Below, one piece after another: positions 1 through 64,000 of a DNA stretch of 64,000 nucleotides. Every line of letters starts with the position of its first letter. Position 1 is the stretch's first letter. Under the pieces are notes generated by a model that saw only the letters and a list, made by a program, of their open reading frames with translations, ran no database searches and had not been told where the DNA came from. Source of the stretch: Gammaproteobacteria bacterium (GTDB lineage Bacteria > Pseudomonadota > Gammaproteobacteria > JAABTG01). The stretch lies in the NCBI GenBank assembly GCA_034522055.1, contig JAXHLS010000006.1, forward strand, positions 248,001-312,000. Direction: 5' to 3'. A program made the position numbers and the translations under genes.

Positions 1-834
1 CACGGCCTCGAAGGGTCGCTGGGGCGCGGTCCATACGCCGTAGGCATAGCGCTGGTAAGAGGCCTGGCGCAGTAGCAGGGTGGGGGCATCCGCCGGCCGC
101 CCCGTGACATGGAGTACGATACCATCGGACAGCTTGAGCTGGCCGATGTGGCCGATGGCGCTGACGGTGCGGTAGGGGTCCCGGTTCTCCCGCATGCGGC
201 CGCCGATCCAGGCCAGCACCAGCTCTTCCATTTCCGTCTGCAGGGCACGCATGCCCATCTGTCCCATCCATCCCAGGCCGGCCGCCACCAGCAGGGCGAC
301 CACCCACACCAGGTGCCGCGAGCGGGGGGGGCGGATGCCCGCCAGGGTCCATACCGCCAGCATCAGCATCAGGGGATAGAAGTACGGGTCCCGCGGCACG
401 CTCGCCGCCGCCGCCATGAGACACAGGGCCAGGTAGGGATAGCCGAGGTGGAGGGCCCGGGAGGCGCCGCTGCCGGGGCGCCGGCGCTGGCGCCTGAGGC
501 TCAGAAACAGGGCGCCGGCGGGGATGGCGCCGCGGGCGCTGTAGGTCTGCACCAGCACCAGGGGAAACATCAGCATCGGCATCCAGCCCACCAGGGAGAA
601 GATGCCATGGGCCCCGTCGCGGGAGAACAGGTAGACGGTGGCCACGATGAACAAGACGTTGGTGAGGTCCACGGTGCGATCGAAGTCCCAATCCCCGATC
701 TGCCAGCGCCACCTGACCCAGCGCGCCGACTCCAATACGATGGCCAGACCGACGGCCACTACCGGCAGGGCGGCGTAGTAGCCCCATACCAACAGGTAGG
801 CGGCGTAAAGCAGGGGCGGCGGGGTGCCGTTCAT
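1..834 (-). CDS. TgpA/DUF3488-type transglutaminase-like membrane protein (partial, C-terminus off window)
   Basis: I translated the minus strand by hand from the ATG at 834, which overlaps the stop of the upstream DUF58 gene in an ATGA arrangement. The frame stays open to base 1, so the C-terminus lies outside the window. The first 200 residues are strongly hydrophobic with several membrane segments, and then a soluble stretch begins. This matches the N-terminal DUF3488 membrane part of TgpA-like proteins, whose transglutaminase core is periplasmic; that core would lie mostly beyond the window edge. The tight coupling to a DUF58 gene is the usual context for this family, which often also has a MoxR ATPase. 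No MoxR gene is seen here. The substrate is unknown. The family call rests on hydrophobicity, length and neighbourhood. Confidence 0.75.
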   Translation of the reverse strand, partial: MNGTPPPLLYAAYLLVWGYYAALPVVAVGLAIVLESARWVRWRWQIGDWDFDRTVDLTNVLFIVATVYLFSRDGAHGIFSLVGWMPMLMFPLVLVQTYSARGAIPAGALFLSLRRQRRRPGSGASRALHLGYPYLALCLMAAAASVPRDPYFYPLMLMLAVWTLAGIRPPRSRHLVWVVALLVAAGLGWMGQMGMRALQTEMEELVLAWIGGRMRENRDPYRTVSAIGHIGQLKLSDGIVLHVTGRPADAPTLLLRQASYQRYAYGVWTAPQRPFEAV

Positions 835-2249
835 CCCGGGGCGGCCCCGGGCCCGCGGTCCAGGTCCTCCTGGATGCGGCCGGGTCGCAGATGCCACAGC
901 CAGCGGGGGCCGTCCCCGTAGGGGCCGGCGTCGATGGACTTCTCGGGCGAGACCACGAACACCACGAGGTGGATGCCCACGGCCCGCAGCCGCTCCACGA
1001 GCCGGCGGCGCGGCGCGTCCCACTGCACCAACACCAGCACCATCCCCGTGACTCGGGACGCCTGACCGAGCAGCATGTCGGCCAGGGTCCGGAAACCGTC
1101 CTGCCCGGCGGGCCCGAGGCAGGCAAGGGCCTCCAGCAGGTGTTGTTCGCCACCCGTGCCGCGACCCGTGGTGAGGCGGTGGGGGCGATTGCCCACGAAC
1201 ACCAGATCCAGCAGGCTGTCGGTGCGGGGCAGGGTGACCACGTAGGAGGCGGCCAGGGAGATGGCCTCCTCGAAGGCGGGGGTGGCCGCGGCGCTGAAGG
1301 TATCGAGGGCCAGGGCATGGCGGACGAAGAACTCGTCCTGGTATTCCCGCACTACGGGGTGCCCCGTGCGTGCCCAGCCCCGCCAGTGGATGCGCCGGAC
1401 GGGATCCCCGGGCCGGTAGTCGCGGGTGGCCACGAATTCCTCGGATTCACCCACATGCCCCGAGTAGGTCACCCCCCCGGGTTGCTCCTGGCGGCTGCCG
1501 GGGAGGGCCAGGCGGGGTACGGCGTAGCGCCGGGGCAGCACCAGCAGGCGGTCCGGGGCGGCGGCATGATGCAGCGATCGGGCGAGGCCCAGGGCCTCCG
1601 GGCGCGCCAGCCGGGTACCCGTGAAGTAGATGAAGCCACGACGCAACGGGGTCGCGGTGATCCGCACCTCCACCTCGGCAACGGCGGGGCCCGCCGGCAA
1701 GGTCTGCTCGGGGATCGACGCCCCCATGCCTTGGTGCACCAGGGCCACGAAGCGGGGATAGCCCACCTTGCGGTCAAACCAGTTGTGATGTCCGTCTGCC
1801 ATCGCGTCGGCGCGGCGAAACGCGCGCGGGCTTGGATAGACGGTTTCCAGTTCCTCGACGACGCCATGGCCGCCCTCGAGAACCCCCGATTGCGCCCGCA
1901 GCTGCAGGCGGTAGGTGAAGGGTTGACCCATGGTGGCCAGGGGCGGCAGCTGGCGGGCGACGGTGTAGCGCCCGCGGTGCAGCACCAGAAGCAGGAAGGC
2001 GGTGAGCAACAAGGCCATGCCCAGGGCGAACAGCTGATGGGCGAGGCTTTGGCGCGTGTCCACCCCCAGGGCCCCGGCCGTCAGGGTGGTCCCCAGGAGT
2101 ATCTGGCCCGCGGGCGTCAGGCGCCGCCGCAAACGCCGGCCGGCGCCGTAGATGACGCGGAACAATCGCAGGACCGCACCCCGGGGGGATAAGGAGGCTT
2201 TCAAGGGACCTCCGGGAATGGGGGCGGACAGGGGGCGGCCGTACGGCAA
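831..2249 (-). CDS. DUF58 domain-containing protein
   Basis: This 472-residue protein carries the DUF58 hallmark in its middle: a YRPGDPVRRIHWRGWART segment followed by a vWA-like region. Two hydrophobic segments occur near residues 50-90, so it is probably anchored in the inner membrane with a cytoplasmic domain. DUF58 proteins accompany MoxR ATPases and transglutaminase-like proteins in putative chaperone or envelope-assembly operons, and the downstream gene overlaps by four bases. The first 15-20 residues are unlike the family and the true start may be further in. The gene diverges from napD across about 155 bp, so the two promoters share that gap. Confidence 0.85.
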   Translation of the reverse strand: MPYGRPLSAPIPGGPLKASLSPRGAVLRLFRVIYGAGRRLRRRLTPAGQILLGTTLTAGALGVDTRQSLAHQLFALGMALLLTAFLLLVLHRGRYTVARQLPPLATMGQPFTYRLQLRAQSGVLEGGHGVVEELETVYPSPRAFRRADAMADGHHNWFDRKVGYPRFVALVHQGMGASIPEQTLPAGPAVAEVEVRITATPLRRGFIYFTGTRLARPEALGLARSLHHAAAPDRLLVLPRRYAVPRLALPGSRQEQPGGVTYSGHVGESEEFVATRDYRPGDPVRRIHWRGWARTGHPVVREYQDEFFVRHALALDTFSAAATPAFEEAISLAASYVVTLPRTDSLLDLVFVGNRPHRLTTGRGTGGEQHLLEALACLGPAGQDGFRTLADMLLGQASRVTGMVLVLVQWDAPRRRLVERLRAVGIHLVVFVVSPEKSIDAGPYGDGPRWLWHLRPGRIQEDLDRGPGAAPG

Positions 2250-2280
2250 GTCATTGGTTATTTAATTAACTACTAACGCG

Positions 2281-2294
2281 TTGATTTCAGTCAA
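2281..2294 (+). promoter_or_regulatory. FNR/Anr-type box upstream of nap
   Basis: TTGATTTCAGTCAA matches the FNR/CRP-family consensus TTGAT-N4-ATCAA at nine of ten positions. It lies about 110 bp upstream of napD. It points to oxygen- or nitric-oxide-responsive control of the nap operon. Confidence 0.65.
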
Positions 2295-2310
2295 TTTCGG
2301 CCTGCGAAGC

Positions 2311-2324
2311 TTGTTCTGGATCAA
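2311..2324 (+). promoter_or_regulatory. Second FNR-type box upstream of nap
   Basis: TTGTTCTGGATCAA matches TTGAT-N4-ATCAA at nine of ten positions and lies 30 bp (about three helical turns) downstream of the first box. If this site sits near -41.5, transcription would start near 2359, with CATCTA at 2343-2348 as a plausible -10 element. That would place the start some 45 bp before the napD ATG. Confidence 0.55.
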
Positions 2325-2404
2325 GGACACTGCGGTTTGCTGCATCTAGGGTGATTCGTGTCGCGGGCGGTTGTTCCGTCCTCATGCTGGCTGGAGGATA
2401 ACGT

Positions 2405-2725
2405 ATGAACCTATCGGGCATTCTCGTGGTTGCCACGCCCCCGCATATGGCCGCCGTGGTGGCGGAACTGGACGCCCTGCCGGGCGTCGAGGTCCACCAT
2501 ACCGACCCGCCGTCCGGACGCATCATCGTGGTTCAGGAGGCCGAGTCCATCGACGACGAGGTCGCCGGTCTCAAGCGTATCAAACAGTTGCCCCACGTGG
2601 TGATGGCCGAGATGGCCTATCACTATTTTGCCGAAGACCCCCAGAACTATCCGCCGGAGCGGGTGGAGGCCCTCGACCGGCCGGCCGTTCCCGACTATCT
2701 CACGGCCGACAATCTCACAGATTAA
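2405..2725 (+). CDS. napD: NapD, chaperone for NapA maturation
   Basis: This 106-residue protein matches NapD in length and pattern. It starts with MNLSGILVVATPP and has a ferredoxin-like core with the family HHTDPPSGRIIVVQE stretch. NapD is a cytoplasmic chaperone that binds the Tat signal of NapA during molybdenum-cofactor loading. The start follows a GGAGG-like site (ggctggagg) at a normal distance. It is the first gene of a napD-A-G-H-B-F cluster and lies 48 bp before napA. Its C-terminal tail, about 20 residues after the core, is variable in the family. Confidence 0.9.
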   Translation: MNLSGILVVATPPHMAAVVAELDALPGVEVHHTDPPSGRIIVVQEAESIDDEVAGLKRIKQLPHVVMAEMAYHYFAEDPQNYPPERVEALDRPAVPDYLTADNLTD

Positions 2726-2773
2726 CGGACCGGCTCCGCCGGTGTGGTCGTTCACGTTTTCAGGAGAACCATC

Positions 2774-5503
2774 ATGGAGTTGACCCGCCGAAAGTTTCTC
2801 AAGAGCAGTGTCGCCGCCTCGGCGGCCGCCGCCGTCGGTATACCGGTGAGCAAGTCCTCTATCGCCCAGGCCGCCGAGGCCGAGAAGGACTGGCAATGGG
2901 ACAAGAGCGTGTGCCGCTTCTGCGGCACCGGCTGCGGCATCATGGTGGCCACCCAGGGCGGCCGCATCATGGCCACCAAGGGTGACCCCGACGCCCCCGT
3001 GAACCGCGGCCTCAACTGCATCAAAGGCTACTTCAACGGCAAGATCATGTACGGCAAGGACCGCCTGACCCAACCCTTGATGCGCATGAAAGACGGCAAG
3101 TTCCACAAGGAGGGCAAGTTTTATCCGGTGACCTGGGATCAGGCCTTCGACGAGATGGAGAAGCAGTTCAGGAAGACCTACAAGGAGATGGGCCCCCACG
3201 GCGTGGCCATCTTCGGCTCGGGGCAGTACACCATCCCCGAGGGCTATGTGTCCGCCAAGCTCATGAAGGCGGGCTTTCGCAGCAACAACATCGACCCCAA
3301 CGCCCGCCACTGCATGGCCTCGGCGGTGGTGGCTTTCATCCAGAGCTTCGGTATCGACGAGCCGGCGGGCAACTATGACGACATCGAGTACACCGACACC
3401 ATCGTGACCTGGGGTGCCAACATGGCCGAGTGCCATCCCATCCTGTGGGCACGGGTGTCCGATCGCCGCCTCTCCAGCGACAACACCCGCATCGTCAATC
3501 TCACCACCTATGGCAACCAGACCTCGGACATCGCCGACGCGGAGATCGTATTCAAGCCGGGCACCGACCTGGCCATCTGGAACTACCTGGCCCGGGAGGC
3601 CATCGCCCGGGATGCCGTGAACCACGAATTCGTGGACAAGCACTGCGTCTTCGCCACCGGGCCCTATGACATCGGCTATGGCATGCGGGCCACGGACGAG
3701 TATGCCTTCGACGCCGAGAAGGACATCCAGGCCAAGGAACTGAAGGTGACCCTGGACAAGTACGAGGCCGTCGCCCAGCGCAAGGAGCCGGGCACCGTGG
3801 TGGAGCAGAAGAACACGGCGGCGCCGGTCAAGCATTGGCAGATCGGCTTCGACGACTTCAAGAAGGGGGTGGAGCCCTATACCCTCGACTTCGTGGCGGA
3901 ACTCTCCAAGGGTGACCCGGACGAGTCCCTGGAGTCCCACAAGAAGAAGCTTGAGCAGCTGGCCGACCTGTACCTCGAGAAGGATCGCAAGGTGGTGAGC
4001 TTCTGGACCATGGGGTTCAACCAGCACTACCGCGGCAGCTGGGTGAACGAGCAGGCCTACATGCTGCATCTGCTGCTGGGCAAGCAGTCCATGCCGGGCA
4101 ACGGCGCCTTCTCCCTCACGGGCCAGCCCTCCGCCTGCGGTACCGCCCGCGAGGTGGGCACCTTCGCCCATCGCCTGCCCGCGGATATGGTAGTGGGCAA
4201 TCCCAAGCATCGCGAGCGCGCGGAGAAGATCTGGAAGCTGCCCGCCAATACTCTCAACCCCAAGACCGGCAGCCACATCAACAAGATCATGCGGGACCTC
4301 GAGGACGGCGGCGTCAAGTGGGCCTGGGTGCAGGTGAACAACCCCTTCCAGGCCACCGCCAATGCCAACCACTGGATCACCGCCGCGCGCAAGCAGGACA
4401 ACTTCCTGGTGGTCTCGGAGGCCTATCCCACGGTGTCCGCCAAGGTGGCCGACCTCATCCTGCCCACCGCCATGATCTTCGAGAAGTGGGGCCTCTACGG
4501 CAACGCCGAGCGCCGTACCCAGGGCTGGCGCCAACAGGTGGCGCCCCCGGGCGAGGCCATGGGCGATGTATGGCAGGGCCTGGAGTTCGCCAAGCGGTTC
4601 ACCCTGAAGGACGTGTGGGGTGAGCAGAAGGTGGCGGGTGCACCGGGTGACAAGCTGCCCGACGTGCTCACGGAGGCGGCGAAGATGGGCTATTCGCCCG
4701 ACGACACCCTCTATGACGTGCTGTTCGCCAGCCCGGAGAACCGCAAGGTGGCATGGCCCGACCACGCGGTCGCCAAGGGCCATGACAACCACATCGCCGA
4801 GCGGCTGGGGGACGGCTGGTTCCCGGAGAAAGCCCTGTTCAACGAGTACCGCCAGTTCACCCTCAACTTCCAGCATGATCTGGCGGATTTCGACACCTAT
4901 ATGCGCGACGACGTACGGGGCCTCAAGTGGCCGGTCATCGACGGCAAGGAGACCGAGTGGCGCTTCAACGAAGAATACGACCCCTATGTGCCCAAGGGTG
5001 CCGGCTTCGCCTTCTACGGCAAGGCCCTCAAGGCGACGCCCACCGGAGATCTGGACGGTGTCACCAGCGCAGACAAGAAGCCCCTGCCGGACAAGGCCAA
5101 GATCTTCTTCCGCCCCTACGCGGCACCGCCGGAGCAGCCGGATGAGAACTACGACCTGTGGCTGGCCACCGGCCGGGTGCTGGAGCACTGGCACACGGGC
5201 ACCATGACCCGCCGGGTGCCCGAACTCCACCGCGCGGTGCCCACGGCCCAGTTGTACATGCATCCCGAAGATGCCAAGGCACGGGGGCTCAAGCGCAACG
5301 ATGTCGCCTGGATCGAATCCCGCCGCGGCAAGATCAAGGCGGTGGTGGAGACCCAGGGGCGTAACCGTGCCCCGCGGGGCTACACCTTCCTGCCCTTCTT
5401 CGACGAGGGGGTGTTCGCCAACAAGGTCTGCATCGACATGACCTGTCCCATGTCCAAGGAAACGGACTTCAAGAAGGCCGCGGTGAAGGTGTACAAGGCC
5501 TGA
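2774..5503 (+). CDS. napA: NapA, periplasmic nitrate reductase catalytic subunit (long form)
   Basis: NapA reduces nitrate to nitrite in the periplasm using a Mo-bis-MGD cofactor and one [4Fe-4S] cluster. The protein has 909 residues. Its N-terminus is a Tat signal ([12 protein letters not shown] then an alanine-rich stretch). The cluster motif follows: [11 protein letters not shown] near residue 48, with a further Cys at [17 protein letters not shown] near residue 180 contains the Cys expected to ligand Mo. Enterobacterial NapA is about 830 residues. This protein has an extra segment of roughly 60-80 residues around positions 310-390 ([11 protein letters not shown] region), which I recall from epsilonproteobacterial NapA. 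The start at 2774 has a caggag site seven bases upstream; a longer start at 2744 lacks the Tat signal at its beginning. Confidence 0.95.
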
Positions 5504-5558
5504 GGATCGACGAGGGGGGCCAGGGGACGGCCCCGAACCGATGCCGGAGATGGAGGTG

Positions 5559-6311
5559 ATGAGCAGCACTCGCAGGGAGTTCCTGATCAAGTCCGCCCAG
5601 GGTGTCGCCCTGGCGGCCACCGGCGGGCTGGTGTGGGCCTACCTGCTGAAGCAGCAGGCCAACGCCGCGGCCTTCGCCATCCGCCCGCCCGGCGCCCGCG
5701 TGGCCGACGATTTCAATACCAAGTGCATCAAGTGCGGCCAATGTGTGCGGGCTTGCCCCTTCGATACCCTGAAACTCGCCCATACGGGCGATGCGGTGCC
5801 CATCGGCACCCCCTATTTCGTGCCCCGTGATATCCCCTGCTACATGTGCGAGGACATCCCGTGCATGAACGCCTGCCCCACCGGCGCCCTGGACCCGGGG
5901 CTTGCGGACATCGCCGATGCCCGCATGGGGCAGGCCGTCATCGATATCGAGAACTGCCTGTCCTGGCAGGGTCTGCGCTGCGAGATCTGCCACCGCGAGT
6001 GTCCCCTGACGGACAAGGCCATCACCGTGGAGCACAACCCGCGCCGCATCAGCAAGCACGCCATGTTCGTGCCCCTGGTGCACAGCGATGCCTGCACCGG
6101 CTGCGGGATCTGCGAGAAGGCCTGTCCCACCGACGAGGCCGCCATCCGGGTGGTGCAGCCTGAACTGGTACGGGGCCGCATCGGGGAGCATTACCGGCTC
6201 GGCTGGAAGAACGACGCCGGCATCACCGAGGATTTCGACCCCGGTCGCCCCGAGGCCGCGCCGCCGGCCGCGCCCACGGGCCTCGATTATCTCAACGAGG
6301 GGGGGCTGTGA
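5559..6311 (+). CDS. napG: NapG, periplasmic ferredoxin-type subunit
   Basis: The protein is 250 residues with a Tat signal (STRREFLIKS then a hydrophobic stretch) and four Cys clusters suited to [4Fe-4S] binding: CIKCGQCVRACPF, CYMCEDIPCMNACP, CEICHRECP and CTGCGICEKACP. NapG is exported folded and works with the membrane protein NapH to pass electrons from quinol towards NapB/NapA. I chose the start at 5559 because ggaggtg precedes it; an upstream ATG at 5541 would add six residues. Its stop overlaps the napH start by four bases, so the two are likely translationally coupled. Confidence 0.93.
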   Translation: MSSTRREFLIKSAQGVALAATGGLVWAYLLKQQANAAAFAIRPPGARVADDFNTKCIKCGQCVRACPFDTLKLAHTGDAVPIGTPYFVPRDIPCYMCEDIPCMNACPTGALDPGLADIADARMGQAVIDIENCLSWQGLRCEICHRECPLTDKAITVEHNPRRISKHAMFVPLVHSDACTGCGICEKACPTDEAAIRVVQPELVRGRIGEHYRLGWKNDAGITEDFDPGRPEAAPPAAPTGLDYLNEGGL

Positions 6312-7237
6312 CCGACACCGGCCCGCCGCGCCTGGGGCCCAACGGCCGGCCGGTCCGGCATTTCGTCATGCCCGGCTCCCTCGGGGGCAGGCTGCGGGTG
6401 TGGCGCTTCATCATCTATCGGCGTCTGGTCCAGGTGGGTCTGCTGGTGCTCTTCTTCGGCACCGCCCACTGGGGCTGGAACGTCTTCGGACGGCCGCTGT
6501 TGCAGGGTAATCTGAGCGCCTCCGAGGTGTTGGGGATCATCCCCATGGCAGATCCCTTCGCGGTCCTGCAGATCACCCTCGGCGGCGTGGTCCTCAATCC
6601 GGAGGTGTGGCTGGGGGCCGCCATCGTCCTTGGTGCCTATGGGCTCATCGGCGGGCGCACCTGGTGTGCCTGGGTCTGCCCCATCAATATGGTGACCGAC
6701 GGCGCGGCCTGGTTGCGGCGCCGCCTCGGGGTCTCGGACATATTCCATGTGAGCCGCAACCTGCGCTACAGCGTGCTGGTCTTGAGCCTGGTGCTGTCGG
6801 TGCTCATGGGTGTGGCCGCCTTCGAGTGGATCAGCCCCATCGCCATCTTGCACCGCGAGCTGCTCTACGGCATCGGCATGGGCTGGGTGGCGGTGCTGGG
6901 GATCCTGCTGTTCGACCTCCTGGTGCTGCGCCACGGCTGGTGCGGCCATCTTTGTCCCCTGGGGGCCTTCTACGCCCTGGTGGGGCGGGTGGCCCTGGTG
7001 CGGGTGGCCTTCGATACCCCCACCTGCACCCACTGCGGTGATTGCGCCCGGGTCTGCCCCGAACCCCAGGTGCTGAATCTCAGGCAGGCCTCGGAGGCGG
7101 GCATGATTGCCTCGGGGGAATGCACCAACTGTGGGCGCTGCATCACCGTATGCCCGGAGGACACCCTCGCCTTCGCCCTGCGTCCCCGTATCGACGCCCC
7201 CGCCGGGGGCACGAACCACCGTCAGGTCCACACCTAG
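6308..7237 (+). CDS. napH: NapH, membrane quinol-oxidising ferredoxin subunit
   Basis: This 309-residue protein, starting with GTG, has about four membrane helices. It carries the two NapH-type cysteine motifs CAWVCP and CGHLCP between helices, and two C-terminal [4Fe-4S] motifs, CTHCGDCARVCPE and CTNCGRCITVCPE. NapH takes electrons from the quinone pool and passes them to NapG. No napC (tetraheme quinol dehydrogenase) is present in this cluster, so NapGH is probably the main electron entry. It overlaps napG by four bases and is followed nine bases later by napB. Confidence 0.93.
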   Translation: MTDTGPPRLGPNGRPVRHFVMPGSLGGRLRVWRFIIYRRLVQVGLLVLFFGTAHWGWNVFGRPLLQGNLSASEVLGIIPMADPFAVLQITLGGVVLNPEVWLGAAIVLGAYGLIGGRTWCAWVCPINMVTDGAAWLRRRLGVSDIFHVSRNLRYSVLVLSLVLSVLMGVAAFEWISPIAILHRELLYGIGMGWVAVLGILLFDLLVLRHGWCGHLCPLGAFYALVGRVALVRVAFDTPTCTHCGDCARVCPEPQVLNLRQASEAGMIASGECTNCGRCITVCPEDTLAFALRPRIDAPAGGTNHRQVHT

Positions 7238-7246
7238 GAGAGTGAT

Positions 7247-7714
7247 ATGAGAATGAGCCATCTGATGATAATGGGTGCCCTGCTGGCCTACGCCACGGCC
7301 GCCGCTACCGCCGAGCCCCTGGCGGCGGACGAGATGGGCCTCAGCAAGACCAGCGTCTTCGACACCCCGACCCCCGACGCCTTCGCCTATCCGGATGCCC
7401 AGCCGCGACAGAGCACCATGCTGCCGCGTGCCTACGGCGGTTTCGGGGGCGCGCCGCCCCAGATACCCCATGCCATCGACGCCTTCATGCCCATCACCGC
7501 CGGCAATAATGCATGCGCCGCCTGTCATGATCGCCCCCATCTCATCGGCCGTGCATACCGCAAGGGGGCGACCCCACCCATACCCCGCAGCCACTACGGC
7601 GGCTTCAAGGGTGAGGGTGACGAGAAGACCCTGTCCGGGGCCAACTATGTATGCTCCCAGTGCCATGTGCCCCAGTCCGGTGCCGAGCCTCTGGTGGTTA
7701 ATACCCGTGACTAG
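7247..7714 (+). CDS. napB: NapB, diheme cytochrome c electron donor to NapA
   Basis: A 155-residue secreted protein with a Sec signal peptide of about 21 residues ending in ATAAATA. It has exactly two heme-binding motifs: CAACH near residue 87 and CSQCH near residue 137. This is the NapB arrangement, a periplasmic diheme c-type subunit that delivers electrons to NapA. An aggagagtg ribosome site precedes the ATG. The gene follows napH after nine bases. Confidence 0.92.
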   Translation: MRMSHLMIMGALLAYATAAATAEPLAADEMGLSKTSVFDTPTPDAFAYPDAQPRQSTMLPRAYGGFGGAPPQIPHAIDAFMPITAGNNACAACHDRPHLIGRAYRKGATPPIPRSHYGGFKGEGDEKTLSGANYVCSQCHVPQSGAEPLVVNTRD

Positions 7715-7755
7715 GGTCGTGCGCCGGGGGGGTGGTCCTGGGCCGGGGACGCGGG

Positions 7756-8298
7756 ATGTCCCGGACTTCTGACGCCGGCGCCCCGGACCCGGTACGGCGA
7801 GGGCTGCTGCGGGGCGAGTTCCTGACCCGGGAGGGGCGGCAGCGCGTGGAGCGGCGCGACAAGCGTTTGGGTCCCTGGCCACCCGGGCTGCAAGTGGTGG
7901 AGGAGGCCTGCAACGAGTGTAGCGGGCCGTGTGAGCCGGCTTGTCCCCAGGAAATCGTCCGCTTCCATCCCCTGGGCCATCGTCTCGCCGGCGAGCCCTA
8001 CCTGGATTTCACCCTGGCGGGCTGTACTTTCTGCGGCGAGTGTCTCGAGGCCTGCCCGGAACGTCAGACGGTGGCTCCGGGCAGCACGGTGCGGGTGAGG
8101 GGTGAGGCGCGCCTCGCCCGTGACCGCTGCCTGGCGTGGAACGGCGTGCTGTGCATGTCCTGCCTGGGGCTCTGTGAAGCCCGGGCCCTGGCCATGGACC
8201 GCCGGCGTCGCCTGGTCATAGACGTTGAGCGCTGCACCGGTTGCGGCGCCTGCGTCGCCCCCTGTCCGGTGGGTGCGCTGGCCGTGGCGTGCGCCTGA
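7756..8298 (+). CDS. napF: NapF-like cytoplasmic ferredoxin
   Basis: A 180-residue protein with four Cys-rich groups: CNECSGPCEPACPQ, CTFCGECLEACPE, CLGLCEARAL and CTGCGACVAPCPV. The start RTSDAGAPD..RRGLLRG has no signal peptide, as expected for NapF. NapF is a cytoplasmic iron-sulfur protein thought to help mature or repair NapA. Its position last in the cluster differs from the enterobacterial napFDAGHBC order. The start is uncertain: an ATG at 7732 would add eight residues. The third Cys group looks incomplete, having fewer cysteines than a standard [4Fe-4S] site. Confidence 0.85.
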   Translation: MSRTSDAGAPDPVRRGLLRGEFLTREGRQRVERRDKRLGPWPPGLQVVEEACNECSGPCEPACPQEIVRFHPLGHRLAGEPYLDFTLAGCTFCGECLEACPERQTVAPGSTVRVRGEARLARDRCLAWNGVLCMSCLGLCEARALAMDRRRRLVIDVERCTGCGACVAPCPVGALAVACA

Positions 8299-8452
8299 AC
8301 AGAACGAGACAGGAACCACGAAAGACACGAAATAGGCCAAAAGATGTAGGACGGGGATGAACGAGATCCCTCCCGATCCCGCGGCCGTGTGCGGTTTACC
8401 CTGGCTCCCCGGTTGGAAACCGGCCGCGCCGGCGGGATACCGACAGGGACCG

Positions 8453-9841
8453 CTATAAGGCTGCCTGGATGGCCTCGGTGGTGGCGCGGGCGTCGCCGAA
8501 CAGCATGCGAGTGTTTTCTCGGAAAAACAGAGGGTTCTCCACCCCCGCGTAGCCCGTGGCCATGCTGCGTTTCATCACCACCACCGTCTTGGCATTCCAC
8601 ACCGCCAGCACCGGCATGCCGGCGATGGGGCTGCCGGGATTGGTCTGGGCGCTGGGATTGACGATGTCGTTGGCACCGATCACCAGCACCACGTCGGTGC
8701 TGGGAAAATCCGCATTGATCTCGTCCATCTCCAGCACGATGTCGTAGGGGACTCGGGCCTCCGCCAGCAACACGTTCATGTGGCCCGGCATGCGCCCGGC
8801 CACCGGATGGATGGCGAAGCGCACGTCCACGCCCTTGGCCTTCAGTTTACTGGTGATCTCCGCGATGGGATGCTGGGCATGGGCTACCGCCATGCCGTAG
8901 CCGGGTACGATCACCACACGGTCCGCGTCCAGCAGCAGCCGGGCCGTCTCCTCGGCGCTGATGGGGTCCACCTCGCCCTGCTCGTCATCGGATGCGCCCG
9001 CGACCGCGGCGGTGGCGCCGAAGCCGCCGGCGATCACCGACAGGAAGTGGCGGTTCATGGCCTGGCACATGATGTAGCTGAGAATGGCGCCACTGGAACC
9101 CACCAGGGCGCCGGTGATGATCAGCAGGTCGTTTGACAGCATGAATCCGGTGGCCGCCGCCGCCCAACCCGAGTAGCTGTTCAGCATGGATATCACTACC
9201 GGCATGTCCGCACCGCCGATGGCGAGCACCATGAGCACGCCGAAGGCCAGCGCCATTGCCATCATGGCCAGCAACATGGCGAGGCCGAGGCCCATCTCCG
9301 CCCCCACGAACCAGTAGCCGGCGAAGATGCTGGCCAGGAGCAGGCCCAAGTTCAGCCAGTGGCGGGCCGGCAGGAGCAAGGGTTTGCTGGTGATGACCCC
9401 CTGCAGCTTGCCGAAGGCGACCACCGAGCCGGTGAAGGTGAGGGCGCCGATGAGGACCCCCAGGTAGATCTCGATCTCATGGATGGTCCGCTCCACGCCG
9501 CTGTGGTGAACGGTCGGGTCCAGATAGGTGGCGAAACCCACCAGCACGGCGGCCAGTCCCACGAAGCTGTGGAGCATGGCCACGAGTTGCGGCATGGCGG
9601 TCATGACCACCCGGCGTGCCACCACCAGGCCGACGACGGCGCCGATGATCATGGCGGGGGCGATGAGGGCGTAGTTGGTGACCGCCGTCATGGATACCGT
9701 GGCCACGATGGCGATGAACATGCCGACCATGCCGTAGAGGTTGCCGCGGCGCGCCGACTCGGGATGGCTGAGGCCCGACAGCGAGAGGATGAAGAGGGCG
9801 CCGGCGGCCAGGTAGGCGGCGGTGGTGAGTCCTGATGACAT
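8453..9841 (-). CDS. pntB: PntB, NAD(P) transhydrogenase subunit beta
   Basis: A 462-residue protein whose N-terminal half has about eight or nine membrane helices. Its C-terminal NADP(H)-binding domain includes [18 protein letters not shown] and [16 protein letters not shown], both PntB signatures. With PntA it forms the proton-translocating transhydrogenase in the inner membrane, making NADPH from NADH at the expense of proton-motive force. It lies 15 bases downstream of pntA on the same strand. It is convergent with napF, and the 150 bp between them hold no recognised gene. Confidence 0.95.
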
Positions 9842-9856
9842 GGGGTGAGTCGCTCC

Positions 9857-11419
9857 TTAGTCGTCCTGCTTCTTGAACATGCCCAGCATGCGCTGGGTCA
9901 CCAGGAAACCGCCGGTGATGTTGACGGTGGAGATGAGCACGGCGATGAAGGCGAGGATGGTGACCAGGCTGCCTGGCGGACCCGAGATCTGCAGCAGGGC
10001 GCCCACCACGATGATGCCGCTGATGGCGTTGGTAACGCTGATGAGTGGGGTGTGGAGGGACGGTGTCACGCTCCACACCACCTTGTAGCCGATGAAACAG
10101 GACAACACGAACACGGTGAAGTGATTGAGGAACTCGGGCGGCGCCGTGGTCCCCACCCCTGCGAACACCAAGGCCAGCACGCCCATGATGGTGGCGGTGC
10201 GCCACGGGGACCCGTGCTTTCTGGCCTTCGGTGCCGGTGCGGGTGCAGGCTTCGGCCCCGCCGGCGGGGCGGCGGAGATGCGCGGCGGTGGTGGCGGCCA
10301 GGTGATCTCACCGTCATGGACCACGGTGCAGCCGCGGATCACCTCGTCGTCCATGTCGATGACCACATTGCCGTCCTTCGCGGGCGTCAGCTCGCCCAGC
10401 AGATGGCGGATGTTGGTGGCGTAGAGTCGGCTGGCCTGGGTGGCCAGTCGGCTCGCCAGATCCGTAAAGCCGATGATGGTGACGCCGTGCTTCACCGTCA
10501 CCTCCCCCGGCACCGTGCATGCGCAGTTGCCGCCCTGTTCGGCCGCCAGGTCTACCACCACGCTGCCCAGGGCCATGGACTTCACCATGTCCTCGGTGAT
10601 GAGCTTCGGCGCGGGCTTGCCGGGGATGAGGGCGGTGGTGATGATGATGTCCACCTCCCGGGCCTGGGCCGCGAACAGGGCCATCTCTGCCTCGATGAAG
10701 GCCTCGCTCATCACCTTGGCGTAACCGCCTTCGCCGCCGCCGTCCTCTTCCATCTCCACCTCGAGGAACTCGGCGCCCATGCTTTCCACCTGCTCCTTGA
10801 CCTCGGGCCGGGTATCGAAGGCGCGCACGATGGCCCCCAGGCCGGCGGCGGTGCCGAGGGACGAGAGGCCGGCCACACCCGCGCCGATGACCAACACCTT
10901 GGCCGGTGGGATCTTGCCCGCGGCCGTGATCTGGCCGGTGAAAAAGCGGCCGAAGTGCTCGGCGGCCTCGATGACCGCCCGGTAGCCGGCGATGTTGGCC
11001 ATGGAGGACAGGGCATCCAGCTTCTGGGCCCGGGAGATGCGGGGCACCGCGTCCATGGCCAGTACGTTCACGCCCCGGGCCGCCAGGCGTTTCATGAGTT
11101 CCTCATTGCGCGCCGGCCACACGAAACTGATGAGGGTGGCCCCTGCTTTCATGAGGTCCGCCTCATGGTCACCCGACGCGGTGACGGCGGGCGGCATGAC
11201 CTTGATGATGACGTCGGATGCGGACCACAACTCGCGCGCGTCCTGGTAGACGTCGGCCCCGGCCTGGACGTAGGCGTCGTCATCGAAGTGGGCCTCGGTA
11301 CCGGCCCCGCTCTCCACCGCGACGGTGAATCCCAGTTCGATTAGTTGTGCTACGGACTCGGTGCTGGCGGCGACGCGCCTCTCGCCGGGCTGGGTCTCTT
11401 TGGGAATGCCGATTCTCAT
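9857..11419 (-). CDS. pntA: PntA, NAD(P) transhydrogenase subunit alpha (fused form)
   Basis: A 520-residue single-chain alpha subunit of the enterobacterial type. The NAD(H)-binding part spans residues 1 to about 370: it starts [16 protein letters not shown] and has the Rossmann motif [15 protein letters not shown] near residue 173. A proline/alanine-rich linker follows near residues 378-410, then three or four membrane helices. Many bacteria split this subunit in two; here it is fused. The gene is first in a pntAB pair and is separated from the upstream yccA-like gene by a strong terminator. Confidence 0.95.
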
Positions 11420-11530
11420 GGACTGATGAACTCCCCGTGGAAATATCGGACAGGTGTGCGGTTTACGTTACAGCGGGTGTGTCGCAGACGGGACGGGATT
11501 ATAACACCGGGCAGTTCTTGCGCCCCAATG

Positions 11531-11556
11531 AAAAAGGCCCCGCGGTTACGGGGCCT
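11531..11556 (-). terminator. Intrinsic terminator downstream of the yccA-like gene
   Basis: Read on the minus strand, AGGCCCCG-taac-CGGGGCCT forms an 8-bp GC-rich stem, directly followed by TTTTT. It lies 36 bp after the stop of the gene at 11592-12263 and insulates pntA from it. Confidence 0.85.
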
Positions 11557-11591
11557 CTGGAAGGGACCGGGGAACGCCGCCCTGCGGGCGA

Positions 11592-12263
11592 TTAGTCGTT
11601 GCCGCCGAACGCACCCAGCAGGTGCAACAGGCTGGTGAAGATGTTGTAGATGGCCACGTAGAGGCCGATGGTGGCCAGTATGTAGTTGGTCTCGCCGCCG
11701 TGGATGATCTCGCTGGTCTGGTACAGGATGTAGCCGGACATGAGCATGATGAACATGGCGGACACGCCGAGCGACAGCGCCGGAATGTTGAAGATCATGG
11801 CCGCGATGCCGGCGATGAAGGCCACCAGCACGCCGGTAAAGATGAAGCCGGCCATGAAGCTGAAGTCCTTGCGAGTGGTCAGGGCATAGCCCGACAGGCC
11901 CAGGAACACCACGCCGGTTCCGCCTAGTGCCGTCATCACCAGCTGGCCACCGTTGGGCAGGGCTGCATAGTGGTTCAGGATGGGCCCGAGGCCGAAGCCC
12001 AGCAGGCCGGTCACGAGAAACACCACCCAGATACCGGCGGCCGAGTTGGCGGTGCGCGGCACCACGAACCACAACAGACCCAGGGACACCAGGGAGGCGA
12101 TCATGCTCACCCCGATGGGTGGGTTGATGGCCATGGAGACGCCCGCCGTCAAGCCACTGAACAGCAGGGTCATGGACAGCAGCATGTAGGTCTGGCGCAG
12201 GACCTTGTTGGTCGATAGCGCCGACTCCTGGCCTCGCGCGATAGCGAATTCGTTGTTTCTCAT
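11592..12263 (-). CDS. Bax inhibitor-1/YccA family membrane protein
   Basis: A 223-residue protein with about seven membrane helices. It opens with a short soluble segment (NNEFAIARGQESALSTNKVL) typical of YccA-like proteins and ends in the conserved IYNIFTSLLHLLG stretch. In E. coli YccA modulates the FtsH membrane protease; other members are proposed ion channels. This gene is monocistronic, with a terminator downstream and a 268 bp gap to the tRNA upstream. Confidence 0.88.
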   Translation of the reverse strand: MRNNEFAIARGQESALSTNKVLRQTYMLLSMTLLFSGLTAGVSMAINPPIGVSMIASLVSLGLLWFVVPRTANSAAGIWVVFLVTGLLGFGLGPILNHYAALPNGGQLVMTALGGTGVVFLGLSGYALTTRKDFSFMAGFIFTGVLVAFIAGIAAMIFNIPALSLGVSAMFIMLMSGYILYQTSEIIHGGETNYILATIGLYVAIYNIFTSLLHLLGAFGGND

Positions 12264-12531
12264 GGGGTTACGAGCCTCCGGTTAATATGGTTTATGCCGC
12301 ACCTTGAGACTACGGCCGCTGGGAAAAGTTCTGACGAATCATAACCGACGGGGTCGAAATATCAACATTGCGGTCTTGGTGGTGGCCCAGACTTTCCGAT
12401 ATGCTCTCCCGCCGCTCACTTGCATCGCAGAATGGCGGCGGCGCGCGTCCTTTTCAAGGGCCGGCCGCGCGGCGTCCCGCGGCCCGAACGCCGCGGTCTG
12501 CCGGGTAGGGCGGTCAACGACAGGTTTAATC

Positions 12532-12619
12532 GGAGAGGTGGCTGAGTGGTCGAAAGCACCGGTCTTGAAAACCGGCGACGGGCGACCGTCCGTGGGTTCG
12601 AATCCCACCCTCTCCGCCA
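12532..12619 (+). tRNA. tRNA-Ser (anticodon UGA), island attachment site
   Basis: This is an 88-nt class II tRNA gene with the CCA encoded at 12617-12619. The acceptor stem pairs GGAGAGG with CCTCTCC. The anticodon stem-loop (ACCGG-TCTTGAAAA-CCGG) has TGA at 12566-12568, and there is a variable arm and a GTTCGAATC T-loop. From base 12564 onward the sequence is repeated at 62821-62879, so the 3' half belongs to the integrated island and restores a working gene. The 230 bp between the yccA-like gene and the tRNA hold no other gene; the tRNA promoter probably lies there. Confidence 0.97.
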
Positions 12620-12622
12620 TTT
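12564..12622 (+). repeat. attL: 59-bp direct repeat in tRNA-Ser
   Basis: Bases 12564-12622 are identical to 62821-62879. The repeat begins exactly at the anticodon loop (CTTGAAAA) and ends three T residues after the CCA. This is the standard core for P4-type tyrosine integrases that use tRNA genes. Confidence 0.92.
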
Positions 12623-12855
12623 AGTTTCTAAGTAGTTGTTTAGAAAGCGTAAAAAACGTCGCACACAGACTGTCCCATCAAATCTACTGTAATAGCGTTT
12701 CTCCCTGCTGGCCTTGCCGGCTCCCTACGGGGGCCACCCTCCGTATTTCAGTCGCAACAACTGCTCCGCTAAAGTTCCTCAAGCAATGTCCACTCGGAAC
12801 GATATCCGAAAGGGAGACGTAGTTTGTCACCGGACTGAGAGGACGAGACGGAGCC

Positions 12856-13410
12856 ATGACGGACAAGGACTACAGATGTCTGAGGGATCTCATTTGCCAT
12901 GAACGCATACCGGTAGCGGAAATCGCTACAGTCGTTGAGGAAGAAGGCGCCTTGTGGTTGGACGGCGTTGGTAGGTTCCGCTCAGCTCACGACTCCGAGA
13001 AAAAGGCAATCCTTGAGGAATTAAACACCGTATATAAGCATCAGCAGATGACTGGTGGGAGCCCCTCTGATAACTACGTTTCCGGTGCGTATTTCTTCGG
13101 GCTAGAAGAGATGGGTACTGATGCGGATGAGTATGGCCATCCCCTTCTGAGGGCGCGGCTCGTACTTGATGAGAACCGCAAACTCAGCGGCCCGAGAAAA
13201 AAACCGCTCGACAAGGATCTGCACCCCAAAGAACGCAAGTCCTTATTGAGGATCGTTGCGGCACTTTGTAAAAAACAAAACATAGATTGTCACAAGCGTG
13301 GCGCAGCCACAGAATTGGTACAGGTAACAGAAAGGCTCGGGCAGCCAGTCTCACACGGGACGATCGAAAAGTTTCTCAAAGAGATTCGTGATGACCTGGA
13401 CCTAGAGTAG
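12856..13410 (+). CDS. Hypothetical island protein, 184 aa
   Basis: I do not recognise the family. The protein is soluble. Its C-terminal 60 residues (from HPKERKSLLRIVAALCKKQ) form a likely helical DNA-binding-like segment ending GTIEKFLKEIRDDLDLE, a pattern I associate with small phage and island regulators. An ATG with an acggagcc site upstream supports the start. It is the first gene after attL and precedes the alpA-like gene. The 230 bp between the tRNA and this gene contain no gene I can support. Confidence 0.7.
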   Translation: MTDKDYRCLRDLICHERIPVAEIATVVEEEGALWLDGVGRFRSAHDSEKKAILEELNTVYKHQQMTGGSPSDNYVSGAYFFGLEEMGTDADEYGHPLLRARLVLDENRKLSGPRKKPLDKDLHPKERKSLLRIVAALCKKQNIDCHKRGAATELVQVTERLGQPVSHGTIEKFLKEIRDDLDLE

Positions 13411-13431
13411 GCGTAGGACAAGCCAAATCTC

Positions 13432-13455
13432 AATTGGGATTTCAAAATCCCAATT
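13432..13455. repeat. Perfect inverted repeat before alpA (11-bp arms)
   Basis: AATTGGGATTT and AAATCCCAATT are separated by two bases. It lies 20 bp after the stop of the preceding gene and 66 bp before alpA. It could be an operator or a weak hairpin; no T-run follows. Confidence 0.6.
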
Positions 13456-13483
13456 ATCCCGGCCTTCAGATTAACTCCCCTAA

Positions 13484-13519
13484 CGTACGACCTGGTCCAT
13501 CAAACGACGAGGTCGTACG
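13484..13519. repeat. Inverted repeat immediately upstream of alpA (10-bp arms)
   Basis: CGTACGACCT (13484-13493) and AGGTCGTACG (13510-13519) are perfect inverted copies with a 16-bp gap. They end two bases before the alpA ATG. Such a position fits autoregulation or a hairpin masking the ribosome site. Confidence 0.6.
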
Positions 13520-13521
13520 AG

Positions 13522-13749
13522 ATGTCACAGTTGCCGTCAGAGGGCTTTCTTCGAGAAGCCCAAATCCTGGGTGATCTAAAGGCAGATCCACCCATCCCAC
13601 CGATAATTCCGGTCTCTCATTCGTCATGGTGGGCGGGTGTAAAAGCCGGTCGCTTCCCACAGCCCGTGAAGCTCGGGCCACGCATTACAGCGTGGCGAGT
13701 CGAGGACATTCGCGCGCTCGTTCAACGACTCGCGGAGGGCGCGCTGTGA
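13522..13749 (+). CDS. AlpA-family regulator (excisionase-like)
   Basis: A 75-residue protein with the AlpA/MerR-like winged-helix pattern: an SHSSWWAGVKAGRFPQPVKLG core followed by a WRVEDIRALV helix. AlpA-type proteins act in P4-like islands as transcription activators or excision factors. The stop overlaps a GTG start of the next small gene, and the run of overlaps continues into the primase gene, so this is one operon. Two inverted repeats lie just upstream and may be its operators. Confidence 0.82.
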   Translation: MSQLPSEGFLREAQILGDLKADPPIPPIIPVSHSSWWAGVKAGRFPQPVKLGPRITAWRVEDIRALVQRLAEGAL

Positions 13750-13889
13750 TCGATATCGAAAGGAGCGACAACAGCCGAAGCTTGCGAGGAGTGTTCGCCT
13801 GGCACACGCGCGGTCGAGTGCCGCCCGAGTGGCAAGAGCGAATCGAGGAGGTGCTGGGTAAGCGCGTTATGTTCGGGGGGCAGCGATGA
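13746..13889 (+). CDS. Small protein between alpA and primase, 47 aa
   Basis: A GTG start at 13746 overlaps the alpA stop (GTGA), and the TGA stop at 13887-13889 overlaps the primase ATG at 13886. Both couplings argue for a real gene. The protein is basic (ending RIEEVLGKRVMFGGQR) and has no recognisable domain. A longer frame upstream is an overlap with alpA and is unlikely to be used. Confidence 0.6.
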   Translation: MIDIERSDNSRSLRGVFAWHTRGRVPPEWQERIEEVLGKRVMFGGQR

Positions 13890-16800
13890 AAACGGTCGGA
13901 TTTCACCCGGAACAAATCCCCGCCCAACTCAAGCGCGATGGCCGATGGTGCGTCTGGCGCGCCTTCCCCAAGAAGGCCGGCCGCGGATGGGACAAGGTGC
14001 CCATGAAAAGCCCGCAGGCCGGGGTCTCGACCGCGGAGCCAGAGCAGTGGCTCACCTACGACGATGCCCTGACCCTCTACAAGCGCGGCGGGTTCAAAGG
14101 CCTGGGCCTACAGTGCGAGCAGGGTTACGTGTGCGTGGACCTGGACCACTGCGTGGCAGATGGCGTGCTCGAGCCCTGGGCCCAGGAGCTGGTGGACTAC
14201 CTCCACAGTTACACCGAGCTGTCCCCGTCGGGCACCGGCGTGCGGGTGGTGCTCGAGGGCACCGCCCCACGAGACCTGGGCTGGTCCGAGGACCGCCAGG
14301 TGGAGTTGTACGCCGGGCACTCAGCGCGGTTCGTTACGGTCACCGGCAAGCAGCTGAACGGGGAGCTGACCGAGTTCACCCCCGAGAAGCAGGCCTGGCT
14401 ATTCGACAAGTACGATAGCACGTCCCCGGAAGAGAGTGACGCCGAGGCCGAAAAGGCGAGCCTTGCGGCCTCACAGGGCGCTGTTCCGCTGGTGTTCGGC
14501 ACAGGGCGAAAGCCTCGCACGAAGACGATAACCCCCGATGGCAAGTGTCTCGCGGAGATACACCCGGAGCGCTATTTCCAGTTCAGGCCAGGGTACTGCG
14601 ACGGCATCGAGCCACTTTACCGACTGCTCGAAAGGGTAAGCCGTAAGGAACGTCTGTTCCTGATTCGAGGACGGCTTACTACCTACGGCGAGACCCTGGC
14701 GAGAGAAAAGCGTCCTGGACGCCGGTTGGCCCACCCCAAGCCTGATCACCCCGCGACGCTGGAGACAGCCGAGGACCGCCTCTTCGTCCTCGACATCGAC
14801 GGGGCGCCCATCCCCGATTTCGATCCTCAGCATCCGGAACCGGGTATACGATGGCTATTGGCACAACTCGGACCAGAGTTCGAGACGGCCTCCGCTGTAG
14901 TGCAGTTAACGTCATCTCAACAAGTGCAGGTTGGCTCACCAGCGCGCCTTCGCCTCTACTTCATTCTCGATACCCCCATGCTGCTCGAGCATCAGAAATC
15001 CTGGCTGGCAGAGGCTGCAGCGGGCCATGCCGAGTTGAAGATCGACCCAGCAATTGCCCACGTCGCTCAGGTCATCTATACAGCCAGCCCGATGATACAG
15101 ACCAAAGACGGAGGTACTGCGGCAGACCCGATGCCACAGAGGTGGCTTCTGGTGCGCGGCGAGACGGACACGCTCGGTCTGGAGTGGGACGCAACCGTAG
15201 CAGGCTCGGTATCTATTCCTGTAGGTAATGGAAGCTCTTCGCTTCGAGTGACCCTCGCGGTCGACGGCGAAGAGCTGAATCGAATCAATTCTCCTACAGG
15301 CCTTCATGAGCAGATTCTGAGCGCGACTCTCTCTTTGGTGAGGAACCGCCAGGGTGAACTTTCTGCCGACGAGATAGAAGATCTCGTCTACAAGAAAGTA
15401 AAGTCCTTGGAAAAGACAGTACTCGCGGCTCGCAAGAAGGAAGGCCGTCTGTCTAGCGGCCCGTTGCGCCAGGAGATTGAGCGAGCGGTCGAGGGCGCGG
15501 TTACCCTCTTGGGCCCGACGTTGTTCGGCAACACGCCACCTGTCGTAGAACTGCAATACGATGCCGAACAGGGCACGAACGCTCTAGGCAAAGCCATAAA
15601 AGAGATCCTGGAAGGTCCTCCGGGAAGGCACCTTATCGCGGGCGCGGCCGGCCTGGGGAAGACCACACAGGTGCTTCGACAGGTGATTGAACGAAACCTT
15701 CGAGTGGACCTATACGTTCCGGACCATGCGCATGCAGAGGAAGTGGCGGAAAAGATCCGACATCTTGGGGGCACAGTCCATGTCCTTCGAGGCCGAACGT
15801 ACAAGCACGATGGACATACTTTTTGCCGCAAGTCGGCCGTCATCGAGAGTTTGGAGAAAAGGGGTGCGCCCACGCCCACGTACCAAGAGTTGTGTGGAAC
15901 AGAGAAGTGTCCATGTCCATACCGCGATGGGTGCCCCTATATTAATCAGTTCGTCGACCCTCTTGCAGCACGCATTGTGATAAGAACCCACAGCCATCTC
16001 GCCACAAAGCCGAACGAGCTTGATAAGGCGCTGGAGGAGATTCTGGGCTCTCCGCAGTTCAACGTCGTCGATGAGAGCTTCATCGACAACCTGGTCGGGG
16101 AGGACGAGGTCAGATTGGCCGCGCTCAATGATGCAGATGCGTTCGATTTACGGGATCCGGAAGAGCTTCCGGTGTTGGGCGAGGAAGGGGGAGTAGAGTC
16201 GCCTGTCAACGGCACGATAAGCGATGCGATCCTGGAGGCCGCACGAGAAGGCAAGCCTGTCCTGGGAGTGTTACAAGACAATTTCGAAGAAGAGCTGGAG
16301 CTGAGGCTACGAGTGCCAAGTCTATCGGCGAGACACCAGTTACCCCTTCGTCCGGAGGATACGATGGAAGATGCATTGATGGCAGTGCGCGATATTGGCC
16401 ACTCTGAGCGGGTTGCAATGGCTAGCGTACTCCAGATGCTCCGCGCGGCAGTACAATCCGAATACTGCAACAATGTCTGGATTGAGGATGAGCGCTTAAA
16501 AGTCTCCTGGGTGGCAAAGGCATCGAGGCTTAGGCGACGCGGCATAGGTTTGTTGATATTGGATGCGACGCCGCCAAGACAGGCATTAGACGCGCACTTC
16601 CCTCGACTCAACTATCATCCCATACCAGTAAGACGTAACGTCGAACTCATCCAGGTATATGACCACACCCTGTCGTATGGATGGCTGCAAAAGCACTCTG
16701 ACCGTGTGCAGGACATCGCAGGCTTCGCCTGGTGTCTTGATGGCGGTGCTGTTGTACCAAAGGCCGTGACAAAGCAGTTCGAAGACCTGGGCGTACCACA

Positions 16801-17494
16801 CCTGACGTTCGGCAAGCTGCGCGGACAAAACAAGCTCGAGGCATGTGAGGTAGGGATTATCGTGAGCCGGATTCTTACACCGGCGAAGGCTGTAGAGTCG
16901 ACGGCACGGGCGATCTATTGGGACCGAAAGCTGGAGCTGCCAGGGGCGTACACCCAAAGGAGGGTGCCCTATGCAGGACGCAGGGATGGCCCCAGTACGG
17001 AGCCCTGGGGGCATGTCGACCCCCTTGTGCAGAGCATGCTAGAGAGCAAGCTCGATCACGAAGTTCTACAGGCTATTGATCGGTTTCGGCTGATTCACAA
17101 CCGGGAGCCAAAGCGGATCTTTCTAATCACTGGCCAGCCTATCGCCGGTATTCGCCCTGACCGGATATGTACCCTGAAAGACCTGCTCGGACCGCCCGGG
17201 CTTATGACCCTTGTGGCCGAACAGCAGGGGCGATTGTCGCTAAGCCATAAAGCTGTAGAGGCCCTGCGCGGCGGAAAGGGGGCGAAAGCGTGGGCGATGC
17301 GCGTCCGGCAGTGGGCCGAGAAGGGGCGTGACGCTGTCGTGTTGAAGCGCGTGAGAAGGGCTAGGAAGGGGCGCCCTGGGTGGGAGTTGATCTCCGCGAA
17401 TAGGGATCAATCCTCTATTAATACTAATAGGGATTTGATCCCTATTCCCGCCAAGCGCGCGAGCGAGGAGAGTTCCCACGTCACGGACTCCTGA
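13886..17494 (+). CDS. Primase-polymerase/helicase replication protein
   Basis: A 1202-residue protein. Residues 1 to about 170 resemble the NrS-1/phage-type Prim-Pol: GYVCVDLDHC near residue 80 carries the acidic catalytic pair, followed by ELSPSGTGVRVV and ARFVTVTGK. A P-loop near residue 585 (AGAAGLGKTTQ) starts a helicase part. Near residues 669-683 a cysteine group (CGTEKCPCPYRDGC) followed by RTHSHL and VVDESF recalls the Fe-S domain and DEAH box of XPD/DinG-like helicases. It probably starts replication of the excised island. It is the third gene of the alpA operon. The C-terminal 30 residues overlap an inverted repeat (17399-17446). Confidence 0.82.
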   Translation: MKTVGFHPEQIPAQLKRDGRWCVWRAFPKKAGRGWDKVPMKSPQAGVSTAEPEQWLTYDDALTLYKRGGFKGLGLQCEQGYVCVDLDHCVADGVLEPWAQELVDYLHSYTELSPSGTGVRVVLEGTAPRDLGWSEDRQVELYAGHSARFVTVTGKQLNGELTEFTPEKQAWLFDKYDSTSPEESDAEAEKASLAASQGAVPLVFGTGRKPRTKTITPDGKCLAEIHPERYFQFRPGYCDGIEPLYRLLERVSRKERLFLIRGRLTTYGETLAREKRPGRRLAHPKPDHPATLETAEDRLFVLDIDGAPIPDFDPQHPEPGIRWLLAQLGPEFETASAVVQLTSSQQVQVGSPARLRLYFILDTPMLLEHQKSWLAEAAAGHAELKIDPAIAHVAQVIYTASPMIQTKDGGTAADPMPQRWLLVRGETDTLGLEWDATVAGSVSIPVGNGSSSLRVTLAVDGEELNRINSPTGLHEQILSATLSLVRNRQGELSADEIEDLVYKKVKSLEKTVLAARKKEGRLSSGPLRQEIERAVEGAVTLLGPTLFGNTPPVVELQYDAEQGTNALGKAIKEILEGPPGRHLIAGAAGLGKTTQVLRQVIERNLRVDLYVPDHAHAEEVAEKIRHLGGTVHVLRGRTYKHDGHTFCRKSAVIESLEKRGAPTPTYQELCGTEKCPCPYRDGCPYINQFVDPLAARIVIRTHSHLATKPNELDKALEEILGSPQFNVVDESFIDNLVGEDEVRLAALNDADAFDLRDPEELPVLGEEGGVESPVNGTISDAILEAAREGKPVLGVLQDNFEEELELRLRVPSLSARHQLPLRPEDTMEDALMAVRDIGHSERVAMASVLQMLRAAVQSEYCNNVWIEDERLKVSWVAKASRLRRRGIGLLILDATPPRQALDAHFPRLNYHPIPVRRNVELIQVYDHTLSYGWLQKHSDRVQDIAGFAWCLDGGAVVPKAVTKQFEDLGVPHLTFGKLRGQNKLEACEVGIIVSRILTPAKAVESTARAIYWDRKLELPGAYTQRRVPYAGRRDGPSTEPWGHVDPLVQSMLESKLDHEVLQAIDRFRLIHNREPKRIFLITGQPIAGIRPDRICTLKDLLGPPGLMTLVAEQQGRLSLSHKAVEALRGGKGAKAWAMRVRQWAEKGRDAVVLKRVRRARKGRPGWELISANRDQSSINTNRDLIPIPAKRASEESSHVTDS
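17399..17446. repeat. Inverted/direct repeat cluster at the 3' end of the primase gene
   Basis: AATAGGGAT (17426-17434) and ATCCCTATT (17438-17446) form a 9-bp stem with a 3-base loop. A further direct copy, AATAGGGATC, lies at 17399-17408. The cluster is inside the coding end and resembles iteron or operator repeats. The GGGATT/AATCCC theme also occurs in the repeat at 13432-13455. Confidence 0.5.
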
Positions 17495-17582
17495 GTAGAA
17501 AGTTCTAGGGCACAACCTAAACTAAAAAAGGAAGAATCGGGGTGTTATAATTTCAGCAATGATATATCAGGGTGGGTGCAAT

Positions 17583-17990
17583 ATGGTTTGGAAGAAAGGT
17601 CAATCGGGAAATCCAAAAGGCCGTACGCCGGGCACCGGAAAGGTCGCCCAGATGCGGAATCAGCTTGAAGGGCACCTGCCGGAAGTCCTCGAGACAATTG
17701 CCCTCAAGGCGGAGCTCGGCGACATGACGGCGGCGCGGCTCCTGCTGGATCGTGTCTTTCCGGCGCTGAGGCCGGTAGAGGTGCCAGTGACCTTTCCCAC
17801 CGGCAACTCGTTGACGGACACCGGGGCGGCCGTCCTCAAGACGGCAGGAGAGGGGGAGATTCCGGCGAGCCAGGCGGCGCAGCTTCTGACGGCCCTGGGC
17901 GCGCTGGCACGCGTCAAGGAAATGGACGAGCTGGCCGAGCGGCTCGCGCGCCTCGAGGAGCAGGTGGGTGACGTTCAGAAAGCGGGTTGA
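17583..17990 (+). CDS. DUF5681 domain protein
   Basis: A 135-residue protein opening with MVWKKGQSGNPKGRTPGTG, the DUF5681 signature found in phage and island proteins. The rest is helical, with a C-terminal coiled-coil-like stretch (MDELAERLARLEEQVGDV). I chose the ATG at 17583 because the signature begins there; an upstream ATG at 17559 would add eight residues. A TATAAT at 17546-17551 is a plausible -10 element. Function is unknown; such proteins often lie near small-terminase or packaging genes, but none is seen here. Confidence 0.75.
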   Translation: MVWKKGQSGNPKGRTPGTGKVAQMRNQLEGHLPEVLETIALKAELGDMTAARLLLDRVFPALRPVEVPVTFPTGNSLTDTGAAVLKTAGEGEIPASQAAQLLTALGALARVKEMDELAERLARLEEQVGDVQKAG

Positions 17991-18189
17991 GCTGCTCGAG
18001 GCGCGCGTCGGCGATAGGGACCGCAGCGAATACTTTCGAGGCCTCGCGAAGATCACCGGCGACGACCCGGAGGAACTAGCGGCGGCCTATCCTTCATACA
18101 TCCGGTGTCACGACGACATGGTGCTCTACCTCTGCGCGCTGGAGGAGAACGAGAGGGCTGCTGACCTCGCAGACGGTGCAGAGCCCTGA
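17968..18189 (+). CDS. Hypothetical protein, 73 aa
   Basis: A GTG-started frame overlapping the end of the DUF5681 gene by 23 bases. The acidic protein (GDRDRSEYFRGLAKITGDD) is mostly helical. No family recognised. Its overlap with the preceding gene and good codon bias suggest a co-translated partner, but the evidence is modest. Confidence 0.5.
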   Translation: MTFRKRVELLEARVGDRDRSEYFRGLAKITGDDPEELAAAYPSYIRCHDDMVLYLCALEENERAADLADGAEP

Positions 18190-18340
18190 GATCAGGAAAA
18201 CATACCTCCACGGTGGGGCTGGCCGTGAGGTAGGCGCACCTTGTGACCCACCTCACGGTATCCCTATGCTCACCGTGCGATACTTCGCTTCGAATCAGAC
18301 AACGCCACTTCAATCACGAGCAATGCTCGGGAGGTTGCGT

Positions 18341-18589
18341 ATGTCTGATTTCAAGCCAGGTTCCCTGGTCGTCGTGACCAGTGCTGAAGGCCTCCACCTC
18401 GCTGTAGTTCTCAATCCTCCACGCCACACCGAGAGCTACCGTGAGGCGGAATATCAAACAAGAGACCCGATCGAGGTCTACAAGGTCCTCTTCCTCGACG
18501 ATGAGGAGGAGTACTACGTAGAGGGGTGGCAGCTCCAGTCCTTCCCGAGACCAGAGGACGTAGTCCTGGTGGCCATGGAAGAGGACTAA
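18341..18589 (+). CDS. Small SH3-like hypothetical protein, 82 aa
   Basis: The ATG at 18341 follows a GGGAGGTT ribosome site. The protein (DFKPGSLVVVTSAEGLHLAVV then acidic DDEEEYYVEGWQLQSF) has the look of a short beta-barrel domain. It resembles in layout the protein at 46641-46865, which also opens with a GDLV-type strand. A longer frame upstream to 18176 lacks a good start. A strong hairpin follows the stop. Confidence 0.6.
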   Translation: MSDFKPGSLVVVTSAEGLHLAVVLNPPRHTESYREAEYQTRDPIEVYKVLFLDDEEEYYVEGWQLQSFPRPEDVVLVAMEED

Positions 18590-18597
18590 TTCCCTCC

Positions 18598-18620
18598 GCC
18601 CGGGAGCCTCGCTCCCGGGC
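18598..18620 (+). terminator. Strong GC hairpin after the 82-aa gene
   Basis: GCCCGGGAGC-ctc-GCTCCCGGGC is a perfect 10-bp stem eight bases after the stop. No T-run follows on the plus strand, so it may terminate weakly or stabilise the mRNA end. Confidence 0.5.
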
Positions 18621-18744
18621 CCTTCACCTCTGGGTCAACAGCCGCTACCCTTAGCGCCTCGTAAACCGGCAAGGAGGCTATCAGTGTTCTCCAGCCCTCG
18701 CGGCCAGCCCTCAGTGTGACCTACGCGGCCAGACCCAGCGGGTA

Positions 18745-19131
18745 GTGGACGGCGACACTCTGCGCCTGGCCGAATCCCCCCAGGCGCAGCCGGTGAAGAT
18801 CCGACTCGCCGACATCGACACCCCTGAACGCGACCAGCCCTACGGCCGAGAGGCGACCAAGCTGCTGGCCCGGCTCGCTTATGGCCGCACCCTGTGCGCG
18901 ACTACCATCACGGTGGACCGCTACGGTCGGACGGTGGCCCATCTCTACGACGGCGACGAGTGGATCAACCGGCAGCTCGTGGTGGCCGGCGCGGCATGGG
19001 TCTACCGCAAGTATGCCAAGCCCCCGTACCGCAAGCCGCTGCTGGAGGCCGAAGCGGCGGCCCAGAACGCCGACAGGGGGCTCTGGAAGGCCGCCAGCCC
19101 CGTCCCACCGTGGGAATGGCGCCGGAGGTAG
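18745..19131 (+). CDS. Thermonuclease-family (SNase) nuclease with degenerate N-terminus
   Basis: The 128-residue frame carries the SNase pattern: [36 protein letters not shown] and GAAWVYRKY, the family's Ca-binding and catalytic regions. The fold is usually secreted. In frame upstream of the GTG at 18745 the translation PALAASPQCDLRG looks like the end of a signal peptide, but the frame closes at a stop at 18652 with no start and no hydrophobic core. The 5' end therefore looks truncated or damaged, and the GTG start would give a cytoplasmic protein. It may be inactive. Confidence 0.7.
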
Positions 19132-19174
19132 CGGCCACCATCACCAGAGCAACGCAACAGCCAAGGAGGCAACC

Positions 19175-19384
19175 ATGCTTATACTCACCCGCCGCGTAGG
19201 CGAAACCTTGCGCATCAACGACGACATCACCGTGACCGTGCTCGGAGTGAAGGCGAATCAGGTTCGGATTGGCATCGAGGCGCCTTCAGAAGTAGCGGTG
19301 CATCGGGAGGAGATTTATCAACGCATCCAGGCGGGCGGGCCGCGGCCAGTGCTTGAGGATGGTCCGCCAGCGCCCAATGAGTAA
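19175..19384 (+). CDS. csrA: CsrA/RsmA-family translational regulator
   Basis: A 69-residue protein starting [14 protein letters not shown], with the RNA-binding [19 protein letters not shown] segment that includes the conserved C-terminal Arg/His-Arg-Glu region. CsrA binds GGA motifs in mRNA leaders and controls carbon storage, motility and biofilm. An aaggaggc site sits just before the ATG. The C-terminal tail (about 15 residues) is extended compared with the E. coli 61-residue protein. An extra csrA on an island may rewire host regulation. The LuxR-type gene and PEP-CTERM gene lie downstream. Confidence 0.92.
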
Positions 19385-19422
19385 GTGGGAAGAACGGCGT
19401 TCCTGAAAGGTTTCGCTACTTT

Positions 19423-19451
19423 TAAAAGCGAAACTGTCGGAAAACTTTACA
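19423..19451 (+). repeat. 29-bp intergenic repeat, copy 1
   Basis: The sequence beginning TAAAAGCGAAACTGTCGG and ending AACTTTACA is identical to 51303-51331. An inverted pair GTTTCGCT/AGCGAAAC (19410-19417, 19427-19434) partly overlaps it. Core-like variants occur at 20831-20847 and 22315-22331. It may be an operator or a scattered leader sequence. The 300 bp between csrA and the LuxR gene hold no other gene. Confidence 0.6.
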
Positions 19452-19690
19452 CTTGGCGGAAACTGTGAGGGACCGGGGTTCTTAGAGTCCGCTCTTCTTT
19501 TCCTTGCAAAAAGGCATGAAGGGCACTTAGGTCGGAGCTACGGCATCGCTCGGGAACCCCCCGTCAACCGATGCTTCCTGAAAGGGATAAAGGCCCCCTT
19601 CTGCATAGGGCTCTACACGTAATTATGGAAACAAGCCCGATTCTTTGCTTAAGTTAAGAGGAACCCGACTCGCCGCAGTGACACTGTCAC

Positions 19691-20805
19691 ATGGACAAGG
19701 ACCAGGCCTCTTTCATCGACCGGATATACGGCGCAGCGCTTGAGCCGCACCTGTGGCACGAGCTGCTTCCCGACATCATGGACTGGCTGGACTGCTTCGC
19801 GGCGGACATGTCCGTGATCCGGCACGGCCAAGGCATCGTGGCCAACGTCAGCGTCACCCCAGATCCCACCGTCCTTCCCGAATACATCGAGTATTACTGG
19901 GCCATCAATCCGCGGGTCGAATTCGGTGCGGCAGCGAGGGTAGGACAGATCCTGTCGGACCGGGACATTCCACTTGAGCGGCGGAAGCGCAGCGAGTATT
20001 ACCAGGAGTACGTGCCCCGCCACCGCCTGGGTGACTACATGGGGGCGCTGATGCGTAACGACCGCGACGGCATGGCATACGTGGGCTTTCTCCTGCCCGC
20101 CGACGCGGGGCCCCAACGGATCTCCAGTTCGAGCGCCTGAGCACGCTGATACCGCATCTGATACGCGGGCACCAGATACAGGAACGCTTGGGGACGCTCC
20201 AGACCCAGACGAAAGCCCTAACGGCGATCACCGATCGCATGGCGGCTGCCGTGCTGGTGCTGGACAGGCAGGGCCGGGTGATTTTCATGAACCGGGCGGC
20301 CCGCCAGCTCGTCACCGACGGGGATGCACTGCAGCTGGAGGGCCTCGAGCCTGTGGCGGCGTTCCGGGGTGCCCGCAGGGGCCTCGCGGTCGCCATCAAT
20401 CGCATCATCGTCGGTGAGGTCGATGGCGAACGGCCCCACGGCGGCGCTACCCTGCAGCTCCCGCGCCAGAGCGGTCGCCGACCACTTAATATAATGTTGA
20501 CCCGCTTACCCGCGAGCCAGCCCTTCGCTCGCGGGGGCGTCGCCGCGATATTCATCACCGACCCGGAGCGCATCCCGCCGAGCACCGAGGACCTGCTCGC
20601 CGACCTCTACAATCTCACCCGCCGCGAGGCTGCGCTCGCTCGAGACTTGATGAACGGAATCACCGTGGAAGAGCATGCAAGGTCACGCCAAGTCTCCATC
20701 AACACCACCCGTACACACCTGCGCAATCTGTTGCGCAAGACCCACACACGGCGCCAGGGAGAACTGGCGGCGCTGCTGCTGCGCACGGGTAGCGGAATCG
20801 TGTAG
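19691..20805 (+). pseudogene. LuxR-family regulator interrupted by a frameshift
   Basis: Two frames together make one regulator of about 370 residues. The first (19691-20140) starts MDKDQASFIDRIYGAALEP. The second is open from about 20110 (APTDLQFERLSTLIPHLIRG) to 20805 and contains a PAS-like stretch (AAVLVLDRQGRVIFMNRAAR) and a C-terminal LuxR helix-turn-helix (LTRREAALARDLMNG .. INTTRTHLRNLLRKT). The frames switch in the run GGGGCCCC at 20107-20114, and one extra base would restore the gene. This is either real decay or a sequencing error in a homopolymer. Such regulators often sit beside exopolysaccharide/PEP-CTERM genes. Confidence 0.78.
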
Positions 20806-20915
20806 CCCGGAGGACGCCGCGCGGGGATATTTCCAGAAAACCTTACACAAACTCGCCGCGTGACCCGCCGGCTAAACTCCCGAACTTCAACGATAATAGG
20901 CGCTTACGCCAATTT

Positions 20916-20933
20916 CTCATTCATATGAATGAG
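20916..20933. promoter_or_regulatory. 18-bp perfect palindrome, candidate operator
   Basis: CTCATTCATATGAATGAG is fully symmetric. It lies about 70 bp upstream of the sigma-54 -24 element, where enhancer-binding proteins or LuxR-type regulators bind. The neighbouring LuxR-type gene is a candidate ligand. The link is positional only. Confidence 0.5.
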
Positions 20934-21000
20934 TCGGCAACTTTGCCGCGCCCCAAGCATTATCAGCTATAACCTTCTGTTTTCTATGCCACAACCAATT

Positions 21001-21016
21001 TGGCACGGTCCCTGCT
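21001..21016 (+). promoter_or_regulatory. Sigma-54 (-24/-12) promoter
   Basis: TGGCACGGTCCCTGCT fits the consensus TGGCACG-N4-TTGCW with exact GG-to-GC spacing; only the -12 TTGC is CTGC. It faces the PEP-CTERM gene 290 bp downstream. Sigma-54 control of PEP-CTERM genes through PrsK/PrsR is known from other bacteria. The long leader between promoter and gene contains no gene I can support. Confidence 0.7.
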
Positions 21017-21304
21017 TTTAGCTCAAATGTTCATCCTCAGCGCCCGGAGGGCGGCGTATTGGGAAGGCGAAGCGCTGCTTGGTCTGATCGGCGTTGCTTG
21101 CTGCAGATGCCGCAGGCACTGACTGGCCAGCCATCTACACCGGCTTGAATAGGCGGGAGAAGTGCGACGCCCACTTGAAGGGACATGATTCGGAGATGAC
21201 GGAAAACCCAGCGACACGAAACTGGACCACCTTGATCAGCCTACGATGAAGCGGCGTCCATGGGCGGTGATATATCTGGATGGAAACGACAACGGATAAA
21301 GGAA

Positions 21305-22108
21305 ATGAACATGAATATAGAGCGGATAGTGAAGGGATGGGGTATGGCGGCGGTGTTGATGCTGCCGGGTGCGGCAAGTGCGACGCTGATTGACCGGGGC
21401 GGCGGTCTCATCTACGACGACGTGCTGGACATCACCTGGCTGCGGGATGCGAACTATGCGTTCACGTCGGGTTTTGCCGCCGCAAATCTCGAATCGGACG
21501 GCGGTACCGACGACATCTCCGCCGACGGGCGCATGGGCTGGGACGCGGCGGTGGCCTGGGCGGACGACCTGGTCTTCGGCGGCTACGACGACTGGCGCCT
21601 GCCGACCCTGGGCCCCATCGACGGCAGCGCCTTCGACGCGTTCTTAAGCAACAACGCCACCACCGACTGGGGTTGGGCGAAGACCACTACCGACGGCACG
21701 GATGGCGGCTGGCGGGACGGGTCCGGCAACCCGGTCTCGGAGATGGGGCACATGTACTACGTGAACCTGGGCAACCTGGGCTTCTGCACGCCGAACGATG
21801 GAGACCCGACATCGTGCGTTGAACAGCCCGGCTTTGGCCTCGACAACACCGGCCTGTTCGACAATCTCCAGTCCGACGGCTACTGGTCCGGGTTGGAGTC
21901 TGGGACCAGTAACGCGTGGAACTTTCGCTTCAACCAAGGCGCGCAGGTCAGAAACTCCAGGCACGTCGGGTTCTTCGCGTGGGCTGTTCACCCCGACGAT
22001 ATCGCCGCGCAGAGTGTGCCGGAGCCCGGGACCCTGGTGCTGCTGGGGGCTGGGCTGGGGCTGCTGGGGCTGGGCCGGCGGGCGCGGCGGCATTCGGCGC
22101 TTCGGTGA
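21305..22108 (+). CDS. PEP-CTERM-sorted DUF1566 protein, possible retroelement target
   Basis: A 267-residue exported protein. A signal peptide (ERIVKGWGMAAVLMLPGAAS) is followed by a DUF1566 domain with YDDVLDITWLRDANYA and DDWRLPTLG. Near residues 195-230 lies a C-type-lectin-like GYWSGLESGTSNAWNF stretch. The C-terminus is VPEPGTLVLLGAGLGLLG plus arginines, a PEP-CTERM signal processed by exosortase. DUF1566/lectin folds are known variable-protein scaffolds of diversity-generating retroelements, and an Avd-like fragment lies downstream. No template repeat or reverse transcriptase is visible nearby. The start at 21305 follows aaaggaa. Confidence 0.85.
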   Translation: MNMNIERIVKGWGMAAVLMLPGAASATLIDRGGGLIYDDVLDITWLRDANYAFTSGFAAANLESDGGTDDISADGRMGWDAAVAWADDLVFGGYDDWRLPTLGPIDGSAFDAFLSNNATTDWGWAKTTTDGTDGGWRDGSGNPVSEMGHMYYVNLGNLGFCTPNDGDPTSCVEQPGFGLDNTGLFDNLQSDGYWSGLESGTSNAWNFRFNQGAQVRNSRHVGFFAWAVHPDDIAAQSVPEPGTLVLLGAGLGLLGLGRRARRHSALR

Positions 22109-22236
22109 TTCGGGCGCTTTGGCCCTTTCCCCCTCCCCCGCTTGCGGGGGACAACCCCGCCGGGAGCGGGATTGAACACCGCGAAGCGGTGGCCCGGAAG
22201 GACGAAGGGCAGGATGCCCGGAGTATGGGTCGGGGA

Positions 22237-22275
22237 GGGGGGTGAGGGGGTGAGGGGGTGAGGGGGTGAGGGGTG
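22237..22275. repeat. Short G-rich tandem repeat
   Basis: About four copies of a 9-bp unit (GGTGAGGGG) lie between the PEP-CTERM gene and the Avd-like fragment. This is a simple repeat, possibly slippage-generated, with no coding role seen. Confidence 0.7.
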
Positions 22276-22331
22276 CAAGGGGAGGCCTCCCCCTGCATCG
22301 CCCGCAGGGCGATTTGTCGGAAAAGTTGACA

Positions 22332-22409
22332 ATGGCCCGCTACGAGCACCTGCCCATCTACAAGCAGGCCCTGGACGTGGCGGTGCACTTCGAGCCGGTC
22401 TTGGCTTGA
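22332..22409 (+). pseudogene. Truncated Avd-like (four-helix-bundle) gene, 25 codons
   Basis: The frame MARYEHLPIYKQALDVAVHF then five residues and a stop matches the N-terminus I recall for Avd, the accessory protein of diversity-generating retroelements. Intact Avd is about 110-130 residues. Here the frame diverges after residue 20 and stops. It sits 224 bp after a DUF1566 protein of the kind used as a retroelement target. A TGTCGG-type motif (22315-22331) directly precedes the ATG. The following 170 bp hold no gene I can support. Confidence 0.6.
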
Positions 22410-22578
22410 GCCGGCGCAAGCTGAAGGCCTGAGACTCCCCCGGGAGCAACCGCACGAACCTCGCTCAGGGCAGGCAGGGTTTTTTCATGTCTAGCGGTTT
22501 CGCTTCTCCCAGAAGCGCAACCAAATAGGACGCTATTTCCTATGAAGTGAAGGCCCGGGGCCGGGCTGGGAAGGCGGT

Positions 22579-22899
22579 CTAAGGTTCCAGGGCTGCGCGT
22601 GATGAGATCTCCTCGCAAAACCACTCCTGAACAACAGCACTCCCGTTCGCGTGCTCGATACCCCGTAGCCGCAGGGAGGTAGGCCCGACGAGGACCAGGA
22701 CGGGCTCGTAGAGCGGCGGGAGCAGCGCGTCGCCGGCGGGGGCAGTGGAGTCCCGCAGGGTCGCTACTCGCACGGGGACTCCGCTCTTCGATAACTGGAC
22801 ATGGGTCAGGAGTTCGCCGACCAAAGGCTTGGCGTTCGCCACGTCGCGCCAGCGGCGACGGCGGCCTCGATAGCGGAGGGGTTGAACGCGAAACTGCAT
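22579..22899 (-). CDS. Hypothetical protein, 106 aa
   Basis: I chose the ATG at 22899, which gives MQFRVQPLRYRGRRRRWRD and a mixed alpha/beta C-terminus (LRLRGIEHANGSAVVQEW). Upstream in the same frame the translation overlaps the recombinase gene and is unlike a protein. Family not recognised; similar short proteins are common on plasmids and islands. It lies 55 bp downstream of the recombinase and may be cotranscribed with it. Confidence 0.6.
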   Translation of the reverse strand: MQFRVQPLRYRGRRRRWRDVANAKPLVGELLTHVQLSKSGVPVRVATLRDSTAPAGDALLPPLYEPVLVLVGPTSLRLRGIEHANGSAVVQEWFCEEISSRAALEP

Positions 22900-22954
22900 G
22901 GCCAGGACCGTGAGCTGTATGGATATACAGTATCTCCGAACAGCGCTCCCAGGG

Positions 22955-23533
22955 CTACTTCGCCACCACCCGCTGGACCACGCTGACACCGACGCCCAGT
23001 TCCCGGGCGATACGCAGCATGCCCTTGCCCTCAGCCCTGGCGGCCCGTATGGCCGCTTCGACCTGTGGCTGGACCTGGGGTCTTCCCAACCGCTTGCCCT
23101 GGCTACGAGCACGCTCCAGGCCCGCCTTGACCCGCTCCTGGATCATCGCCCGCTCGAACTCCGCGAAGACGCCCAGCATCTGGAACATGGCCTTGCCGGC
23201 GGGGGTGGTGGTGTCGACGCCTTGCTGGTGAAGGAAAAGCTCCACCCCCATGGCGTGGAGTTCCGAGAGAAAGCCCACGAGGTCCTGCAGGCTCCTCCCG
23301 AGGCGGTCTACGGACCAGGCCGCCACCAGGTCGAACTCCCGCCGGGCGGCGGCCCTGAGCATGGCGTCGAACTGCTTGCGGAACTCCCGGCCCTTGGCCC
23401 CGCTGACCCCGTTGTCGTCGTAGATCTTGACGACCTCATGTCCGGCCCGCTCGGCCCAGCCCTCCAAGGCCTGGATCTGGTTCTGCGTGGTTTGGCCGTC
23501 GGTGGAGACGCGGGCGTAGATAGCGATGCGCAT
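22955..23533 (-). CDS. Serine recombinase (resolvase/invertase family)
   Basis: A 192-residue small serine recombinase. MRIAIYARVSTDGQT places the catalytic Ser at residue 10. AAWSVDRLGRSLQDL and FAEFERAMIQERVKAGLERAR are the family's active-site and long-helix motifs, and a C-terminal helix-turn-helix (RIARELGVGVSVVQRVV) binds DNA. I chose the start at 23533 because the family begins there. An inverted repeat just upstream is a candidate binding site. It could be a resolvase of a lost transposon or an invertase; no invertible segment was identified. Confidence 0.92.
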   Translation of the reverse strand: MRIAIYARVSTDGQTTQNQIQALEGWAERAGHEVVKIYDDNGVSGAKGREFRKQFDAMLRAAARREFDLVAAWSVDRLGRSLQDLVGFLSELHAMGVELFLHQQGVDTTTPAGKAMFQMLGVFAEFERAMIQERVKAGLERARSQGKRLGRPQVQPQVEAAIRAARAEGKGMLRIARELGVGVSVVQRVVAK

Positions 23534-23564
23534 GCGAACACTCCGTGATTTCGATACGGCCAGA

Positions 23565-23594
23565 CTATACCATAAACAACCGTTTAACGTATAG
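23565..23594. promoter_or_regulatory. Candidate recombinase binding site (13-bp inverted arms)
   Basis: CTATACCATAAAC (23565-23577) and GTTTAACGTATAG (23582-23594) are inverted copies at 11 of 13 positions with a 4-bp spacer. They lie 31 bp upstream of the recombinase start. This is the layout of one res/inv crossover subsite and could also control the gene. Confidence 0.55.
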
Positions 23595-23779
23595 CTTGAG
23601 GCGGCTCGGCAAGCTGTTGAATTATCAAGAGCGAGGAGGCGCAAAATCGGGAGGGTTTTCCGTATACCTAGTTTTCCCGGCGCCCCGCGCCCGTGAGTGT
23701 CGGCGTCCTGCTACACTGAAAGTCAAAAGGTTCGCCACTCACTGCGACCTCAACATGAACGACTGGGAGGCAGATCCAG

Positions 23780-24061
23780 ATGGCGAAAGTTATCGACAAA
23801 GGATTAGCGGGGCCGGACAGCCCGATCTACAACGGTGGGTTGAACGTGACCTCTATCCCCGGGTACTTGGGGTCAACGAGACGTTCAGCAAAAAGTACGG
23901 GTGGGGCGACCCCGGCCGACTCCGATTCTCGCGGCGGGGTGAGCCAGGAGATCCGCGACGAGATGCACCGGCGAGCCTCGGAAGGGATGCTGGCGCAAGT
24001 CTCCGACTCGACCGAGAAGGACGAGTCCCCCTCACCCACTGGGGGAAACAAGAAGGGCTGA
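23780..24061 (+). CDS. Hypothetical protein, 93 aa
   Basis: The frame starts after a gggaggc ribosome site. The protein (MAKVIDKGLAGPDSPIYNGG .. SQEIRDEMHRRASEGML) is polar with one likely helix and a disordered Ser/Pro-rich C-terminus. No family recognised. The frame immediately downstream, shifted by one base, also looks coding (24058-24258), so this may be one of a coupled pair. Confidence 0.45.
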   Translation: MAKVIDKGLAGPDSPIYNGGLNVTSIPGYLGSTRRSAKSTGGATPADSDSRGGVSQEIRDEMHRRASEGMLAQVSDSTEKDESPSPTGGNKKG

Positions 24062-24258
24062 CGGCCCTCGACCCCAACTACTGGGGCACGGCGGCGGCTG
24101 GCCAAGAGCGGAGCCGCGCCGGCCCCGGATTCAAACCCCGCACCTACTACGGCCTGCCCGGCTACCGGGTGGAGTCCGTGGTCTCCGCCCGCGCGAAGAA
24201 CCGCTACTTCACCACCCTGAACCCCGCCTCGCTGTACGATCATGGCGGAGATCCCGAC
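24058..24258 (+). pseudogene. Truncated coding remnant after the 93-aa gene
   Basis: In the frame from 24058 (CTG where an ATG would be expected) the translation TALDPNYWGTAAAGQERSRA and then FKPRTYYGLPGYRV reads like a real protein. It has no canonical start, and near 24258 it runs into the reversed gene fragment on the other strand. I interpret it as the 5' part of a gene cut by recombination. Family not recognised. Confidence 0.35.
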
Positions 24259-24339
24259 GCCCTTGCGGCGCTGGTTCTTATGCTTGTGGGCCGCGAAGGC
24301 GAGTGCATTCATCAGGTGCGAAAGTTCCTCGTGTTTCAT
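24259..24339 (-). pseudogene. N-terminal fragment of an HD-domain (Mesh1/SpoT-like) hydrolase
   Basis: The first 26 codons read MKHEELSHLMNALAFAAHKH and then KNQRRK, the start I recall for small RelA/SpoT-like HD hydrolases, where a YINHPI-type motif normally follows. Here the match stops abruptly after RRK. The ATG overlaps the stop of the preceding 25-aa frame (ATGA) and has a ggaagg ribosome site. The break point coincides with the end of the plus-strand remnant, marking a recombination scar. Confidence 0.5.
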
Positions 24340-24413
24340 GGTACTCCTTCCGTTGTGGGGTAGACGGCGAAGACCGTGTTGTCGTCCACGTGGACTACGT
24401 ATTCGTCAGCCAT
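24336..24413 (-). CDS. Tiny ORF, 25 aa
   Basis: MADEYVVHVDDNTVFAVYPT and five more residues. It overlaps the end of the 98-aa gene by eight bases and the start of the HD fragment by four, which is consistent with a compact operon. No function recognised. Confidence 0.4.
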   Translation of the reverse strand: MADEYVVHVDDNTVFAVYPTTEGVP

Positions 24414-24702
24414 CCTGATTCCCTTTATCCGCAAGCCGGGCCATTCGCCTGGCGTCGCGGCGGGCGTTGCGGGCCCGACGACGCTCAATGAAGCGGTTGA
24501 CTCGCCACGGCTCGTAGCTGCACTGGAGCACGAGGCCAAGTTCCATCTCTTCATGGATGGCGCGTAACATCTGCTGCCAGGACAGGTCCACCACCTCCGC
24601 CGCGGCATTCCCGGGGGCTTCGGAGGCAGGCTGTCGCGGGACGGGGGAGCGGGGAAAGGGGACGATGTGGCCACGGTGGCCACCGGGGGTATGTTTGCTC
24701 AT
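24406..24702 (-). CDS. Hypothetical protein, 98 aa
   Basis: The ATG at 24702 gives MSKHTPGGHRGHIVPFPRSP, then a helical region (DLSWQQMLRAIHEEMELGL) and a very basic C-terminus rich in Arg. It could bind nucleic acid. No family recognised. It is the first gene downstream of the leader element at 24770-24926, about 70 bp away. Confidence 0.55.
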   Translation of the reverse strand: MSKHTPGGHRGHIVPFPRSPVPRQPASEAPGNAAAEVVDLSWQQMLRAIHEEMELGLVLQCSYEPWRVNRFIERRRARNARRDARRMARLADKGNQDG

Positions 24703-24769
24703 GGTCGTTCCTGCGCTCCCCAGGGCCTCAGAGCGCGGGGTCCGGTGGGGAGCGTGAACGGACGACCAA

Positions 24770-24926
24770 CGCTTTAGCCGGGATTTATAGGCCGCCCCGG
24801 CAAGTTGTTGCTTAAATCCGGCGGCTCGCGGGCATGAAAAAACCCACCTGGCGCAGCCAAAGCGGGTTCTCGCCCGCTTTAGCTGCATTTATAACGCGCC
24901 CAGCAAGCTGGTGCTCAAATCGGCGC
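24770..24926 (-). promoter_or_regulatory. Conserved two-block leader element, copy A (minus orientation)
   Basis: Read on the minus strand it begins GCGCCGATTTGAGC, continues CAGCTTGC, GGGCGC, TTATAAATGCAGCTAAAGCGG (block 1), then a terminator-like hairpin, then a second looser block ending GGCTAAAGCG. Copy B at 46431-46570 has the same order, with block 1 about 90% alike. TTGAGC and TTATAA, about 17-18 bases apart, could be -35 and -10 elements. Together it looks like two promoter blocks around a short terminated RNA. It faces the small genes at 24702 and below, away from the defence operon. Confidence 0.6.
24835..24868 (-). terminator. Hairpin plus T-run inside leader element A
   Basis: On the minus strand AACCCGCTTTGG-ctgcg-CCAGGTGGGTT pairs imperfectly and is followed by TTTT. 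The loop region GGCTGCGCC is shared with the terminator of copy B, which suggests conservation beyond simple termination. Confidence 0.6.
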
Positions 24927-25463
24927 AAAAGGTATTCTGATACCCTTAGTCCCTGAAATGCAAGGGTAAGGTACACCGCTCTGCGGTACGGGCCACTGGC
25001 GAGGTTTTAAAGAATGATTTCGTTGATGGCGTATGTTCGCCTCAACAGCCCAGGGGGGCTTCCTAGGAACATAATGGCGGGAATTTTCAAAGGGCGACTG
25101 AAAGCCAAGCTGCAGCTTGGTATCGCTGTTCAGGCTGCCGCGGACTCGTTAGGGATTGCGGTCGGCCAGGACATCCGCCTACCGCAGCATCAAGCGGCCA
25201 GCGAAGGTTCGCCTGGTCTATGAAATTGGTTTGCGCGATTGATGTCGTGGTCAAATAGGAGGCTCAAGCCCGGAACGCGATAGCCCCATAGCATGGCGTG
25301 GGCCGCTTGACCCAGATGTCCCCGTAGGCGCAGGATTCTGAAGATAATTAATCAAACAAAATAACGACCTGGACACGTAATGTTTGCGTTATCCAGGGCC
25401 GCTGTTAGGAAATTCTCTGTCGCCCAATAAGAGTGCCAGACACGGATGCGATAAGGAGCAGGG
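24927..25463. other. Intergenic stretch upstream of the defence operon
   Basis: About 540 bp without a gene I can support. A 69-codon frame at 25014-25223 has no ribosome site or recognisable protein character. The last 130 bp are AT-richer (agataattaatcaaac) and may hold the promoter of the SNF2 gene. Confidence 0.5.
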
Positions 25464-28340
25464 GTGGAGGCGCACTACTCGCCCGGGATGCGGGTCGAGA
25501 TACGAGATGCCGAGTGGCGGGTCCGGCAGGTGGACCGGAGTTCCGACGGAGGTCATCTGCTCACTTGTGAGGGGCTGTCCGAACTCGTGCGCGGGCGGGA
25601 GGCGCGCTTTCTCACCAGGCTGGAGGGACAGGTCCGGGTGCTGGACCCTCGGGATACGGTCCTCGAGGACGACACCGCCAGCGGTTATCTCGCCAGCCTG
25701 CTCTATCTCGACACGGTTATCCGCAAGACCCCCGTCTCTGGGAAGCGGATTCACATGGGCCACCGGGCCGCTCTCGATCCCCTGCCGTTTCAGCTGGACC
25801 CGGCGGTGCAGGCCCTCAGCCAGCCCCGTTCCCGCATCCTTATCGCCGACGCCGTGGGTCTCGGCAAGACCCTGGAGGCCGGGATCCTGGTCTCCGAACT
25901 CATCGCCCGGGGGCGCGGCCGGCGCATTCTCGTGCTGGCGGTCAAATCCATGCTGGCCCAGTTCCAGCAGGAGTTCTGGAACCGATTCACCATCCCCCTG
26001 GTGCGCCTGGATTCCCTCGGTCTGCAGCGGGTGCGCAACCGCATTCCCGCCAACCACAATCCGTTCCACTACTTCGACCGCAGCATCATCTCCATCGACA
26101 CCCTCAAGCAGGACATCGAGTACCGCCACTACCTGGAACAGGCCCACTGGGACATCATCATCATCGACGAGGCCCACAACGTGGCCGACCGGGGCAGCCG
26201 TTCTCAACGCGCCCGCCTGGCGCGGCTGCTGGCCACCCGCTCGGATACCCTGATCATGCTCTCGGCTACCCCCCACGATGGCAAGGCCCGGAGCTTTGCC
26301 AGCCTGGTGAACATGCTGGATCCTACGGCCATCGCCAACCCGGACGACTACCAACACGAGGATTTCCGGGACAAGGGCCTGGTCATCCGTCGCTTCAAGG
26401 CGGACGTCAAGGACGACCTCGGGGGCCACCTGCCGGAACGGCAGATAGCGGTGGTCAAGACGCCGGCTTCCTTGGAAGAAGAGGCCGCCTACGCCGAGTT
26501 GGAGGGCGTTACATTCCATACACTGGATGGCCGTCGGGGCGGGGGCGGAGCCCAACTCTTCCGCACCACCCTGAAGAAGGCCCTCTACTCCAGTCCCGCG
26601 GCCTGTCTCGGCACCCTGGAGAACCGGACACGACGCCTGGAGCAGCGGCAGCCCACGCCTGAGATCGCGGCTGATCTGGACAAGCTCCACGGGCTGCGCC
26701 TGGCCGTGGAGGCCATCGCACCGGCACGCTTCAGCAAGTACCAGCGCCTCCTCGCTCTCCTCGGCGATGGTGGCGAGGGCCTTGGCTGGACACCCAACGA
26801 ACCCGGGGACCGCCTGGTGCTCTTCACCGAGAGCCTCAGGACCCTGGAGTTCCTGGAGGCACGGCTCCCCAAGGATCTCGGGCTCAAGAAGGGCCAACTC
26901 GACGTGCTCCGGGGCGATCGGCCGGACCGTGAGTTGATGGAGGTGGTGGAGGCCTTCGGACGCGGGGACAGTCCTGTCCGCCTGCTGCTGTGCTCGGACG
27001 TGGCGGCGGAGGGCATCAATCTCCATCACCTGTCCCACCGCCTCATCCATTTCGACGTCCCGTGGTCGCTGATGCTGTTCCAACAGCGCAACGGCCGCAT
27101 CGACCGCTACGGCCAGCAGCACCGGCCCCAGATCCGTTACCTGATCACGGAATCCACCAACCCGCGCATCCAGGGCGAGCAGCGGGTGCTGGAGATCCTC
27201 ATCGAGAAGGACGAGCAGGCCCAACACAATATCGGCGACCCTTCCGAGTTCCTCGGTCAGTACACGGTGGAAGGGGAAGAGGACAAGGTGGCGGAGATCA
27301 TCGAGCAGCAAGACGATGACCTGGCGGCCCTGTTCGCCCGGATCCTCGATACCCAGCAGGCCGCGGCGGCTGCGCCGCTGAAACAGTTCACTCCGCCCGC
27401 CACCCCGAGCAGGACCCTGACGGAGGTGGCGGCAGAGGGTTTCAGTCTCTACGAGGACGACTTCCACTATGCGGCCGCCGCCCTGGAGTGGCTGCGGGCC
27501 TGCGGCGTGCTGCTCCAGGCCGAGGTGAACCAGGAAGCCCGCCGCGTGGCCCTCACCGCCCCGCCAGACCTCCAGCAGCGCCTGCGCCGCCTGCCGCCCG
27601 AGTCCCGCCCCGAGGGCGACCGCTTCATCCTCAGCGCCGACACCCGGCTCATCCAGGAGGAGTTGCGCCAGCGCCGGGACGAGGACAGCCTCTGGGCCCA
27701 GCGTCAGTATCTCTGGCCTTTGCACCCGGTGATGGAGTGGCTGGCCGACCGGGCCCTGAACGCCTTCGGCCGCCATACCGCTCCGGTCCTGCGTTTGCCG
27801 GGCCGGCTGGCCGCCAATGAGTCCGCTTTCCTCGTCCAGGGCGGCTTCCCCAATCGCCGCGGTTACCTGTTGGTCCAATCCTGGCTCGGCGTCCTTCTTC
27901 GCGACGGCGAGGTGGTGGAAGAGCTGGCGCTGGAACCCTTCATCGCGCGCCTCGGCTTGGCCCCCGGCCAGGTGCCCAACCGGGGCATCGCCGGTGATAC
28001 CCGCTTCCTGCAGGAGCAGCTGCCCGGGGTCGTGGATCGGGCCGACGAGCGCCTGCGTGCCCACAAAAAAAGGGAAGAAGTGGGGATAAACGAGCAGCTC
28101 AATCGGCAGATGGAGGCCATGGACAGCCTCAAGCAACACCATGTTCAACAGCTCGATCTCGAGCTGGCCGCCAGCGACCAGCCCGATACCTTCAAGGCGC
28201 GGCGCCGTGATGAGCGCATGGCCCACATCGAGCGCATCTTCCAGGACTACGAAGACTGGCTGGAGGATACCCAGCTCACCGCCGACGAACCCTACCTCCA
28301 GGTCATCGCCGCCTTCACGGGGCAGGAGGCACAGCCGTGA
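25464..28340 (+). CDS. SNF2-family helicase, DrmD-like
   Basis: A 958-residue protein with a GTG start behind aaggagcaggg. Motif I is ADAVGLGKTLEAG near residues 128-140. The DEAH box lies at 235-238 (IIIIDEAHNVADRG), followed by SATPHDGK. The helicase C-terminal part at about 509-555 has SDVAAEGINLHHL and QQRNGRIDRYGQ. This is a SNF2/RapA-type translocase. DrmD of class 1 DISARM and DpdE are relatives by domain. A four-base overlap (GTGA) with the methyltransferase gene and the shared strand support a DISARM-like pair. Probable role: ATP-driven DNA translocation in phage defence. The exact family name is an inference. Confidence 0.85.
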   Translation: MEAHYSPGMRVEIRDAEWRVRQVDRSSDGGHLLTCEGLSELVRGREARFLTRLEGQVRVLDPRDTVLEDDTASGYLASLLYLDTVIRKTPVSGKRIHMGHRAALDPLPFQLDPAVQALSQPRSRILIADAVGLGKTLEAGILVSELIARGRGRRILVLAVKSMLAQFQQEFWNRFTIPLVRLDSLGLQRVRNRIPANHNPFHYFDRSIISIDTLKQDIEYRHYLEQAHWDIIIIDEAHNVADRGSRSQRARLARLLATRSDTLIMLSATPHDGKARSFASLVNMLDPTAIANPDDYQHEDFRDKGLVIRRFKADVKDDLGGHLPERQIAVVKTPASLEEEAAYAELEGVTFHTLDGRRGGGGAQLFRTTLKKALYSSPAACLGTLENRTRRLEQRQPTPEIAADLDKLHGLRLAVEAIAPARFSKYQRLLALLGDGGEGLGWTPNEPGDRLVLFTESLRTLEFLEARLPKDLGLKKGQLDVLRGDRPDRELMEVVEAFGRGDSPVRLLLCSDVAAEGINLHHLSHRLIHFDVPWSLMLFQQRNGRIDRYGQQHRPQIRYLITESTNPRIQGEQRVLEILIEKDEQAQHNIGDPSEFLGQYTVEGEEDKVAEIIEQQDDDLAALFARILDTQQAAAAAPLKQFTPPATPSRTLTEVAAEGFSLYEDDFHYAAAALEWLRACGVLLQAEVNQEARRVALTAPPDLQQRLRRLPPESRPEGDRFILSADTRLIQEELRQRRDEDSLWAQRQYLWPLHPVMEWLADRALNAFGRHTAPVLRLPGRLAANESAFLVQGGFPNRRGYLLVQSWLGVLLRDGEVVEELALEPFIARLGLAPGQVPNRGIAGDTRFLQEQLPGVVDRADERLRAHKKREEVGINEQLNRQMEAMDSLKQHHVQQLDLELAASDQPDTFKARRRDERMAHIERIFQDYEDWLEDTQLTADEPYLQVIAAFTGQEAQP

Positions 28341-31300
28341 CCTGGGCGGGGATCATCAACGACAACGAGTTCTACTCCGAGCATTACCTCTCCGAGGTTT
28401 TTCTAGGCGACATCAAGGAGGCCATGGACCAGTGGCAGCAGGCCGAGACCGCGGCCCGCCAGACCGCCGAGGACTCCGGCAGGAAGGGCCAGCTCCCGGA
28501 CCACGAGCTGGCGCCGTGGAACCGTCTCGGCCGCATGGGCCACGCCTACGTCCAGGGGCTCTCCATGCTGGAGCGCGAGCGCGACCCGCAGCGCCGCGTG
28601 GAGGCCCAGCGGGAGCTGGTGCGGGAGTTGCTGTCGGCCCTGGGCTACGACTGGTCGCCGCGCCGGGTCCCTGCCGGCGACGAGGCGGAGTTCCCGGTGC
28701 TGGCGGAGTACCAGGATGCCACCGGTGCGCCGTTCTTGTGGGCGGTCCAGGCGGTGCCCCTGGAGGAGCCGGACACGGATCCCCTGGCCGTGCCTCTCCA
28801 GGAGCAGCAGTTCCTCACCCTGGGCCCCACGCCGGTGCCCAAGGTGCTGGCCGACGGTAGCGGCCTGGTGGACTGGCAGGGGGCGCTCGCCCGTTTCATC
28901 TTCGCCCAGCCTCGCCCGCCGCGCTGGGTGCTGCTGGCGAGCCCCCGCCAGTGGCTGTTGGTGGACCGCGCCAAGCTCGCCCAGGGCAGGGTGCTGCGCT
29001 TCGACTGGGTGGAACTCTTCACCCGCCGCGAGACCGAGGCCCTCAAGGCCGCCAGCGCCCTGGTGCACCGGGATTCCCTGGTGGCGGGTGACGGCCAGAG
29101 CCTGCTGGACACCCTGGAGGAGAGCGCTCACAAGCATGCCTACGGGGTCTCCGAAGACCTCAAGTACGCCTTGCGCGAGTGCATCGAGCTGCTGGGCAAC
29201 GAGGCCGCCGGCCAACTCATCGCCACCGCCCAGGCCCAGAAGAAGGGCATCTATTCGGGCCAGCTGGACCCGGGCCAGCTGAGCCTGGAATGCCTGCGCT
29301 ACATGTACCGGCTGCTGTTCCTCTTCTACATCGAGGCCCGCCCGGAGCTGGGTTACGCCCCCATGGCCTCGGAGACCTACCTCACCGGCTACAGCCTGGA
29401 CCACCTGCGGGAGCTGGAGCTGGTTTCCCTTACCCAATCTGCCGAGCAGCAGGGCCGCTACTTCCACGATTCCCTGCGGACCCTGTTCAGGCTGGTCCAC
29501 GAAGGCTATCAGCAGGCCCAGGGGGACCTGCTGGCCCGTAACACCGGTGGCGACGCCTTCACCATGGCGCCCCTGCCCTCCCATCTCTTCGACCCGGAGC
29601 GCACACCCCTTCTCAACCGGGTGGTGTTCACCAACGTCACCCTGCAGCAGATCATCCGCCTCATGTCCCTGTCCCGGCCGGCCAGGGGGCGCCGGCGGCG
29701 CGGGCGGATCTCCTACGCCCGCCTCGGCATCAACCAGCTGGGGGCCGTCTACGAGGCTCTGCTCTCCTACCGGGGGTTCTTTGCCACGGAAGACCTCTAC
29801 GAGGTCAAGCGTGCGGGCGACCCCAACCCGGATGCCCTGGACACCGGTTACTTCGTCAAGGCCGAAGAGATCGAGCGTTACAAGGACGGCGAGCGGGTCT
29901 ACGACCGCGACGAGGCCGGCCACCGCGTGTTGCGCCGTCACCCCAAAGGGCGGTTCCTGTACCGCCTGGCGGGGCGGGACCGCCAGAAGTCGGCGTCCTA
30001 CTATACCCCCGAGGTCCTCACCCGCAGCCTGGTGAAGTACGCCCTGGCCGAACTCTACAAGGAGCAGTTGGACCCGTTGCCCGATGATGCCGCCCGCGCC
30101 GAGCGGGTGCTCGGGCTCAAGATCTGCGAGCCGGCCATGGGCTCCGCGGCCTTCCTCAACGAGGCCATAGACCAACTCGCCGACAAGTACCTGGCCCTGG
30201 CCCAGAGCGCCCGGGATGAACGTATCAGCCAGGCCGACTATGCCCGCGAGAAACAACGGGTGAAGATGTTCATCGCCGACAACAATGTCTTCGGCGTGGA
30301 CCTCAACCCTGTGGCAGTGGAGTTGGCCGAGGTGTCCCTGTGGCTGAACGCCCTGTCCGCGGACCGCTTCGTGCCCTGGTTCGGCCTCCAGCTGGTGAAC
30401 GGCGATTCCCTCATCGGCGCCCGCCGCGAGACCTACCCGTCGTCGAGTCTCGCCAGGCGCGCGAGCGACCCCGAGTCCTGGCTCAAGTGCCCCCCGGAGC
30501 GCACCCCCCTGGGCCAGCCGCGGCCGGACGGCCGCGTATGGCATTTCCTCGTGCCCAACACCGGCATGGCCCGCTACACCGACAAGGTGGCGAAGGCCCT
30601 GCATCGCGAGGAGATCAAGGCCATGGACCGCTGGCGCCGGGAGTTCACCCGGCCGTTCTCCCGGGAGGAGCGGGAGCGCCTGGAGATCCTGTCCGCCCGC
30701 ATCGACGCCCTGTGGGACGAGCACGCCGCGAGCCTGGGCCGCCTGCGCGCGCGCACCACCGATCCTTACGGCGTCTACGGCCATGAGGCCAGTGGCACCC
30801 GGACCAGCCTTTCCTTCAAGGACGAGGCCCTGGCCGGCGAACTCTATGCCCTGTACCAGAAGAACGCTACGGCCTATCGCCGCCTCAAGCTCGCCATGGA
30901 CTACTGGTGCGCCCTGTGGTTCTGGCCCCTCGAGCGCCACGAGGACCTGCCGGACCGCGAGGAGTTCCTGTTCGACCTGGAGAACCTGCTGCTGGGTGAC
31001 ACCGTGGCCGCCGGCCCGAAGTACGAGGTGCGGGACCTGTTCCCGCCCACCCAGGACCAGGAGGAGGGCAGGCGCTTCATCAATCGCTTCGGGGTGGTGA
31101 ACCTGGAGGCCCTGTTCAAGGCTTTCCCGCGCCTCCGGCAGGCCCACGAAATGGCCGGCAGGCGCCGCTTCCTCCACTGGGAGCTGGAGTTCGCGGATAT
31201 CTTCGCCGGGCACGGCGGCTTCGACCTGGTGCTGGGGAATCCGCCGTGGATCAAGGTGGAGTGGGAGGAGAGCGGGGTGCTCGGCGACCACGAGCCCCTG

Positions 31301-33244
31301 TTCGTGCTGCGCAAGTTCACGGCCAGCAGGCTCAACGAGCTGCGGGAGGAAACCTTCCACCGCCTGCCAGAACTCGCCGCCGCCTGGCGGACCGAGTACG
31401 AGGAGGCGGAGGGGGCGCAGAACTTTTTAAACGCTCAGGTGAACTATCCCGAGCTGCGGGGAGTGCAGACTAACCTGTATAAGTGCTTCCTGCCACGCGC
31501 GTGGCATATTGGCAACGACCAGAGTATCGCGGGTTTTCTCCACCCGGAAGGGATTTACGACGATCCGAGAGGTGGCTCTTTTCGAACGGAGGTCTACTCA
31601 CGCCTGAAGGCACATTTTCAGTTCCAAAATGAAAGAAAGCTGTTCCCCATCGGTAATCGAAACACGTTCAGTATCAATCTTTATGGTTGTGATGCGCGTG
31701 ATATCCCAGACTTCATTACTTTGGCGAACCTATTTGCAGCTCGCACCATTGACTTCTGCATGAACCACGATGGCAGTGGTATCCCAGGCGGAATTAAGAC
31801 CGAGGACGGGTCTGATTGGAATGAGGAAGGCCATAGGGACCGGATCGTTCCTGTAAGCAAGAAAGAATTGGACCTTTTCGCACGCCTCTATGACGAGGAA
31901 GGCACTCCCGCCATGGAAGCACGACTGCCTACCCTGCATACCCGTCAGCTTCTTTCAGTGCTGGAGAAATTCGCCGCCCAGCCACGCCGGCTGGGGGACC
32001 TCAAGGGCGAGTACTTCTCCACGGTCATGTTCGACGAAACCTATGCGCAGCGAGACGGCACCATTCGCCGCGAGACTCGCTTCCCCAAGGATGCAAAGGA
32101 GTGGGTCCTCTCCGGTCCCCACTTCTTCGTCGGCAATCCCTTCTTCCAGACTCCAAAACGCGTATGTGAGACGCATCGAGCGTATGAGAGGCTAGACTTG
32201 GAGACTCTGCCCGACGACTACCTGCCTCGCACCAACTACGTCCCCGCCTGCTCGCCGGACGAGTATGCCGCGCGAACGCCGAAAGTGCCGTGGATCGAGC
32301 CGGGGGAGAGCGAGCCAAGGCGCGCAACGGAATGCTTCCGTGTCAACGTTAGTCGCGGACTAAGTCAATCTGGCGAGCGTACTCTTCAAGGCTCGCTGAT
32401 GCCTAAGCAGACGGCACACATAGACGGCGTGTTCAGTGTCGCGTTGAAGAGTTTGACCCTCGTTCCAATTCTAGCTTCACTTTGGGCTTCTCTACCCTTT
32501 GATTTCTTTGTAAAGACGACGGGGAAGAGTGATTTCAGAGGTGATCTTGCAAAATGGCTTGCTATTCCCTCTGAGGCGGAGGATTCAATCCCCCTTCTAG
32601 CGAGAATTTTGGTTCTCACGTGTCTGACCAAGCACTTCGCTGAGTTGTGGAAAGGTTCTTGGCGAGATGAATTTCGGAGTTCGTCCTGGGCGGTCGCATC
32701 TACGTCGGATGCAGCTATCCGCTTACCTGTCGAATTTTTTAGCGAACTCAGACCTGATTGGAACCGCCACTGCGCCCTCCGCACCGACTACTCCCGCCGC
32801 CAGGCCCTGTTGGAGATCGACGTCCTGGTAGCCCAGGCCCTGGGGCTCACCCTCGAAGAGTTGCTCACTGTCTACCGTGTCCAGTTCCCTGTCATGCGAC
32901 AGAACGAAGCCGATACCAGGTACGACATGAAGGGCCGCATCGTCTTCACCCCCAGCAAGGGCCTGGTGAACGTGGGGCTGCCGCGTAAGGCGCGGAAGAA
33001 GGACCCGGGGGATGGCATCCACTACGGCATCCAGGCCCCGGGCCGCACCGAGCAGGGCATCGCCCTCGGCTGGGAGGACGTGCGCGACATGAAGGAAGGC
33101 GTGGTCACGAAGATCTTCATGGACGATACCCTGCCCGGCGGACCGTTCGAGCGCACCGTGGAATACCACGCCCCCTTTTACCGCCCGGACCGGGAGCAGG
33201 ACTACCGGGTGGCCTGGGATTTTTTTCGGGACAATCGCCAATAG
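28337..33244 (+). CDS. Giant N6-adenine DNA methyltransferase, DrmMI-like
   Basis: A 1635-residue protein with a GTG start overlapping the SNF2 stop. SAM-binding motif I is CEPAMGSAAFLNEAI near residue 598, preceded by YYTPEVLTRSLVKYAL. The catalytic motif IV is GNPPWIKVEW at 968-971. The 370 residues between motifs I and IV form a large insertion. The N-terminal 250 residues are a separate alpha/beta domain, possibly nuclease-like as in type IIG enzymes, but I see no clear catalytic triad. Expected role: methylating host DNA to mark self. The C-terminal 50 residues are duplicated in diverged form at 36431-36580. Bases from about 31430 to 32750 are less GC-rich than the rest, so the target-recognition part may have been exchanged. 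Confidence 0.85.
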   Translation: MTWAGIINDNEFYSEHYLSEVFLGDIKEAMDQWQQAETAARQTAEDSGRKGQLPDHELAPWNRLGRMGHAYVQGLSMLERERDPQRRVEAQRELVRELLSALGYDWSPRRVPAGDEAEFPVLAEYQDATGAPFLWAVQAVPLEEPDTDPLAVPLQEQQFLTLGPTPVPKVLADGSGLVDWQGALARFIFAQPRPPRWVLLASPRQWLLVDRAKLAQGRVLRFDWVELFTRRETEALKAASALVHRDSLVAGDGQSLLDTLEESAHKHAYGVSEDLKYALRECIELLGNEAAGQLIATAQAQKKGIYSGQLDPGQLSLECLRYMYRLLFLFYIEARPELGYAPMASETYLTGYSLDHLRELELVSLTQSAEQQGRYFHDSLRTLFRLVHEGYQQAQGDLLARNTGGDAFTMAPLPSHLFDPERTPLLNRVVFTNVTLQQIIRLMSLSRPARGRRRRGRISYARLGINQLGAVYEALLSYRGFFATEDLYEVKRAGDPNPDALDTGYFVKAEEIERYKDGERVYDRDEAGHRVLRRHPKGRFLYRLAGRDRQKSASYYTPEVLTRSLVKYALAELYKEQLDPLPDDAARAERVLGLKICEPAMGSAAFLNEAIDQLADKYLALAQSARDERISQADYAREKQRVKMFIADNNVFGVDLNPVAVELAEVSLWLNALSADRFVPWFGLQLVNGDSLIGARRETYPSSSLARRASDPESWLKCPPERTPLGQPRPDGRVWHFLVPNTGMARYTDKVAKALHREEIKAMDRWRREFTRPFSREERERLEILSARIDALWDEHAASLGRLRARTTDPYGVYGHEASGTRTSLSFKDEALAGELYALYQKNATAYRRLKLAMDYWCALWFWPLERHEDLPDREEFLFDLENLLLGDTVAAGPKYEVRDLFPPTQDQEEGRRFINRFGVVNLEALFKAFPRLRQAHEMAGRRRFLHWELEFADIFAGHGGFDLVLGNPPWIKVEWEESGVLGDHEPLFVLRKFTASRLNELREETFHRLPELAAAWRTEYEEAEGAQNFLNAQVNYPELRGVQTNLYKCFLPRAWHIGNDQSIAGFLHPEGIYDDPRGGSFRTEVYSRLKAHFQFQNERKLFPIGNRNTFSINLYGCDARDIPDFITLANLFAARTIDFCMNHDGSGIPGGIKTEDGSDWNEEGHRDRIVPVSKKELDLFARLYDEEGTPAMEARLPTLHTRQLLSVLEKFAAQPRRLGDLKGEYFSTVMFDETYAQRDGTIRRETRFPKDAKEWVLSGPHFFVGNPFFQTPKRVCETHRAYERLDLETLPDDYLPRTNYVPACSPDEYAARTPKVPWIEPGESEPRRATECFRVNVSRGLSQSGERTLQGSLMPKQTAHIDGVFSVALKSLTLVPILASLWASLPFDFFVKTTGKSDFRGDLAKWLAIPSEAEDSIPLLARILVLTCLTKHFAELWKGSWRDEFRSSSWAVASTSDAAIRLPVEFFSELRPDWNRHCALRTDYSRRQALLEIDVLVAQALGLTLEELLTVYRVQFPVMRQNEADTRYDMKGRIVFTPSKGLVNVGLPRKARKKDPGDGIHYGIQAPGRTEQGIALGWEDVRDMKEGVVTKIFMDDTLPGGPFERTVEYHAPFYRPDREQDYRVAWDFFRDNRQ

Positions 33245-33304
33245 CGCCGAAACGGCGGGCGGCGATGCATGAGCAGGAAACCAAAGAATAGGACGAGATG
33301 ACAG

Positions 33305-33718
33305 ATGGACCCCAAGAGCGTTGATGAGTGGATGGCCGTGGCAAAGGAGCGACTTGAAGATGCTAGGGCGGTGAACCAAGGAGTGCCGAATTCCGTCGGC
33401 GCCGCTTATCTGGCAGGGTACGGTGTAGAGTGTGGTCTCAAGGCCTATTTAGATTTTCAAGAAACAGCGATCCCGAAAGGCCGAGATGGACATGACTTGC
33501 TGAATCTGATGCGTATGGCCGGGTTGCAACTGAGCAGAGCCGCCCCGGCACAAGATCAATCGTGGTTGATCGAGAATTGGAGCGTGGATTGGCGCTACCG
33601 TCGAATGGCCGACCCACCAATCACAAGCTCGAAGAAATGCGTGGAGGCGGCTGGAAAGCTTCAAGCCTATGTCAGTAAGTTGATCGCCCGCCAACGCAGT
33701 TCTAGGACTAGACGATGA
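33305..33718 (+). CDS. HEPN-domain-like protein, 137 aa
   Basis: A small helical protein. AAYLAGYGVECGLKAYL near residues 33-49 and GHDLLNLMRMAG are typical of HEPN proteins paired with nucleotidyltransferases or large ATPases. HEPN domains are often RNases or their partners in toxin-antitoxin and abortive-infection systems. The usual RX4-6H catalytic motif is not evident, so this copy may be a non-catalytic or atypical member. The stop overlaps the start of the next ATPase gene, so the two form a pair. It begins 60 bp after the methyltransferase stop. Confidence 0.7.
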   Translation: MDPKSVDEWMAVAKERLEDARAVNQGVPNSVGAAYLAGYGVECGLKAYLDFQETAIPKGRDGHDLLNLMRMAGLQLSRAAPAQDQSWLIENWSVDWRYRRMADPPITSSKKCVEAAGKLQAYVSKLIARQRSSRTRR

Positions 33719-36393
33719 TGACCCCAACAGAGATCGAGCAGCGAATTCGCAGGGCCCTAGAAAGTGAAGGAGTGGATCCCGATACTTTGAGGGTTGCAGC
33801 AGATCCATATGGCGGTTGGCAGGTTCGCATCGTAGCAGCGGGTTTCGAGGGGATGGCGGAAGGCGAACGACGCGGGCTGTTGCGGAACGCGATGGAGGGT
33901 GAGCCCCTGAGTTGGCGGCAGTTGTTAGCACCCGCAGAAGAGGCGGATGCCGAGTCGTTCCCGAGATCCGAGAACAAGTCCTTACCGCTCTGGCCGGAGA
34001 GCCTGGCGCGGGGCGCAGAACGCCGGTCGGAATCTCAGCTCGCGGTCTTTCTGAGTGACTGCCCCGAGGAACTCTCACGCCCTGTGACCGCTACTTTCTA
34101 TTCACTCCGTGGTGGTGTCGGGCGATCGACTGCCTTGGCAATTACCGCTCGGTTGCTTGCGGAGCAGGACCTGAAGGTCGTATGCCTGGACATGGACCTC
34201 GAGGCGCCCGGTCTGGCCTCCCTGTTCGGCGTCGAGGGGCAGCTCGGTGACCACCAAGGTATTGTTGAGCTGCTGCTGGCACTCGATCAGGGGCTTCAGC
34301 CGGACTTCCCGGACCATTTGTTGCCGGTGGATGAGAACGGCCGGTTGTTCTTGCTCCCGGCAGGCCTTCCCGGCGCCGCCTATGCGCGAAATCTGCGCCT
34401 ATTGGACCCGGCGGCCTGGTACACAGAGGATGAGAACCCGCTGCGCGACTTGCTAGATGGCGTACGAACGAAGCTGCCTTTCGTGCCGGATGTAGTGTTG
34501 ATCGACTCACGCACGGGTATTAGTGCGATCAGTGCGCCGCTCCTCTTCGAACAGGCGGATCTGGCAATGGTGTCGCTGTTCCCAAACGCGCAGGCCAAAC
34601 GAGGTACCGCAGCGCTCGTGGAAGGCCTATTGGCGGCGAGCAACCGCCGTGGCATGGAGTTTTACGGCCAAGCGGTTGGACCGGAAATCCGTTTTATCGT
34701 TGGCCCGTTACCGACCGGTTCGCCAGAGGTTCAAAAACGCCTATGGCACCGGGCCCTTGAATGGGTATCGGAGTGGATTGAGCCGGTACAGAAACCGCGG
34801 GTGTCAGCCGGCTTGCTGGAACTGGACGAAGCAGAAATGACCACTGCCGTCCCTTATCGGGAGGTAATAGCCGCGAGTGACGTGATCAACGAGTGGTCGA
34901 CTGACGTGGTCGACGAGGGGTCGACAACCGGTGGACCCTACGGGCGGGTCGCCGGCTGGATCAACGGCTTTCTGATGCCAAGTGTAGAGACAACGGAAGC
35001 ACCGTCAGATGCGACGACCAAAACGGATATTCTCGACGATCTGCAAGTAGAGACCGGTGCGGCCGAAGACCAAGAGGAGCTGCTGTCGGTATTCATCGAA
35101 ACTGATGTGGTGCGGCGGGCTCTCAAACCCGACTATCCGGTTATATTAGGGCGCAAGGGGACTGGCAAGACGGCGTTGTTCCGCAAACTGTCGGAGCTAC
35201 CCCCGAAAGGCACTGACTCCTCCATTGTGCATCCTCCACATGGCAGTGCAAAAAGAGAATGGCACTTGACTACTTCTGGGTTTCGCCGCGTTGACCAGGA
35301 GTTTGTCCAGACCGGCCGAATGACTTGGCAATCGTTCTGGGCAGCCTATCTCATTGTCGGTATCGTCAACTCAATGGATGAGGCCGAGCTGCCAAGCTCG
35401 CTTGAGCGGCCAAATGCGAGCCCGATAGGCGATGCCACGGCCTTACTGGACTGGCTAAAGTCCTTGTTGACTGATCCGAAGGCGGACCTGCTATTGGAGG
35501 AGGCGCTGCAATGGATCGATAAGCGTCTGGAACGTCCCCTTTACCTGGTTTGGGACGGCCTGGATGTTGGGTTCGGCAATGAGAGGGAGGACCGCGAACG
35601 GCGCGAGCGAGCCCTCGTTGGCCTGCTAGCGCTCATAATCGAGTGGGAAAAGCAGCTTCAAAACATCCGTTTCAAAATCATGCTTCGGGAGGATATCTGG
35701 CGTGATCTACGTTTTGAGAACAAAAGCCATCTCTACGGCCGATCTGTGGCCTTGCGCTGGAGCGATAAGATCACTTTCCTTAAGGTCTTGCTCAAACAGC
35801 TCTGGCGCTCAGACAAGCTCCGGGAGTATGTAGAGAGGAACATTCCGAAATCCAAACGGGTGGAGGATGTACCGGTGGAGGACTGGGGGGATCAGGACAC
35901 GGTTAACGTCTGGGAGCTTGTGGTCGGTGCCCGGATGAGCGGCGGCAACACTGCCTTCACCAGAAATTGGGTCTGGAAGCGTCTCGGCGATGCTAACGAC
36001 GACCACGCTCCCCGCCACCTGCTTCAGCTGTTCTCCAAGGCTATCGACTGGGAGAAGAACCAAGAGAAGACATCGTCTTATCAACGCAGTCTCATTCGGC
36101 CCAATACCCTGGTCAAGGTGCTGCCCGACGTCTCCAAGCAGGCGTTGGATGCCATGCTGGAGGAATTCAAGGAGCTGGAGCCGGTGTTCGATGCGCTTCG
36201 CGAAATCGGCAAAACGCCGTTCAACGCGGCCGAAGCCGATTCCGTTTCGGGCATGAATACGGAGCTGCTTGACCTTGCGCTGGAGGTCGGCCTTCTGGGT
36301 ATCCATGAAGGCACCGAGCGTGCTCCGGAGCGGTATCGCGTACCTGAACTCTATCGCCTGGGGCTTGGGATGGCCCGCAAGGGACAGGCATGA
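33715..36393 (+). CDS. ParA/MinD-like plus P-loop double ATPase
   Basis: An 892-residue protein with two nucleotide-binding parts. The first has a deviant Walker A, FYSLRGGVGRSTALAI at about residues 128-143, followed by VVCLDMDLEAPGLASLFG and DVVLIDSRTGIS. This is the KGGVGR-type ParA fold, with Arg in place of the first signature Lys. The second has a classical P-loop, ILGRKGTGKTALFRKL near residue 480, and a Walker B-like LYLVWDGLDVGFGNE near 610, resembling Sll1717-type STAND-like ATPases. It overlaps the HEPN gene by four bases. Probable role: sensor/switch ATPase controlling the HEPN partner. Function is inferred only. Confidence 0.7.
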   Translation: MMTPTEIEQRIRRALESEGVDPDTLRVAADPYGGWQVRIVAAGFEGMAEGERRGLLRNAMEGEPLSWRQLLAPAEEADAESFPRSENKSLPLWPESLARGAERRSESQLAVFLSDCPEELSRPVTATFYSLRGGVGRSTALAITARLLAEQDLKVVCLDMDLEAPGLASLFGVEGQLGDHQGIVELLLALDQGLQPDFPDHLLPVDENGRLFLLPAGLPGAAYARNLRLLDPAAWYTEDENPLRDLLDGVRTKLPFVPDVVLIDSRTGISAISAPLLFEQADLAMVSLFPNAQAKRGTAALVEGLLAASNRRGMEFYGQAVGPEIRFIVGPLPTGSPEVQKRLWHRALEWVSEWIEPVQKPRVSAGLLELDEAEMTTAVPYREVIAASDVINEWSTDVVDEGSTTGGPYGRVAGWINGFLMPSVETTEAPSDATTKTDILDDLQVETGAAEDQEELLSVFIETDVVRRALKPDYPVILGRKGTGKTALFRKLSELPPKGTDSSIVHPPHGSAKREWHLTTSGFRRVDQEFVQTGRMTWQSFWAAYLIVGIVNSMDEAELPSSLERPNASPIGDATALLDWLKSLLTDPKADLLLEEALQWIDKRLERPLYLVWDGLDVGFGNEREDRERRERALVGLLALIIEWEKQLQNIRFKIMLREDIWRDLRFENKSHLYGRSVALRWSDKITFLKVLLKQLWRSDKLREYVERNIPKSKRVEDVPVEDWGDQDTVNVWELVVGARMSGGNTAFTRNWVWKRLGDANDDHAPRHLLQLFSKAIDWEKNQEKTSSYQRSLIRPNTLVKVLPDVSKQALDAMLEEFKELEPVFDALREIGKTPFNAAEADSVSGMNTELLDLALEVGLLGIHEGTERAPERYRVPELYRLGLGMARKGQA

Positions 36394-36430
36394 ATGCCCA
36401 GTTGATGTGTCATCGGTATCTACGGCCCCC

Positions 36431-36580
36431 GGCTGGGGGGACGTGAAAAACCTGGAGGAAGATACCATCACCGAGAAGCTCAGGGACAACACCCTCGCCG
36501 GCGGCCCCGTGGAGAGCAGCGTGGCCTACCACGCCCCCTTCTACCACCCGGATCGGGCGCAGGACTACCGCACAGCCTGA
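36431..36580 (+). pseudogene. Relic of a second methyltransferase C-terminus
   Basis: Fifty codons read GWGDVKNLEEDTITEKL .. NTLAGGPVESSVAYHAPFY .. PDRAQDYR then stop. The C-terminus of the methyltransferase gene at 28337 reads GWEDVRDMKEGVVTKIF .. DTLPGGPFERTVEYHAPFY .. PDREQDYR. About 60% of aligned residues are identical. No start or upstream part remains; the previous gene ends at 36393. I interpret it as the 3' end of a related but distinct methyltransferase gene left after recombination. Confidence 0.8.
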
Positions 36581-36623
36581 GCCATCTTCCAGCAACGCCA
36601 TTCCGAGAGCTGAAGGAGACGTC

Positions 36624-36815
36624 ATGTTCCAACCGGGCACCTGGGTCCAGACGCACCCGGGCCGAGTCCAAGCGGAGGGCCGCCCGCCGGGCGGGATGAG
36701 GGGCCAGTCAGACACCGGCTCGGCGGCTGGCTTACGCCCCCCTCACCCCGGCCCGCTCTCCCGGCGGCGAGACGGTGCCAGTGGGTTGCGGCTTGTTTCC
36801 GTCCTGGGGGGATGA
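36624..36815 (+). CDS. Possible small ORF between relic and giant helicase, 63 aa
   Basis: ATG at 36624 follows gaaggagacgtc, a good ribosome site, and opens MFQPGTWVQTHPGRVQAEGR. The rest is Pro/Gly/Arg-rich and looks untranslated or degraded. It may be a relic like its neighbour or a leader peptide for the giant helicase gene, which starts five bases after its stop. Confidence 0.3.
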   Translation: MFQPGTWVQTHPGRVQAEGRPPGGMRGQSDTGSAAGLRPPHPGPLSRRRDGASGLRLVSVLGG

Positions 36816-36819
36816 ACTG

Positions 36820-39800
36820 ATGCTGCCCTCCGTCGTCGCCAGCGAACTCCAGGACGCCATCCGCCGCTTTCTGCAGGCCACCTTCCCCATGACTACCCCG
36901 GGTTTCCGGCGTGACGACGGCAGCACCATGCTGGACGATCTGCTGGCGGATCCGCGGGCCCTCTTCCGGGGTCCCTACCTCAGCCTGGGGCTGCCTTTTC
37001 GCCGGATGGGGGAGGGTGATGAGTTGCCCTTCGAGTACCTGGAGCTATCCTTCACACCCTACCGCCATCAGCAACGGGCCTTCCAGCGCCTGTGCGGCCC
37101 GAGCCCCCACTCAACCCTGGTGGCCACGGGTACCGGCTCCGGCAAGACCGAATGCTTCATGTTGCCCATCCTGGACTACTGCGCCGGACAGAAGGGCCAG
37201 GGCGTCAAGGCCATCGTTATCTATCCCATGAACGCCTTGGCCACCGATCAGGCACGGCGCTTCGCCCGGGAGATCCATAACCGCCAAGGCCTTCGAGGCA
37301 AGGTGAGTGTGGGGCTCTACGTAGGCGACCAGGAGCGGACGCCCCGGAAAACTATGGCGCCGGACGACGTGATCACCTGCAAGGAAACGCTGCGGGAGTA
37401 TCCCCCGGACATCCTGCTCACCAATTACAAGATGCTGGATTTCCTGCTCATGCGCCCCCGGGACCAGCGCCTGTGGCGCTTCAACGAGCCGGGAAGGCTG
37501 CGCTACCTGGTGGTGGACGAGTTGCACACCTTCGATGGTGCCCAGGGAACCGATCTGGCATGCCTGATCCGCCGCCTGCGGGACCGCCTGGTGCCCCAGG
37601 CGGACCTGGCCTGTGTGGGTACCTCGGCCACCCTGGGCGGCGCCAGCGCGGCCCGGGAATTGGTGCACTACGCCGAGCGGGTGTTCGCCGGCCCCTTCGG
37701 CGAGGACGCGGTGATTCTGGAGGATCGCCAGACGGCGGATGAGTTCCTGGGCGAAGCGCCAGTAGAATTCACCGAGTGGCCCACCAGCGGCGTCAACCGG
37801 GCCATCCGCCCGGAACTCCACGACTCCGCGGTCGATTACCTGCGCGCCCAGGCATTGCTTTGGTTTGGTGCCGCGGCCCCCGAGCTGGATGCGTCAGAGC
37901 CGACAGGGGCAACGAAGGCGCGCTTCGATCTGGGGAACCGCCTCAAGGAATGTGCCGCCTTCAGGGAGCTGGTCTCCCGCGCCAATTCCATCATAGACAT
38001 CGGGCCCCTGCTGGCGGAGTGGGAGGCCCGGTTCCGAATCGGCCCTACCCAGGCCCGACAGATGCTGGAGAGCCTGCTGGCACTGGTCTCCTGGGCGCTT
38101 AGGGCCAAGACGCCGGGTGTCGAACCGGGAGGTGAGGATGACGGCGGGCCATTGGTGGATGTGCGCGCCCAGTTGTGGCTGCGGGAGCTGAGCCGCCTGG
38201 TGGCCGTCGTAGGCCGGCGGCCGACCCTCCACTTCGCCGATGATCTGACGGAGCTGACGAGCCCGCTCCACCTGCCGGCCGTGCACTGCCGGGAATGTCA
38301 TGCCACGGGCTGGGTATCGGTGCGTGAGCCCAGCGAGGGCCGTCTGGAATCTGACCTCCAGACCATCTATCGGGCCTACTTCGCCCGCCATCCTGATGTC
38401 TCATTGTTGTTTCCCCTGGACAATGATCCACCCACCGGCGAGATCAAGGGCATCGATGCTCTCGCCTGCCCGCAGTGCGGGCAGATCTTCTCCAGGCGCG
38501 ACGCCGACGCCTGCCCGCAGTGTGGCGCCGGGGAGGTTGTCCGGGTGTGGGAGCCCAACATGCGCCGGACCGTAAGCAGGGGCGACCAGAACCAGCAGCG
38601 CAGCCATCACGACTGCCCGTTCTGTGCTGCCGCCGAGGGCCTGAGCCTCATCGGCTCCCGCGCGGCATCGCTTTCCAGCGTGCTTATCGGCAAGCTTTTC
38701 GCCACGCCCTACAATGACCACCGCAAGCTGATCGCCTTTTCCGACGCAGTCCAGGATGCTGCCCATCGGGCCGGCTTTTTCGGGGCCCGCACCTACAGCA
38801 CCCTGGTGCGGTCGGCCATCGCCCGTTTTATCCATGCCCAGGGCGAGGGCATGCCGCTGTCCATGGTGGCGGCGGAAACCCCACGCTACTGGCGCAACCA
38901 CGTTGCTGATGACGAGACCTTCGTGGGTACCTTCATCGCACCCAACATGGAGTGGCTGAGAGGCTACGAGCGCTTGCGGGAAGATGGACATTTGCCCACC
39001 CCCAGCGACCTGCCACAACTGGTGGAGGAGCGTCTGACCTGGGAGGTCTTGCAGGGCTTCGGACTGCGGGCACGCATCGGCCGCACCCTGGAGCGTTCCC
39101 TCACCGCGGCGGTAGGGGTGGACGAGAATACCCTGCGGGAGAGCGCGCGCCGGCTCGCCACGCGGCTTGGCGAGGAGATCGGCACCCTGCGCGGCCTTGG
39201 CGAGGAACCCACTTATCGGTTCCTGCAAGGGCTGTTGTGGCGGCTGCGGGTACAGGGGGCCTTCTACCATCCGCTGCTGGACGGTTATATCCAGGCCCGG
39301 GGCAAGCCCTACGAACTCTACCGAACGCCTCAGATGCCCAACTATGGTGGCGCCGCGCGGCCGCCGGCGCTGGTCACCCTGGCCCGGCTTTGTGATTCCT
39401 TCACGGCGCTCCACCACGAGGGCCAGTCCTGGTATTACGGCTGGTTCAACAAGGTGATGGCGCTCGATGAGGCCGTGCTGGCCTCCGCCGAGTATCGCCA
39501 GGTGATGTCTCTGACGGTGGAGCACCTGACCCGCGACGATTACCTGGTGGAGCGCCACACCACCGGCGAGTCGGTTTGGGGGCTGAACCCGGGACAATGG
39601 ATCTGCACCACGGCCGTGGACGACTTGGCCTGTCATCGTTGCGGCCACCGCATCCAGGTGCCGCGGGAGGACCGCGCCGCATGGCAGGATATGCCTTGCC
39701 TGCGCGCCGCCTGCGCAGGCGCCTACCAGCCTGCCCCTGCCGGCCGCCCCGAGCGCGTCATCGGGGCCGGCCCGCCTCACCGGCTGGTGCCTGCGGAGCA

Positions 39801-42800
39801 CACTGGCCTACTGGACGCGGACCTCCGCCACGAGGTGGAGCAATCCTTCATGCGCGGCACCGCGGCCTGGGATGTCAACCTGCTGTCGGCAACTCCCACC
39901 CTGGAGATGGGAATCGACATCGGGGACCTGTCCAGCGTGCTGCTGTGCTCGGTGCCTCCCGCCCAGGCCAATTACCTGCAACGGATCGGGCGTGCCGGCC
40001 GGCGGGACGGTAACGCCCTGACCGTCACGGTCGCCAATGCCCATAAGCACGACCTCTATTTCTTCTCCGATCCTCTCGCCATGCTGGCCGGCGAAGTGCG
40101 TCCCCCGGGCGTTTTCCTGGAGGCCACCGCCGTGCTGGAACGACAGCTCATCGCCTATTGCTTCGACCGCTGGGCGGCCACCGGCATCGATGATACCGCC
40201 ATCCCGGGTCAACTGCGGGTCGTCCTGGATGGGTTGGAGGCCACGGGCGGGGAACGTTTCCCCCAGTCTTTACTGCAATTCATCGAGGGCGCAAGGGCCG
40301 ATATCCTGCGCGGGTTCCTCGCACTATTCCCCGACCTCACCGAAGAAGCCCAGGAGCCTCTTCGTGCCTTTCTTTATGGTACCAAGGACAAGTCGGGGCT
40401 CGCCCATCGACTGACAAACCGTCTCTATCAGTTGGTGGACGAGCGCCATAGCCTCACCAAGCGCATAGACCGCCTGAAGGATCAGAAGAAGCGCCTGGAA
40501 AACCAACCCCAGGACGAGGCCGTGCGGGAGGAATTGGACGGTTTGGAGGCGGAGCGCGGTGCCTTGCAGGCCCTGCGGCGGCGCATGAACGCCAAGCCTA
40601 CCCTGAATTTCTTTACCGATGAGGGCCTGCTGCCGAACTACGCCTTTCCCGAGGAGGGCGTGACCATCAATTCGGTGATCCTGCGGCGAATTAGCCAGGC
40701 GGAACGCACCGGCGATGATGCGGGCCAGCGGTACGAGCGCATCAACTTCCAGATGCAGCGCCCCGCCCAAGCCGCCCTGAGCGAGCTGGCTCCCCTCAGT
40801 CGCTTCTACGCCGTAGGACGGGAGGTGGAGATCGACCAAGTGGACCTGTCGGTCAGCCAGACCCAGGAGTGGCGACTGTGCGACCGCTGCCACTACACCG
40901 AGAATCTGGCGGAGAGCGGTGATCCCCACAGCGTGTGCCCCCGTTGTGGCAGCCCCCAGTGGGCGGACGCTGGCCGCAAGCGTACCCTGCTGAGGTTGCG
41001 CCAGGTGTTCGCGACCGCCGATGACCGCACGAGCCGCATCGGTGATGACAGCGATCAGCGGGCGCCCTCGTTCTTCAACCGCCAGATGCTGGTGGACGTG
41101 CCGCCGGGTTCCGCGACCCACGCCTATCGGTTGGCGGCCGAGCAGTTGCCCTTCGGTTTCGAGTACGTGCCGCGGATGCGACTGCGGGAGATCAACTTCG
41201 GCCAGCCGGAAGGCCAAGCCGAGGAATTCGCCGTGGCCGGAGAATTCAGTTCCCGGCCCGGCTTTCAACTCTGTCGCCATTGCGGCAAGGTGCGCCGCAA
41301 CGCCCGCGGCCGGCGTCCCACGTTCCAGCATGCCTATGATTGCCGCCTGCGCCGGCCCGGTGCGCAGGAGAAGGACGAGGACTACTTCGACAGCCTCTAC
41401 CTGTTTCGTGAGTTGGAGTCTGAGGCAGTCCGCATCCTCCTGCCCCTGGCGGAAGTGGGGACGTCCGGCAAACGCCTGCACTCCCTGATCGCCGCCTTGA
41501 GCCTCGGCCTGCGCCGTTACTTCCGGGGCAATGTGGACCATATCCAGCTGGCCCACCATTCCGAGCCCACGGGTGGCGAGAGCCGCAAGCACTACCTGGT
41601 GCTTTACGACAGCGTGCCGGGGGGAACGGGCTATCTCAAGGAGTTGTTGAGAAGACCGGAGAACCTGATGGCGCTCCTGCAGGGGGCCTATGACGTCATC
41701 AGCCGCTGTGGGTGCCGGGAGGAGGAGGGCAGGGATGGTTGCTACCAGTGCCTGCTCGCCTATCGGGAGAGTCGCAGGATGGACGAGATCTCCCGCCAGG
41801 CGGCCGAGGAGATCCTTGCGAAGATCCTGGCCGAGGCGGATACCCTTCAGCCCATCGATGGTCTGGGATCCGTGGACATCAACGCGCTCCTGGAGAGCGA
41901 GTTGGAGCAGCGCCTGGTGAACGCCCTGGGCAACGCGCCGGGCGTGACGTTGTCGCCCGAGTTAGTCAATGGCAAGCCGGGCTTCTTCCTGACCATTGGC
42001 GGCCCGGGTACCGGATTCGAGCGCGCCGCCGCCTGGAAGGTGGAGCCCCAGGTCAACCTGGGGCCGGCCCACGGCGTCGCCACCAATGTGAAGCCGGACT
42101 TCGTCCTGTGGCCGTTACGCGAGCGGCCCGGGCTGCTGCCCGTTGCGATTTTCGCGGATGGTTTTCAATACCACTATGCCAAGCTCGCCGACGACACCCT
42201 GAAGCGCCAGGGCCTGTTGGACAGTGGGAGGTTCCGCGTCTGGAGTCTGGGCTGGCATAACCTGCCCATCGCCGGCATGAAGCAAATGAACCCCGCCGAG
42301 CATCTGCTGAAGACCGGCCAGCAGTCCATGATGCAAGAGCTCTGGAGCAGGCTGGCCGCGCAGGGGGGTTGGTCCCATTACATGGAGTACTCGAGCTTTA
42401 TTGCCGAGGGCCCCTTTCGCTGGCTGCTCGCGTACCTCAGCGCTAGCGACGATGCGCTCGACCGGCTCCGGCATGCCGCGCTCTCCCGCACCATCGGCTG
42501 GCTGGACCCGCGGAGCCGTCGGGACCCCGAATACCGGCGGGCGATGCTCGCGGAACTCTCCACCCAACTGCCGGGCCACGTACACGAGTGGCTGGGCAGA
42601 ACTTCAGAGGATCCGTCGCTACTCGGGGGCATGCTGGCGGCCGCAGGGACCTTGGAAGGCGAGATTCGTGCAGTGTGCCGGCTGCCGTATAGCGCCATGG
42701 AGCAGGCCAAGCAAGGGGTACTCGAGCCACTGTGCGGAGAGGTGTCCGTACATGTGGCCATCGATGACGTCCATGCCCGCCAGGACAAGGACTTCGAGGG

Positions 42801-43236
42801 TGTGTGGAGTGGCTTCTGGGGTTGCGCCAACCTGTTGCAGTTCCTCCCCGCCTTGACCCTGTCGTCAGCCACCGGGGTGACACAGGGCATCTATCCTATT
42901 TGGACAACGCCGCCCAAGGGTGAGGTGGCGGCTGCAGGACAGTCGGAAGCAGCGGATGGCAACTGGCGGGAGGTGGCCGACCTGTCCGTATTCGGCGAGG
43001 CCATCCTGTTGCTGAAGGCGCAGGGGCTGCCACCCCCCGAGGTCGGTGTCGAGCTGCTAGATGGCTCCGGCGAGGTGCTGCCCGAGCTGGAGTTGGCATG
43101 GCGGGACCAGCGCCTCGCGGTAGTGGAAGAGCTGGGTTCAGATGCACAAAAAACGTATGAGCAGATGGGCTGGACCCTGTTCGTAGGGCTCGACGAGACG
43201 GTCGCCCGGGAGCTGGCGGGGCGGCTCGGTGAATAA
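36820..43236 (+). CDS. Giant DEAD-box helicase with DUF1998 and C-terminal nuclease-like domain (DruE-like)
   Basis: A 2138-residue protein. Motif I is ATGTGSGKTECFMLP at about residues 102-116, the Walker B variant is DELH at 233-236, and motif VI YLQRIGRAGRRDG lies near 1050. Zn-ribbon-like Cys pairs occur near 490-600 (CRECH, CPQCG twice, CPFC) and again near 1355-1490. The DUF1998/MZB region has YLVLYDSVPGGTGYLKEL and GCYQCLLAYRESR near 1590-1650. From about 1758 the segment KPDFVLWP .. VAIFADGFQYHYAKLADD .. GLLDSGRFRVWSLGW resembles an MTES/DUF559-type endonuclease fold. Size and order recall DruE of Druantia, or a fusion of DrmA and DrmB. I chose 36820, where a G-rich site precedes the ATG. 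Probable role: DNA unwinding and cleavage in defence. Confidence 0.82.
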   Translation: MLPSVVASELQDAIRRFLQATFPMTTPGFRRDDGSTMLDDLLADPRALFRGPYLSLGLPFRRMGEGDELPFEYLELSFTPYRHQQRAFQRLCGPSPHSTLVATGTGSGKTECFMLPILDYCAGQKGQGVKAIVIYPMNALATDQARRFAREIHNRQGLRGKVSVGLYVGDQERTPRKTMAPDDVITCKETLREYPPDILLTNYKMLDFLLMRPRDQRLWRFNEPGRLRYLVVDELHTFDGAQGTDLACLIRRLRDRLVPQADLACVGTSATLGGASAARELVHYAERVFAGPFGEDAVILEDRQTADEFLGEAPVEFTEWPTSGVNRAIRPELHDSAVDYLRAQALLWFGAAAPELDASEPTGATKARFDLGNRLKECAAFRELVSRANSIIDIGPLLAEWEARFRIGPTQARQMLESLLALVSWALRAKTPGVEPGGEDDGGPLVDVRAQLWLRELSRLVAVVGRRPTLHFADDLTELTSPLHLPAVHCRECHATGWVSVREPSEGRLESDLQTIYRAYFARHPDVSLLFPLDNDPPTGEIKGIDALACPQCGQIFSRRDADACPQCGAGEVVRVWEPNMRRTVSRGDQNQQRSHHDCPFCAAAEGLSLIGSRAASLSSVLIGKLFATPYNDHRKLIAFSDAVQDAAHRAGFFGARTYSTLVRSAIARFIHAQGEGMPLSMVAAETPRYWRNHVADDETFVGTFIAPNMEWLRGYERLREDGHLPTPSDLPQLVEERLTWEVLQGFGLRARIGRTLERSLTAAVGVDENTLRESARRLATRLGEEIGTLRGLGEEPTYRFLQGLLWRLRVQGAFYHPLLDGYIQARGKPYELYRTPQMPNYGGAARPPALVTLARLCDSFTALHHEGQSWYYGWFNKVMALDEAVLASAEYRQVMSLTVEHLTRDDYLVERHTTGESVWGLNPGQWICTTAVDDLACHRCGHRIQVPREDRAAWQDMPCLRAACAGAYQPAPAGRPERVIGAGPPHRLVPAEHTGLLDADLRHEVEQSFMRGTAAWDVNLLSATPTLEMGIDIGDLSSVLLCSVPPAQANYLQRIGRAGRRDGNALTVTVANAHKHDLYFFSDPLAMLAGEVRPPGVFLEATAVLERQLIAYCFDRWAATGIDDTAIPGQLRVVLDGLEATGGERFPQSLLQFIEGARADILRGFLALFPDLTEEAQEPLRAFLYGTKDKSGLAHRLTNRLYQLVDERHSLTKRIDRLKDQKKRLENQPQDEAVREELDGLEAERGALQALRRRMNAKPTLNFFTDEGLLPNYAFPEEGVTINSVILRRISQAERTGDDAGQRYERINFQMQRPAQAALSELAPLSRFYAVGREVEIDQVDLSVSQTQEWRLCDRCHYTENLAESGDPHSVCPRCGSPQWADAGRKRTLLRLRQVFATADDRTSRIGDDSDQRAPSFFNRQMLVDVPPGSATHAYRLAAEQLPFGFEYVPRMRLREINFGQPEGQAEEFAVAGEFSSRPGFQLCRHCGKVRRNARGRRPTFQHAYDCRLRRPGAQEKDEDYFDSLYLFRELESEAVRILLPLAEVGTSGKRLHSLIAALSLGLRRYFRGNVDHIQLAHHSEPTGGESRKHYLVLYDSVPGGTGYLKELLRRPENLMALLQGAYDVISRCGCREEEGRDGCYQCLLAYRESRRMDEISRQAAEEILAKILAEADTLQPIDGLGSVDINALLESELEQRLVNALGNAPGVTLSPELVNGKPGFFLTIGGPGTGFERAAAWKVEPQVNLGPAHGVATNVKPDFVLWPLRERPGLLPVAIFADGFQYHYAKLADDTLKRQGLLDSGRFRVWSLGWHNLPIAGMKQMNPAEHLLKTGQQSMMQELWSRLAAQGGWSHYMEYSSFIAEGPFRWLLAYLSASDDALDRLRHAALSRTIGWLDPRSRRDPEYRRAMLAELSTQLPGHVHEWLGRTSEDPSLLGGMLAAAGTLEGEIRAVCRLPYSAMEQAKQGVLEPLCGEVSVHVAIDDVHARQDKDFEGVWSGFWGCANLLQFLPALTLSSATGVTQGIYPIWTTPPKGEVAAAGQSEAADGNWREVADLSVFGEAILLLKAQGLPPPEVGVELLDGSGEVLPELELAWRDQRLAVVEELGSDAQKTYEQMGWTLFVGLDETVARELAGRLGE

Positions 43237-43268
43237 ATGGCACAAGAAGGAGCAGGAGGGTGAATGAA

Positions 43269-45386
43269 ATGAAGCCGATGGTGGCCATCTACGACGACTT
43301 CCTGGAGGCCTATGCCGCCATCCCCAAGGCTCAACAGAAGAAGGTGATGAGCTTCGTCACCAAGTTCCGGCATGGCCCGTTCAGCTCCGGCATCAACTAC
43401 GAGAAGATCAACGACGCCGCCGATCCGAACTTCCGATCCGTTCGCATCGACCAGGACTACCGCGGGATTGTGCTGAGCCCCGAGCAGGGCAACGTCTACA
43501 TCCTGCTGTGGGTGGCCAAGCACGATGATGCCTACGATTGGGCCCGGAACCATACCTGCCAGGTGCATCCCGAGACCGGCAGCCTCCAGCTATTCGAGTC
43601 GGCAACCGAAAGTGCCTTGGCCCCCGATGCCGCGAAGCCCGACGCGGACACGGCGCCACCCCTTTTCGATCTGCGTGACCGGGAGCTTCTGCGCCTGGGT
43701 ATACCGGAGAATCGGCTCGACTTGGTCAAGTCCCTGCGTACGGAAGAAGCGCTGGAGGCCATCGAAGATCAGCTGCCCGTGGATGCGTTCGAGGCCCTGT
43801 ACCTGATCGCGGCAGGGAGCGACCCAGAAGAGATCATGCAGGAGTATGCGGCAAAACAGGCCGTGGATACCTCGGACTTCGCAGCTGCCCTGCAGCGGAA
43901 CCAGTCCCAGCGCAGCTTCTGTGTGGTAGAGGATGACAAGGAGCTGGAAGCCATGCTCTCCGCGCCCCTGGAGAAGTGGCGCGTGTTCCTGCATCCCTCC
44001 CAGCGGCGTCTTGTGGAGTGGAACACCAACGGCCCGATCCGGGTGCTGGGTGGGGCCGGAACAGGCAAGACAGTGGTGGCCATGCACCGCACCCGCTGGC
44101 TGGTGCGCCAGGTGCTGGCTGCCACCGACAAGAGGGTCCTGTTCACCACCTTCACGGCCAATCTGGCCACCGACATCAAGGAGAACCTGCGCAAGATCAT
44201 GAAGCCGGAGGACCTGCAACGGGTGGAAGTGACCCACGTGGACCAGTGGGTGAGCCGGTTTCTGAAGCAGCACAAGTATCCGCACCAGATCGTCTACGAC
44301 AGCCAGCAGAAGTACAGGAGATGCTGGCAGTTGGCGATGGACGCGAAGCCAGCCGAGCCCGACTTGCCCGAGAGCTTCTTCAAGGAGGAGTGGGAGCGAA
44401 TCATCCTCCACCAGCGGATCACCGACCGCAAGGAGTACTTCCAGGCCAAGCGCACGGGACGTGGAGTAGCCCTCACGCGCGCGCAGCGCGCCGCTATCTG
44501 GCCAGTCTTCGAGGAGATGAGGATTCAGCTCCACCAGAAGGGCCTGCGCACCATAGAGGACGCGACCCAGGACGCTGCGGACCTGCTGGACGGCGGCCAA
44601 GCCTATCCACCCTTCGCCGCCGTGGTGGTGGACGAGGCCCAGGACATGGGCCCGGAGGTCATGCGCCTGATCCGCAGGCTGGCGCCAAAGGGAGGAAACG
44701 ACCTGTTCATCGTCGGTGACGGGCATCAGAGAATCTACCGCCGCCGCTACGCCCTGAGCGCCTGTGGCATCGAGGTGCGAGGGCGCAGCCGCAAGCTTAG
44801 GATCAACTACCGGACCACAGAGGAAACCCGCCGGTTCGCGGTTTCCGTGCTGGAAGACCAGCCGGTGGACGACCTCGACGACGGCACTGACACCGAGTCC
44901 GGCTACCGCTCACTGATGCATGGTGAGCCCCCCCAGGTGAAAGGGTTCTCGACGCAGGCGGAAGAGTTCGAGTGGCTGGCGGAAGAGATAGGACGCCTCC
45001 ATCAAGCCGGCGAGCCCCTGAAGAACATCTGTATCGTTGCACGCACCAATGCCCTACTGGAGGCCTACGAGGCCGCGCTGCAGGAGCGTGGCATAGCGTG
45101 CGCCCGACTGAGCCGCAAACAGCCCGACGACCGCAACAGGGAGGGAGTGCGCCTGGCAACGATGCACCGGGTAAAGGGCCTGGAGTTCCGCTACGTGATC
45201 ATCGTCGCGGTAAACCACGACATTATCCCGCTGCGCCATGCGGTCCAGAGCACGGAGGATCCCACCGAGCAGCGCGCCACTGAGCTAACCGAGAGGGCCC
45301 TGTTGCACGTATCCGCGACGCGAGCGATTAATGCGCTGGCGGTCACTTATTACGGGGCGCCAAGTCCGTTTTTACACGAGAGTTAG
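43269..45386 (+). CDS. UvrD/Rep-type helicase with RelE/ParE-fold N-terminus
   Basis: A 705-residue protein. Residues 1-95 (YDDFLEAYAAIPKAQQKKV .. RSVRIDQDYRGIVL .. YILLWVAKHDDAYDWA) have the strand/helix pattern of RelE/ParE toxins. A superfamily 1 helicase follows: Walker A RVLGGAGTGKTVVAM near 258-272, DEAQ at 455-458 (VVVDEAQDMGPE), then FIVGDGHQRIYRRRY, and MHRVKGLEFRYVII near 630. I prefer the ATG at 43269, with ggagg ten bases upstream, over a GTG at 43260. It ends the defence-type operon 32 bp after the giant helicase gene. The toxin-like domain may act on ribosome-bound mRNA or may only be a binding module. Confidence 0.85.
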   Translation: MKPMVAIYDDFLEAYAAIPKAQQKKVMSFVTKFRHGPFSSGINYEKINDAADPNFRSVRIDQDYRGIVLSPEQGNVYILLWVAKHDDAYDWARNHTCQVHPETGSLQLFESATESALAPDAAKPDADTAPPLFDLRDRELLRLGIPENRLDLVKSLRTEEALEAIEDQLPVDAFEALYLIAAGSDPEEIMQEYAAKQAVDTSDFAAALQRNQSQRSFCVVEDDKELEAMLSAPLEKWRVFLHPSQRRLVEWNTNGPIRVLGGAGTGKTVVAMHRTRWLVRQVLAATDKRVLFTTFTANLATDIKENLRKIMKPEDLQRVEVTHVDQWVSRFLKQHKYPHQIVYDSQQKYRRCWQLAMDAKPAEPDLPESFFKEEWERIILHQRITDRKEYFQAKRTGRGVALTRAQRAAIWPVFEEMRIQLHQKGLRTIEDATQDAADLLDGGQAYPPFAAVVVDEAQDMGPEVMRLIRRLAPKGGNDLFIVGDGHQRIYRRRYALSACGIEVRGRSRKLRINYRTTEETRRFAVSVLEDQPVDDLDDGTDTESGYRSLMHGEPPQVKGFSTQAEEFEWLAEEIGRLHQAGEPLKNICIVARTNALLEAYEAALQERGIACARLSRKQPDDRNREGVRLATMHRVKGLEFRYVIIVAVNHDIIPLRHAVQSTEDPTEQRATELTERALLHVSATRAINALAVTYYGAPSPFLHES

Positions 45387-45591
45387 CTCAGAAGCGGAGC
45401 GCATGGGTATTGGAGAACTGGCTGTGCTCAAGTATCGCGGGGGGGTGGCCGATACTGAGATTGCATGGTACAGAAGTGATTACTTGGCTCCGTGTTTCTG
45501 AGCAGAAACGCCTGCCTGTGACACACGGCGGAAGATGGTCTCTAACCGGTGATCCAGGGTAGGGACAAGGCCTGAATGGAGGAGTGCCAGG

Positions 45592-46119
45592 ATGAGTAAG
45601 TCATTAAAGCCGCGGTCGGTTTTCGCGGAATCTGAAGACGGGCGAGGCATGTTGAACGGTTCGCTGCCAGAGGTCGTGGTCACTTCCATGTATGAATATG
45701 AGGACATCCTAGAGAACTTTGCTCTTAATCCCAAGAAGGGCCTCGAGTATCAGCGGCTTGCCGAGGCAGGTGATCCGAAAGGCCAGTTCGCGTTCGCCAT
45801 GTACGCGTTGCATGGTTACCCACCAACCTGTTTCACGGATGGTATGGCTTGGATGAGAGCCTCTGCTCAAGGTGGCTTCCGTGCGGCTCAGTATTTTCTG
45901 GGGCGCTTCTACTCGGCCCCCGTCCGAGAGGAGGCTGAAGTGCAGGCCGCTTGGGCAGCGAAGATCTTGGCAGAGATATTCGATCAAGGTGCTGGAGTGC
46001 CCAGGAACGCCGGGGTTGCGAGCCGGTGGTGGGAGATGTCGGCACACTGGAACGAGTTTATCCCTGATTCTGTAGTCACCGGGCAGCAGTTGGCGGAAAG
46101 AGTGGCGGGCGAGCCCTGA
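45592..46119 (+). CDS. Sel1-repeat-like protein, 175 aa
   Basis: The frame follows ggaggagtgccagg. Repeats of the Sel1 type are visible: GLEYQRLAEAGDPKGQFAFA, then MAWMRASAQGGFRAAQYFLG, then a third degenerate copy ending SRWWEMSAHW. Sel1 repeats form helical scaffolds for protein binding. No signal peptide. It lies 205 bp after the UvrD gene and may be separate from the defence operon. Confidence 0.65.
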   Translation: MSKSLKPRSVFAESEDGRGMLNGSLPEVVVTSMYEYEDILENFALNPKKGLEYQRLAEAGDPKGQFAFAMYALHGYPPTCFTDGMAWMRASAQGGFRAAQYFLGRFYSAPVREEAEVQAAWAAKILAEIFDQGAGVPRNAGVASRWWEMSAHWNEFIPDSVVTGQQLAERVAGEP

Positions 46120-46430
46120 ATCGGCGAGGAGTGGGGTGCAGGGTCCGCATCAGTGCCCGGGCGGCCGGGGGCTGTAACTTTGGGTGTCGTTTGTCGATGA
46201 GGAACCGTACCTTTGTGGTGAAGGCTATCCGGCCTGTCTAAGGTGTCGCAGCCCCGTTCGGCATCCGGGGATGCCTTCCAGGCGCTCTTGAGGCAGCTGC
46301 CCGGGGATCAGAACACTCCAGATCAACCTGATCGTTGGCGCCGCCGCCACGTTCGTGACCCCCGTCACATTTGGGTACGCCGGGGTTGTCCCCCAGGGGT
46401 TGGGGGAGTAATATTTCCACTGCGCCGATT
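46120..46430. other. Intergenic stretch before leader element B
   Basis: About 310 bp with no gene I can support. Short frames on both strands have no ribosome site or family character. It precedes the conserved leader element. Confidence 0.5.
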
Positions 46431-46570
46431 TGAGCCGACAGCTTGCGGGCGCTTTATAAATGCAGCTAAAGCGGAAGACACCCGTTCTGGCTGCGCCGAA
46501 CGGGTTTTTTTGTGCCGCCGATTTGAAGCGACAGCTTGCAGGGGCGGGATAACAAGTACTTGCTAAAGCG
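46431..46570 (+). promoter_or_regulatory. Conserved two-block leader element, copy B (plus orientation)
   Basis: Block 1 starts at 46431: GCGCCGATTTGAGC, CAGCTTGC, GGGCGC, TTATAAATGC, AGCTAAAGCGG. A perfect terminator hairpin follows, then block 2 (CCGATTTGAAGC, ACAGCTTGC, GGGGCGGGATAAC, GCTAAAGCG). Order and spacing match copy A at 24770-24926, which lies in the opposite orientation on the other side of the defence block. Each block could be a promoter (TTGAGC .. TTATAA; TTGAAG .. GATAAC). It faces the genes at 46641 and beyond. Confidence 0.6.
46481..46511 (+). terminator. Intrinsic terminator inside leader element B
   Basis: CCCGTTC-tggctgcgcc-GAACGGG is a perfect 7-bp stem followed by seven T residues. 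It would end any transcript started in block 1 after about 50-60 nt, which suggests a short RNA. Confidence 0.75.
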
Positions 46571-46640
46571 TCAGCGGTCCGACTTCTCCCCCGGGCCCGC
46601 TCACGCGGGTATCTGACCGGGGAGTCCAAGGAGTCGAACC

Positions 46641-46865
46641 ATGCCTGAGTTTGCCGTCGGTGACCTCGTCATCCTCCAATACCCCGACCATTACTTCCGT
46701 TACGACGGCGTCCACGCCCTCGTTATAGCGCTCCTTGACCACGGTGCGGAGTACTGGGTCCAAGTGTTGGGCGGGCCAATGTTCCGCTGTGAGCCCCACC
46801 AGTTGCGCCGGCCGGACTTCGATGAGGAGGAGACCTCATGCGACGTGGCGATGGTGAGCGCGTGA
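46641..46865 (+). CDS. Small SH3-like hypothetical protein, 74 aa
   Basis: MPEFAVGDLVILQYPDHYFR followed by VHALVIALLDHG and YWVQVLGGPMFRCEP suggests a short beta-barrel domain. A ccaaggagtc site precedes the ATG. It is the first gene behind leader element B and is followed 11 bp later by an unrecognised gene. Confidence 0.65.
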   Translation: MPEFAVGDLVILQYPDHYFRYDGVHALVIALLDHGAEYWVQVLGGPMFRCEPHQLRRPDFDEEETSCDVAMVSA

Positions 46866-46876
46866 AAGGGAAAGCC

Positions 46877-47980
46877 ATGTCCAGTCAATTCGATGTCATC
46901 GACCACGCCATCATCAGCGATTACCTGGAGGTGGCGCGCCCGCCCGGGGCCGCGGACATCGACCTCGGGTTGCACCTGTACGCCCGGATCGAGCGTGGGC
47001 GCGACCTGCTGGGTGGCGAGGAGAATCCGCTGGAGTGGAGGTTCGACGATTTGAGCATCAGCAACGCCGTCGCGCGCCTCGTTCTCGCGCCGGTGGTGGA
47101 CCAGGTGCAGGCGGTGGTGCCATACGAGAGACGTGTGGAACGGATGCGCCCGTCGCCAGTGGTCTCGCAGTTCCTGTTGGCGGTGCGCTGGCATGACAGC
47201 GGTCCCAATCCCTCGCTGGAGGGCTACACCCTGGGCTACCTGCCGGAGTACGAACAGTACGTCCTGGTTGCCTCCCGCAAGGGGGGCTTCTGGTACGGGT
47301 ACAGTGACCGAGCGGTGGCCGCCATGCCGGCGGATCGGCCGGCCCCCGAGGCGGCCGAGGCCCTACTGGTCGAGTGGTGGACCGTCCTGCTGAGTGGACT
47401 TCCATCGCAGCCATGGGAGGAGGTCTGGGCGGCCGGGAGCGTCGATGAGGTCCAGGCGCTGGCTTGGGCATCCCGGGTATGGGGCCCTGAGCTGGTGGAG
47501 GCTATCAACCGGGACCCGCGCCAACCCGGGCCCCGGCCGGACCGGGAGCGTAGCGTGGCGGCCCTTGACGCCATCGTCGCGCGGCGGCGAGCGGCCGCGG
47601 CGGACAACGTCACGCCCCTCCCTGGCGCCGGGAGATACCGAGTCTTCAAGGGCACCGCCGCGCTTGCCAGTACCTGCTTCATGGAACTTCGCCCCGGGCG
47701 CGGAGATGGGACCTACTGGCACGAGAGCGCCCTCTACGTCGACGAGGAGGACTTTCACATTGCCGACTTCGCCGTGAGGCGGCACCTGCGGAGCTATGAC
47801 GAGTACAACACGGACAACAACCTGCCCAGGGTCCTGGGCCTGCGCGTGGCGGCCGACTGGGAGGCCGCGGCAGGGGCGCTGGAGGAGGGCTCGGCCGTGG
47901 CCCGGATGTACCGGGACCTGGCCGCCGGGCTGCGGGAGATGTACGAAGACGAAGAGTGGATCTGCATCATCGGGATTTAA
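46877..47980 (+). CDS. Unrecognised protein, 367 aa
   Basis: The ATG at 46877 follows aaaggga; an alternative ATG at 46838 overlaps the preceding gene. The protein is soluble and acidic, with a tyrosine/tryptophan-rich centre (GYLPEYEQYVLVASRKGGFWYGYSDRA interrupted by turns) and a conserved-looking C-terminus (EESALYVDEEDFHIADFA type strands). I do not recognise a family. It lies 21 bp before the next gene on the same strand; the two are probably a functional pair. Confidence 0.65.
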   Translation: MSSQFDVIDHAIISDYLEVARPPGAADIDLGLHLYARIERGRDLLGGEENPLEWRFDDLSISNAVARLVLAPVVDQVQAVVPYERRVERMRPSPVVSQFLLAVRWHDSGPNPSLEGYTLGYLPEYEQYVLVASRKGGFWYGYSDRAVAAMPADRPAPEAAEALLVEWWTVLLSGLPSQPWEEVWAAGSVDEVQALAWASRVWGPELVEAINRDPRQPGPRPDRERSVAALDAIVARRRAAAADNVTPLPGAGRYRVFKGTAALASTCFMELRPGRGDGTYWHESALYVDEEDFHIADFAVRRHLRSYDEYNTDNNLPRVLGLRVAADWEAAAGALEEGSAVARMYRDLAAGLREMYEDEEWICIIGI

Positions 47981-48001
47981 CTTTCTGCAAGGAGGAACAC
48001 A

Positions 48002-48835
48002 ATGGAAATCATGTTTCCAGAATCGGATATCCATGGGCTCGGGTTATCGCTTGGAGATTGGCGGTTCGCCATACCACCTTCCGATGTCCCCGTAGACACT
48101 GACCTTGATTACTGGCTGGGGCAGTCCCAGGACGGCCGCGTCTGGGGATTGGCCGCCACACCAAGCGGTGTAGAGGAGGGCGATTATCCACAGCCGGAGG
48201 TGCTGCTCCTGCTCCTGGACCCGCCCAAACGCCAGCCCGGGGCCATCTCCAGCATTCTGTTCAGGGTGTGCTTCGCGGGGAAGGAGGAGTCCGTGGAGGA
48301 CATCCTCCGCAGCGCGCCGTTCCAGTCGTACCGTTCGGTCCGAGACTTTCTCCCGGGCCTGCCGGCGTCCTGGCTGGATTTACCCGCGACCTTGTCCATC
48401 CGGTTCGAGGTATCGGAGAACGGTGGGGTCGGCCCCGATACCTTCGAGGAGTACTACCGCAATTCATTGGCGGGGGCCATGCGTGTGCTGACCGAGGAGC
48501 GGTTATGGGGCGTCCTGGTCGGCTACTCCCTGTCGGTGCAGGAGGTGGTGCCGTTTATGGGCTGGAACGTGGACTGGCCCCTCTCCCGGAGGGGTAGGGA
48601 CAGGCCGACCCGTCGGGAAAAGGAACAGGGAGTGGCACCCTGGGAGCGCGAGGACAACAGCACGTTGTTCACCGTCTACCAGGTTACGCGCCGCGTCGGT
48701 TATGGGCTTCAACCGCACTGCTGCGCCGACACCTCGCTGCGTCTCGAGGTGGGCGGCCGCACGCCTGAGGAGGCCACCGAGAACTGGCACCAGTGCGCCC
48801 GGTTGCTGAGGCGGGTGAAGAGGGGGCTCGTGTGA
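48002..48835 (+). CDS. Unrecognised protein, 277 aa
   Basis: It starts behind aaggaggaacac, a very strong ribosome site. The protein begins MEIMFPESDIHGLGLSLGDW and ends with a basic helix (HQCARLLRRVKRGLV). No signal peptide or membrane segment. Not recognised. It pairs with the 367-aa gene just upstream. Short Trp-rich stretches in both (WNVDWPL here) hint at binding domains rather than enzymes. Confidence 0.65.
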   Translation: MEIMFPESDIHGLGLSLGDWRFAIPPSDVPVDTDLDYWLGQSQDGRVWGLAATPSGVEEGDYPQPEVLLLLLDPPKRQPGAISSILFRVCFAGKEESVEDILRSAPFQSYRSVRDFLPGLPASWLDLPATLSIRFEVSENGGVGPDTFEEYYRNSLAGAMRVLTEERLWGVLVGYSLSVQEVVPFMGWNVDWPLSRRGRDRPTRREKEQGVAPWEREDNSTLFTVYQVTRRVGYGLQPHCCADTSLRLEVGGRTPEEATENWHQCARLLRRVKRGLV

Positions 48836-49033
48836 GGGGCTAGAAGTTTCCTGGAGCCGACAGTCAGCGCCGCGTGCAAAAGCACGACGGTTAGCACAAA
48901 CGGGATCGTCTCAAGCTTCGTTCCGAATTAGTTCAGCATGTTCTAAGTTTGAAGATGGCAGGAGTGGCTTGTTCTTCTGAGAGCTGCTTGTATGGACCAA
49001 GGAGATAATTCACGGAAACGAGAGGTGTCGGCC

Positions 49034-49324
49034 ATGATTCCTGAAGAAACCGCAGGTGTTCTTGCAGTCGCGCAAACCGCACTGCTGGGAACTGCTGTGT
49101 ATTTTATATACAAGTTAATAAAAGGTTCGAGCACCAGAGAAACACGATTCTATTATCCGCGCCTCTGGAGCGCTGCGGCAGGAGGTATAGCAACATTCGT
49201 TACCGTGCGCACCGCTTTCCTTAGTTCTGAGACTTATCCATTATCTGTAGTGGTGCAATTGTGGATGGGAATATTCGTACCACTGGCGGAAGGCGCCATT
49301 ATTTCGGGCATCGGCTACGAATAA
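49034..49324 (+). CDS. Small membrane protein, 96 aa
   Basis: From the ATG at 49034 the protein has three likely membrane helices: GVLAVAQTALLGTAVYFIYKL, a middle one around AAAGGIATFVTV, and a C-terminal one around VVQLWMGIFVPLAEG. A longer start at 48992 adds a charged leader of 14 residues. No family recognised. Its AT content is higher than that of its neighbours. Confidence 0.55.
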   Translation: MIPEETAGVLAVAQTALLGTAVYFIYKLIKGSSTRETRFYYPRLWSAAAGGIATFVTVRTAFLSSETYPLSVVVQLWMGIFVPLAEGAIISGIGYE

Positions 49325-49416
49325 TTTAGAGGCCGTGCTGGGAAGGCCCGCGCAAAGCGTGTTGCCCGGAAAGAATGGAAGTAGGACATAGGAAGCGATA
49401 CAGCGGGGGAGTCATC

Positions 49417-49806
49417 ATGTTCGAGGCTTGTCCAAAATGCGGAAAAAAGAAGAACAAACTCCTGAAGTGCTCACACTGTGGTTTTCAGCACTCTAAAAGA
49501 GAGGCTCCATACCGTAAAAAGTACGCATCGGGAGCCGCCTCGAAAGATACTGGTTCATATGAGGAGAGAGGTAAACCCGTGAAGTCGAAGAAAAACCGAG
49601 GGAAGACAGGCTTAAGTTATACGAAGCAGGAGTTGATGCGTGAGATAAAGCGTCTGGAATCCCTGTTAGCTTCCAGGCATGCTACTGATATCTATAAGAG
49701 CAGAAGACGGCTAAGGACGCTAAAAATTGAATATACACATCGGATTTCGGGATATCGACGACCGCCACGGATCGTCTCGGGCGGCGGCACAGGACTAAAG
49801 CGGTAG
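49417..49806 (+). CDS. Zinc-ribbon protein, 129 aa
   Basis: It begins MFEACPKCGKKKNKLLKCSH and has two CxxC pairs (CPKC, CSHC) spaced like a zinc ribbon, followed by a very basic, helical C-terminus (MREIKRLESLL, YKSRRRLRTLKIEYTHR). Probably binds nucleic acid. I chose the start at 49417 because the zinc ribbon begins there. Moderate GC, like the preceding gene. Confidence 0.6.
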   Translation: MFEACPKCGKKKNKLLKCSHCGFQHSKREAPYRKKYASGAASKDTGSYEERGKPVKSKKNRGKTGLSYTKQELMREIKRLESLLASRHATDIYKSRRRLRTLKIEYTHRISGYRRPPRIVSGGGTGLKR

Positions 49807-49846
49807 AGAAGGTGTAAAAGTGGAAAGCAACGGTGTCCGGCTTGCC

Positions 49847-50560
49847 TCACAGGTACGCCATCAACATGGGGCATAGCTGGCTCTCATAGAGCGCCAGGGA
49901 GGCGGGTTTGTGAAAACAGTGTTTGAAGAACCTCAGCACTTGGCGGCTCACCTTGGAGGTATAGCGGAACACCGGGGTGCTCCAGTCGGGGCGAGCGGTC
50001 CCGTCTGTTGCCGCGGTCTGCCGGCGGTCCTGTTTGCGCAGGGCCTTCTCGTCCTCGACGCCGTGCTGACCCATGGTGCGGTGCACCAGCATGGCCACGA
50101 GGAGGGAAGTGATGATGGCCAGGCGCACCTGGTTGTCGATGGCCACGACACTGGCGCCCCAGGCCTTGGCCTGGCTGAAGTCGTTCTTCCAGGTATCGAA
50201 GCACTTCTCCTCTTCCCAGCGGCGGGAATACAGGAAGGCGACGAGGCCGGGCTCGAGGTCGAAATCGTTGGTGAGGAACTCCACGAGGCGGCCGCGCCGG
50301 GAGCGGAAGGTGACCAGCTGCCAGAAGGCCTGGGAGCTGCCCAGGGTGATACGCAAGTCCTTCACGATGCCTTCGTTGACGGCGATGTCGGCCACCGGCA
50401 GGGTCTCGGTGGAATCGATGCGCAGGTTCTTTTTCATGCGGGTCACCAGCGTCACGCCCAGGCCCTTCTTCTTCTGGTCCCAGAAGCGGGCGTCGATGAA
50501 GGCGCGGTCGACGAGCCACAGGGCCTTCCTGTGCCGGGTCATGGCGTGCGAATGCCTCAT
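49847..50560 (-). pseudogene. IS4-family transposase remnant (C-terminal half)
   Basis: From about 50560 the minus strand encodes KALWLVDRAFIDARFWDQKK, followed near residue 150 by FLYSRRWEEEKCFDTWKNDF, the DDE transposase signatures of IS4-like elements (Asp of VDRAF, Glu of RRWEEEKCFD). The N-terminal half with the first Asp is missing; upstream the frame runs into the SRAP gene's 5' end. Stop at 49847. No terminal inverted repeats were identified, so the element cannot move on its own. Confidence 0.8.
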
Positions 50561-50581
50561 GTCCGATGGTAGTCTGACGCC

Positions 50582-51271
50582 ATGTGCACCCGCTACATCA
50601 CGCCAGACCAACGCGCGATAGAGAGCTATCTCTCTCACGTGCCGCCGTGGTGGCGACAGAGCTTCGATGTCCGGATCACCAACTTGGTTCCCGTTGTGCG
50701 AGCCACTGCAGACGGTGAGCGGGCCCTTGAGCAGATGTACTGGACGCTCCTGCCGCCGAAGTCTGACAAGAAGGCCTGGCGCATGCCGACGTGGAATCTG
50801 AGGGGCGAACGGCTCGAGGAGAGTCGGATGTATGCCTCACCTTTCAAATCCCGGCGCTGCGTGTTGCCGGCAGCCGGATTCTACGAGTGGCCCGAGGTCA
50901 ACGGCGAGAAGCAGCGGCACTGCATCCGCCCAGCGGACGGCGGCATGTTCCTCTTCGCAGGTCTGTGGAACCCCTGGGCATCGAAGGACGGGACTGAGGA
51001 AGGCGCCACCGTGGGCATCATCACGACCGACGCCAACGAGTTCATGAGGCCGCTCCACAACACAGGCAAGAATCCGTATCGCATGCCGGTTATCGTCGAC
51101 CCGCAGCTGGGGGACACTTGGATGTTCGGCGAGGTTGAGGATGCCAGAGAACTCGTTGGGCCGTGTCCGAACGAGTGGCTGCAGGCCTACCCCGTACCGC
51201 GCAACCTGGGGAACGAACCTGCGCAGATGGAGCCAGTCGGAGATGTGCTTCGTCCCGGAAGGAGTGCGTAG
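50582..51271 (+). CDS. SRAP (YedK/HMCES-type) protein
   Basis: A 229-residue SRAP-domain protein. Cys2 (MCTRY) is the catalytic residue, exposed after Met removal, that crosslinks abasic sites in single-stranded DNA. WNLRGERLEESRMYASPFKS supplies the conserved Asn, Arg and Glu, AAGFYEW the core, and YRMPVIVD the active-site strand, with a His in the PLHNTGKN loop. The family consensus is MCGRY; here Gly is Thr. Its 5' side directly abuts the IS4 remnant. Confidence 0.9.
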   Translation: MCTRYITPDQRAIESYLSHVPPWWRQSFDVRITNLVPVVRATADGERALEQMYWTLLPPKSDKKAWRMPTWNLRGERLEESRMYASPFKSRRCVLPAAGFYEWPEVNGEKQRHCIRPADGGMFLFAGLWNPWASKDGTEEGATVGIITTDANEFMRPLHNTGKNPYRMPVIVDPQLGDTWMFGEVEDARELVGPCPNEWLQAYPVPRNLGNEPAQMEPVGDVLRPGRSA

Positions 51272-51302
51272 AAACTACGTTACCAAATGTGATCGCTTCT
51301 TC

Positions 51303-51331
51303 TAAAAGCGAAACTGTCGGAAAACTTTACA
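51303..51331 (+). repeat. 29-bp intergenic repeat, copy 2
   Basis: Identical to 19423-19451. It lies 31 bp after the SRAP stop and includes the TGTCGG .. TTTACA core at 51315-51331. No PEP-CTERM gene follows here. Confidence 0.6.
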
Positions 51332-51822
51332 GTGGTTCGAGCCCTCCAGGACGCGAATTCCTGGATTGGCGCGCTTCTTCTATTGGCGAACCCTGCTGGG
51401 CCCTCGACGGGGGGATAGTCAGTCACTTTGCCCTGGATGTGGTGGCGAGTAGAATCTGCCTAACGCTTTCCAATGACGGTTAACGTCGCGGAGATCTCTC
51501 CGGTACATCAGCTGCTCCCAAGCGCTCTTGGCTATAGTAATCGCATGGAAGCCTTCCACCTTTCCCCATCCCCCGTCCTGCGGGGGATACCTGCCACACC
51601 TACAAGCTAGGCTGCCAAGAACATGAAGCCAGTGCGTTTTTTAAGGGGCGCCGGCGAGATGCGATGTCCGATGGAAGGGCGGAGCGTCTTGGATAGACGG
51701 AAACCTTTCGTGTTTAAACACGGGAACTTTGCTACCCCATGAACTACTAGGCTGCAGATTAAGTACACGGAGTATTGATGCAGATAACAGAACTGAAGAC
51801 GGTGGCATAAAAAGAGGTTGCG
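51332..51822. other. Intergenic stretch before the cassette cluster
   Basis: About 490 bp without a supported gene. A 106-codon frame across 51163-51483 overlaps the SRAP gene and has no protein character. GC content falls towards the right end, where the AT-rich cassettes begin. Confidence 0.5.
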
Positions 51823-52413
51823 ATGAAAAACATCTGCTGGTTGATTCTAATATTTGTCACACTGCCAGCTTCGGCAATTGGAGAAGGCCTGGAAAAATCC
51901 TACGAAAAACACAACAGCAAAGACATGGCCGGATGGAAAAAAGATATGGCCGGATGGAAAGGTATTGTTTTTATTTGTTCTATCGATTCAAGTGATAAAG
52001 TTCTTGAAAAAATATGTCGTCGGGCAGAAACAGATATTGAGTTGTTAGCTGCAAGCAATAATGTGCCTCTGAAAGTCGTAGATGCAAATAAATTTGCACA
52101 CGCCGTGTTTTTTGCGTCCGCAAATGATTTTATAATTCTTGAATATGAGCTAATGGCAACCCAAAGCAGAGGCAATTATGATGCGAAGGCTGTACATGCT
52201 CGCCTTACATTTGAAGCTTTCTATTTAAATGCAATAGAGAAAGACTCAAAACCTACTTCTACCAATAATATCCCCAGATCTGGCTATTTAGAGTTATGGT
52301 CGCGAAGCGTTATCGGTTCTGGTACGCCGAATGGTATTGTGGAGCCGTTTAGTAACGGTGCTGAAACGCATATTAAGAAAGCATTGATTTTGTATTTGAA
52401 GTACAGCAAGTAA
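51823..52413 (+). CDS. Secreted hypothetical protein, 196 aa (cassette 1)
   Basis: A signal peptide (MKNICWLILIFVTLPASAIG) is followed by a charged region with a short repeat (KDMAGWK twice) and a mixed alpha/beta domain (ELLAASNNVPLKVVDANKFA). AT-rich compared with the rest of the window. An aagaggttgcg site precedes the ATG. An attC-like site begins two bases after the stop, the layout of an integron gene cassette. Function unknown. Confidence 0.65.
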   Translation: MKNICWLILIFVTLPASAIGEGLEKSYEKHNSKDMAGWKKDMAGWKGIVFICSIDSSDKVLEKICRRAETDIELLAASNNVPLKVVDANKFAHAVFFASANDFIILEYELMATQSRGNYDAKAVHARLTFEAFYLNAIEKDSKPTSTNNIPRSGYLELWSRSVIGSGTPNGIVEPFSNGAETHIKKALILYLKYSK

Positions 52414-52414
52414 T

Positions 52415-52493
52415 GCCTAACAATCACATCAAATTCGCTCCCTTCGGTCGCCGAACGCTTGTACCTCGTGCCGTTTATGTGTGGCGTTAGCTG
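52415..52493 (+). repeat. attC-like site 1 (79 bp)
   Basis: The left core is GCCTAAC (52415-52421), fitting RYYYAAC, and the right end is GGCGTTAGCTGC. Inner complementary parts such as GGTCGCCGAACGC lie between them. Position directly after a stop and ten bases before the next start is typical of attC in cassette arrays. Confidence 0.65.
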
Positions 52494-52503
52494 CTGATAC
52501 CAA

Positions 52504-52851
52504 ATGAGCAATTTCCGCTACCGCCTAAGAGAAACCGTAAGAATCTTAGCTGTGGGCGAAAATGATGTAAAGAATAGATTGGAGTTAGCCTGTAGCAAAC
52601 ATCTATTTATGGCCACTCCCTTTTTTGAGCCAGATCTTCCAGACTATTTTAAATTTAAATACGACAAAATAATTGAAAGTCTTACACAAAAGGAATGGGG
52701 TGTGCTAGAAATAAAAGGTGACAGACTTCGGGCCACATTACATAGAATGCATAAGAAAACGGCTTCAAATATCGCACTAGATATTTTGGTACTCTATATA
52801 GAATACGAAGAATATGTTCATGGCAATTTTCTACAGGAAAAAAGCAGCTAA
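52504..52851 (+). CDS. Hypothetical protein, 115 aa (cassette 2)
   Basis: The ATG lies 10 bp after attC-like site 1. The protein (MSNFRYRLRETVRILAVGEN .. LFMATPFFEPDLPDYFKFKY) is helical, soluble and AT-rich in codon use. No family recognised. The stop overlaps a degenerate attC-like left core. Confidence 0.6.
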   Translation: MSNFRYRLRETVRILAVGENDVKNRLELACSKHLFMATPFFEPDLPDYFKFKYDKIIESLTQKEWGVLEIKGDRLRATLHRMHKKTASNIALDILVLYIEYEEYVHGNFLQEKSS

Positions 52852-52923
52852 ACTGGTCAAGTTCGCCCGCTGCACGGGTTGGGGCCTCTGGTTAGCTGCC
52901 TTTCCTTACCTATCTCGTTAGGC
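52847..52923 (+). repeat. attC-like site 2 (degenerate)
   Basis: GCTAAAC (52847-52853) resembles the left core. GTTAGGC (52917-52923) fits GTTRRRY. A second GTTAGCT at 52891-52897 repeats the right end of site 1, so two sites may be merged here. Confidence 0.45.
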
Positions 52924-52952
52924 GAATAAAGCGATCAGCGGGCTTTAAAACG

Positions 52953-53219
52953 ATGCTAATTGAGCTTGGGCCCCAGAAGATTTCTGCGATAATTGGCGCT
53001 GTTATGGTACTGACTAGCTGCGGTGATCCCGGTCCTCCCGAAGACGAGGCATATAATGTTGGTTATGACATGGGTCTTGCCGATGAATGCAGTCATCGCG
53101 GGGTTTTAAAACAACCAATGCCTTCGGCATACGGTGATTCTTTAGATGAGGGTAAAATGGCGTCAGCCTTTCAAAGAGGATATTGGGCAGCACGAAATGA
53201 GACACGGCCATGCAAATGA
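52953..53219 (+). CDS. Small lipoprotein, 88 aa (cassette 3)
   Basis: The N-terminus has a hydrophobic stretch ending in the lipobox LTSC near residue 23 (SAIIGAVMVLTSCGDPG), so it is probably lipid-anchored. The rest is a short domain with GYDMGLADECSHRG and FQRGYWAARNETRPCK, in which two Cys may pair. AT-richer than the island average. Placed between attC-like sites 2 and 3. Confidence 0.6.
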   Translation: MLIELGPQKISAIIGAVMVLTSCGDPGPPEDEAYNVGYDMGLADECSHRGVLKQPMPSAYGDSLDEGKMASAFQRGYWAARNETRPCK

Positions 53220-53244
53220 AGCCAATGTACAATGTGCAGTTATC

Positions 53245-53290
53245 GCCTAAACAGGCGCTCCATTCGCGTAAATGAGCTTGGTCGTTAAGG
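53245..53290 (+). repeat. attC-like site 3 (weak)
   Basis: GCCTAAAC at 53245-53252 and GTTAAGG at 53284-53290 are imperfect cores around an inner ACAGGCGCTC stretch. The site is supported mostly by its position between two cassette genes. Confidence 0.35.
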
Positions 53291-53294
53291 AAGA

Positions 53295-53741
53295 ATGATA
53301 ATTAGCATGGATCTCAAATCAAAGTCTGTCGAGTTCCAGATTCCTATTGACCATTTTCGTGGATCTTATGCATGGGGCGTAGGAGCAAGGGAGAGTTTCC
53401 TGAATAACCTTGCGCTGCACCTTCGGGGTACGATAACTAGTGGCCCAACGCTGGTAGGAAAGATCGCGATAATAGATATTGAAGCACTAAAGGGAGAGGA
53501 GCCCAGCTCTTATGATAAAGAGTGGTTTAATGAAACAGTGGCCATAGGTCAAGTGAATGTTGGCGGGAATACCTTGCGCGTACACGCTAATGTTGCACGC
53601 TCCGGCATCCAATTCATGCTTAATCTTCTTAATTCATCTAAAGAAGCAGAGTTGGTGATGACTTGTCTTCCGTTGGAAGATAATGGCTTCGGGGGCCAGA
53701 AAAGCGACTTACTGAGAATATCTCTAGATTTAGGACGGTAG
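53295..53741 (+). CDS. Hypothetical protein, 148 aa (cassette 4)
   Basis: Begins MIISMDLKSKSVEFQIPIDH; a second ATG at 53307 is also possible. Beta-rich central part (GQVNVGGNTLRVHANVARSG). No signal peptide, no family recognised. It ends eight bases before an attC-like left core. Base composition matches the other cassettes. Confidence 0.6.
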   Translation: MIISMDLKSKSVEFQIPIDHFRGSYAWGVGARESFLNNLALHLRGTITSGPTLVGKIAIIDIEALKGEEPSSYDKEWFNETVAIGQVNVGGNTLRVHANVARSGIQFMLNLLNSSKEAELVMTCLPLEDNGFGGQKSDLLRISLDLGR

Positions 53742-53748
53742 GAAACAG

Positions 53749-53810
53749 ATCTAACAGCCACCTCCAACGTGACGCGGCATCGCTGCTCGCTTGAGGAGAG
53801 GCTTTAGGGC
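53749..53810 (+). repeat. attC-like site 4
   Basis: ATCTAAC (53749-53755) fits RYYYAAC, and the right end GCTTTAGGGC (53801-53810) is a degenerate GTTRRRY. It closes the AT-rich block; GC-rich island sequence resumes right after it. Confidence 0.45.
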
Positions 53811-53935
53811 TCGCTTCTCCCAATACCGAAACGAGGTGACCTCACGTCCTTGAATTCGTCCCAACCTCCGGGCAACCGTTCCAGGATCGCGTCAGTCCGG
53901 ACGACAACAGATATTGCCTTGATCAATACAGGCAT
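53804..53935 (-). pseudogene. Truncated small gene, 43 codons
   Basis: An ATG at 53935 behind aaggag gives MPVLIKAISVVVRTDAILER, then LPGGWDEFKDVRSP and a stop 43 codons in. The start looks authentic. The C-terminus ends exactly where the cassette block begins, so insertion of the cassettes may have cut it. It diverges from the TPR gene at 54184. Confidence 0.45.
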
Positions 53936-54183
53936 GGACACTCCTTGCTTGCCGGCTTTGAGAATTCCGACAGCCAGGTAGAGAGCAGGCAAGCGGGCCT
54001 TGCGGTTGGACGCCGCCCGTCGAAGAAACAACCGCGCTCCGGTATCATGCGGCCGTCGTCATCATGCACGACCGGCGCCTCGTGCAAGGGCAGGTATTGC
54101 CCGGCAGTCAATACATTTCAGATCGCTCGGGTGCCGGTGACGATTCACATGACCGACCGATTACCCAGCATTCAACGAGTCCA

Positions 54184-55278
54184 ATGAATAGCCCTAAAGC
54201 CCCGGAAATCCTTCAGATCCCCGTCGCCGAATTCGATGTATCCACGCTGCCCGCGAATGCGCGCACGCCCGGCACGGAGGCGTTCGAGCAGGCTGTGCTG
54301 ACCTACTTGGCGCTCAGGTATGCCGAGCGGGGATGGGCCGCGGCCGTAACAGTGGACGATGGGTACATCCGGGTGGTCGCCGTCCCTGAGCAGGGGGTGG
54401 AGCCGAAGCACTATGTGATCGGCCTGTTGCAGCATGGCTTCCTCGAGGACGCCCTGCCGATGCTCGAGGCGCTGTACGGCATGCTCGATGACCCGGACAT
54501 CGCCTACAACTACGGCATCTGCCTCAGCGAACTCGGCCGCACCGATGAATGCATCGAGCCGCTTAAGCATTGCCTTCGACTCGACCCCACCTACGCGCAT
54601 TCGGCCGTGGGTCTTGGGGTGGCCTATGCACGAAGCGGACGCGACGAGGAGGCCGCAGAGACCCTGCGCAACGCGCTGGAGCTGCAACCGGGCGATGCGT
54701 TCGCGCTGCGCAACCTCGCCGCGGTTCTGGGCCGGCAGGGCAAGCTGGCCGAGGCGTTGCCGTTGTTTCGTCAGGCGGTCGCCGCCGCACCGGACCAGCC
54801 GGAAGCGCTTTACAACCTGGCCCAGTGTCTCGAGCAGCTGGGTGGCGGCCACCGCGGTGAGGCGGAGGCTTTGTACAAGAAGCTGATTCAGAAGTTTCCG
54901 CAACACGCGGTCGGCGATGCCGCCATCAAGGCCGCGAACCGCATGTCCAACGAAGACCTGCACCGTGCGGTCGATGGCAAGCCGCGGCCTGATGCGATCC
55001 AGTACATGCTGGGCGCCATGGAGACCTTTGCGAAGCTGCCACGTGAAAAGAGCGGAGAGGTGGTAATGGAGATCGCCAAGCTCGGGCAATCCGGCCTTTC
55101 GATTAATGAACCGGGCAAGCGACACACGCTGCAAGCCCTGCCGGGGGACTACTCCGGCTTGCAGCTGCTGTGCCTGATGCACGTCGGCTTCCGGCTTTTC
55201 GATCCCAATACCGATCCGGGTACCGGACTGCAGCGGGAGTACGAAATCGCCAAGGGCATGCAAAGCAAGCCGAAATGA
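54184..55278 (+). CDS. TPR-repeat protein, 364 aa
   Basis: Three or four tetratricopeptide repeats are visible between about residues 110 and 240: AYNYGICLSELGRTDECIEP, HSAVGLGVAYARSGRDEEAA, ALRNLAAVLGRQGKLAEALP and ALYNLAQCLEQLGG. The N-terminal 100 residues form a separate domain (TYLALRYAERGWAAAVTVDD). The C-terminus is unrelated to TPR. I chose 54184, since the upstream frame is not protein-like. It overlaps the next gene by four bases, so the two are coupled. Possibly a scaffold; partner unknown. Confidence 0.75.
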   Translation: MNSPKAPEILQIPVAEFDVSTLPANARTPGTEAFEQAVLTYLALRYAERGWAAAVTVDDGYIRVVAVPEQGVEPKHYVIGLLQHGFLEDALPMLEALYGMLDDPDIAYNYGICLSELGRTDECIEPLKHCLRLDPTYAHSAVGLGVAYARSGRDEEAAETLRNALELQPGDAFALRNLAAVLGRQGKLAEALPLFRQAVAAAPDQPEALYNLAQCLEQLGGGHRGEAEALYKKLIQKFPQHAVGDAAIKAANRMSNEDLHRAVDGKPRPDAIQYMLGAMETFAKLPREKSGEVVMEIAKLGQSGLSINEPGKRHTLQALPGDYSGLQLLCLMHVGFRLFDPNTDPGTGLQREYEIAKGMQSKPK

Positions 55279-55595
55279 GCGCTATCCCGAAGCCCTACCT
55301 CGAGATTATCGAACCGCTGATGGGGGCGGCCAGGGGCTTCCTTGAACAGGGTGAGTCGCTGGTCCCGTTCGCCTTTGTCGGCACCTTGAGCACGCAACAG
55401 GTACACCCGGTGAAAATGGATGCAACGAGCGAGGCGTGCAAGGATGCCTCGGCGCGGGAGATCCGCGCGCTTGCCCACACTTATGCGGCCGACTTCGTGT
55501 TCGTGATCATGGAAGCGTGGTCGTTGCCGCCGAAAAAAGCCGCGCGCATCGACGACATCCTGGACCGCTACGGCTCGATCGGCGCCTCATGTTAG
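55275..55595 (+). CDS. Hypothetical protein, 106 aa
   Basis: The ATG overlaps the TPR gene stop (ATGA). The protein (MSAIPKPYLEIIEPLMGAAR .. VPFAFVGTLSTQQVHPVKMD) is small and soluble with a C-terminal helix (PPKKAARIDDILDRYGS). No family recognised. Translational coupling suggests it works with the TPR protein. Confidence 0.65.
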   Translation: MSAIPKPYLEIIEPLMGAARGFLEQGESLVPFAFVGTLSTQQVHPVKMDATSEACKDASAREIRALAHTYAADFVFVIMEAWSLPPKKAARIDDILDRYGSIGASC

Positions 55596-55727
55596 CGGCT
55601 GAGTAAATCCGCGCATAAATGGCGAAGGTCGCAGTCGCGGGTTCAGGCGGCGTGACTCGGCCTCAGCGCGGATAGGTCGCCTCGACTCAAGCCAGGTCAC
55701 GCCGCCGGGGTGGGCTTAAGAGTCGGC

Positions 55728-55905
55728 TCAGAAGATCAAGTCATCGTCGTCGACTTCAAAGGTCGTTATGCGGTCTTGTTGCATGAGTTCGACCAGCTGC
55801 CGATCGTATCGGCTCCAGATGGCATCGCGGAGTTCGTCGATAAAGTCATCAGATCGCCAATGCCTGCTCTGGTGTCCAGTCGTCCGGTATCGGGGGATGG
55901 GTCAT
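55728..55905 (-). pseudogene. IS21 downstream small ORF with frameshift
   Basis: The ATG at 55905 overlaps the istB stop (ATGA). The frame starts MTHPPIPDDWTPEQALAI and meets TGATGA, while a shifted frame continues DDFIDELRDAIWSRYDRQ then LVELMQQDR to the stop at 55728. The two halves read as one protein of about 60 residues, of a type I associate with IS21 elements. A one- or two-base change near 55850 breaks it. Confidence 0.55.
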
Positions 55906-56674
55906 GGTTGGGCTCCTTTGTTGGATTTGGCTGCGGATTGGCGCCGCTGCGCCTGTTGCTGCTGTCGCTCCTTGGCCTCCTTGAGCCGGTAGGATTCACC
56001 TTCGATAGTGAGGATCTCGGAGCGGTGTACCAGCCGGTCCACGAGGGAGACCACGCAGGAGGCGTTGGGAAAGACTTCACCCCATTCGGCGAAGGGTCGG
56101 TTGGTGGTGACCAGGGTGGATTTCTCCTCGTAGCGGCGGGAGACGATCTCGAACAGCAGATCGGCATGGCGATTGGAGTAGGCGAGATACCCCACCTCGT
56201 CGACCGCTAGCAGTTGAGGGCGGGCGTAGCGGGCGAGGCGCCGCTTGAGGGCGCTGTCGCCATCCTGGGCGGCCAAGTCATTGAGCATCTGGCCGGCGCT
56301 GGTAAAGAGGACGCTGTGGCCGGCCAGCACCGCTTGATGGGCGATGTTGCGGGCCAGGGTGGATTTGCCGACCCCGTTGGGTCCCACCAGGATGATATTG
56401 ACCGCCTCGGTAAGGAAGTCGAGGCGCATCAGCTCACTGACCAGTTCCCGGTCGCAACGGCTGGGCCAGCCCCAGTCGAAGTCGGCCAGGGGTTTGAAGC
56501 GGCCCAGCCGCGCCCCTTCATGCGCCGCTCGAGGCTGCGGTCGGCACGTTCTTCCTCTTCCCACTGGATCAGGGACTCGACCCAGCCAGCGTCGGCGTGC
56601 TCCTCCCAATGGCTCAGCAGGCCATGGAGCTTGAGGGCCGTGGCCCGTTCTTTCAGGGATGGGTTAGGGATCAT
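55902..56674 (-). pseudogene. istB: IstB-like ATP-binding protein, frameshifted
   Basis: The N-terminal part starts at 56674 ([20 protein letters not shown] .. ERADRSLERRMK). The rest is in another frame (ARLGRFKPLADFDWGWPS .. VGPNGVGKSTLARNIAHQ, LLAVDEVGYLAYSN) down to 55902. Walker A and B are intact. The shift lies in the run AAGGGGCGCGG near 56515. IstB loads the IstA transposase onto target DNA by its AAA+ ATPase activity. ATGA overlap with istA. Broken unless the shift is a sequencing error. Confidence 0.85.
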
Positions 56675-58200
56675 TGGGGCTCCTCCTGGGCGTCGTCTTC
56701 GGCTTCGGGCGGGGTGGACTGCAAGGCGTCGTAGCCGCCCAGATCATGGGTGCGTACCACCAGCCCCCTGGCGCGCGCGTGGTCGATGCGCACTCCCACC
56801 CGGGGCGGCTGGTTTCTCGCCTCGCGCCTCCGCTGCAGGGCGATGCGCACGCCGTTGGGGTGAGCGACCCCGTGGGCCAGGCTCTCCTGGATGGCCGCTT
56901 CCAGCTCGGGGGCGCCGTAGGCATCGAGGAGGCGCAGCAGGGCGGCGGTGATGGCGCCGAGGTTGTCGCCACGCTCAGCGGCCTGTATGAGTAACTGCCG
57001 GCTGGCCGGTGCGGCCTGGGCCAGGTGGTCCTGGCCGCGATGATGCCGGGCCTGGCGTTTGATCTGGACCAGTGCCTCGATGTGTTCCGGCTGTTCGATC
57101 TGCCGGCCCTTGTCGTAGCTGCGCGGGTGGCGGGCGATGACGTCTCCGCCGTCGAGGATCCGCACCTCGGTGGGTGAGGCCGAGACGGTGAGGGTGCGGC
57201 GCACATGGGTGTGGGGCACGCTGTAGTCGTTGCCCTCGAAGCGCGCGTAAGGGGTCTTGCCGATGTGGACCTCGACCCGCTCGTCGGTGGGATAGGGGTT
57301 ATCGGGCAGCGCCAGCAGGGGCTCCTGCTCGAAGGCCTGGCGCACCGAGAGGGCACGGTCCTCCGGGCAGGGCCGGTCCATGGCCCAGCCGTTGCACCAG
57401 GCCTCGGCCTGGGCATTGAGGTCATCGATGTCGGTCCATTGGCGGGCCGGCCAGAAATTATCGCGTATCGTGCGGATGGCGCGTTCCACCCGCCCCTTCT
57501 CGTTGCCCCGGGCCACCGCCACCGGACGGGGCTCGAAGCGGTAGTGGGCGGCGAACTCGAGCAAGGTGGGATGGAAGCGGATGGCCTCACCCTGGCGCTC
57601 CAGCACGGCGCTTTTGAGGTTGTCGTAGAGCAGGACCTTGGGCAGGCCGTTCGAGGCGGTGAAGGCCGCCTCATGGCCCCGCAGGAAGTTGGCCATCTTG
57701 GCATCGAGGAAGAAGCGCAAAAAAATGCGCCGGGAGTAGCTGAGCACCATGACAAAGGCCATCAGGGCATGGGTTGCGCGGCCGATGGTGAGCTTGCCGA
57801 AATGGCCCCAGTCGATCTGTCCCTGGTCGCCGGGCAGGGTCTTCAGGCGCAGAAAGGCCTCGGGCCGGGGGCGTGGCCGGTAACAGGCGAGCTGATGGCG
57901 GAAGTGGTCGGGGCCGCCGGGGTAGCCCCGTTCACGCACCATGCCGTAGAGGCGGCTGGCGGTGAGCGTGGGGAACTGGGCCAGGGTGTCGGTGATGAAC
58001 GGCAGATAAGGATCGATCATCGACGGCTGCGCAGCCCGCTCGACCTTCGGCATGCCGGCCTGGGAGAGCACCCGATTGACGACGTTGTGGTGTACGCCCA
58101 ACTGGCTGGCAATGGTGCCCACCCGCCACTTCTCGACGTAGTGATAGCGCAGGATCTGCGCCTCTTGTTCTTTGCTGATGGCCAATGCGTTTCTCCTCAT
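56671..58200 (-). CDS. istA: IstA-like transposase (IS21 family)
   Basis: A 509-residue transposase. The N-terminal helix-turn-helix is [20 protein letters not shown], and [14 protein letters not shown] carries the first catalytic Asp near residue 129. [16 protein letters not shown] has the second, and [19 protein letters not shown] the Glu of the DDE triad. The start at 58200 is preceded by gaggagaaac. An intact transposase next to a frameshifted IstB suggests recent loss of function. It may have inserted between the TPR pair and the DUF3644 gene. Confidence 0.93.
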
Positions 58201-58216
58201 CTCGTGGCCGGCCGGC

Positions 58217-58678
58217 TCAAGGGGGCTGAGCCCGGGCGCCTGGTGGCCCCTGTCGGGTGACTGTTCCAAGCGCAGCAGCGGCGGTGGCGCGATGAAGCGG
58301 GCCGGTACGCAGGAAAGGTCCGCACTCACGGCCGCAGAAGTGGCAGCGAATGGGCGCCATCATCGGCGCGCCATCCGCACCGCGGCGGCCAGCCGGCCTC
58401 GCCGGAACGGGGGGTAGTGGATCATGAGGGGGCGGGGCCGGGGAACCCTGATGCGTCACTTTCTGCCTTCTCGCCCGGTAGCGGCGTTGCCGCTCGGCAT
58501 GCTTGTGCCGGCCCTGGCGGCTCTGCTGGTAGCGCCAGCCGGCGGCCCGCAGAGACGCGCTTCGTGCCACCTGCGCACACCCCTCAGGGCAATAGATGTT
58601 GCCGCGGTCACAGCCGCTGCAGATCATCACTTGACGGTGACAACGGGCGCAGTTGTACAGGCGTGCAGAGTTCTCCAT
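58217..58678 (-). CDS. Cysteine-rich passenger protein upstream of istA, 153 aa
   Basis: Begins [20 protein letters not shown] and has several Cys pairs ([21 protein letters not shown]) suited to zinc binding, with a very basic middle ([15 protein letters not shown]). I have seen proteins of this type beside IS21-like transposases but cannot name a function. It is 16 bp upstream of istA on the same strand. The C-terminal Pro/Ala-rich part is probably disordered. Confidence 0.55.
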
Positions 58679-58759
58679 CGGCGATCCAGGCCGATGAGGA
58701 CTTGATTGTCAGGGGAAAACGAGAAATAGTGTGCGGGCTCGTGCTCTGCACGGCCCGGG

Positions 58760-58807
58760 GTGCGATACCGGGATCGACGGCCAAGTCAATTAGACCCGGT
58801 ATCGCAC
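58760..58807. repeat. Inverted repeat, 13-bp perfect arms
   Basis: GTGCGATACCGGG (58760-58772) and CCCGGTATCGCAC (58795-58807) flank 22 bases. It lies 82 bp upstream of the passenger ORF. It may be part of a mobile-element end or an operator. Confidence 0.55.
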
Positions 58808-59842
58808 CTGTCTCAACGGCCCCTCTTCATCTACCCGATTCCGGCACTCTTGTCACCGGTTGCTCGCGGCCGCCCGCCTGCCGGCTCAGCGACTGATTGG
58901 CCTACCAATCAATCCTTCGCCAGATATGCGCGGGTTTTTACAGCCAGCTACACCTCACCGTACCGGATCGATGTGGTGACGTTCTCGCTCGAAACCCGGC
59001 ACGGCATCTGGGTGGCCCAGGCGCCCATCAAGCCGAAGGGCGTCTCAAAGAAGCGGCGGACCTTCGCCATGCCGGAATTCCGGCTATTCACCGAGGCAGA
59101 AGGGCGGTTCGTGGATCTATTGCCGGAGAAGGACGGGGAGAACAGAGCGGCGGGCGGGCTGCATTAGGCCGCTGCGACCATGGCGTAGGCGGTACACTGG
59201 GGATCATTGCCGAAGGCGCCGAGCACCAGCGCGCTATAAATGCGCCGTTGCAGGAGATCGGCCGACACCGGGCGCGTACGGCGCGGTAGTAGCCGTTGGC
59301 GCAGTTCTCCACCGCGGATCTGCCCAGTTCAGCCGCCGAGCGGCGGGGATGTCCCACTCGCTGCGCCGCAGGCTCGCCATTTCGGGTGGGTCGACAGGCG
59401 GGGATATTCGCAGCATAGTGTGCATGACTCCGGTAAGGTTGGTCGCTCAGGTGCTTTTACCTGCGGTAACAGCATGCCGATATAAACCTGAGGCGATCAG
59501 GAGGATAGGCAAGCAAGCATCTCGGAGGCAGAAGGAATCCCGTTCTCTTTTTGGGTCGGTTCTTCTATGACCGAAACCGTCTCCCGGCGGGCTCGTCGGC
59601 TAAAATCGCTTTTCAGGACGGAGCGCCCCATTTCCAGATAGAACGTTTCGTTACAACCGCCATGTCTTAGCTCAGTGTTCTGAACAACGGCCGATCACAG
59701 TATTTGTATCGCCGAAGTGATTTGCTATTAGGTAATCGATGAAGTGTTTCTATTAAAGTTTATGAGCACCCCAAACAACGGCGGGGATAGCTACGGTGCA
59801 CAACGCAAGGACGTTCTCGAAAGACGTTAGGTGCCAACAAGT
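58808..59842. other. Intergenic region with gene debris before the DUF3644 gene
   Basis: A frame around 58910-59167 reads SPYRIDVVTFSLETRHGIWV and then KKRRTFAMPEFRLFTEAEGR, which looks like a protein remnant without a proper start. The rest, up to 59842, shows no gene; the last 250 bp are AT-richer and probably contain the promoter of the DUF3644 gene. Confidence 0.4.
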
Positions 59843-61153
59843 ATGGCTAAGCCGAGAAGAACTCATCAGGCATTTCTTGCTTTACTGCAAGGAAAAGAGG
59901 CAAAGGGCCTCGCAGTCACTACTGCCGAAATCTTGGCCGCGACAGAATGGAAAGCGGTGTCGCTTGAGACCTACGTCAATAAGGGTCAGCTATCCGAGTA
60001 TTTAAGCCAAATCGATGAAGGAAAATTCGCGGTCGCTAACACGTTGGCAGTCGACCCGCTTACCTTTAGTCGCAAGCTCTCTCAGAGCAAGCACCGCCGT
60101 GAACTGGGCTTTAACTGCAAATCCGGACTCGCAAAGGCCTTACTGAAGAAATCACGCGACAACATGATCTTGGCGCTCGAATTATACAACCGGCCTTCGC
60201 TGGAGAACCGACTTGACTCTTTCGTCCTTTGTTTCTGTGTTGCGTGGGAACAGCTTTTGAAGGCGATCATCATAGAACGTGATGGAGAGGGATCGATATT
60301 CAAGACCAGCACTAGGTCAGGGGCAATCCGAGAAACGATTTCTCTCCGAGAATGTTTGAATAGGCAATATAAGGAAAATAGCCCTATCCGCAAGAACGTC
60401 GCGCGAATTACTTATTACCGCGATCAGGCTGTCCATTTACTTATGCCAGAAGTTCAGGGAATAATGTCGCGTATATTTCAGTCGGGGATCATGAACTACA
60501 GTACGGCGTTCCAAAAGTTTTCCGAGCAGCAGTTTCTACCAACATCGCAAGCGGGGATGCTTTCCATAGTCGGCGATTTGGGCAGTTCATCGAATGCGGC
60601 AATTATCGCGAAGTACGGACAAGCGGTGGGGAAGGAGCTGATATCGATATCAGAGGCTCTGGAATCGGAAGCCAAGAATGTGGACGATATACAGTTTGCA
60701 ATTCCTCTCAATGTAAAGCTGGTGTTCGCAACAGATGATGATCAGGGCAACATGGTTACGCTCTCGAAAGCAGAAGCAGGCATGGAAGGTCTCGCGAACG
60801 CCATCGTCGTGGAGAAACCAGTCGACCGTAGCAAAACGCATCCATTTCGGGCTACCGACGCGGTTAAGGAGATTAATCGACGACTAAAGGAGCGGTACAG
60901 CGAAGACGTTTTGAGAGAATACTTAAAGGCTGGCAAGGCCAAGCCTGACCGTACGAGCATAAATGAATTCGATTTTCGAGCGCTTGCCTACAAACTAAAA
61001 TGGCGAAACAGCAACAACTCTGAACACTACCTGCACAAGAACCCGGAGACACGGTACTATTCCGACTCGGCAGTAGAGAAGTGCATCGAAAAGATCATGA
61101 ATACTAAGGGTTTCCTCGGTAGCGCGCGGGCCAGTGCTAGTGCAAAGAAATAG
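59843..61153 (+). CDS. DUF3644-like protein, 436 aa
   Basis: The middle of the protein (DNMILALELYNRPSLENRLD, FVLCFCVAWEQLLKAIIIER, ITYYRDQAVHLLMPEV) matches the DUF3644/HEPN-like pattern of predicted abortive-infection proteins. The N-terminus (FLALLQGKEAKGLAVTTAEI) may be a DNA-binding or adaptor domain, and the C-terminal 120 residues are basic. I chose the ATG at 59843 (MAKPRRTHQ); a start at 59831 adds four residues. Moderately AT-rich compared with neighbours. It lies between the IS21 element and the integrase, a common place for single-gene defence cargo. Confidence 0.65.
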   Translation: MAKPRRTHQAFLALLQGKEAKGLAVTTAEILAATEWKAVSLETYVNKGQLSEYLSQIDEGKFAVANTLAVDPLTFSRKLSQSKHRRELGFNCKSGLAKALLKKSRDNMILALELYNRPSLENRLDSFVLCFCVAWEQLLKAIIIERDGEGSIFKTSTRSGAIRETISLRECLNRQYKENSPIRKNVARITYYRDQAVHLLMPEVQGIMSRIFQSGIMNYSTAFQKFSEQQFLPTSQAGMLSIVGDLGSSSNAAIIAKYGQAVGKELISISEALESEAKNVDDIQFAIPLNVKLVFATDDDQGNMVTLSKAEAGMEGLANAIVVEKPVDRSKTHPFRATDAVKEINRRLKERYSEDVLREYLKAGKAKPDRTSINEFDFRALAYKLKWRNSNNSEHYLHKNPETRYYSDSAVEKCIEKIMNTKGFLGSARASASAKK

Positions 61154-61325
61154 TCGCGCATAACCAGACGCGGAACGTCACTCAATTCCATGGCCTACAT
61201 CAGGCTTTCAATTCGCTATGCGATCCGCCAACTGAAGAATATTCTCTTCTAGCGCTGGCTTACGTAAGCGCCGCGTGATTGTGGGTGAATATGGAGCCAC
61301 CCAAGTACAGTGAACGGGGACGCTT

Positions 61326-62518
61326 TCAAGCGTCCGTGCACCACCCCGCCCACGCCTTCATCAGCTCCCGACGGCGCTCCAATAGGTCTCCCCGCTGGTA
61401 GGCCGCCTCGGTCTTGCTGTCCAGCACGTGGGCCAGGGCCGCCTCGGCGAGTTCGCGGGGGTAGTTGGTGTGCTCGGCGGCCCAGTCCCGAAAGGTGGAC
61501 CGGAAGCCGTGGACGGTGATGTCGGTGCGCTCCAGGCGCCGTAACACGGCTGTCAGGGTCATGTTGCTGAGCGGCCGGCCGCGTTTTGACCCGGGAAGAC
61601 GTAGGGTTCCTCTTCTATATGGGGCAGGCCCTCCAGGAGCGTCACGGCATCCTCGGGGAGTGGCACTCGGTGAGGGCGGTTGGCCTTCATGCGTTCGGCC
61701 GGGATGGTCCAGACCTTCTGGTCGAGGTCGACCTCATCCCACCGGGCGCCAAGTACCTCCCCCGAGCGGCAGGCGGTCAGGATGGTGAACTCCAGTGCCT
61801 GGGCTCCGAGGCCGTCCTGGGCGCGGAGCAGGGCCATGAAGTCGGCCATCTCGGCCCAGGGCAGGGCCGCGAAGTGCTTCACCCGCTTCACCTTGCTCAC
61901 CTTCGGGAGCAGGTGGTCGAGGTGGCCTCGCCAGCGGGCCGGATTGGGGCCCGTGCGTTGCTCCAGGGCGATGGCATAGTCCAGGACCGCCTCGATGCGC
62001 TGGCGTACGCGTGAGGCCGTCTCCGGCTTCTCTGTCCAGATGGGCTTCAGGACATTGACGACCGCGTCCGTGTCCACCTGGGAAACGTCCAGGTCACCGA
62101 GGGTGGGAAAGGCGTAGCGCTCCAGGGTCGAGGTCCACTGGGCGGCGTGCTTGGCGTTGCGCCAGCCGTGCTGCTTTGATTCGATGAGCGCGGTTGCTGC
62201 GGCGAGGAAGGTGGCCCGCTTCCGTGCCCTGTGCTTTCCTCTGGCCTCCAGGGGGTCAACCTGATCCACCAGGTGAGCCCGCTGCTCTTCGGCCTTCTTG
62301 CGGGCCGTGGCGAGGTCGATGGTGGGGTAGGGGCCGAGCCCCATGTCCCGGCGCCTGCCGTTCAACATGTAGCGCAGGGTCCAACTCTTGGTGCCGGAGG
62401 GCTGGACCACCAGGTAGAGCCCGCGGCCGTCGGCATGATAGCCTCGCTTGGCGGTCTTGACCTTGGCGGCGCTCAGCCAGTAGGCCCCACTCCGCTTGGG
62501 GCGTCGTGTCTCTGTCAT
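61326..62518 (-). pseudogene. P4-type tyrosine integrase interrupted by a frameshift
   Basis: The N-terminal frame (62518 to 61559) has the DUF4102 arm-binding start (LSAAKVKTAKRGYHADGRGL), a core-binding domain, the first catalytic Arg in TACRSGEVLGARWDEV, and ends in EEPYVFPGQN plus junk. The second frame (61562 to 61326) continues MTLTAVLRRLE, VHGFRSTFRDWAAEH (His and Arg) and EAAYQRGDLLERRRELM (catalytic Tyr). A missing base in the run at 61584-61587 separates the two. Adding one A restores GQKRGRPLSNMTL, the expected bridge. It is either a true mutation that locks the island in place or a sequencing error. The integrase lies 300 bp from attR. Confidence 0.88.
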
Positions 62519-62682
62519 CCCATCAAAACGGTCGAATCGTCGTGGCAGGCTTAGCATGTTTCGGTCTTAGCCCAGTTCAGCGCACCTTGGACCGGAACGG
62601 CGGCCAGCGGGCGGCGAGGTTGGCAGGATCCGGCCGGACGGGTTGGATGCTGTGGGCAAGGGCGGGGAGGACGGGTGGTATT

Positions 62683-62703
62683 TGGTGCAAAAAGGGTGCA
62701 CCA
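62683..62703. promoter_or_regulatory. Inverted repeat between integrase and attR
   Basis: TGGTGCA (62683-62689) and TGCACCA (62697-62703) flank AAAAGGG. Similar GTGCAAAAAGGGTGCA stretches occur beside attachment sites of P4-type islands, so this may be an integrase arm or excisionase site. Confidence 0.5.
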
Positions 62704-62820
62704 ACCTGCTCAAACAGTCTTAAACGAACACAAACGCCAGTCTAGTGAAGTGACCTTAAGCTATTGTTTTAAGGGAGAATATGCAGCCTTTCGTTTGTGC
62801 TGATTTGAGTCCAGGGGGGA

Positions 62821-62879
62821 CTTGAAAACCGGCGACGGGCGACCGTCCGTGGGTTCGAATCCCACCCTCTCCGCCATTT
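62821..62879 (+). repeat. attR: 59-bp copy of the tRNA-Ser 3' end
   Basis: Identical to 12564-12622. It has the anticodon loop, variable arm, T-arm and acceptor 3' strand with CCA but no 5' half, so it is not a tRNA gene. It marks the right end of the island. Confidence 0.92.
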
Positions 62880-63216
62880 GCAATGTGGGCCCGTGAGCTC
62901 TTTCCTTTTCTGTGCTATTCCGCGGGTGAAGTGCCTGCACTAATCGATCCTCTCGGGCGCTATTCGCCGCCATGATCGGCAACGCAGGCATCCGTAACGC
63001 GTTGTAATCTTAAGAGTGTCAGGGAAAGTGGATTGTGTTAAGTTGATTTTGCAAGGCCATGGAGATCCCGTGGCAGGTGGCCGGCTCCGGGTTCTGACCC
63101 TGTCCCTTCGCCATTAGGAACCATTGCCTATCAATCCGATTTCGTCACCCGCGCGCCGCGGGGCCGCGGGAGCGTTGAGCGGGCATTCCCGGGATTTGGT
63201 CGCACAAGGAGGTCCA
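62880..63216. other. Chromosomal intergenic region right of the island
   Basis: About 340 bp with no gene I can support. It would have been directly downstream of tRNA-Ser before integration. An aaggagg ribosome site at 63206-63212 belongs to the next gene. Confidence 0.5.
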
Positions 63217-64000
63217 TTGATAGAGCCACCCTCTCCCCAGCCAGGCGCCGCGAACGCCGTCCCCGACAGTCGGGCGCGCTACCGCGGCGCCTTGCTGGGC
63301 CTCGCCGCCGGGGATGCCCTGGGCACCACGCTGGAGTTCGAGCCACCGGGTACCTTCACGCCCATAACGGACATGGTGGGGGGTGGACCGTTCGGCCTCG
63401 AGGCCGGCGAGTGGACCGATGACACCGCCATGGCCCTGTGCCTGGCGGCGAGCCTGGTGGAGTGTGAGGGCTTCGATCTGGTGGACCAGATGGAGCGCTA
63501 CGTGCGCTGGTATCGTAACGGCTATATGAGCGCCACCGGAAGCTGTTTCGACATCGGCCATACCGTGGCCGCAGCCCTCGCCCGTTTCGAGTCCCGCGGC
63601 AACCCCTTCGCGGGGGATCGCGCCCCCCGTTTCGGCGGCAATGGGTCCCTGATGCGTCTGGCCCCCGTGCCCCTGGCCTTCGCTCATGACCCGTACGAGG
63701 CCATCCGGCTGGCCGCTGTCATGTCCCGCACCACTCATTCGGCTGCGGAGCCCGTGAGCGCATGTCGCTACCTGGCCGGGCTCATGGTGGGGGCGCTGCG
63801 GGGCGTGCCCAAGGAGCGCTTGCTGGCCGCCCGTTACAGCCCCATGCCCGAGCTGTGGGACCATCACCCGCTGGCGCCGCGCGTGGATGCCGTGGCGGCC
63901 GGCTCTTTCAAGACCCGCCGGCCTCCGGATATTCGGGGAACGGGTTACGTGGTTCAAACCCTCGAGGCGGCGTTGTGGGCCTTCTGGACCACCGACGATT
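63217..64000 (+). CDS. ADP-ribosylglycohydrolase family protein (partial, C-terminus off window)
   Basis: Read by hand from a TTG at 63217 behind AAGGAGG. The protein has the DraG/ARH signature: RYRGALLGLAAGDALGTTLE, GEWTDDTAMALCLAAS (metal-binding Thr-Asp-Asp), and FGGNGSLMRLAPVPLAFA. Such enzymes remove ADP-ribose from proteins, DNA or small molecules using two Mg ions. The frame is open at base 64000. No ATG precedes the conserved region in frame, so TTG is the probable start. Single gene; its context beyond the window is unknown. Confidence 0.9.
   Translation, partial: MIEPPSPQPGAANAVPDSRARYRGALLGLAAGDALGTTLEFEPPGTFTPITDMVGGGPFGLEAGEWTDDTAMALCLAASLVECEGFDLVDQMERYVRWYRNGYMSATGSCFDIGHTVAAALARFESRGNPFAGDRAPRFGGNGSLMRLAPVPLAFAHDPYEAIRLAAVMSRTTHSAAEPVSACRYLAGLMVGALRGVPKERLLAARYSPMPELWDHHPLAPRVDAVAAGSFKTRRPPDIRGTGYVVQTLEAALWAFWTTDD

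Follow-up and report, generated by a model that had tools for sequence, protein, structure and literature searches.

ARMADA Type II is an anti-phage system encoded by four genes in the strict order armA-armB-armC-armD (Bell et al., 2025 preprint, bioRxiv, PMC12458937). ArmA is a BrxHII/RapA-like helicase, ArmB is a PglX-like methyltransferase, ArmC is a helicase of the YprA family that carries a Vsr-type nuclease at its C terminus, and ArmD combines a RelE-like domain with a GajB-like UvrD helicase (PMC12458937). In E. coli, the tested system functions with these four genes and acts directly and non-abortively, without growth arrest, as shown for strain NCTC 12900; the same study lists loss-of-function residues and describes ARMADA islands as integrated at tRNA genes and equipped with an integrase (PMC12458937).

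Several described gene sets place a stand-alone module inside, or a HEPN protein next to, other machinery. PrrC lies in type I loci (also noted in PMC12629846), DarTG2 is embedded between hsdS and hsdR (PMC12255303), and backup effectors occur in BREX loci (PMC12839542). Papers that describe the work of Payne et al. (2024) report that PDC names are assigned by 'guilt by embedding' (PMC12988326, PMC12255303, PMC10855318). A dyad of a HEPN protein of the MAE_18760 family and a ParA/Soj-like ATPase has been predicted to be a toxin-antitoxin pair (Anantharaman et al., 2013, PMC3710099).

Here, we analyze six genes in a 64,000-nucleotide stretch of gammaproteobacterial DNA (the window, whose positions serve as coordinates throughout). 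Sequence comparisons make it highly probable that genes 1, 2, 5, and 6 constitute an ARMADA II system and that the HEPN-ATPase pair between them is a separately acquired module of the PDC-M28 type, which occupies an armB-armC slot within a tRNA-Ser island.

The arm genes and their tRNA-Ser island

The earlier note had described six same-strand genes with overlaps or short gaps, at the coordinates used here. An ORF check confirmed these co-directional ORFs, the third-position coding bias of the genome was present in most of them, and the domain calls were borne out by Pfam, NCBIfam, and PADLOC profiles. On the plus strand, armA (25464-28340) encodes a 958-residue BrxHII/RapA-like SNF2 helicase (Pfam SNF2-rel_dom; PADLOC DrmD, 316 bits) and overlaps armB (28337-33244), which encodes a 1635-residue PglX/YeeA-like N6-adenine methyltransferase (Pfam Eco57I; PADLOC REase_MTase_IIG, 833 bits). 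Downstream on the same strand, armC (36820-43236) encodes a YprA-family DEAD/MZB helicase with a C-terminal nuclease-like region (Pfam DEAD, MZB); its ORF is open from 36775, and placing the start at 36820 by a conserved MLPS gives a protein of 2138 residues. Finally, armD (43260-45386, plus strand) encodes 708 residues with an N-terminal RelE-like region and a GajB-like UvrD helicase (Pfam UvrD-helicase, UvrD_C). The ARMADA II gene order is thus kept and is interrupted by an insert, as armA-armB-[insert]-armC-armD.

Identity to the homologs encoded on an E. coli plasmid (L029) was 52.8% for ArmA, 53.0% for ArmB, 43.2% over 2080 residues for ArmC, and 50.4% for ArmD, in an alignment that takes in the N-terminal region of the latter. 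All 8 residues mutated by Bell et al. were conserved in the window proteins, namely (in window numbering) Walker A K135 and Walker B D235 of ArmA, G602 and N968 of the NPPW motif of ArmB, K109 and D233 of ArmC, and K270 and D458 of ArmD. In a tree restricted to ArmC sequences, the window protein fell among ArmC proteins of A-B-C-D loci, and other YprA/DruE-type proteins matched ArmC in the helicase region only, at 100-160 bits. Matches at the protein ends were weak, both for the RelE-like N terminus of ArmD (Pfam ParE_like, E=0.035) and for the C-terminal nuclease of ArmC (Pfam MTES_1575, E=0.17), and a search of solved structures by sequence with the ArmD N terminus gave no match. Residues D1760, D1780, and H1785 of ArmC were invariant in alignment A1. 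Homology and gene order therefore point to ARMADA Type II. The earlier note had known of no named system for its gene set; genes 1, 2, 5, and 6 match this named one in the published order, with the RelE-UvrD protein as the fourth gene. The same note's view of a multi-gene phage-defense locus was right.

These genes lie in a 50.3-kb island (12564-62879) bounded by an exact 59-bp direct repeat. The left copy (12564-12622, plus strand) takes in the 3' part of a tRNA-Ser(TGA) gene (12532-12619), and the right copy (62821-62879, plus strand) matches it exactly and is adjoined by a gene for a tyrosine integrase (61559-62557, minus strand; Pfam Phage_int_M, Arm-DNA-bind_3, Phage_integrase). Other mobile-element genes were also seen, with a DDE transposase-like ORF (49847-50638) and an IS21 istA/istB pair (55902-58329) inside the island and a resolvase gene at 22955-23644 (minus strand). 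Adjoining the integrase is a gene of low GC3 (59831-61153) for a DUF3644 protein whose C-terminal domain is restriction-endonuclease-like; the protein matches the PADLOC candidate PDC-S19 at 229 bits and is a further defense candidate of the same island. Near the tRNA-Ser end, a 1202-residue ORF of low GC3 (13886-17494) showed a weak AAA_30 match only, and PADLOC and NCBIfam gave no match to it.

The HEPN-ATPase module between armB and armC

Two plus-strand genes fill the interval after armB. The first (33305-33718) starts after a gap of 60 bp and encodes a 137-residue, PDC-M28A-like protein with a predicted HEPN fold (PADLOC, Pfam, AlphaFold model); the second (33715-36393) overlaps it and encodes 892 residues. 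No promoter-like sites were found between 33000 and 37000. The earlier note had called the second product a ParA-like/P-loop ATPase, and the ATPase assignment stands with the correction that two domains are fused, a KGGVGR-type ParA-like ATPase (NF047398, 140 bits, cut-off 90) and an Sll1717-family P-loop ATPase (NF047389, 128 bits, cut-off 75), both above the NCBIfam cut-offs and corresponding to PDC-M28B and PDC-M28C. An AlphaFold model of the fusion, made from 6 sequences, was poor (pLDDT 56). By profile matches, as distinct from PADLOC's system rule, the pair encodes the M28A (20.1 bits, E=1.7e-4), M28B (83.5 bits, E=4e-24), and M28C (56.8 bits, E=4e-16) types together. In the literature searched, we found no paper on KGGVGR, Sll1717, or PDC-M28.

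Such pairs also occur by themselves. Among 349 genomes from the phylum, M28C was found in 21, and in regions drawn from M28C-bearing genomes the module had no arm gene within about 8 kb in any of the 20 other loci examined, in most but not all of which the HEPN gene was recognized. These stand-alone loci were HEPN-ATPase-ATPase operons or, in four of the 20, paired a HEPN gene with a fused ATPase, and the module was also found on Nostoc and Calothrix plasmids. The HEPN + KGGVGR/Sll1717 pair is an autonomous module. In five stand-alone HEPN modules (L152, L153, L154, L155, and L156), the Sll1717-type ATPases carried C-terminal extensions of ~800-1300 residues.

The Pfam HEPN match to the 137-residue protein was sub-threshold (E=0.014), and a search of solved structures by sequence with the HEPN profile gave no match. 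An AlphaFold model built from 16 aligned sequences had a pLDDT of 86, however, and its best solved match was the archaeal HEPN protein 1wol (Z 13.2 over 112 residues), followed by 1o3u (Z 13.1); the six top-ranked structures were all HEPN or HEPN-like. The predicted structure thus confirmed a HEPN four-helix fold, in line with the HEPN-like call of the earlier note. Across 18 highly diverged family members, E42, K46, R97, and Y98 were invariant and H63 was found in all aligned rows, but the canonical RX4-6H motif was not conserved. The window protein has R97-X5-D103, with histidine at the latter place in 2 of the 18 members; R97-X5-[HD] was present in some members only, the window protein with D among them. 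In PF05168-type HEPN proteins, aspartate can replace this histidine and another conserved histidine may serve catalysis; the alternative histidine of AbiV occupies the equivalent position (Anantharaman et al., 2013, PMC3710099). The arrangement of R97-X5-D103 and H63 fits a PF05168/AbiV-like class with an alternative histidine. Because the RX4-6H motif is not conserved, RNase activity is unproven, though possible.

A trace of how the module arrived lies directly after it. The 0.4-kb gap before armC holds a second, broken copy of the armB 3' end (36425-36592, plus strand), which aligned with ArmB residues 1576-1631 over 56 residues at 53.6% identity with one in-frame stop (tblastn, E=1.8e-18) and matched armB DNA at 75.3% over 146 bp (blastn, E=2.6e-26). 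GC3 was 0.58 for the HEPN gene and 0.67 for the ATPase gene vs 0.81-0.85 for the arm genes, and the codon-usage distance of the module from the arm genes was 0.130 vs a maximum of 0.096 among 300 arm chunks of the same size. Stand-alone occurrence elsewhere, divergent codon usage, and the armB scar therefore argue that the module was inserted into the ARMADA operon. The simplest reading is that it entered a pre-existing operon between armB and armC and left the old armB end behind.

The armB-armC junction in other ARMADA II loci

A scan of a genome collection with an ArmC alignment gave 80 loci, which are the best matches to one alignment rather than a random sample and include some close relatives. 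In 57 loci other than the window, four plasmid loci included, the contig contained armB as well as armC, and in 28 of these 57 best-match loci an insert of 0.6-9.2 kb separated the two genes. Inserts were far rarer at the armC-armD junction (2/50 loci; Fisher p=7e-8 vs armB-armC) and at the armA-armB junction (4/43; p=2.5e-5), where three of the four gaps (L069, L073, and L096) were split or broken ORFs. At least 12 further loci had more than 1 kb upstream of armC on the contig without armB, so occupancy of the slot is probably higher. Among the 28 occupied loci, a candidate scar of the armB 3' end was found in L040 only (27 residues, 59%), so scars are no general rule; a 23-residue match to an earlier part of the armB tail in L072 was uncertain as a scar.

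Slot genes were mostly co-directional with their neighbors and often of defense type. They included LeoA (815 bits), SIR2/ThsA-like, AbiEii, and GmrSD genes and AbiLi (332 bits)/AriA-like ATPases, that is, AbiL/PARIS-like genes, as well as patatin, dynamin-like GTPase, NERD-kinase-helicase, Schlafen, PDDEXK, DUF262-like, and RhuM genes; several slot genes had no known function. Counted as fewest changes over coarse classes of our own making, and on a quick ArmC tree with long branches, slot content changed at least 26 times. Near relatives on this tree differed, with the HEPN-ATPase pair in the window, AbiE in Saccharophagus, and an empty slot in the MAG HF-Dia14. In 476 E. coli genomes, a single match spanned 80% or more of the 4 kb around the armB-armC junction, and the slot is thus empty there.

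The HEPN-ATPase pair was absent from most ARMADA II loci surveyed. Only one of the 57, the Desulfamplus locus L092, had a HEPN gene with a fused KGGVGR/Sll1717 gene in the same slot. Its ATPase was 22% identical to that of the window and its ArmC lay on a distant branch, so independent entry is likely; alternatively, finding such a pair twice at this junction could reflect a functional connection and not a chance reuse of the site. Two further observations concern other lineages. One Vicinamibacterales MAG (CATQHX) carried two close ARMADA II operons (L075 and L084) with different armB-armC contents, a HATPase-domain set in one case and a patatin set in the other. In L113, a 1066-residue SNF2 protein (2199-5399) without detected similarity to ArmA or ArmB was encoded directly upstream of a close ArmC relative and is possibly another slot occupant.

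A more far-reaching reading, which we hold to be somewhat less likely than not, is that the armB-armC junction is a dedicated slot for interchangeable second-layer effectors functionally coupled to ARMADA, which would be co-expressed with it and triggered once ARMADA is blocked or overwhelmed. If such coupling holds, ARMADA II would be a two-layer platform of modular design, and its slot would amount to a catalog of undiscovered effectors. If the slot is real and used, roughly half of ARMADA II operons bear a second module at one fixed junction, and armB-armC contents would thus offer a targeted route to new effectors. The slot also opens a general question to direct test, namely whether embedded modules are simply inherited together with their host system or protect it, as PrrC does for type I restriction.

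Possible mechanism and relation to known systems

Judging from the homologous system tested in E. coli, ArmB likely marks host DNA by adenine methylation, and ArmA, ArmC, and ArmD would target the DNA of incoming phage directly, in a way that spares the cell. The HEPN-ATPase pair is likely an independent second layer, in which the double ATPase probably keeps the HEPN protein inactive and would release it upon infection or upon failure of the first layer. The released protein may then cleave or bind RNA, and translation would stop; PrrC, a nuclease embedded in type I restriction loci, offers a comparison. A suicidal-HEPN mechanism is plausible, if somewhat short of probable. Functional cooperation between the ARMADA and HEPN-ATPase parts is possible.

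The earlier note had proposed that all six genes act as one anti-phage system. Were this composite obligate, the HEPN-ATPase pair would be a required subunit that senses infection for the other four proteins or is activated by them, which would suit the tight co-directional packing, the overlaps, the 60-bp armB-HEPN gap, the lack of promoter-like sites between 33000 and 37000, and the occurrence of a similar pair at this junction in a distant species (L092). The tested ARMADA II of E. coli nevertheless works with four genes, L092 alone among the 57 surveyed loci has the pair in its slot, all 20 other loci examined have the pair but no arm genes nearby, and an insertion scar and foreign codon usage accompany it in the window. 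The neighborhood survey found the six genes rarely together, the outcome that the earlier note had named as speaking against its proposal. We consider an obligate six-gene system very improbable and rejected it on neighborhoods, scar, and composition.

A separately acquired HEPN-ATPase module could have other roles than the second layer that we favor. It might be an addiction module of the toxin-antitoxin kind, which would kill cells that lose the slot and thereby stabilize the ARMADA operon or the island, with no role against phage. The predicted toxin-antitoxin nature of the HEPN + ParA/Soj-like dyad, which belongs to another HEPN family (PMC3710099), and the AbiE-type and RhuM genes among the slot contents lend this idea some weight, but antitoxins are usually much smaller than an 892-residue double ATPase, and the other slot contents are for the most part effector-type defense genes (LeoA, GmrSD, SIR2, patatin) rather than classical addiction pairs; we regard addiction as unlikely. 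The HEPN protein might instead be a catalytically dead adaptor for RNA or protein, with the double ATPase as the working part. Retention of H63 and R97-Y98 across 18 highly diverged members argues against a dead protein, as does the proposal of Anantharaman et al. (PMC3710099) that the alternative histidine may serve catalysis, whereas loss of a conserved RX4-6H motif, together with nearest families of the HEPN-T/AbiV types in which the usual histidine is replaced and an alternative one present, is what an adaptor would lead one to expect. On balance, an adaptor role appears doubtful.

ARMADA II, PDC-M28, and 'guilt by embedding' are already known. We found no report of an armB-armC slot in the literature searched, which did not extend to the supplementary material of Bell et al. 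or to the source preprint of the PDC names. As far as this literature shows, the combination of ARMADA II with PDC-M28, the armB scar, and the repeated use of the armB-armC junction as an insertion slot appear to be new.

Resemblances to DISARM and Druantia, both raised in the earlier note, reflect shared ancestry. With class 1 DISARM, the window shares a DrmD-like SNF2 helicase and a DrmMI/PglX-like methyltransferase, and with Druantia a DruE-like YprA helicase; unlike both, its fourth arm gene encodes a RelE-UvrD protein. Among the PADLOC matches listed for the 20 scanned ORFs, none was to DrmB or DrmC, and helicase cores common to these proteins account for the matches to the DrmA model; the NCBIfam DrmD score (345 bits) was below the cut-off of 610. 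We therefore rejected membership in class 1 DISARM, for which drmA, drmB, and drmC were not found, and likewise membership in Druantia, as DruE models matched ArmC in pieces and no other Druantia gene was among the matches listed for the scanned ORFs.

The window shares with PDC-M28, a candidate system of PADLOC-DB 2.0.0, a HEPN-like gene, a KGGVGR ATPase, an Sll1717 ATPase, and their order, but its ATPases are fused and its HEPN protein matches the M28A model weakly (E=1.7e-4). HEPN + ParA/Soj-like dyads (PMC3710099) likewise have a HEPN gene beside one for a ParA-like ATPase, yet in those dyads the HEPN protein is a MAE_18760-family member that retains the full RX4-6H motif, whereas the window encodes a HEPN-T/AbiV-like protein whose ATPase partner contains a second, fused ATPase domain. 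Compared with ARMADA Type II of E. coli NCTC 12900 and ATCC 8739, the window has the same four proteins, order, and catalytic residues and a tRNA-integrated island with an integrase, and differs in that the HEPN and ATPase genes, together with the armB scar, separate armB from armC. PrrC in type I loci, DarTG2 between hsdS and hsdR, and Hma-embedded candidates are also stand-alone modules inside DNA-targeting operons; here, in contrast, the module is hosted by ARMADA II, at the armB-armC junction.

Follow-up and report, generated by a model that had tools for sequence, protein, structure and literature searches.

A relic of a methyltransferase gene tail marks a recurrently refilled cargo slot in an ARMADA Type II defense operon

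ARMADA Type II, as defined in the preprint of Bell et al. 2025 (PMC12458937), consists of a BrxHII/RapA-like helicase, a PglX-like methyltransferase, a YprA-like helicase and a UvrD/GajB-like helicase encoded in this order, and the main text of the preprint stresses strict gene order, whereas the related operons analyzed here have a cargo slot at the armB-armC junction. The main text of the preprint contains no mention that we could find of such a slot, of nested systems or of gene scars in ARMADA, and, relative to that text, the slot and the scars described below appear to be undescribed so far. A precedent for extra defense genes inside a larger defense operon, beside a PglX-type methyltransferase, is BREX, where BrxU is encoded between brxC and pglX (PMC8565348) and auxiliary nucleases are present in many core loci (PMC12839542). 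Several of the ARMADA cargos are, like BrxU, GmrSD-type enzymes. Unlike in BREX, however, it is one junction that serves as the slot in ARMADA, whole multi-gene systems are nested in it, and fragments of core genes record the swaps.

The window, that is, the entire 64,000-nt stretch of DNA analyzed (contig JAXHLS010000006.1 of the Gammaproteobacteria assembly GCA_034522055.1, positions 248,001 to 312,000), encodes all four core genes on the forward strand. The first, armA (25464..28340), encodes an SNF2/RapA-like helicase of the BrxHII/DrmD-like kind (PADLOC DrmD, E 1.7e-94, and BrxHII; Pfam SNF2), and is followed by armB (28337..33244), an intact gene for a PglX/Eco57I-type adenine methyltransferase (PADLOC type IIG/DrmMI; Pfam Eco57I) that is 40–67% identical to armB of related operons. 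The giant helicase gene armC (36820..43236), whose start we placed at ATG 36820 rather than GTG 36775 based on homology with the related locus L003, encodes a YprA-like protein with a DUF1998/MZB-type zinc region, close to DruE of Druantia (PADLOC DruE, E 4.4e-99). In the last place is armD (43260..45386), coding for a UvrD/GajB-like helicase (Pfam UvrD) and kept adjoining armC in related operons; at the ArmD N-terminus, where a RelE-like RNase domain would be looked for, there is no Pfam match before residue 245. Because the gene set and order are those of ARMADA Type II, the operon is assigned to this type. The E. coli ARMADA loci are matched by the Enterobacter locus L019, which falls within the armC tree of the window, a tree built without a Druantia or Type I outgroup. 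Two other assignments were considered and rejected: Druantia, in which DruE is accompanied by DruH, DruABCD or DruMFG partners, since the partners here are the DrmD-like, methyltransferase and UvrD genes; and DISARM class 1, which has separate drmA, drmB (DUF1998) and drmC (PLD) genes, since here the helicase and the MZB region are one protein and a UvrD gene is last. Elsewhere in the same neighborhood, a DUF3644 protein (59831-61153) with a weak restriction-endonuclease-like C-terminal match is possibly the product of another defense gene.

The armB and armC genes of the window are separated by a cargo slot (33245..36802, +), beyond which sequence homologous to L003 (the closest relative, 88%) starts again at 36803. 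The longest direct repeat between positions 28000 and 42000 connects 33062-33216 with 36425-36579, spanning 155 nt without gaps at 74% identity and a spacing of 3363 nt. Its upstream copy belongs to the intact armB tail (33062..33241, +), and its downstream copy to a relic of that tail (36425..36613, +) that has neither a head nor a start. When the methyltransferase was used to query the complete 5.14-Mb genome, the only matches were the gene itself and the relic (residues 1575-1632, E 3.4e-14), and there is no other methyltransferase part beside the relic, which is also matched by the family profile of the armB C-terminus (E 4.6e-16). Translated in frame, the relic gives APGWGDVKNLEEDTITEKLRDNTLAGGPVESSVAYHAPFYHPDRAQDYRTA*AIFQQRHSES*, with 57% amino acid identity to the intact tail over 51 codons; TGA (36578-36580) stands in place of a Trp conserved without exception in the 22 relatives of alignment A1, and beyond this internal stop the tail homology extends to the old stop at 36611-36613. 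A resemblance due to chance or convergence has a negligible probability, given the genome-wide E-value and a score of 67.7 bits for the relic with the tail profile, against a best chance score of 5.7 bits when 45 slots were codon-shuffled 20 times. The initial annotation, which had described a headless match of about 60% to the methyltransferase end at 36431-36580, was thus right about the similarity, the absence of any upstream part and the reality of the relic, but took the internal stop for its end.

The differences between the relic and the intact tail are spread evenly over the codon positions (13/12/15 across 51 codons), whereas functional tails at a similar distance show a third-position excess, for example, 5/6/23. 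This even distribution indicates that the relic is a dead copy, in our reading a recombination scar that would have no function of its own and would be drifting neutrally. Moreover, GC3 is equal in the two tails of the window (0.85 and 0.86), which, together with the even codon-position pattern, suggests that they were near-identical relatives or copies when they were separated, making a distant donor of the tail unlikely. These features would be accounted for equally well if the relic were a second copy of the resident armB tail, arising when DNA with armB 3' homology, either circular or tandemly duplicated, integrated by a single crossover, so that a tail came to lie on each side of the cargo and later deletions trimmed the far one, with no second allele involved; for the window, we consider this a fair but less likely alternative, because in two other operons described below the tails point to two functional alleles.

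Immediately upstream of the relic, a 12-codon frame (36390..36424, +; MNAQLMCHRYLR) that overlaps the stop of the preceding ATPase gene in an ATGA arrangement is a possible stub of a further cargo gene, cut at the joint, as inferred from parallel scars; no homologue of it was found. Directly after the old stop of the relic, there is an open frame beginning with MFQPGTWVQTHPGRVQ (36624-36816) that is preceded by a good ribosome-binding site; for the frame MFQPGTWVQTHPGR downstream of the relic, no convincing homologue was found in the related loci compared.

The slot of the window is occupied by two genes. The first (33305..33718, +) encodes a small protein that resembles PDC-M28A according to PADLOC only (E 1.7e-4) and has no Pfam, NCBIfam or PDB match; we refer to it as a putative HEPN protein based on this weak match and its position beside an ATPase gene. 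The second (33715..36393, +) encodes a fused ATPase in which a KGGVGR ParA-like AAA domain is joined to a P-loop ATPase of the Sll1717 family. The pair contains all the components of the PADLOC candidate system PDC-M28, that is, a HEPN-like A gene (weakly, 1.7e-4) and the B (4e-24) and C (4.4e-16) ATPase parts, but with the B and C parts fused and the pair located inside ARMADA. We infer that it may act as an ATPase-gated RNase-type effector. A HEPN/ParA-ATPase pair standing alone, in the same gene order, is found on a plasmid of Nostoc sp. UHCC 0870 (L113), although the similarity is partial (29% for the ATPase over 96%). Across 369 genomes of the class, only partial matches were found outside the window, and a tblastn search (1e-3) detected no relatives of the pair in other ARMADA slots. 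In the order, no closer relatives of the operon were found in the 5 genomes searched.

The pair differs in composition from its surroundings, with GC3 values of 0.58 and 0.67 compared to 0.81–0.92 for armA, the 5' part of armB, both tails, armC and armD, and L003, whose contig stops before armB, has a different gene where the window has the pair. Together with the lone pair on the Nostoc plasmid, these observations suggest that the HEPN-ATPase pair was inserted later, in agreement with the initial proposal that it was brought in and the old tail left behind. The other part of that proposal, import of a new SNF2/methyltransferase head, is not supported by the composition, which is uniform across the core genes and both tails. 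Within the core, only an armB segment (31400..32740, +) deviates, with a GC3 of 0.605 compared to 0.92 and 0.85 in the flanking segments. This segment overlaps weakly conserved parts of the gene, and the corresponding region cannot be aligned between close Halomonas operons; it is a second foreign island, probably a target-recognition swap, and lies apart from the cargo, with the conserved armB tail block in between.

We explored the armB-armC junction in 80 loci with armC relatives, selected by similarity to the armC of the window rather than at random, and about 60 related operons were compared in the slot analysis. In 13 of the fetched loci, armB and armC abut or are at most 200 nt apart, and armB directly precedes armC also in the viral contig L163 and in an Aulosira (cyanobacterial) plasmid, where the two genes overlap by 4 nt. 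In E. coli, 501 of the 519 genomes with a match contain most of a junction-spanning query; no insertion between armB and armC was found among the matches listed, and the two loci examined are plain armABCD. These arrangements bear out the suggestion in the initial annotation that the giant helicase gene was once immediately preceded by a methyltransferase gene. In the remaining loci, by contrast, 0.7–10 kb of cargo lies between armB and armC. Gaps larger than 500 nt are present at 43 of the 56 armB-armC junctions but only at 2 of the 30 armA-armB and 1 of the 57 armC-armD junctions, and thus armB-armC is a specific cargo slot. It has been refilled recurrently: in the armC tree, the distribution of filled and empty states requires 8 changes, at least 6 of which are forced by well-supported branches.

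The cargo is diverse: its 140 ORFs, predicted with a simple length cutoff on loci that are mostly draft contigs, fall into 99 clusters, and 67 Pfam families occur among 82 proteins. It is mostly oriented like the operon, and 41 of the 45 slots have a GC content below that of armC (p 1e-8). As predicted by PADLOC, the slots encode zorA-zorB-zorE of Zorya II (L015, with clustered relatives in L011, L014, L021, L026, L041 and L076), gajA-gajB of Gabija (L050), HamB of Hma (L152), AbiE (L079) and AbiEii (L044), AbiL-like ATPases (L045 and L053), TmtA (L031 and L162) and DRT3b (L016). Thus, judging from these gene assignments, the cargo consists of unrelated and often complete defense systems. Closely related operons differ in content while their flanks remain homologous. 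In the Halomonas loci L015, L017, L026 and L041, the final ~590 nt of armB are 84–93% identical and armC-armD 74–81% in direct comparisons, but the cargo differs, except in L015 and L041, which have most of it in common. Likewise, L034 and L038 share 8.7 kb at 92% identity but have different cargo. In most pairs of operons, homology picks up again near the start of armC.

The window relic is one of several such scars; neither these parallels nor the recurrence of the slot had been noticed in the initial annotation. When the armB-tail profile was run over the 45 slots, it detected tails in L152 (107.6 bits), L079 (77.7), the window and, at 12.1 bits, L054, where the scar is short. A whole-genome search confirmed the tails in L152 (genome G391) and L079 (G416), whereas that in L054 (G402) is weak, with an E-value of 0.5 for 3.8 Mb, but falls inside the slot. 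The viral contig L162 carries a fifth armB-tail scar (41 bits). Mirror-image scars, in which a head of armC lies in the slot, are present in L074 (106.5 and 79.9 bits) and, in a short form, in L041 (6.7 bits against a control of 2.8), the latter being 71% identical over 125 nt to the armC head of L015. Two further candidates were rejected: the armC-head match in the L050 slot (8.6 bits), which is the Walker motif of GajB, and a split tail match in L012, which is an in-frame insertion within one open frame. This armB tail of L012 (2953-3366; a Nitrococcus MAG) contains an insertion of repetitive sequence.

The joints of these scars have a recurring structure. In L079, part of a recQ-like gene is fused to the tail (NTPILATTAMANNR, then TILDDTLPG), and the homologue of this gene in L078 is intact and directly follows armB. 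The L152 tail is preceded by the first 22 codons of an ATPase with an intact homologue within the same slot. In L162, L054 and the window, the tail is preceded by a short stub that starts at the stop of the preceding gene, with an ATGA-type overlap in L054 and the window; no homologues of these three stubs are known. The two tails of L152 and L079 differ mainly at third codon positions (2/2/15 and 2/5/14, respectively), indicating that two functional alleles met before one was orphaned, in contrast to what duplication of an operon's own tail would yield. In L151, Zorya II lies outside ARMADA. An armB tail immediately precedes its zorA, and the 19.9-kb stretch contains no further ARMADA gene; zorE was called by PADLOC, and zorA and zorB were recognized from their resemblance and location. 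A small match to ArmC in L151 falls inside zorE, owing to a C-terminal domain common to ArmC and ZorE. The region (L151 12365-17841) comprises zorA, zorB, zorE and a GmrSD/DUF262-type gene.

Two additional explanations can be evaluated against this set of scars. Leftover tails might be retained for a function, either as a small peptide interfering with ArmB or as a DNA signal, and in L162, L152 and L054 the tail is indeed part of an open frame whose start coincides with, or lies close to, the stop of the gene before it. Nevertheless, the window relic has no start, carries a stop at the invariant Trp and shows neutral differences, and tails are absent from most filled slots, so that we regard retention for a function as highly improbable. 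The cargo is flanked precisely by two copies of a gene end, which is also reminiscent of tRNA-targeting islands, as if an element had integrated site-specifically into the 3' end of armB and the tail were the duplicated attachment site. This scenario appears scarcely credible because the duplicated part varies from ~24 to ~150 codons with different start points, no integrase or transposase is found among the 25 commonest cargo Pfam families, and armC-head scars exist too.

The explanation that we favor, with a probability of roughly 0.8, is that the HEPN-ATPase pair was inserted at the armB-armC junction, that the relic is the displaced armB tail, and that the slot is refilled by module swapping. 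Under this scenario, in an earlier version of the operon, armB would have directly preceded armC. DNA with armB-side homology followed by the HEPN-ATPase pair would then have recombined into the 3' end of armB, and the far end of the incoming DNA would have been joined inside the resident armB tail without long homology, yielding the order armB, HEPN, ATPase, possibly the truncated start of another cargo gene, the dead tail of armB, and armC. The Trp codon of the relic would have mutated to a stop afterwards. A crossover in armB combined with illegitimate joining at the far end is suggested by the joints between cargo stubs and core-gene tails and by the conserved armB C-terminal block beside the slot. 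Such homology-facilitated illegitimate recombination is a known laboratory route of DNA uptake (PMC3240628), and one homologous plus one illegitimate end would produce stub/tail joints of the kind from which we deduce this route here. More generally, the slot would be refilled repeatedly through exchanges within the conserved C-terminal block of armB and the head of armC, which introduce entire defense modules that share the operon. The benefit of the slot would presumably be co-expression and co-transfer with ARMADA.

Refilling of a single ARMADA II junction with whole systems, while its flanks remain homologous, shows where and how a widespread defense system gains weapons. The gene fragments record individual swaps, making module exchange in defense operons countable and datable, and the content between armB and armC can serve as a guide to new defense genes. 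The findings also raise the idea that nested systems cooperate with the host operon, which fits the reported conserved array of Zorya II, Druantia III and ARMADA II in E. coli. A speculative extension, which we consider doubtful, is that the armB-armC junction is a dedicated bay for interchangeable effectors, in which nested systems (Zorya II, Gabija, HEPN-ATPase) cooperate with ARMADA, partly via a Vsr-like domain, and which evolves by tail and head recombination that leaves scars.

A C-terminal domain of ~65 residues (PxPEVG..LELAWP..K....GW) in ArmC (window 42997-43182, residues about 2060-2121) is common to the cargo proteins ZorE, GmrSD-type enzymes and TmtA (L015 8748-9866, L015 3874-6111, L031 5079-9995 and L151 14232-15332); the C-terminal domains of ArmC are termed Vsr-like in the main text of the preprint (PMC12458937). 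A profile of this domain built from cargo proteins matches ArmC at an E-value of about 1e-13, and the L003 cargo gene upstream of armC seems to encode it as well. Finally, an IMG/VR viral-contig record (L161) and a bacterial MAG contig (L061) are 99% identical in the ARMADA region, with long overlapping open frames in the slot, and may represent the same element.
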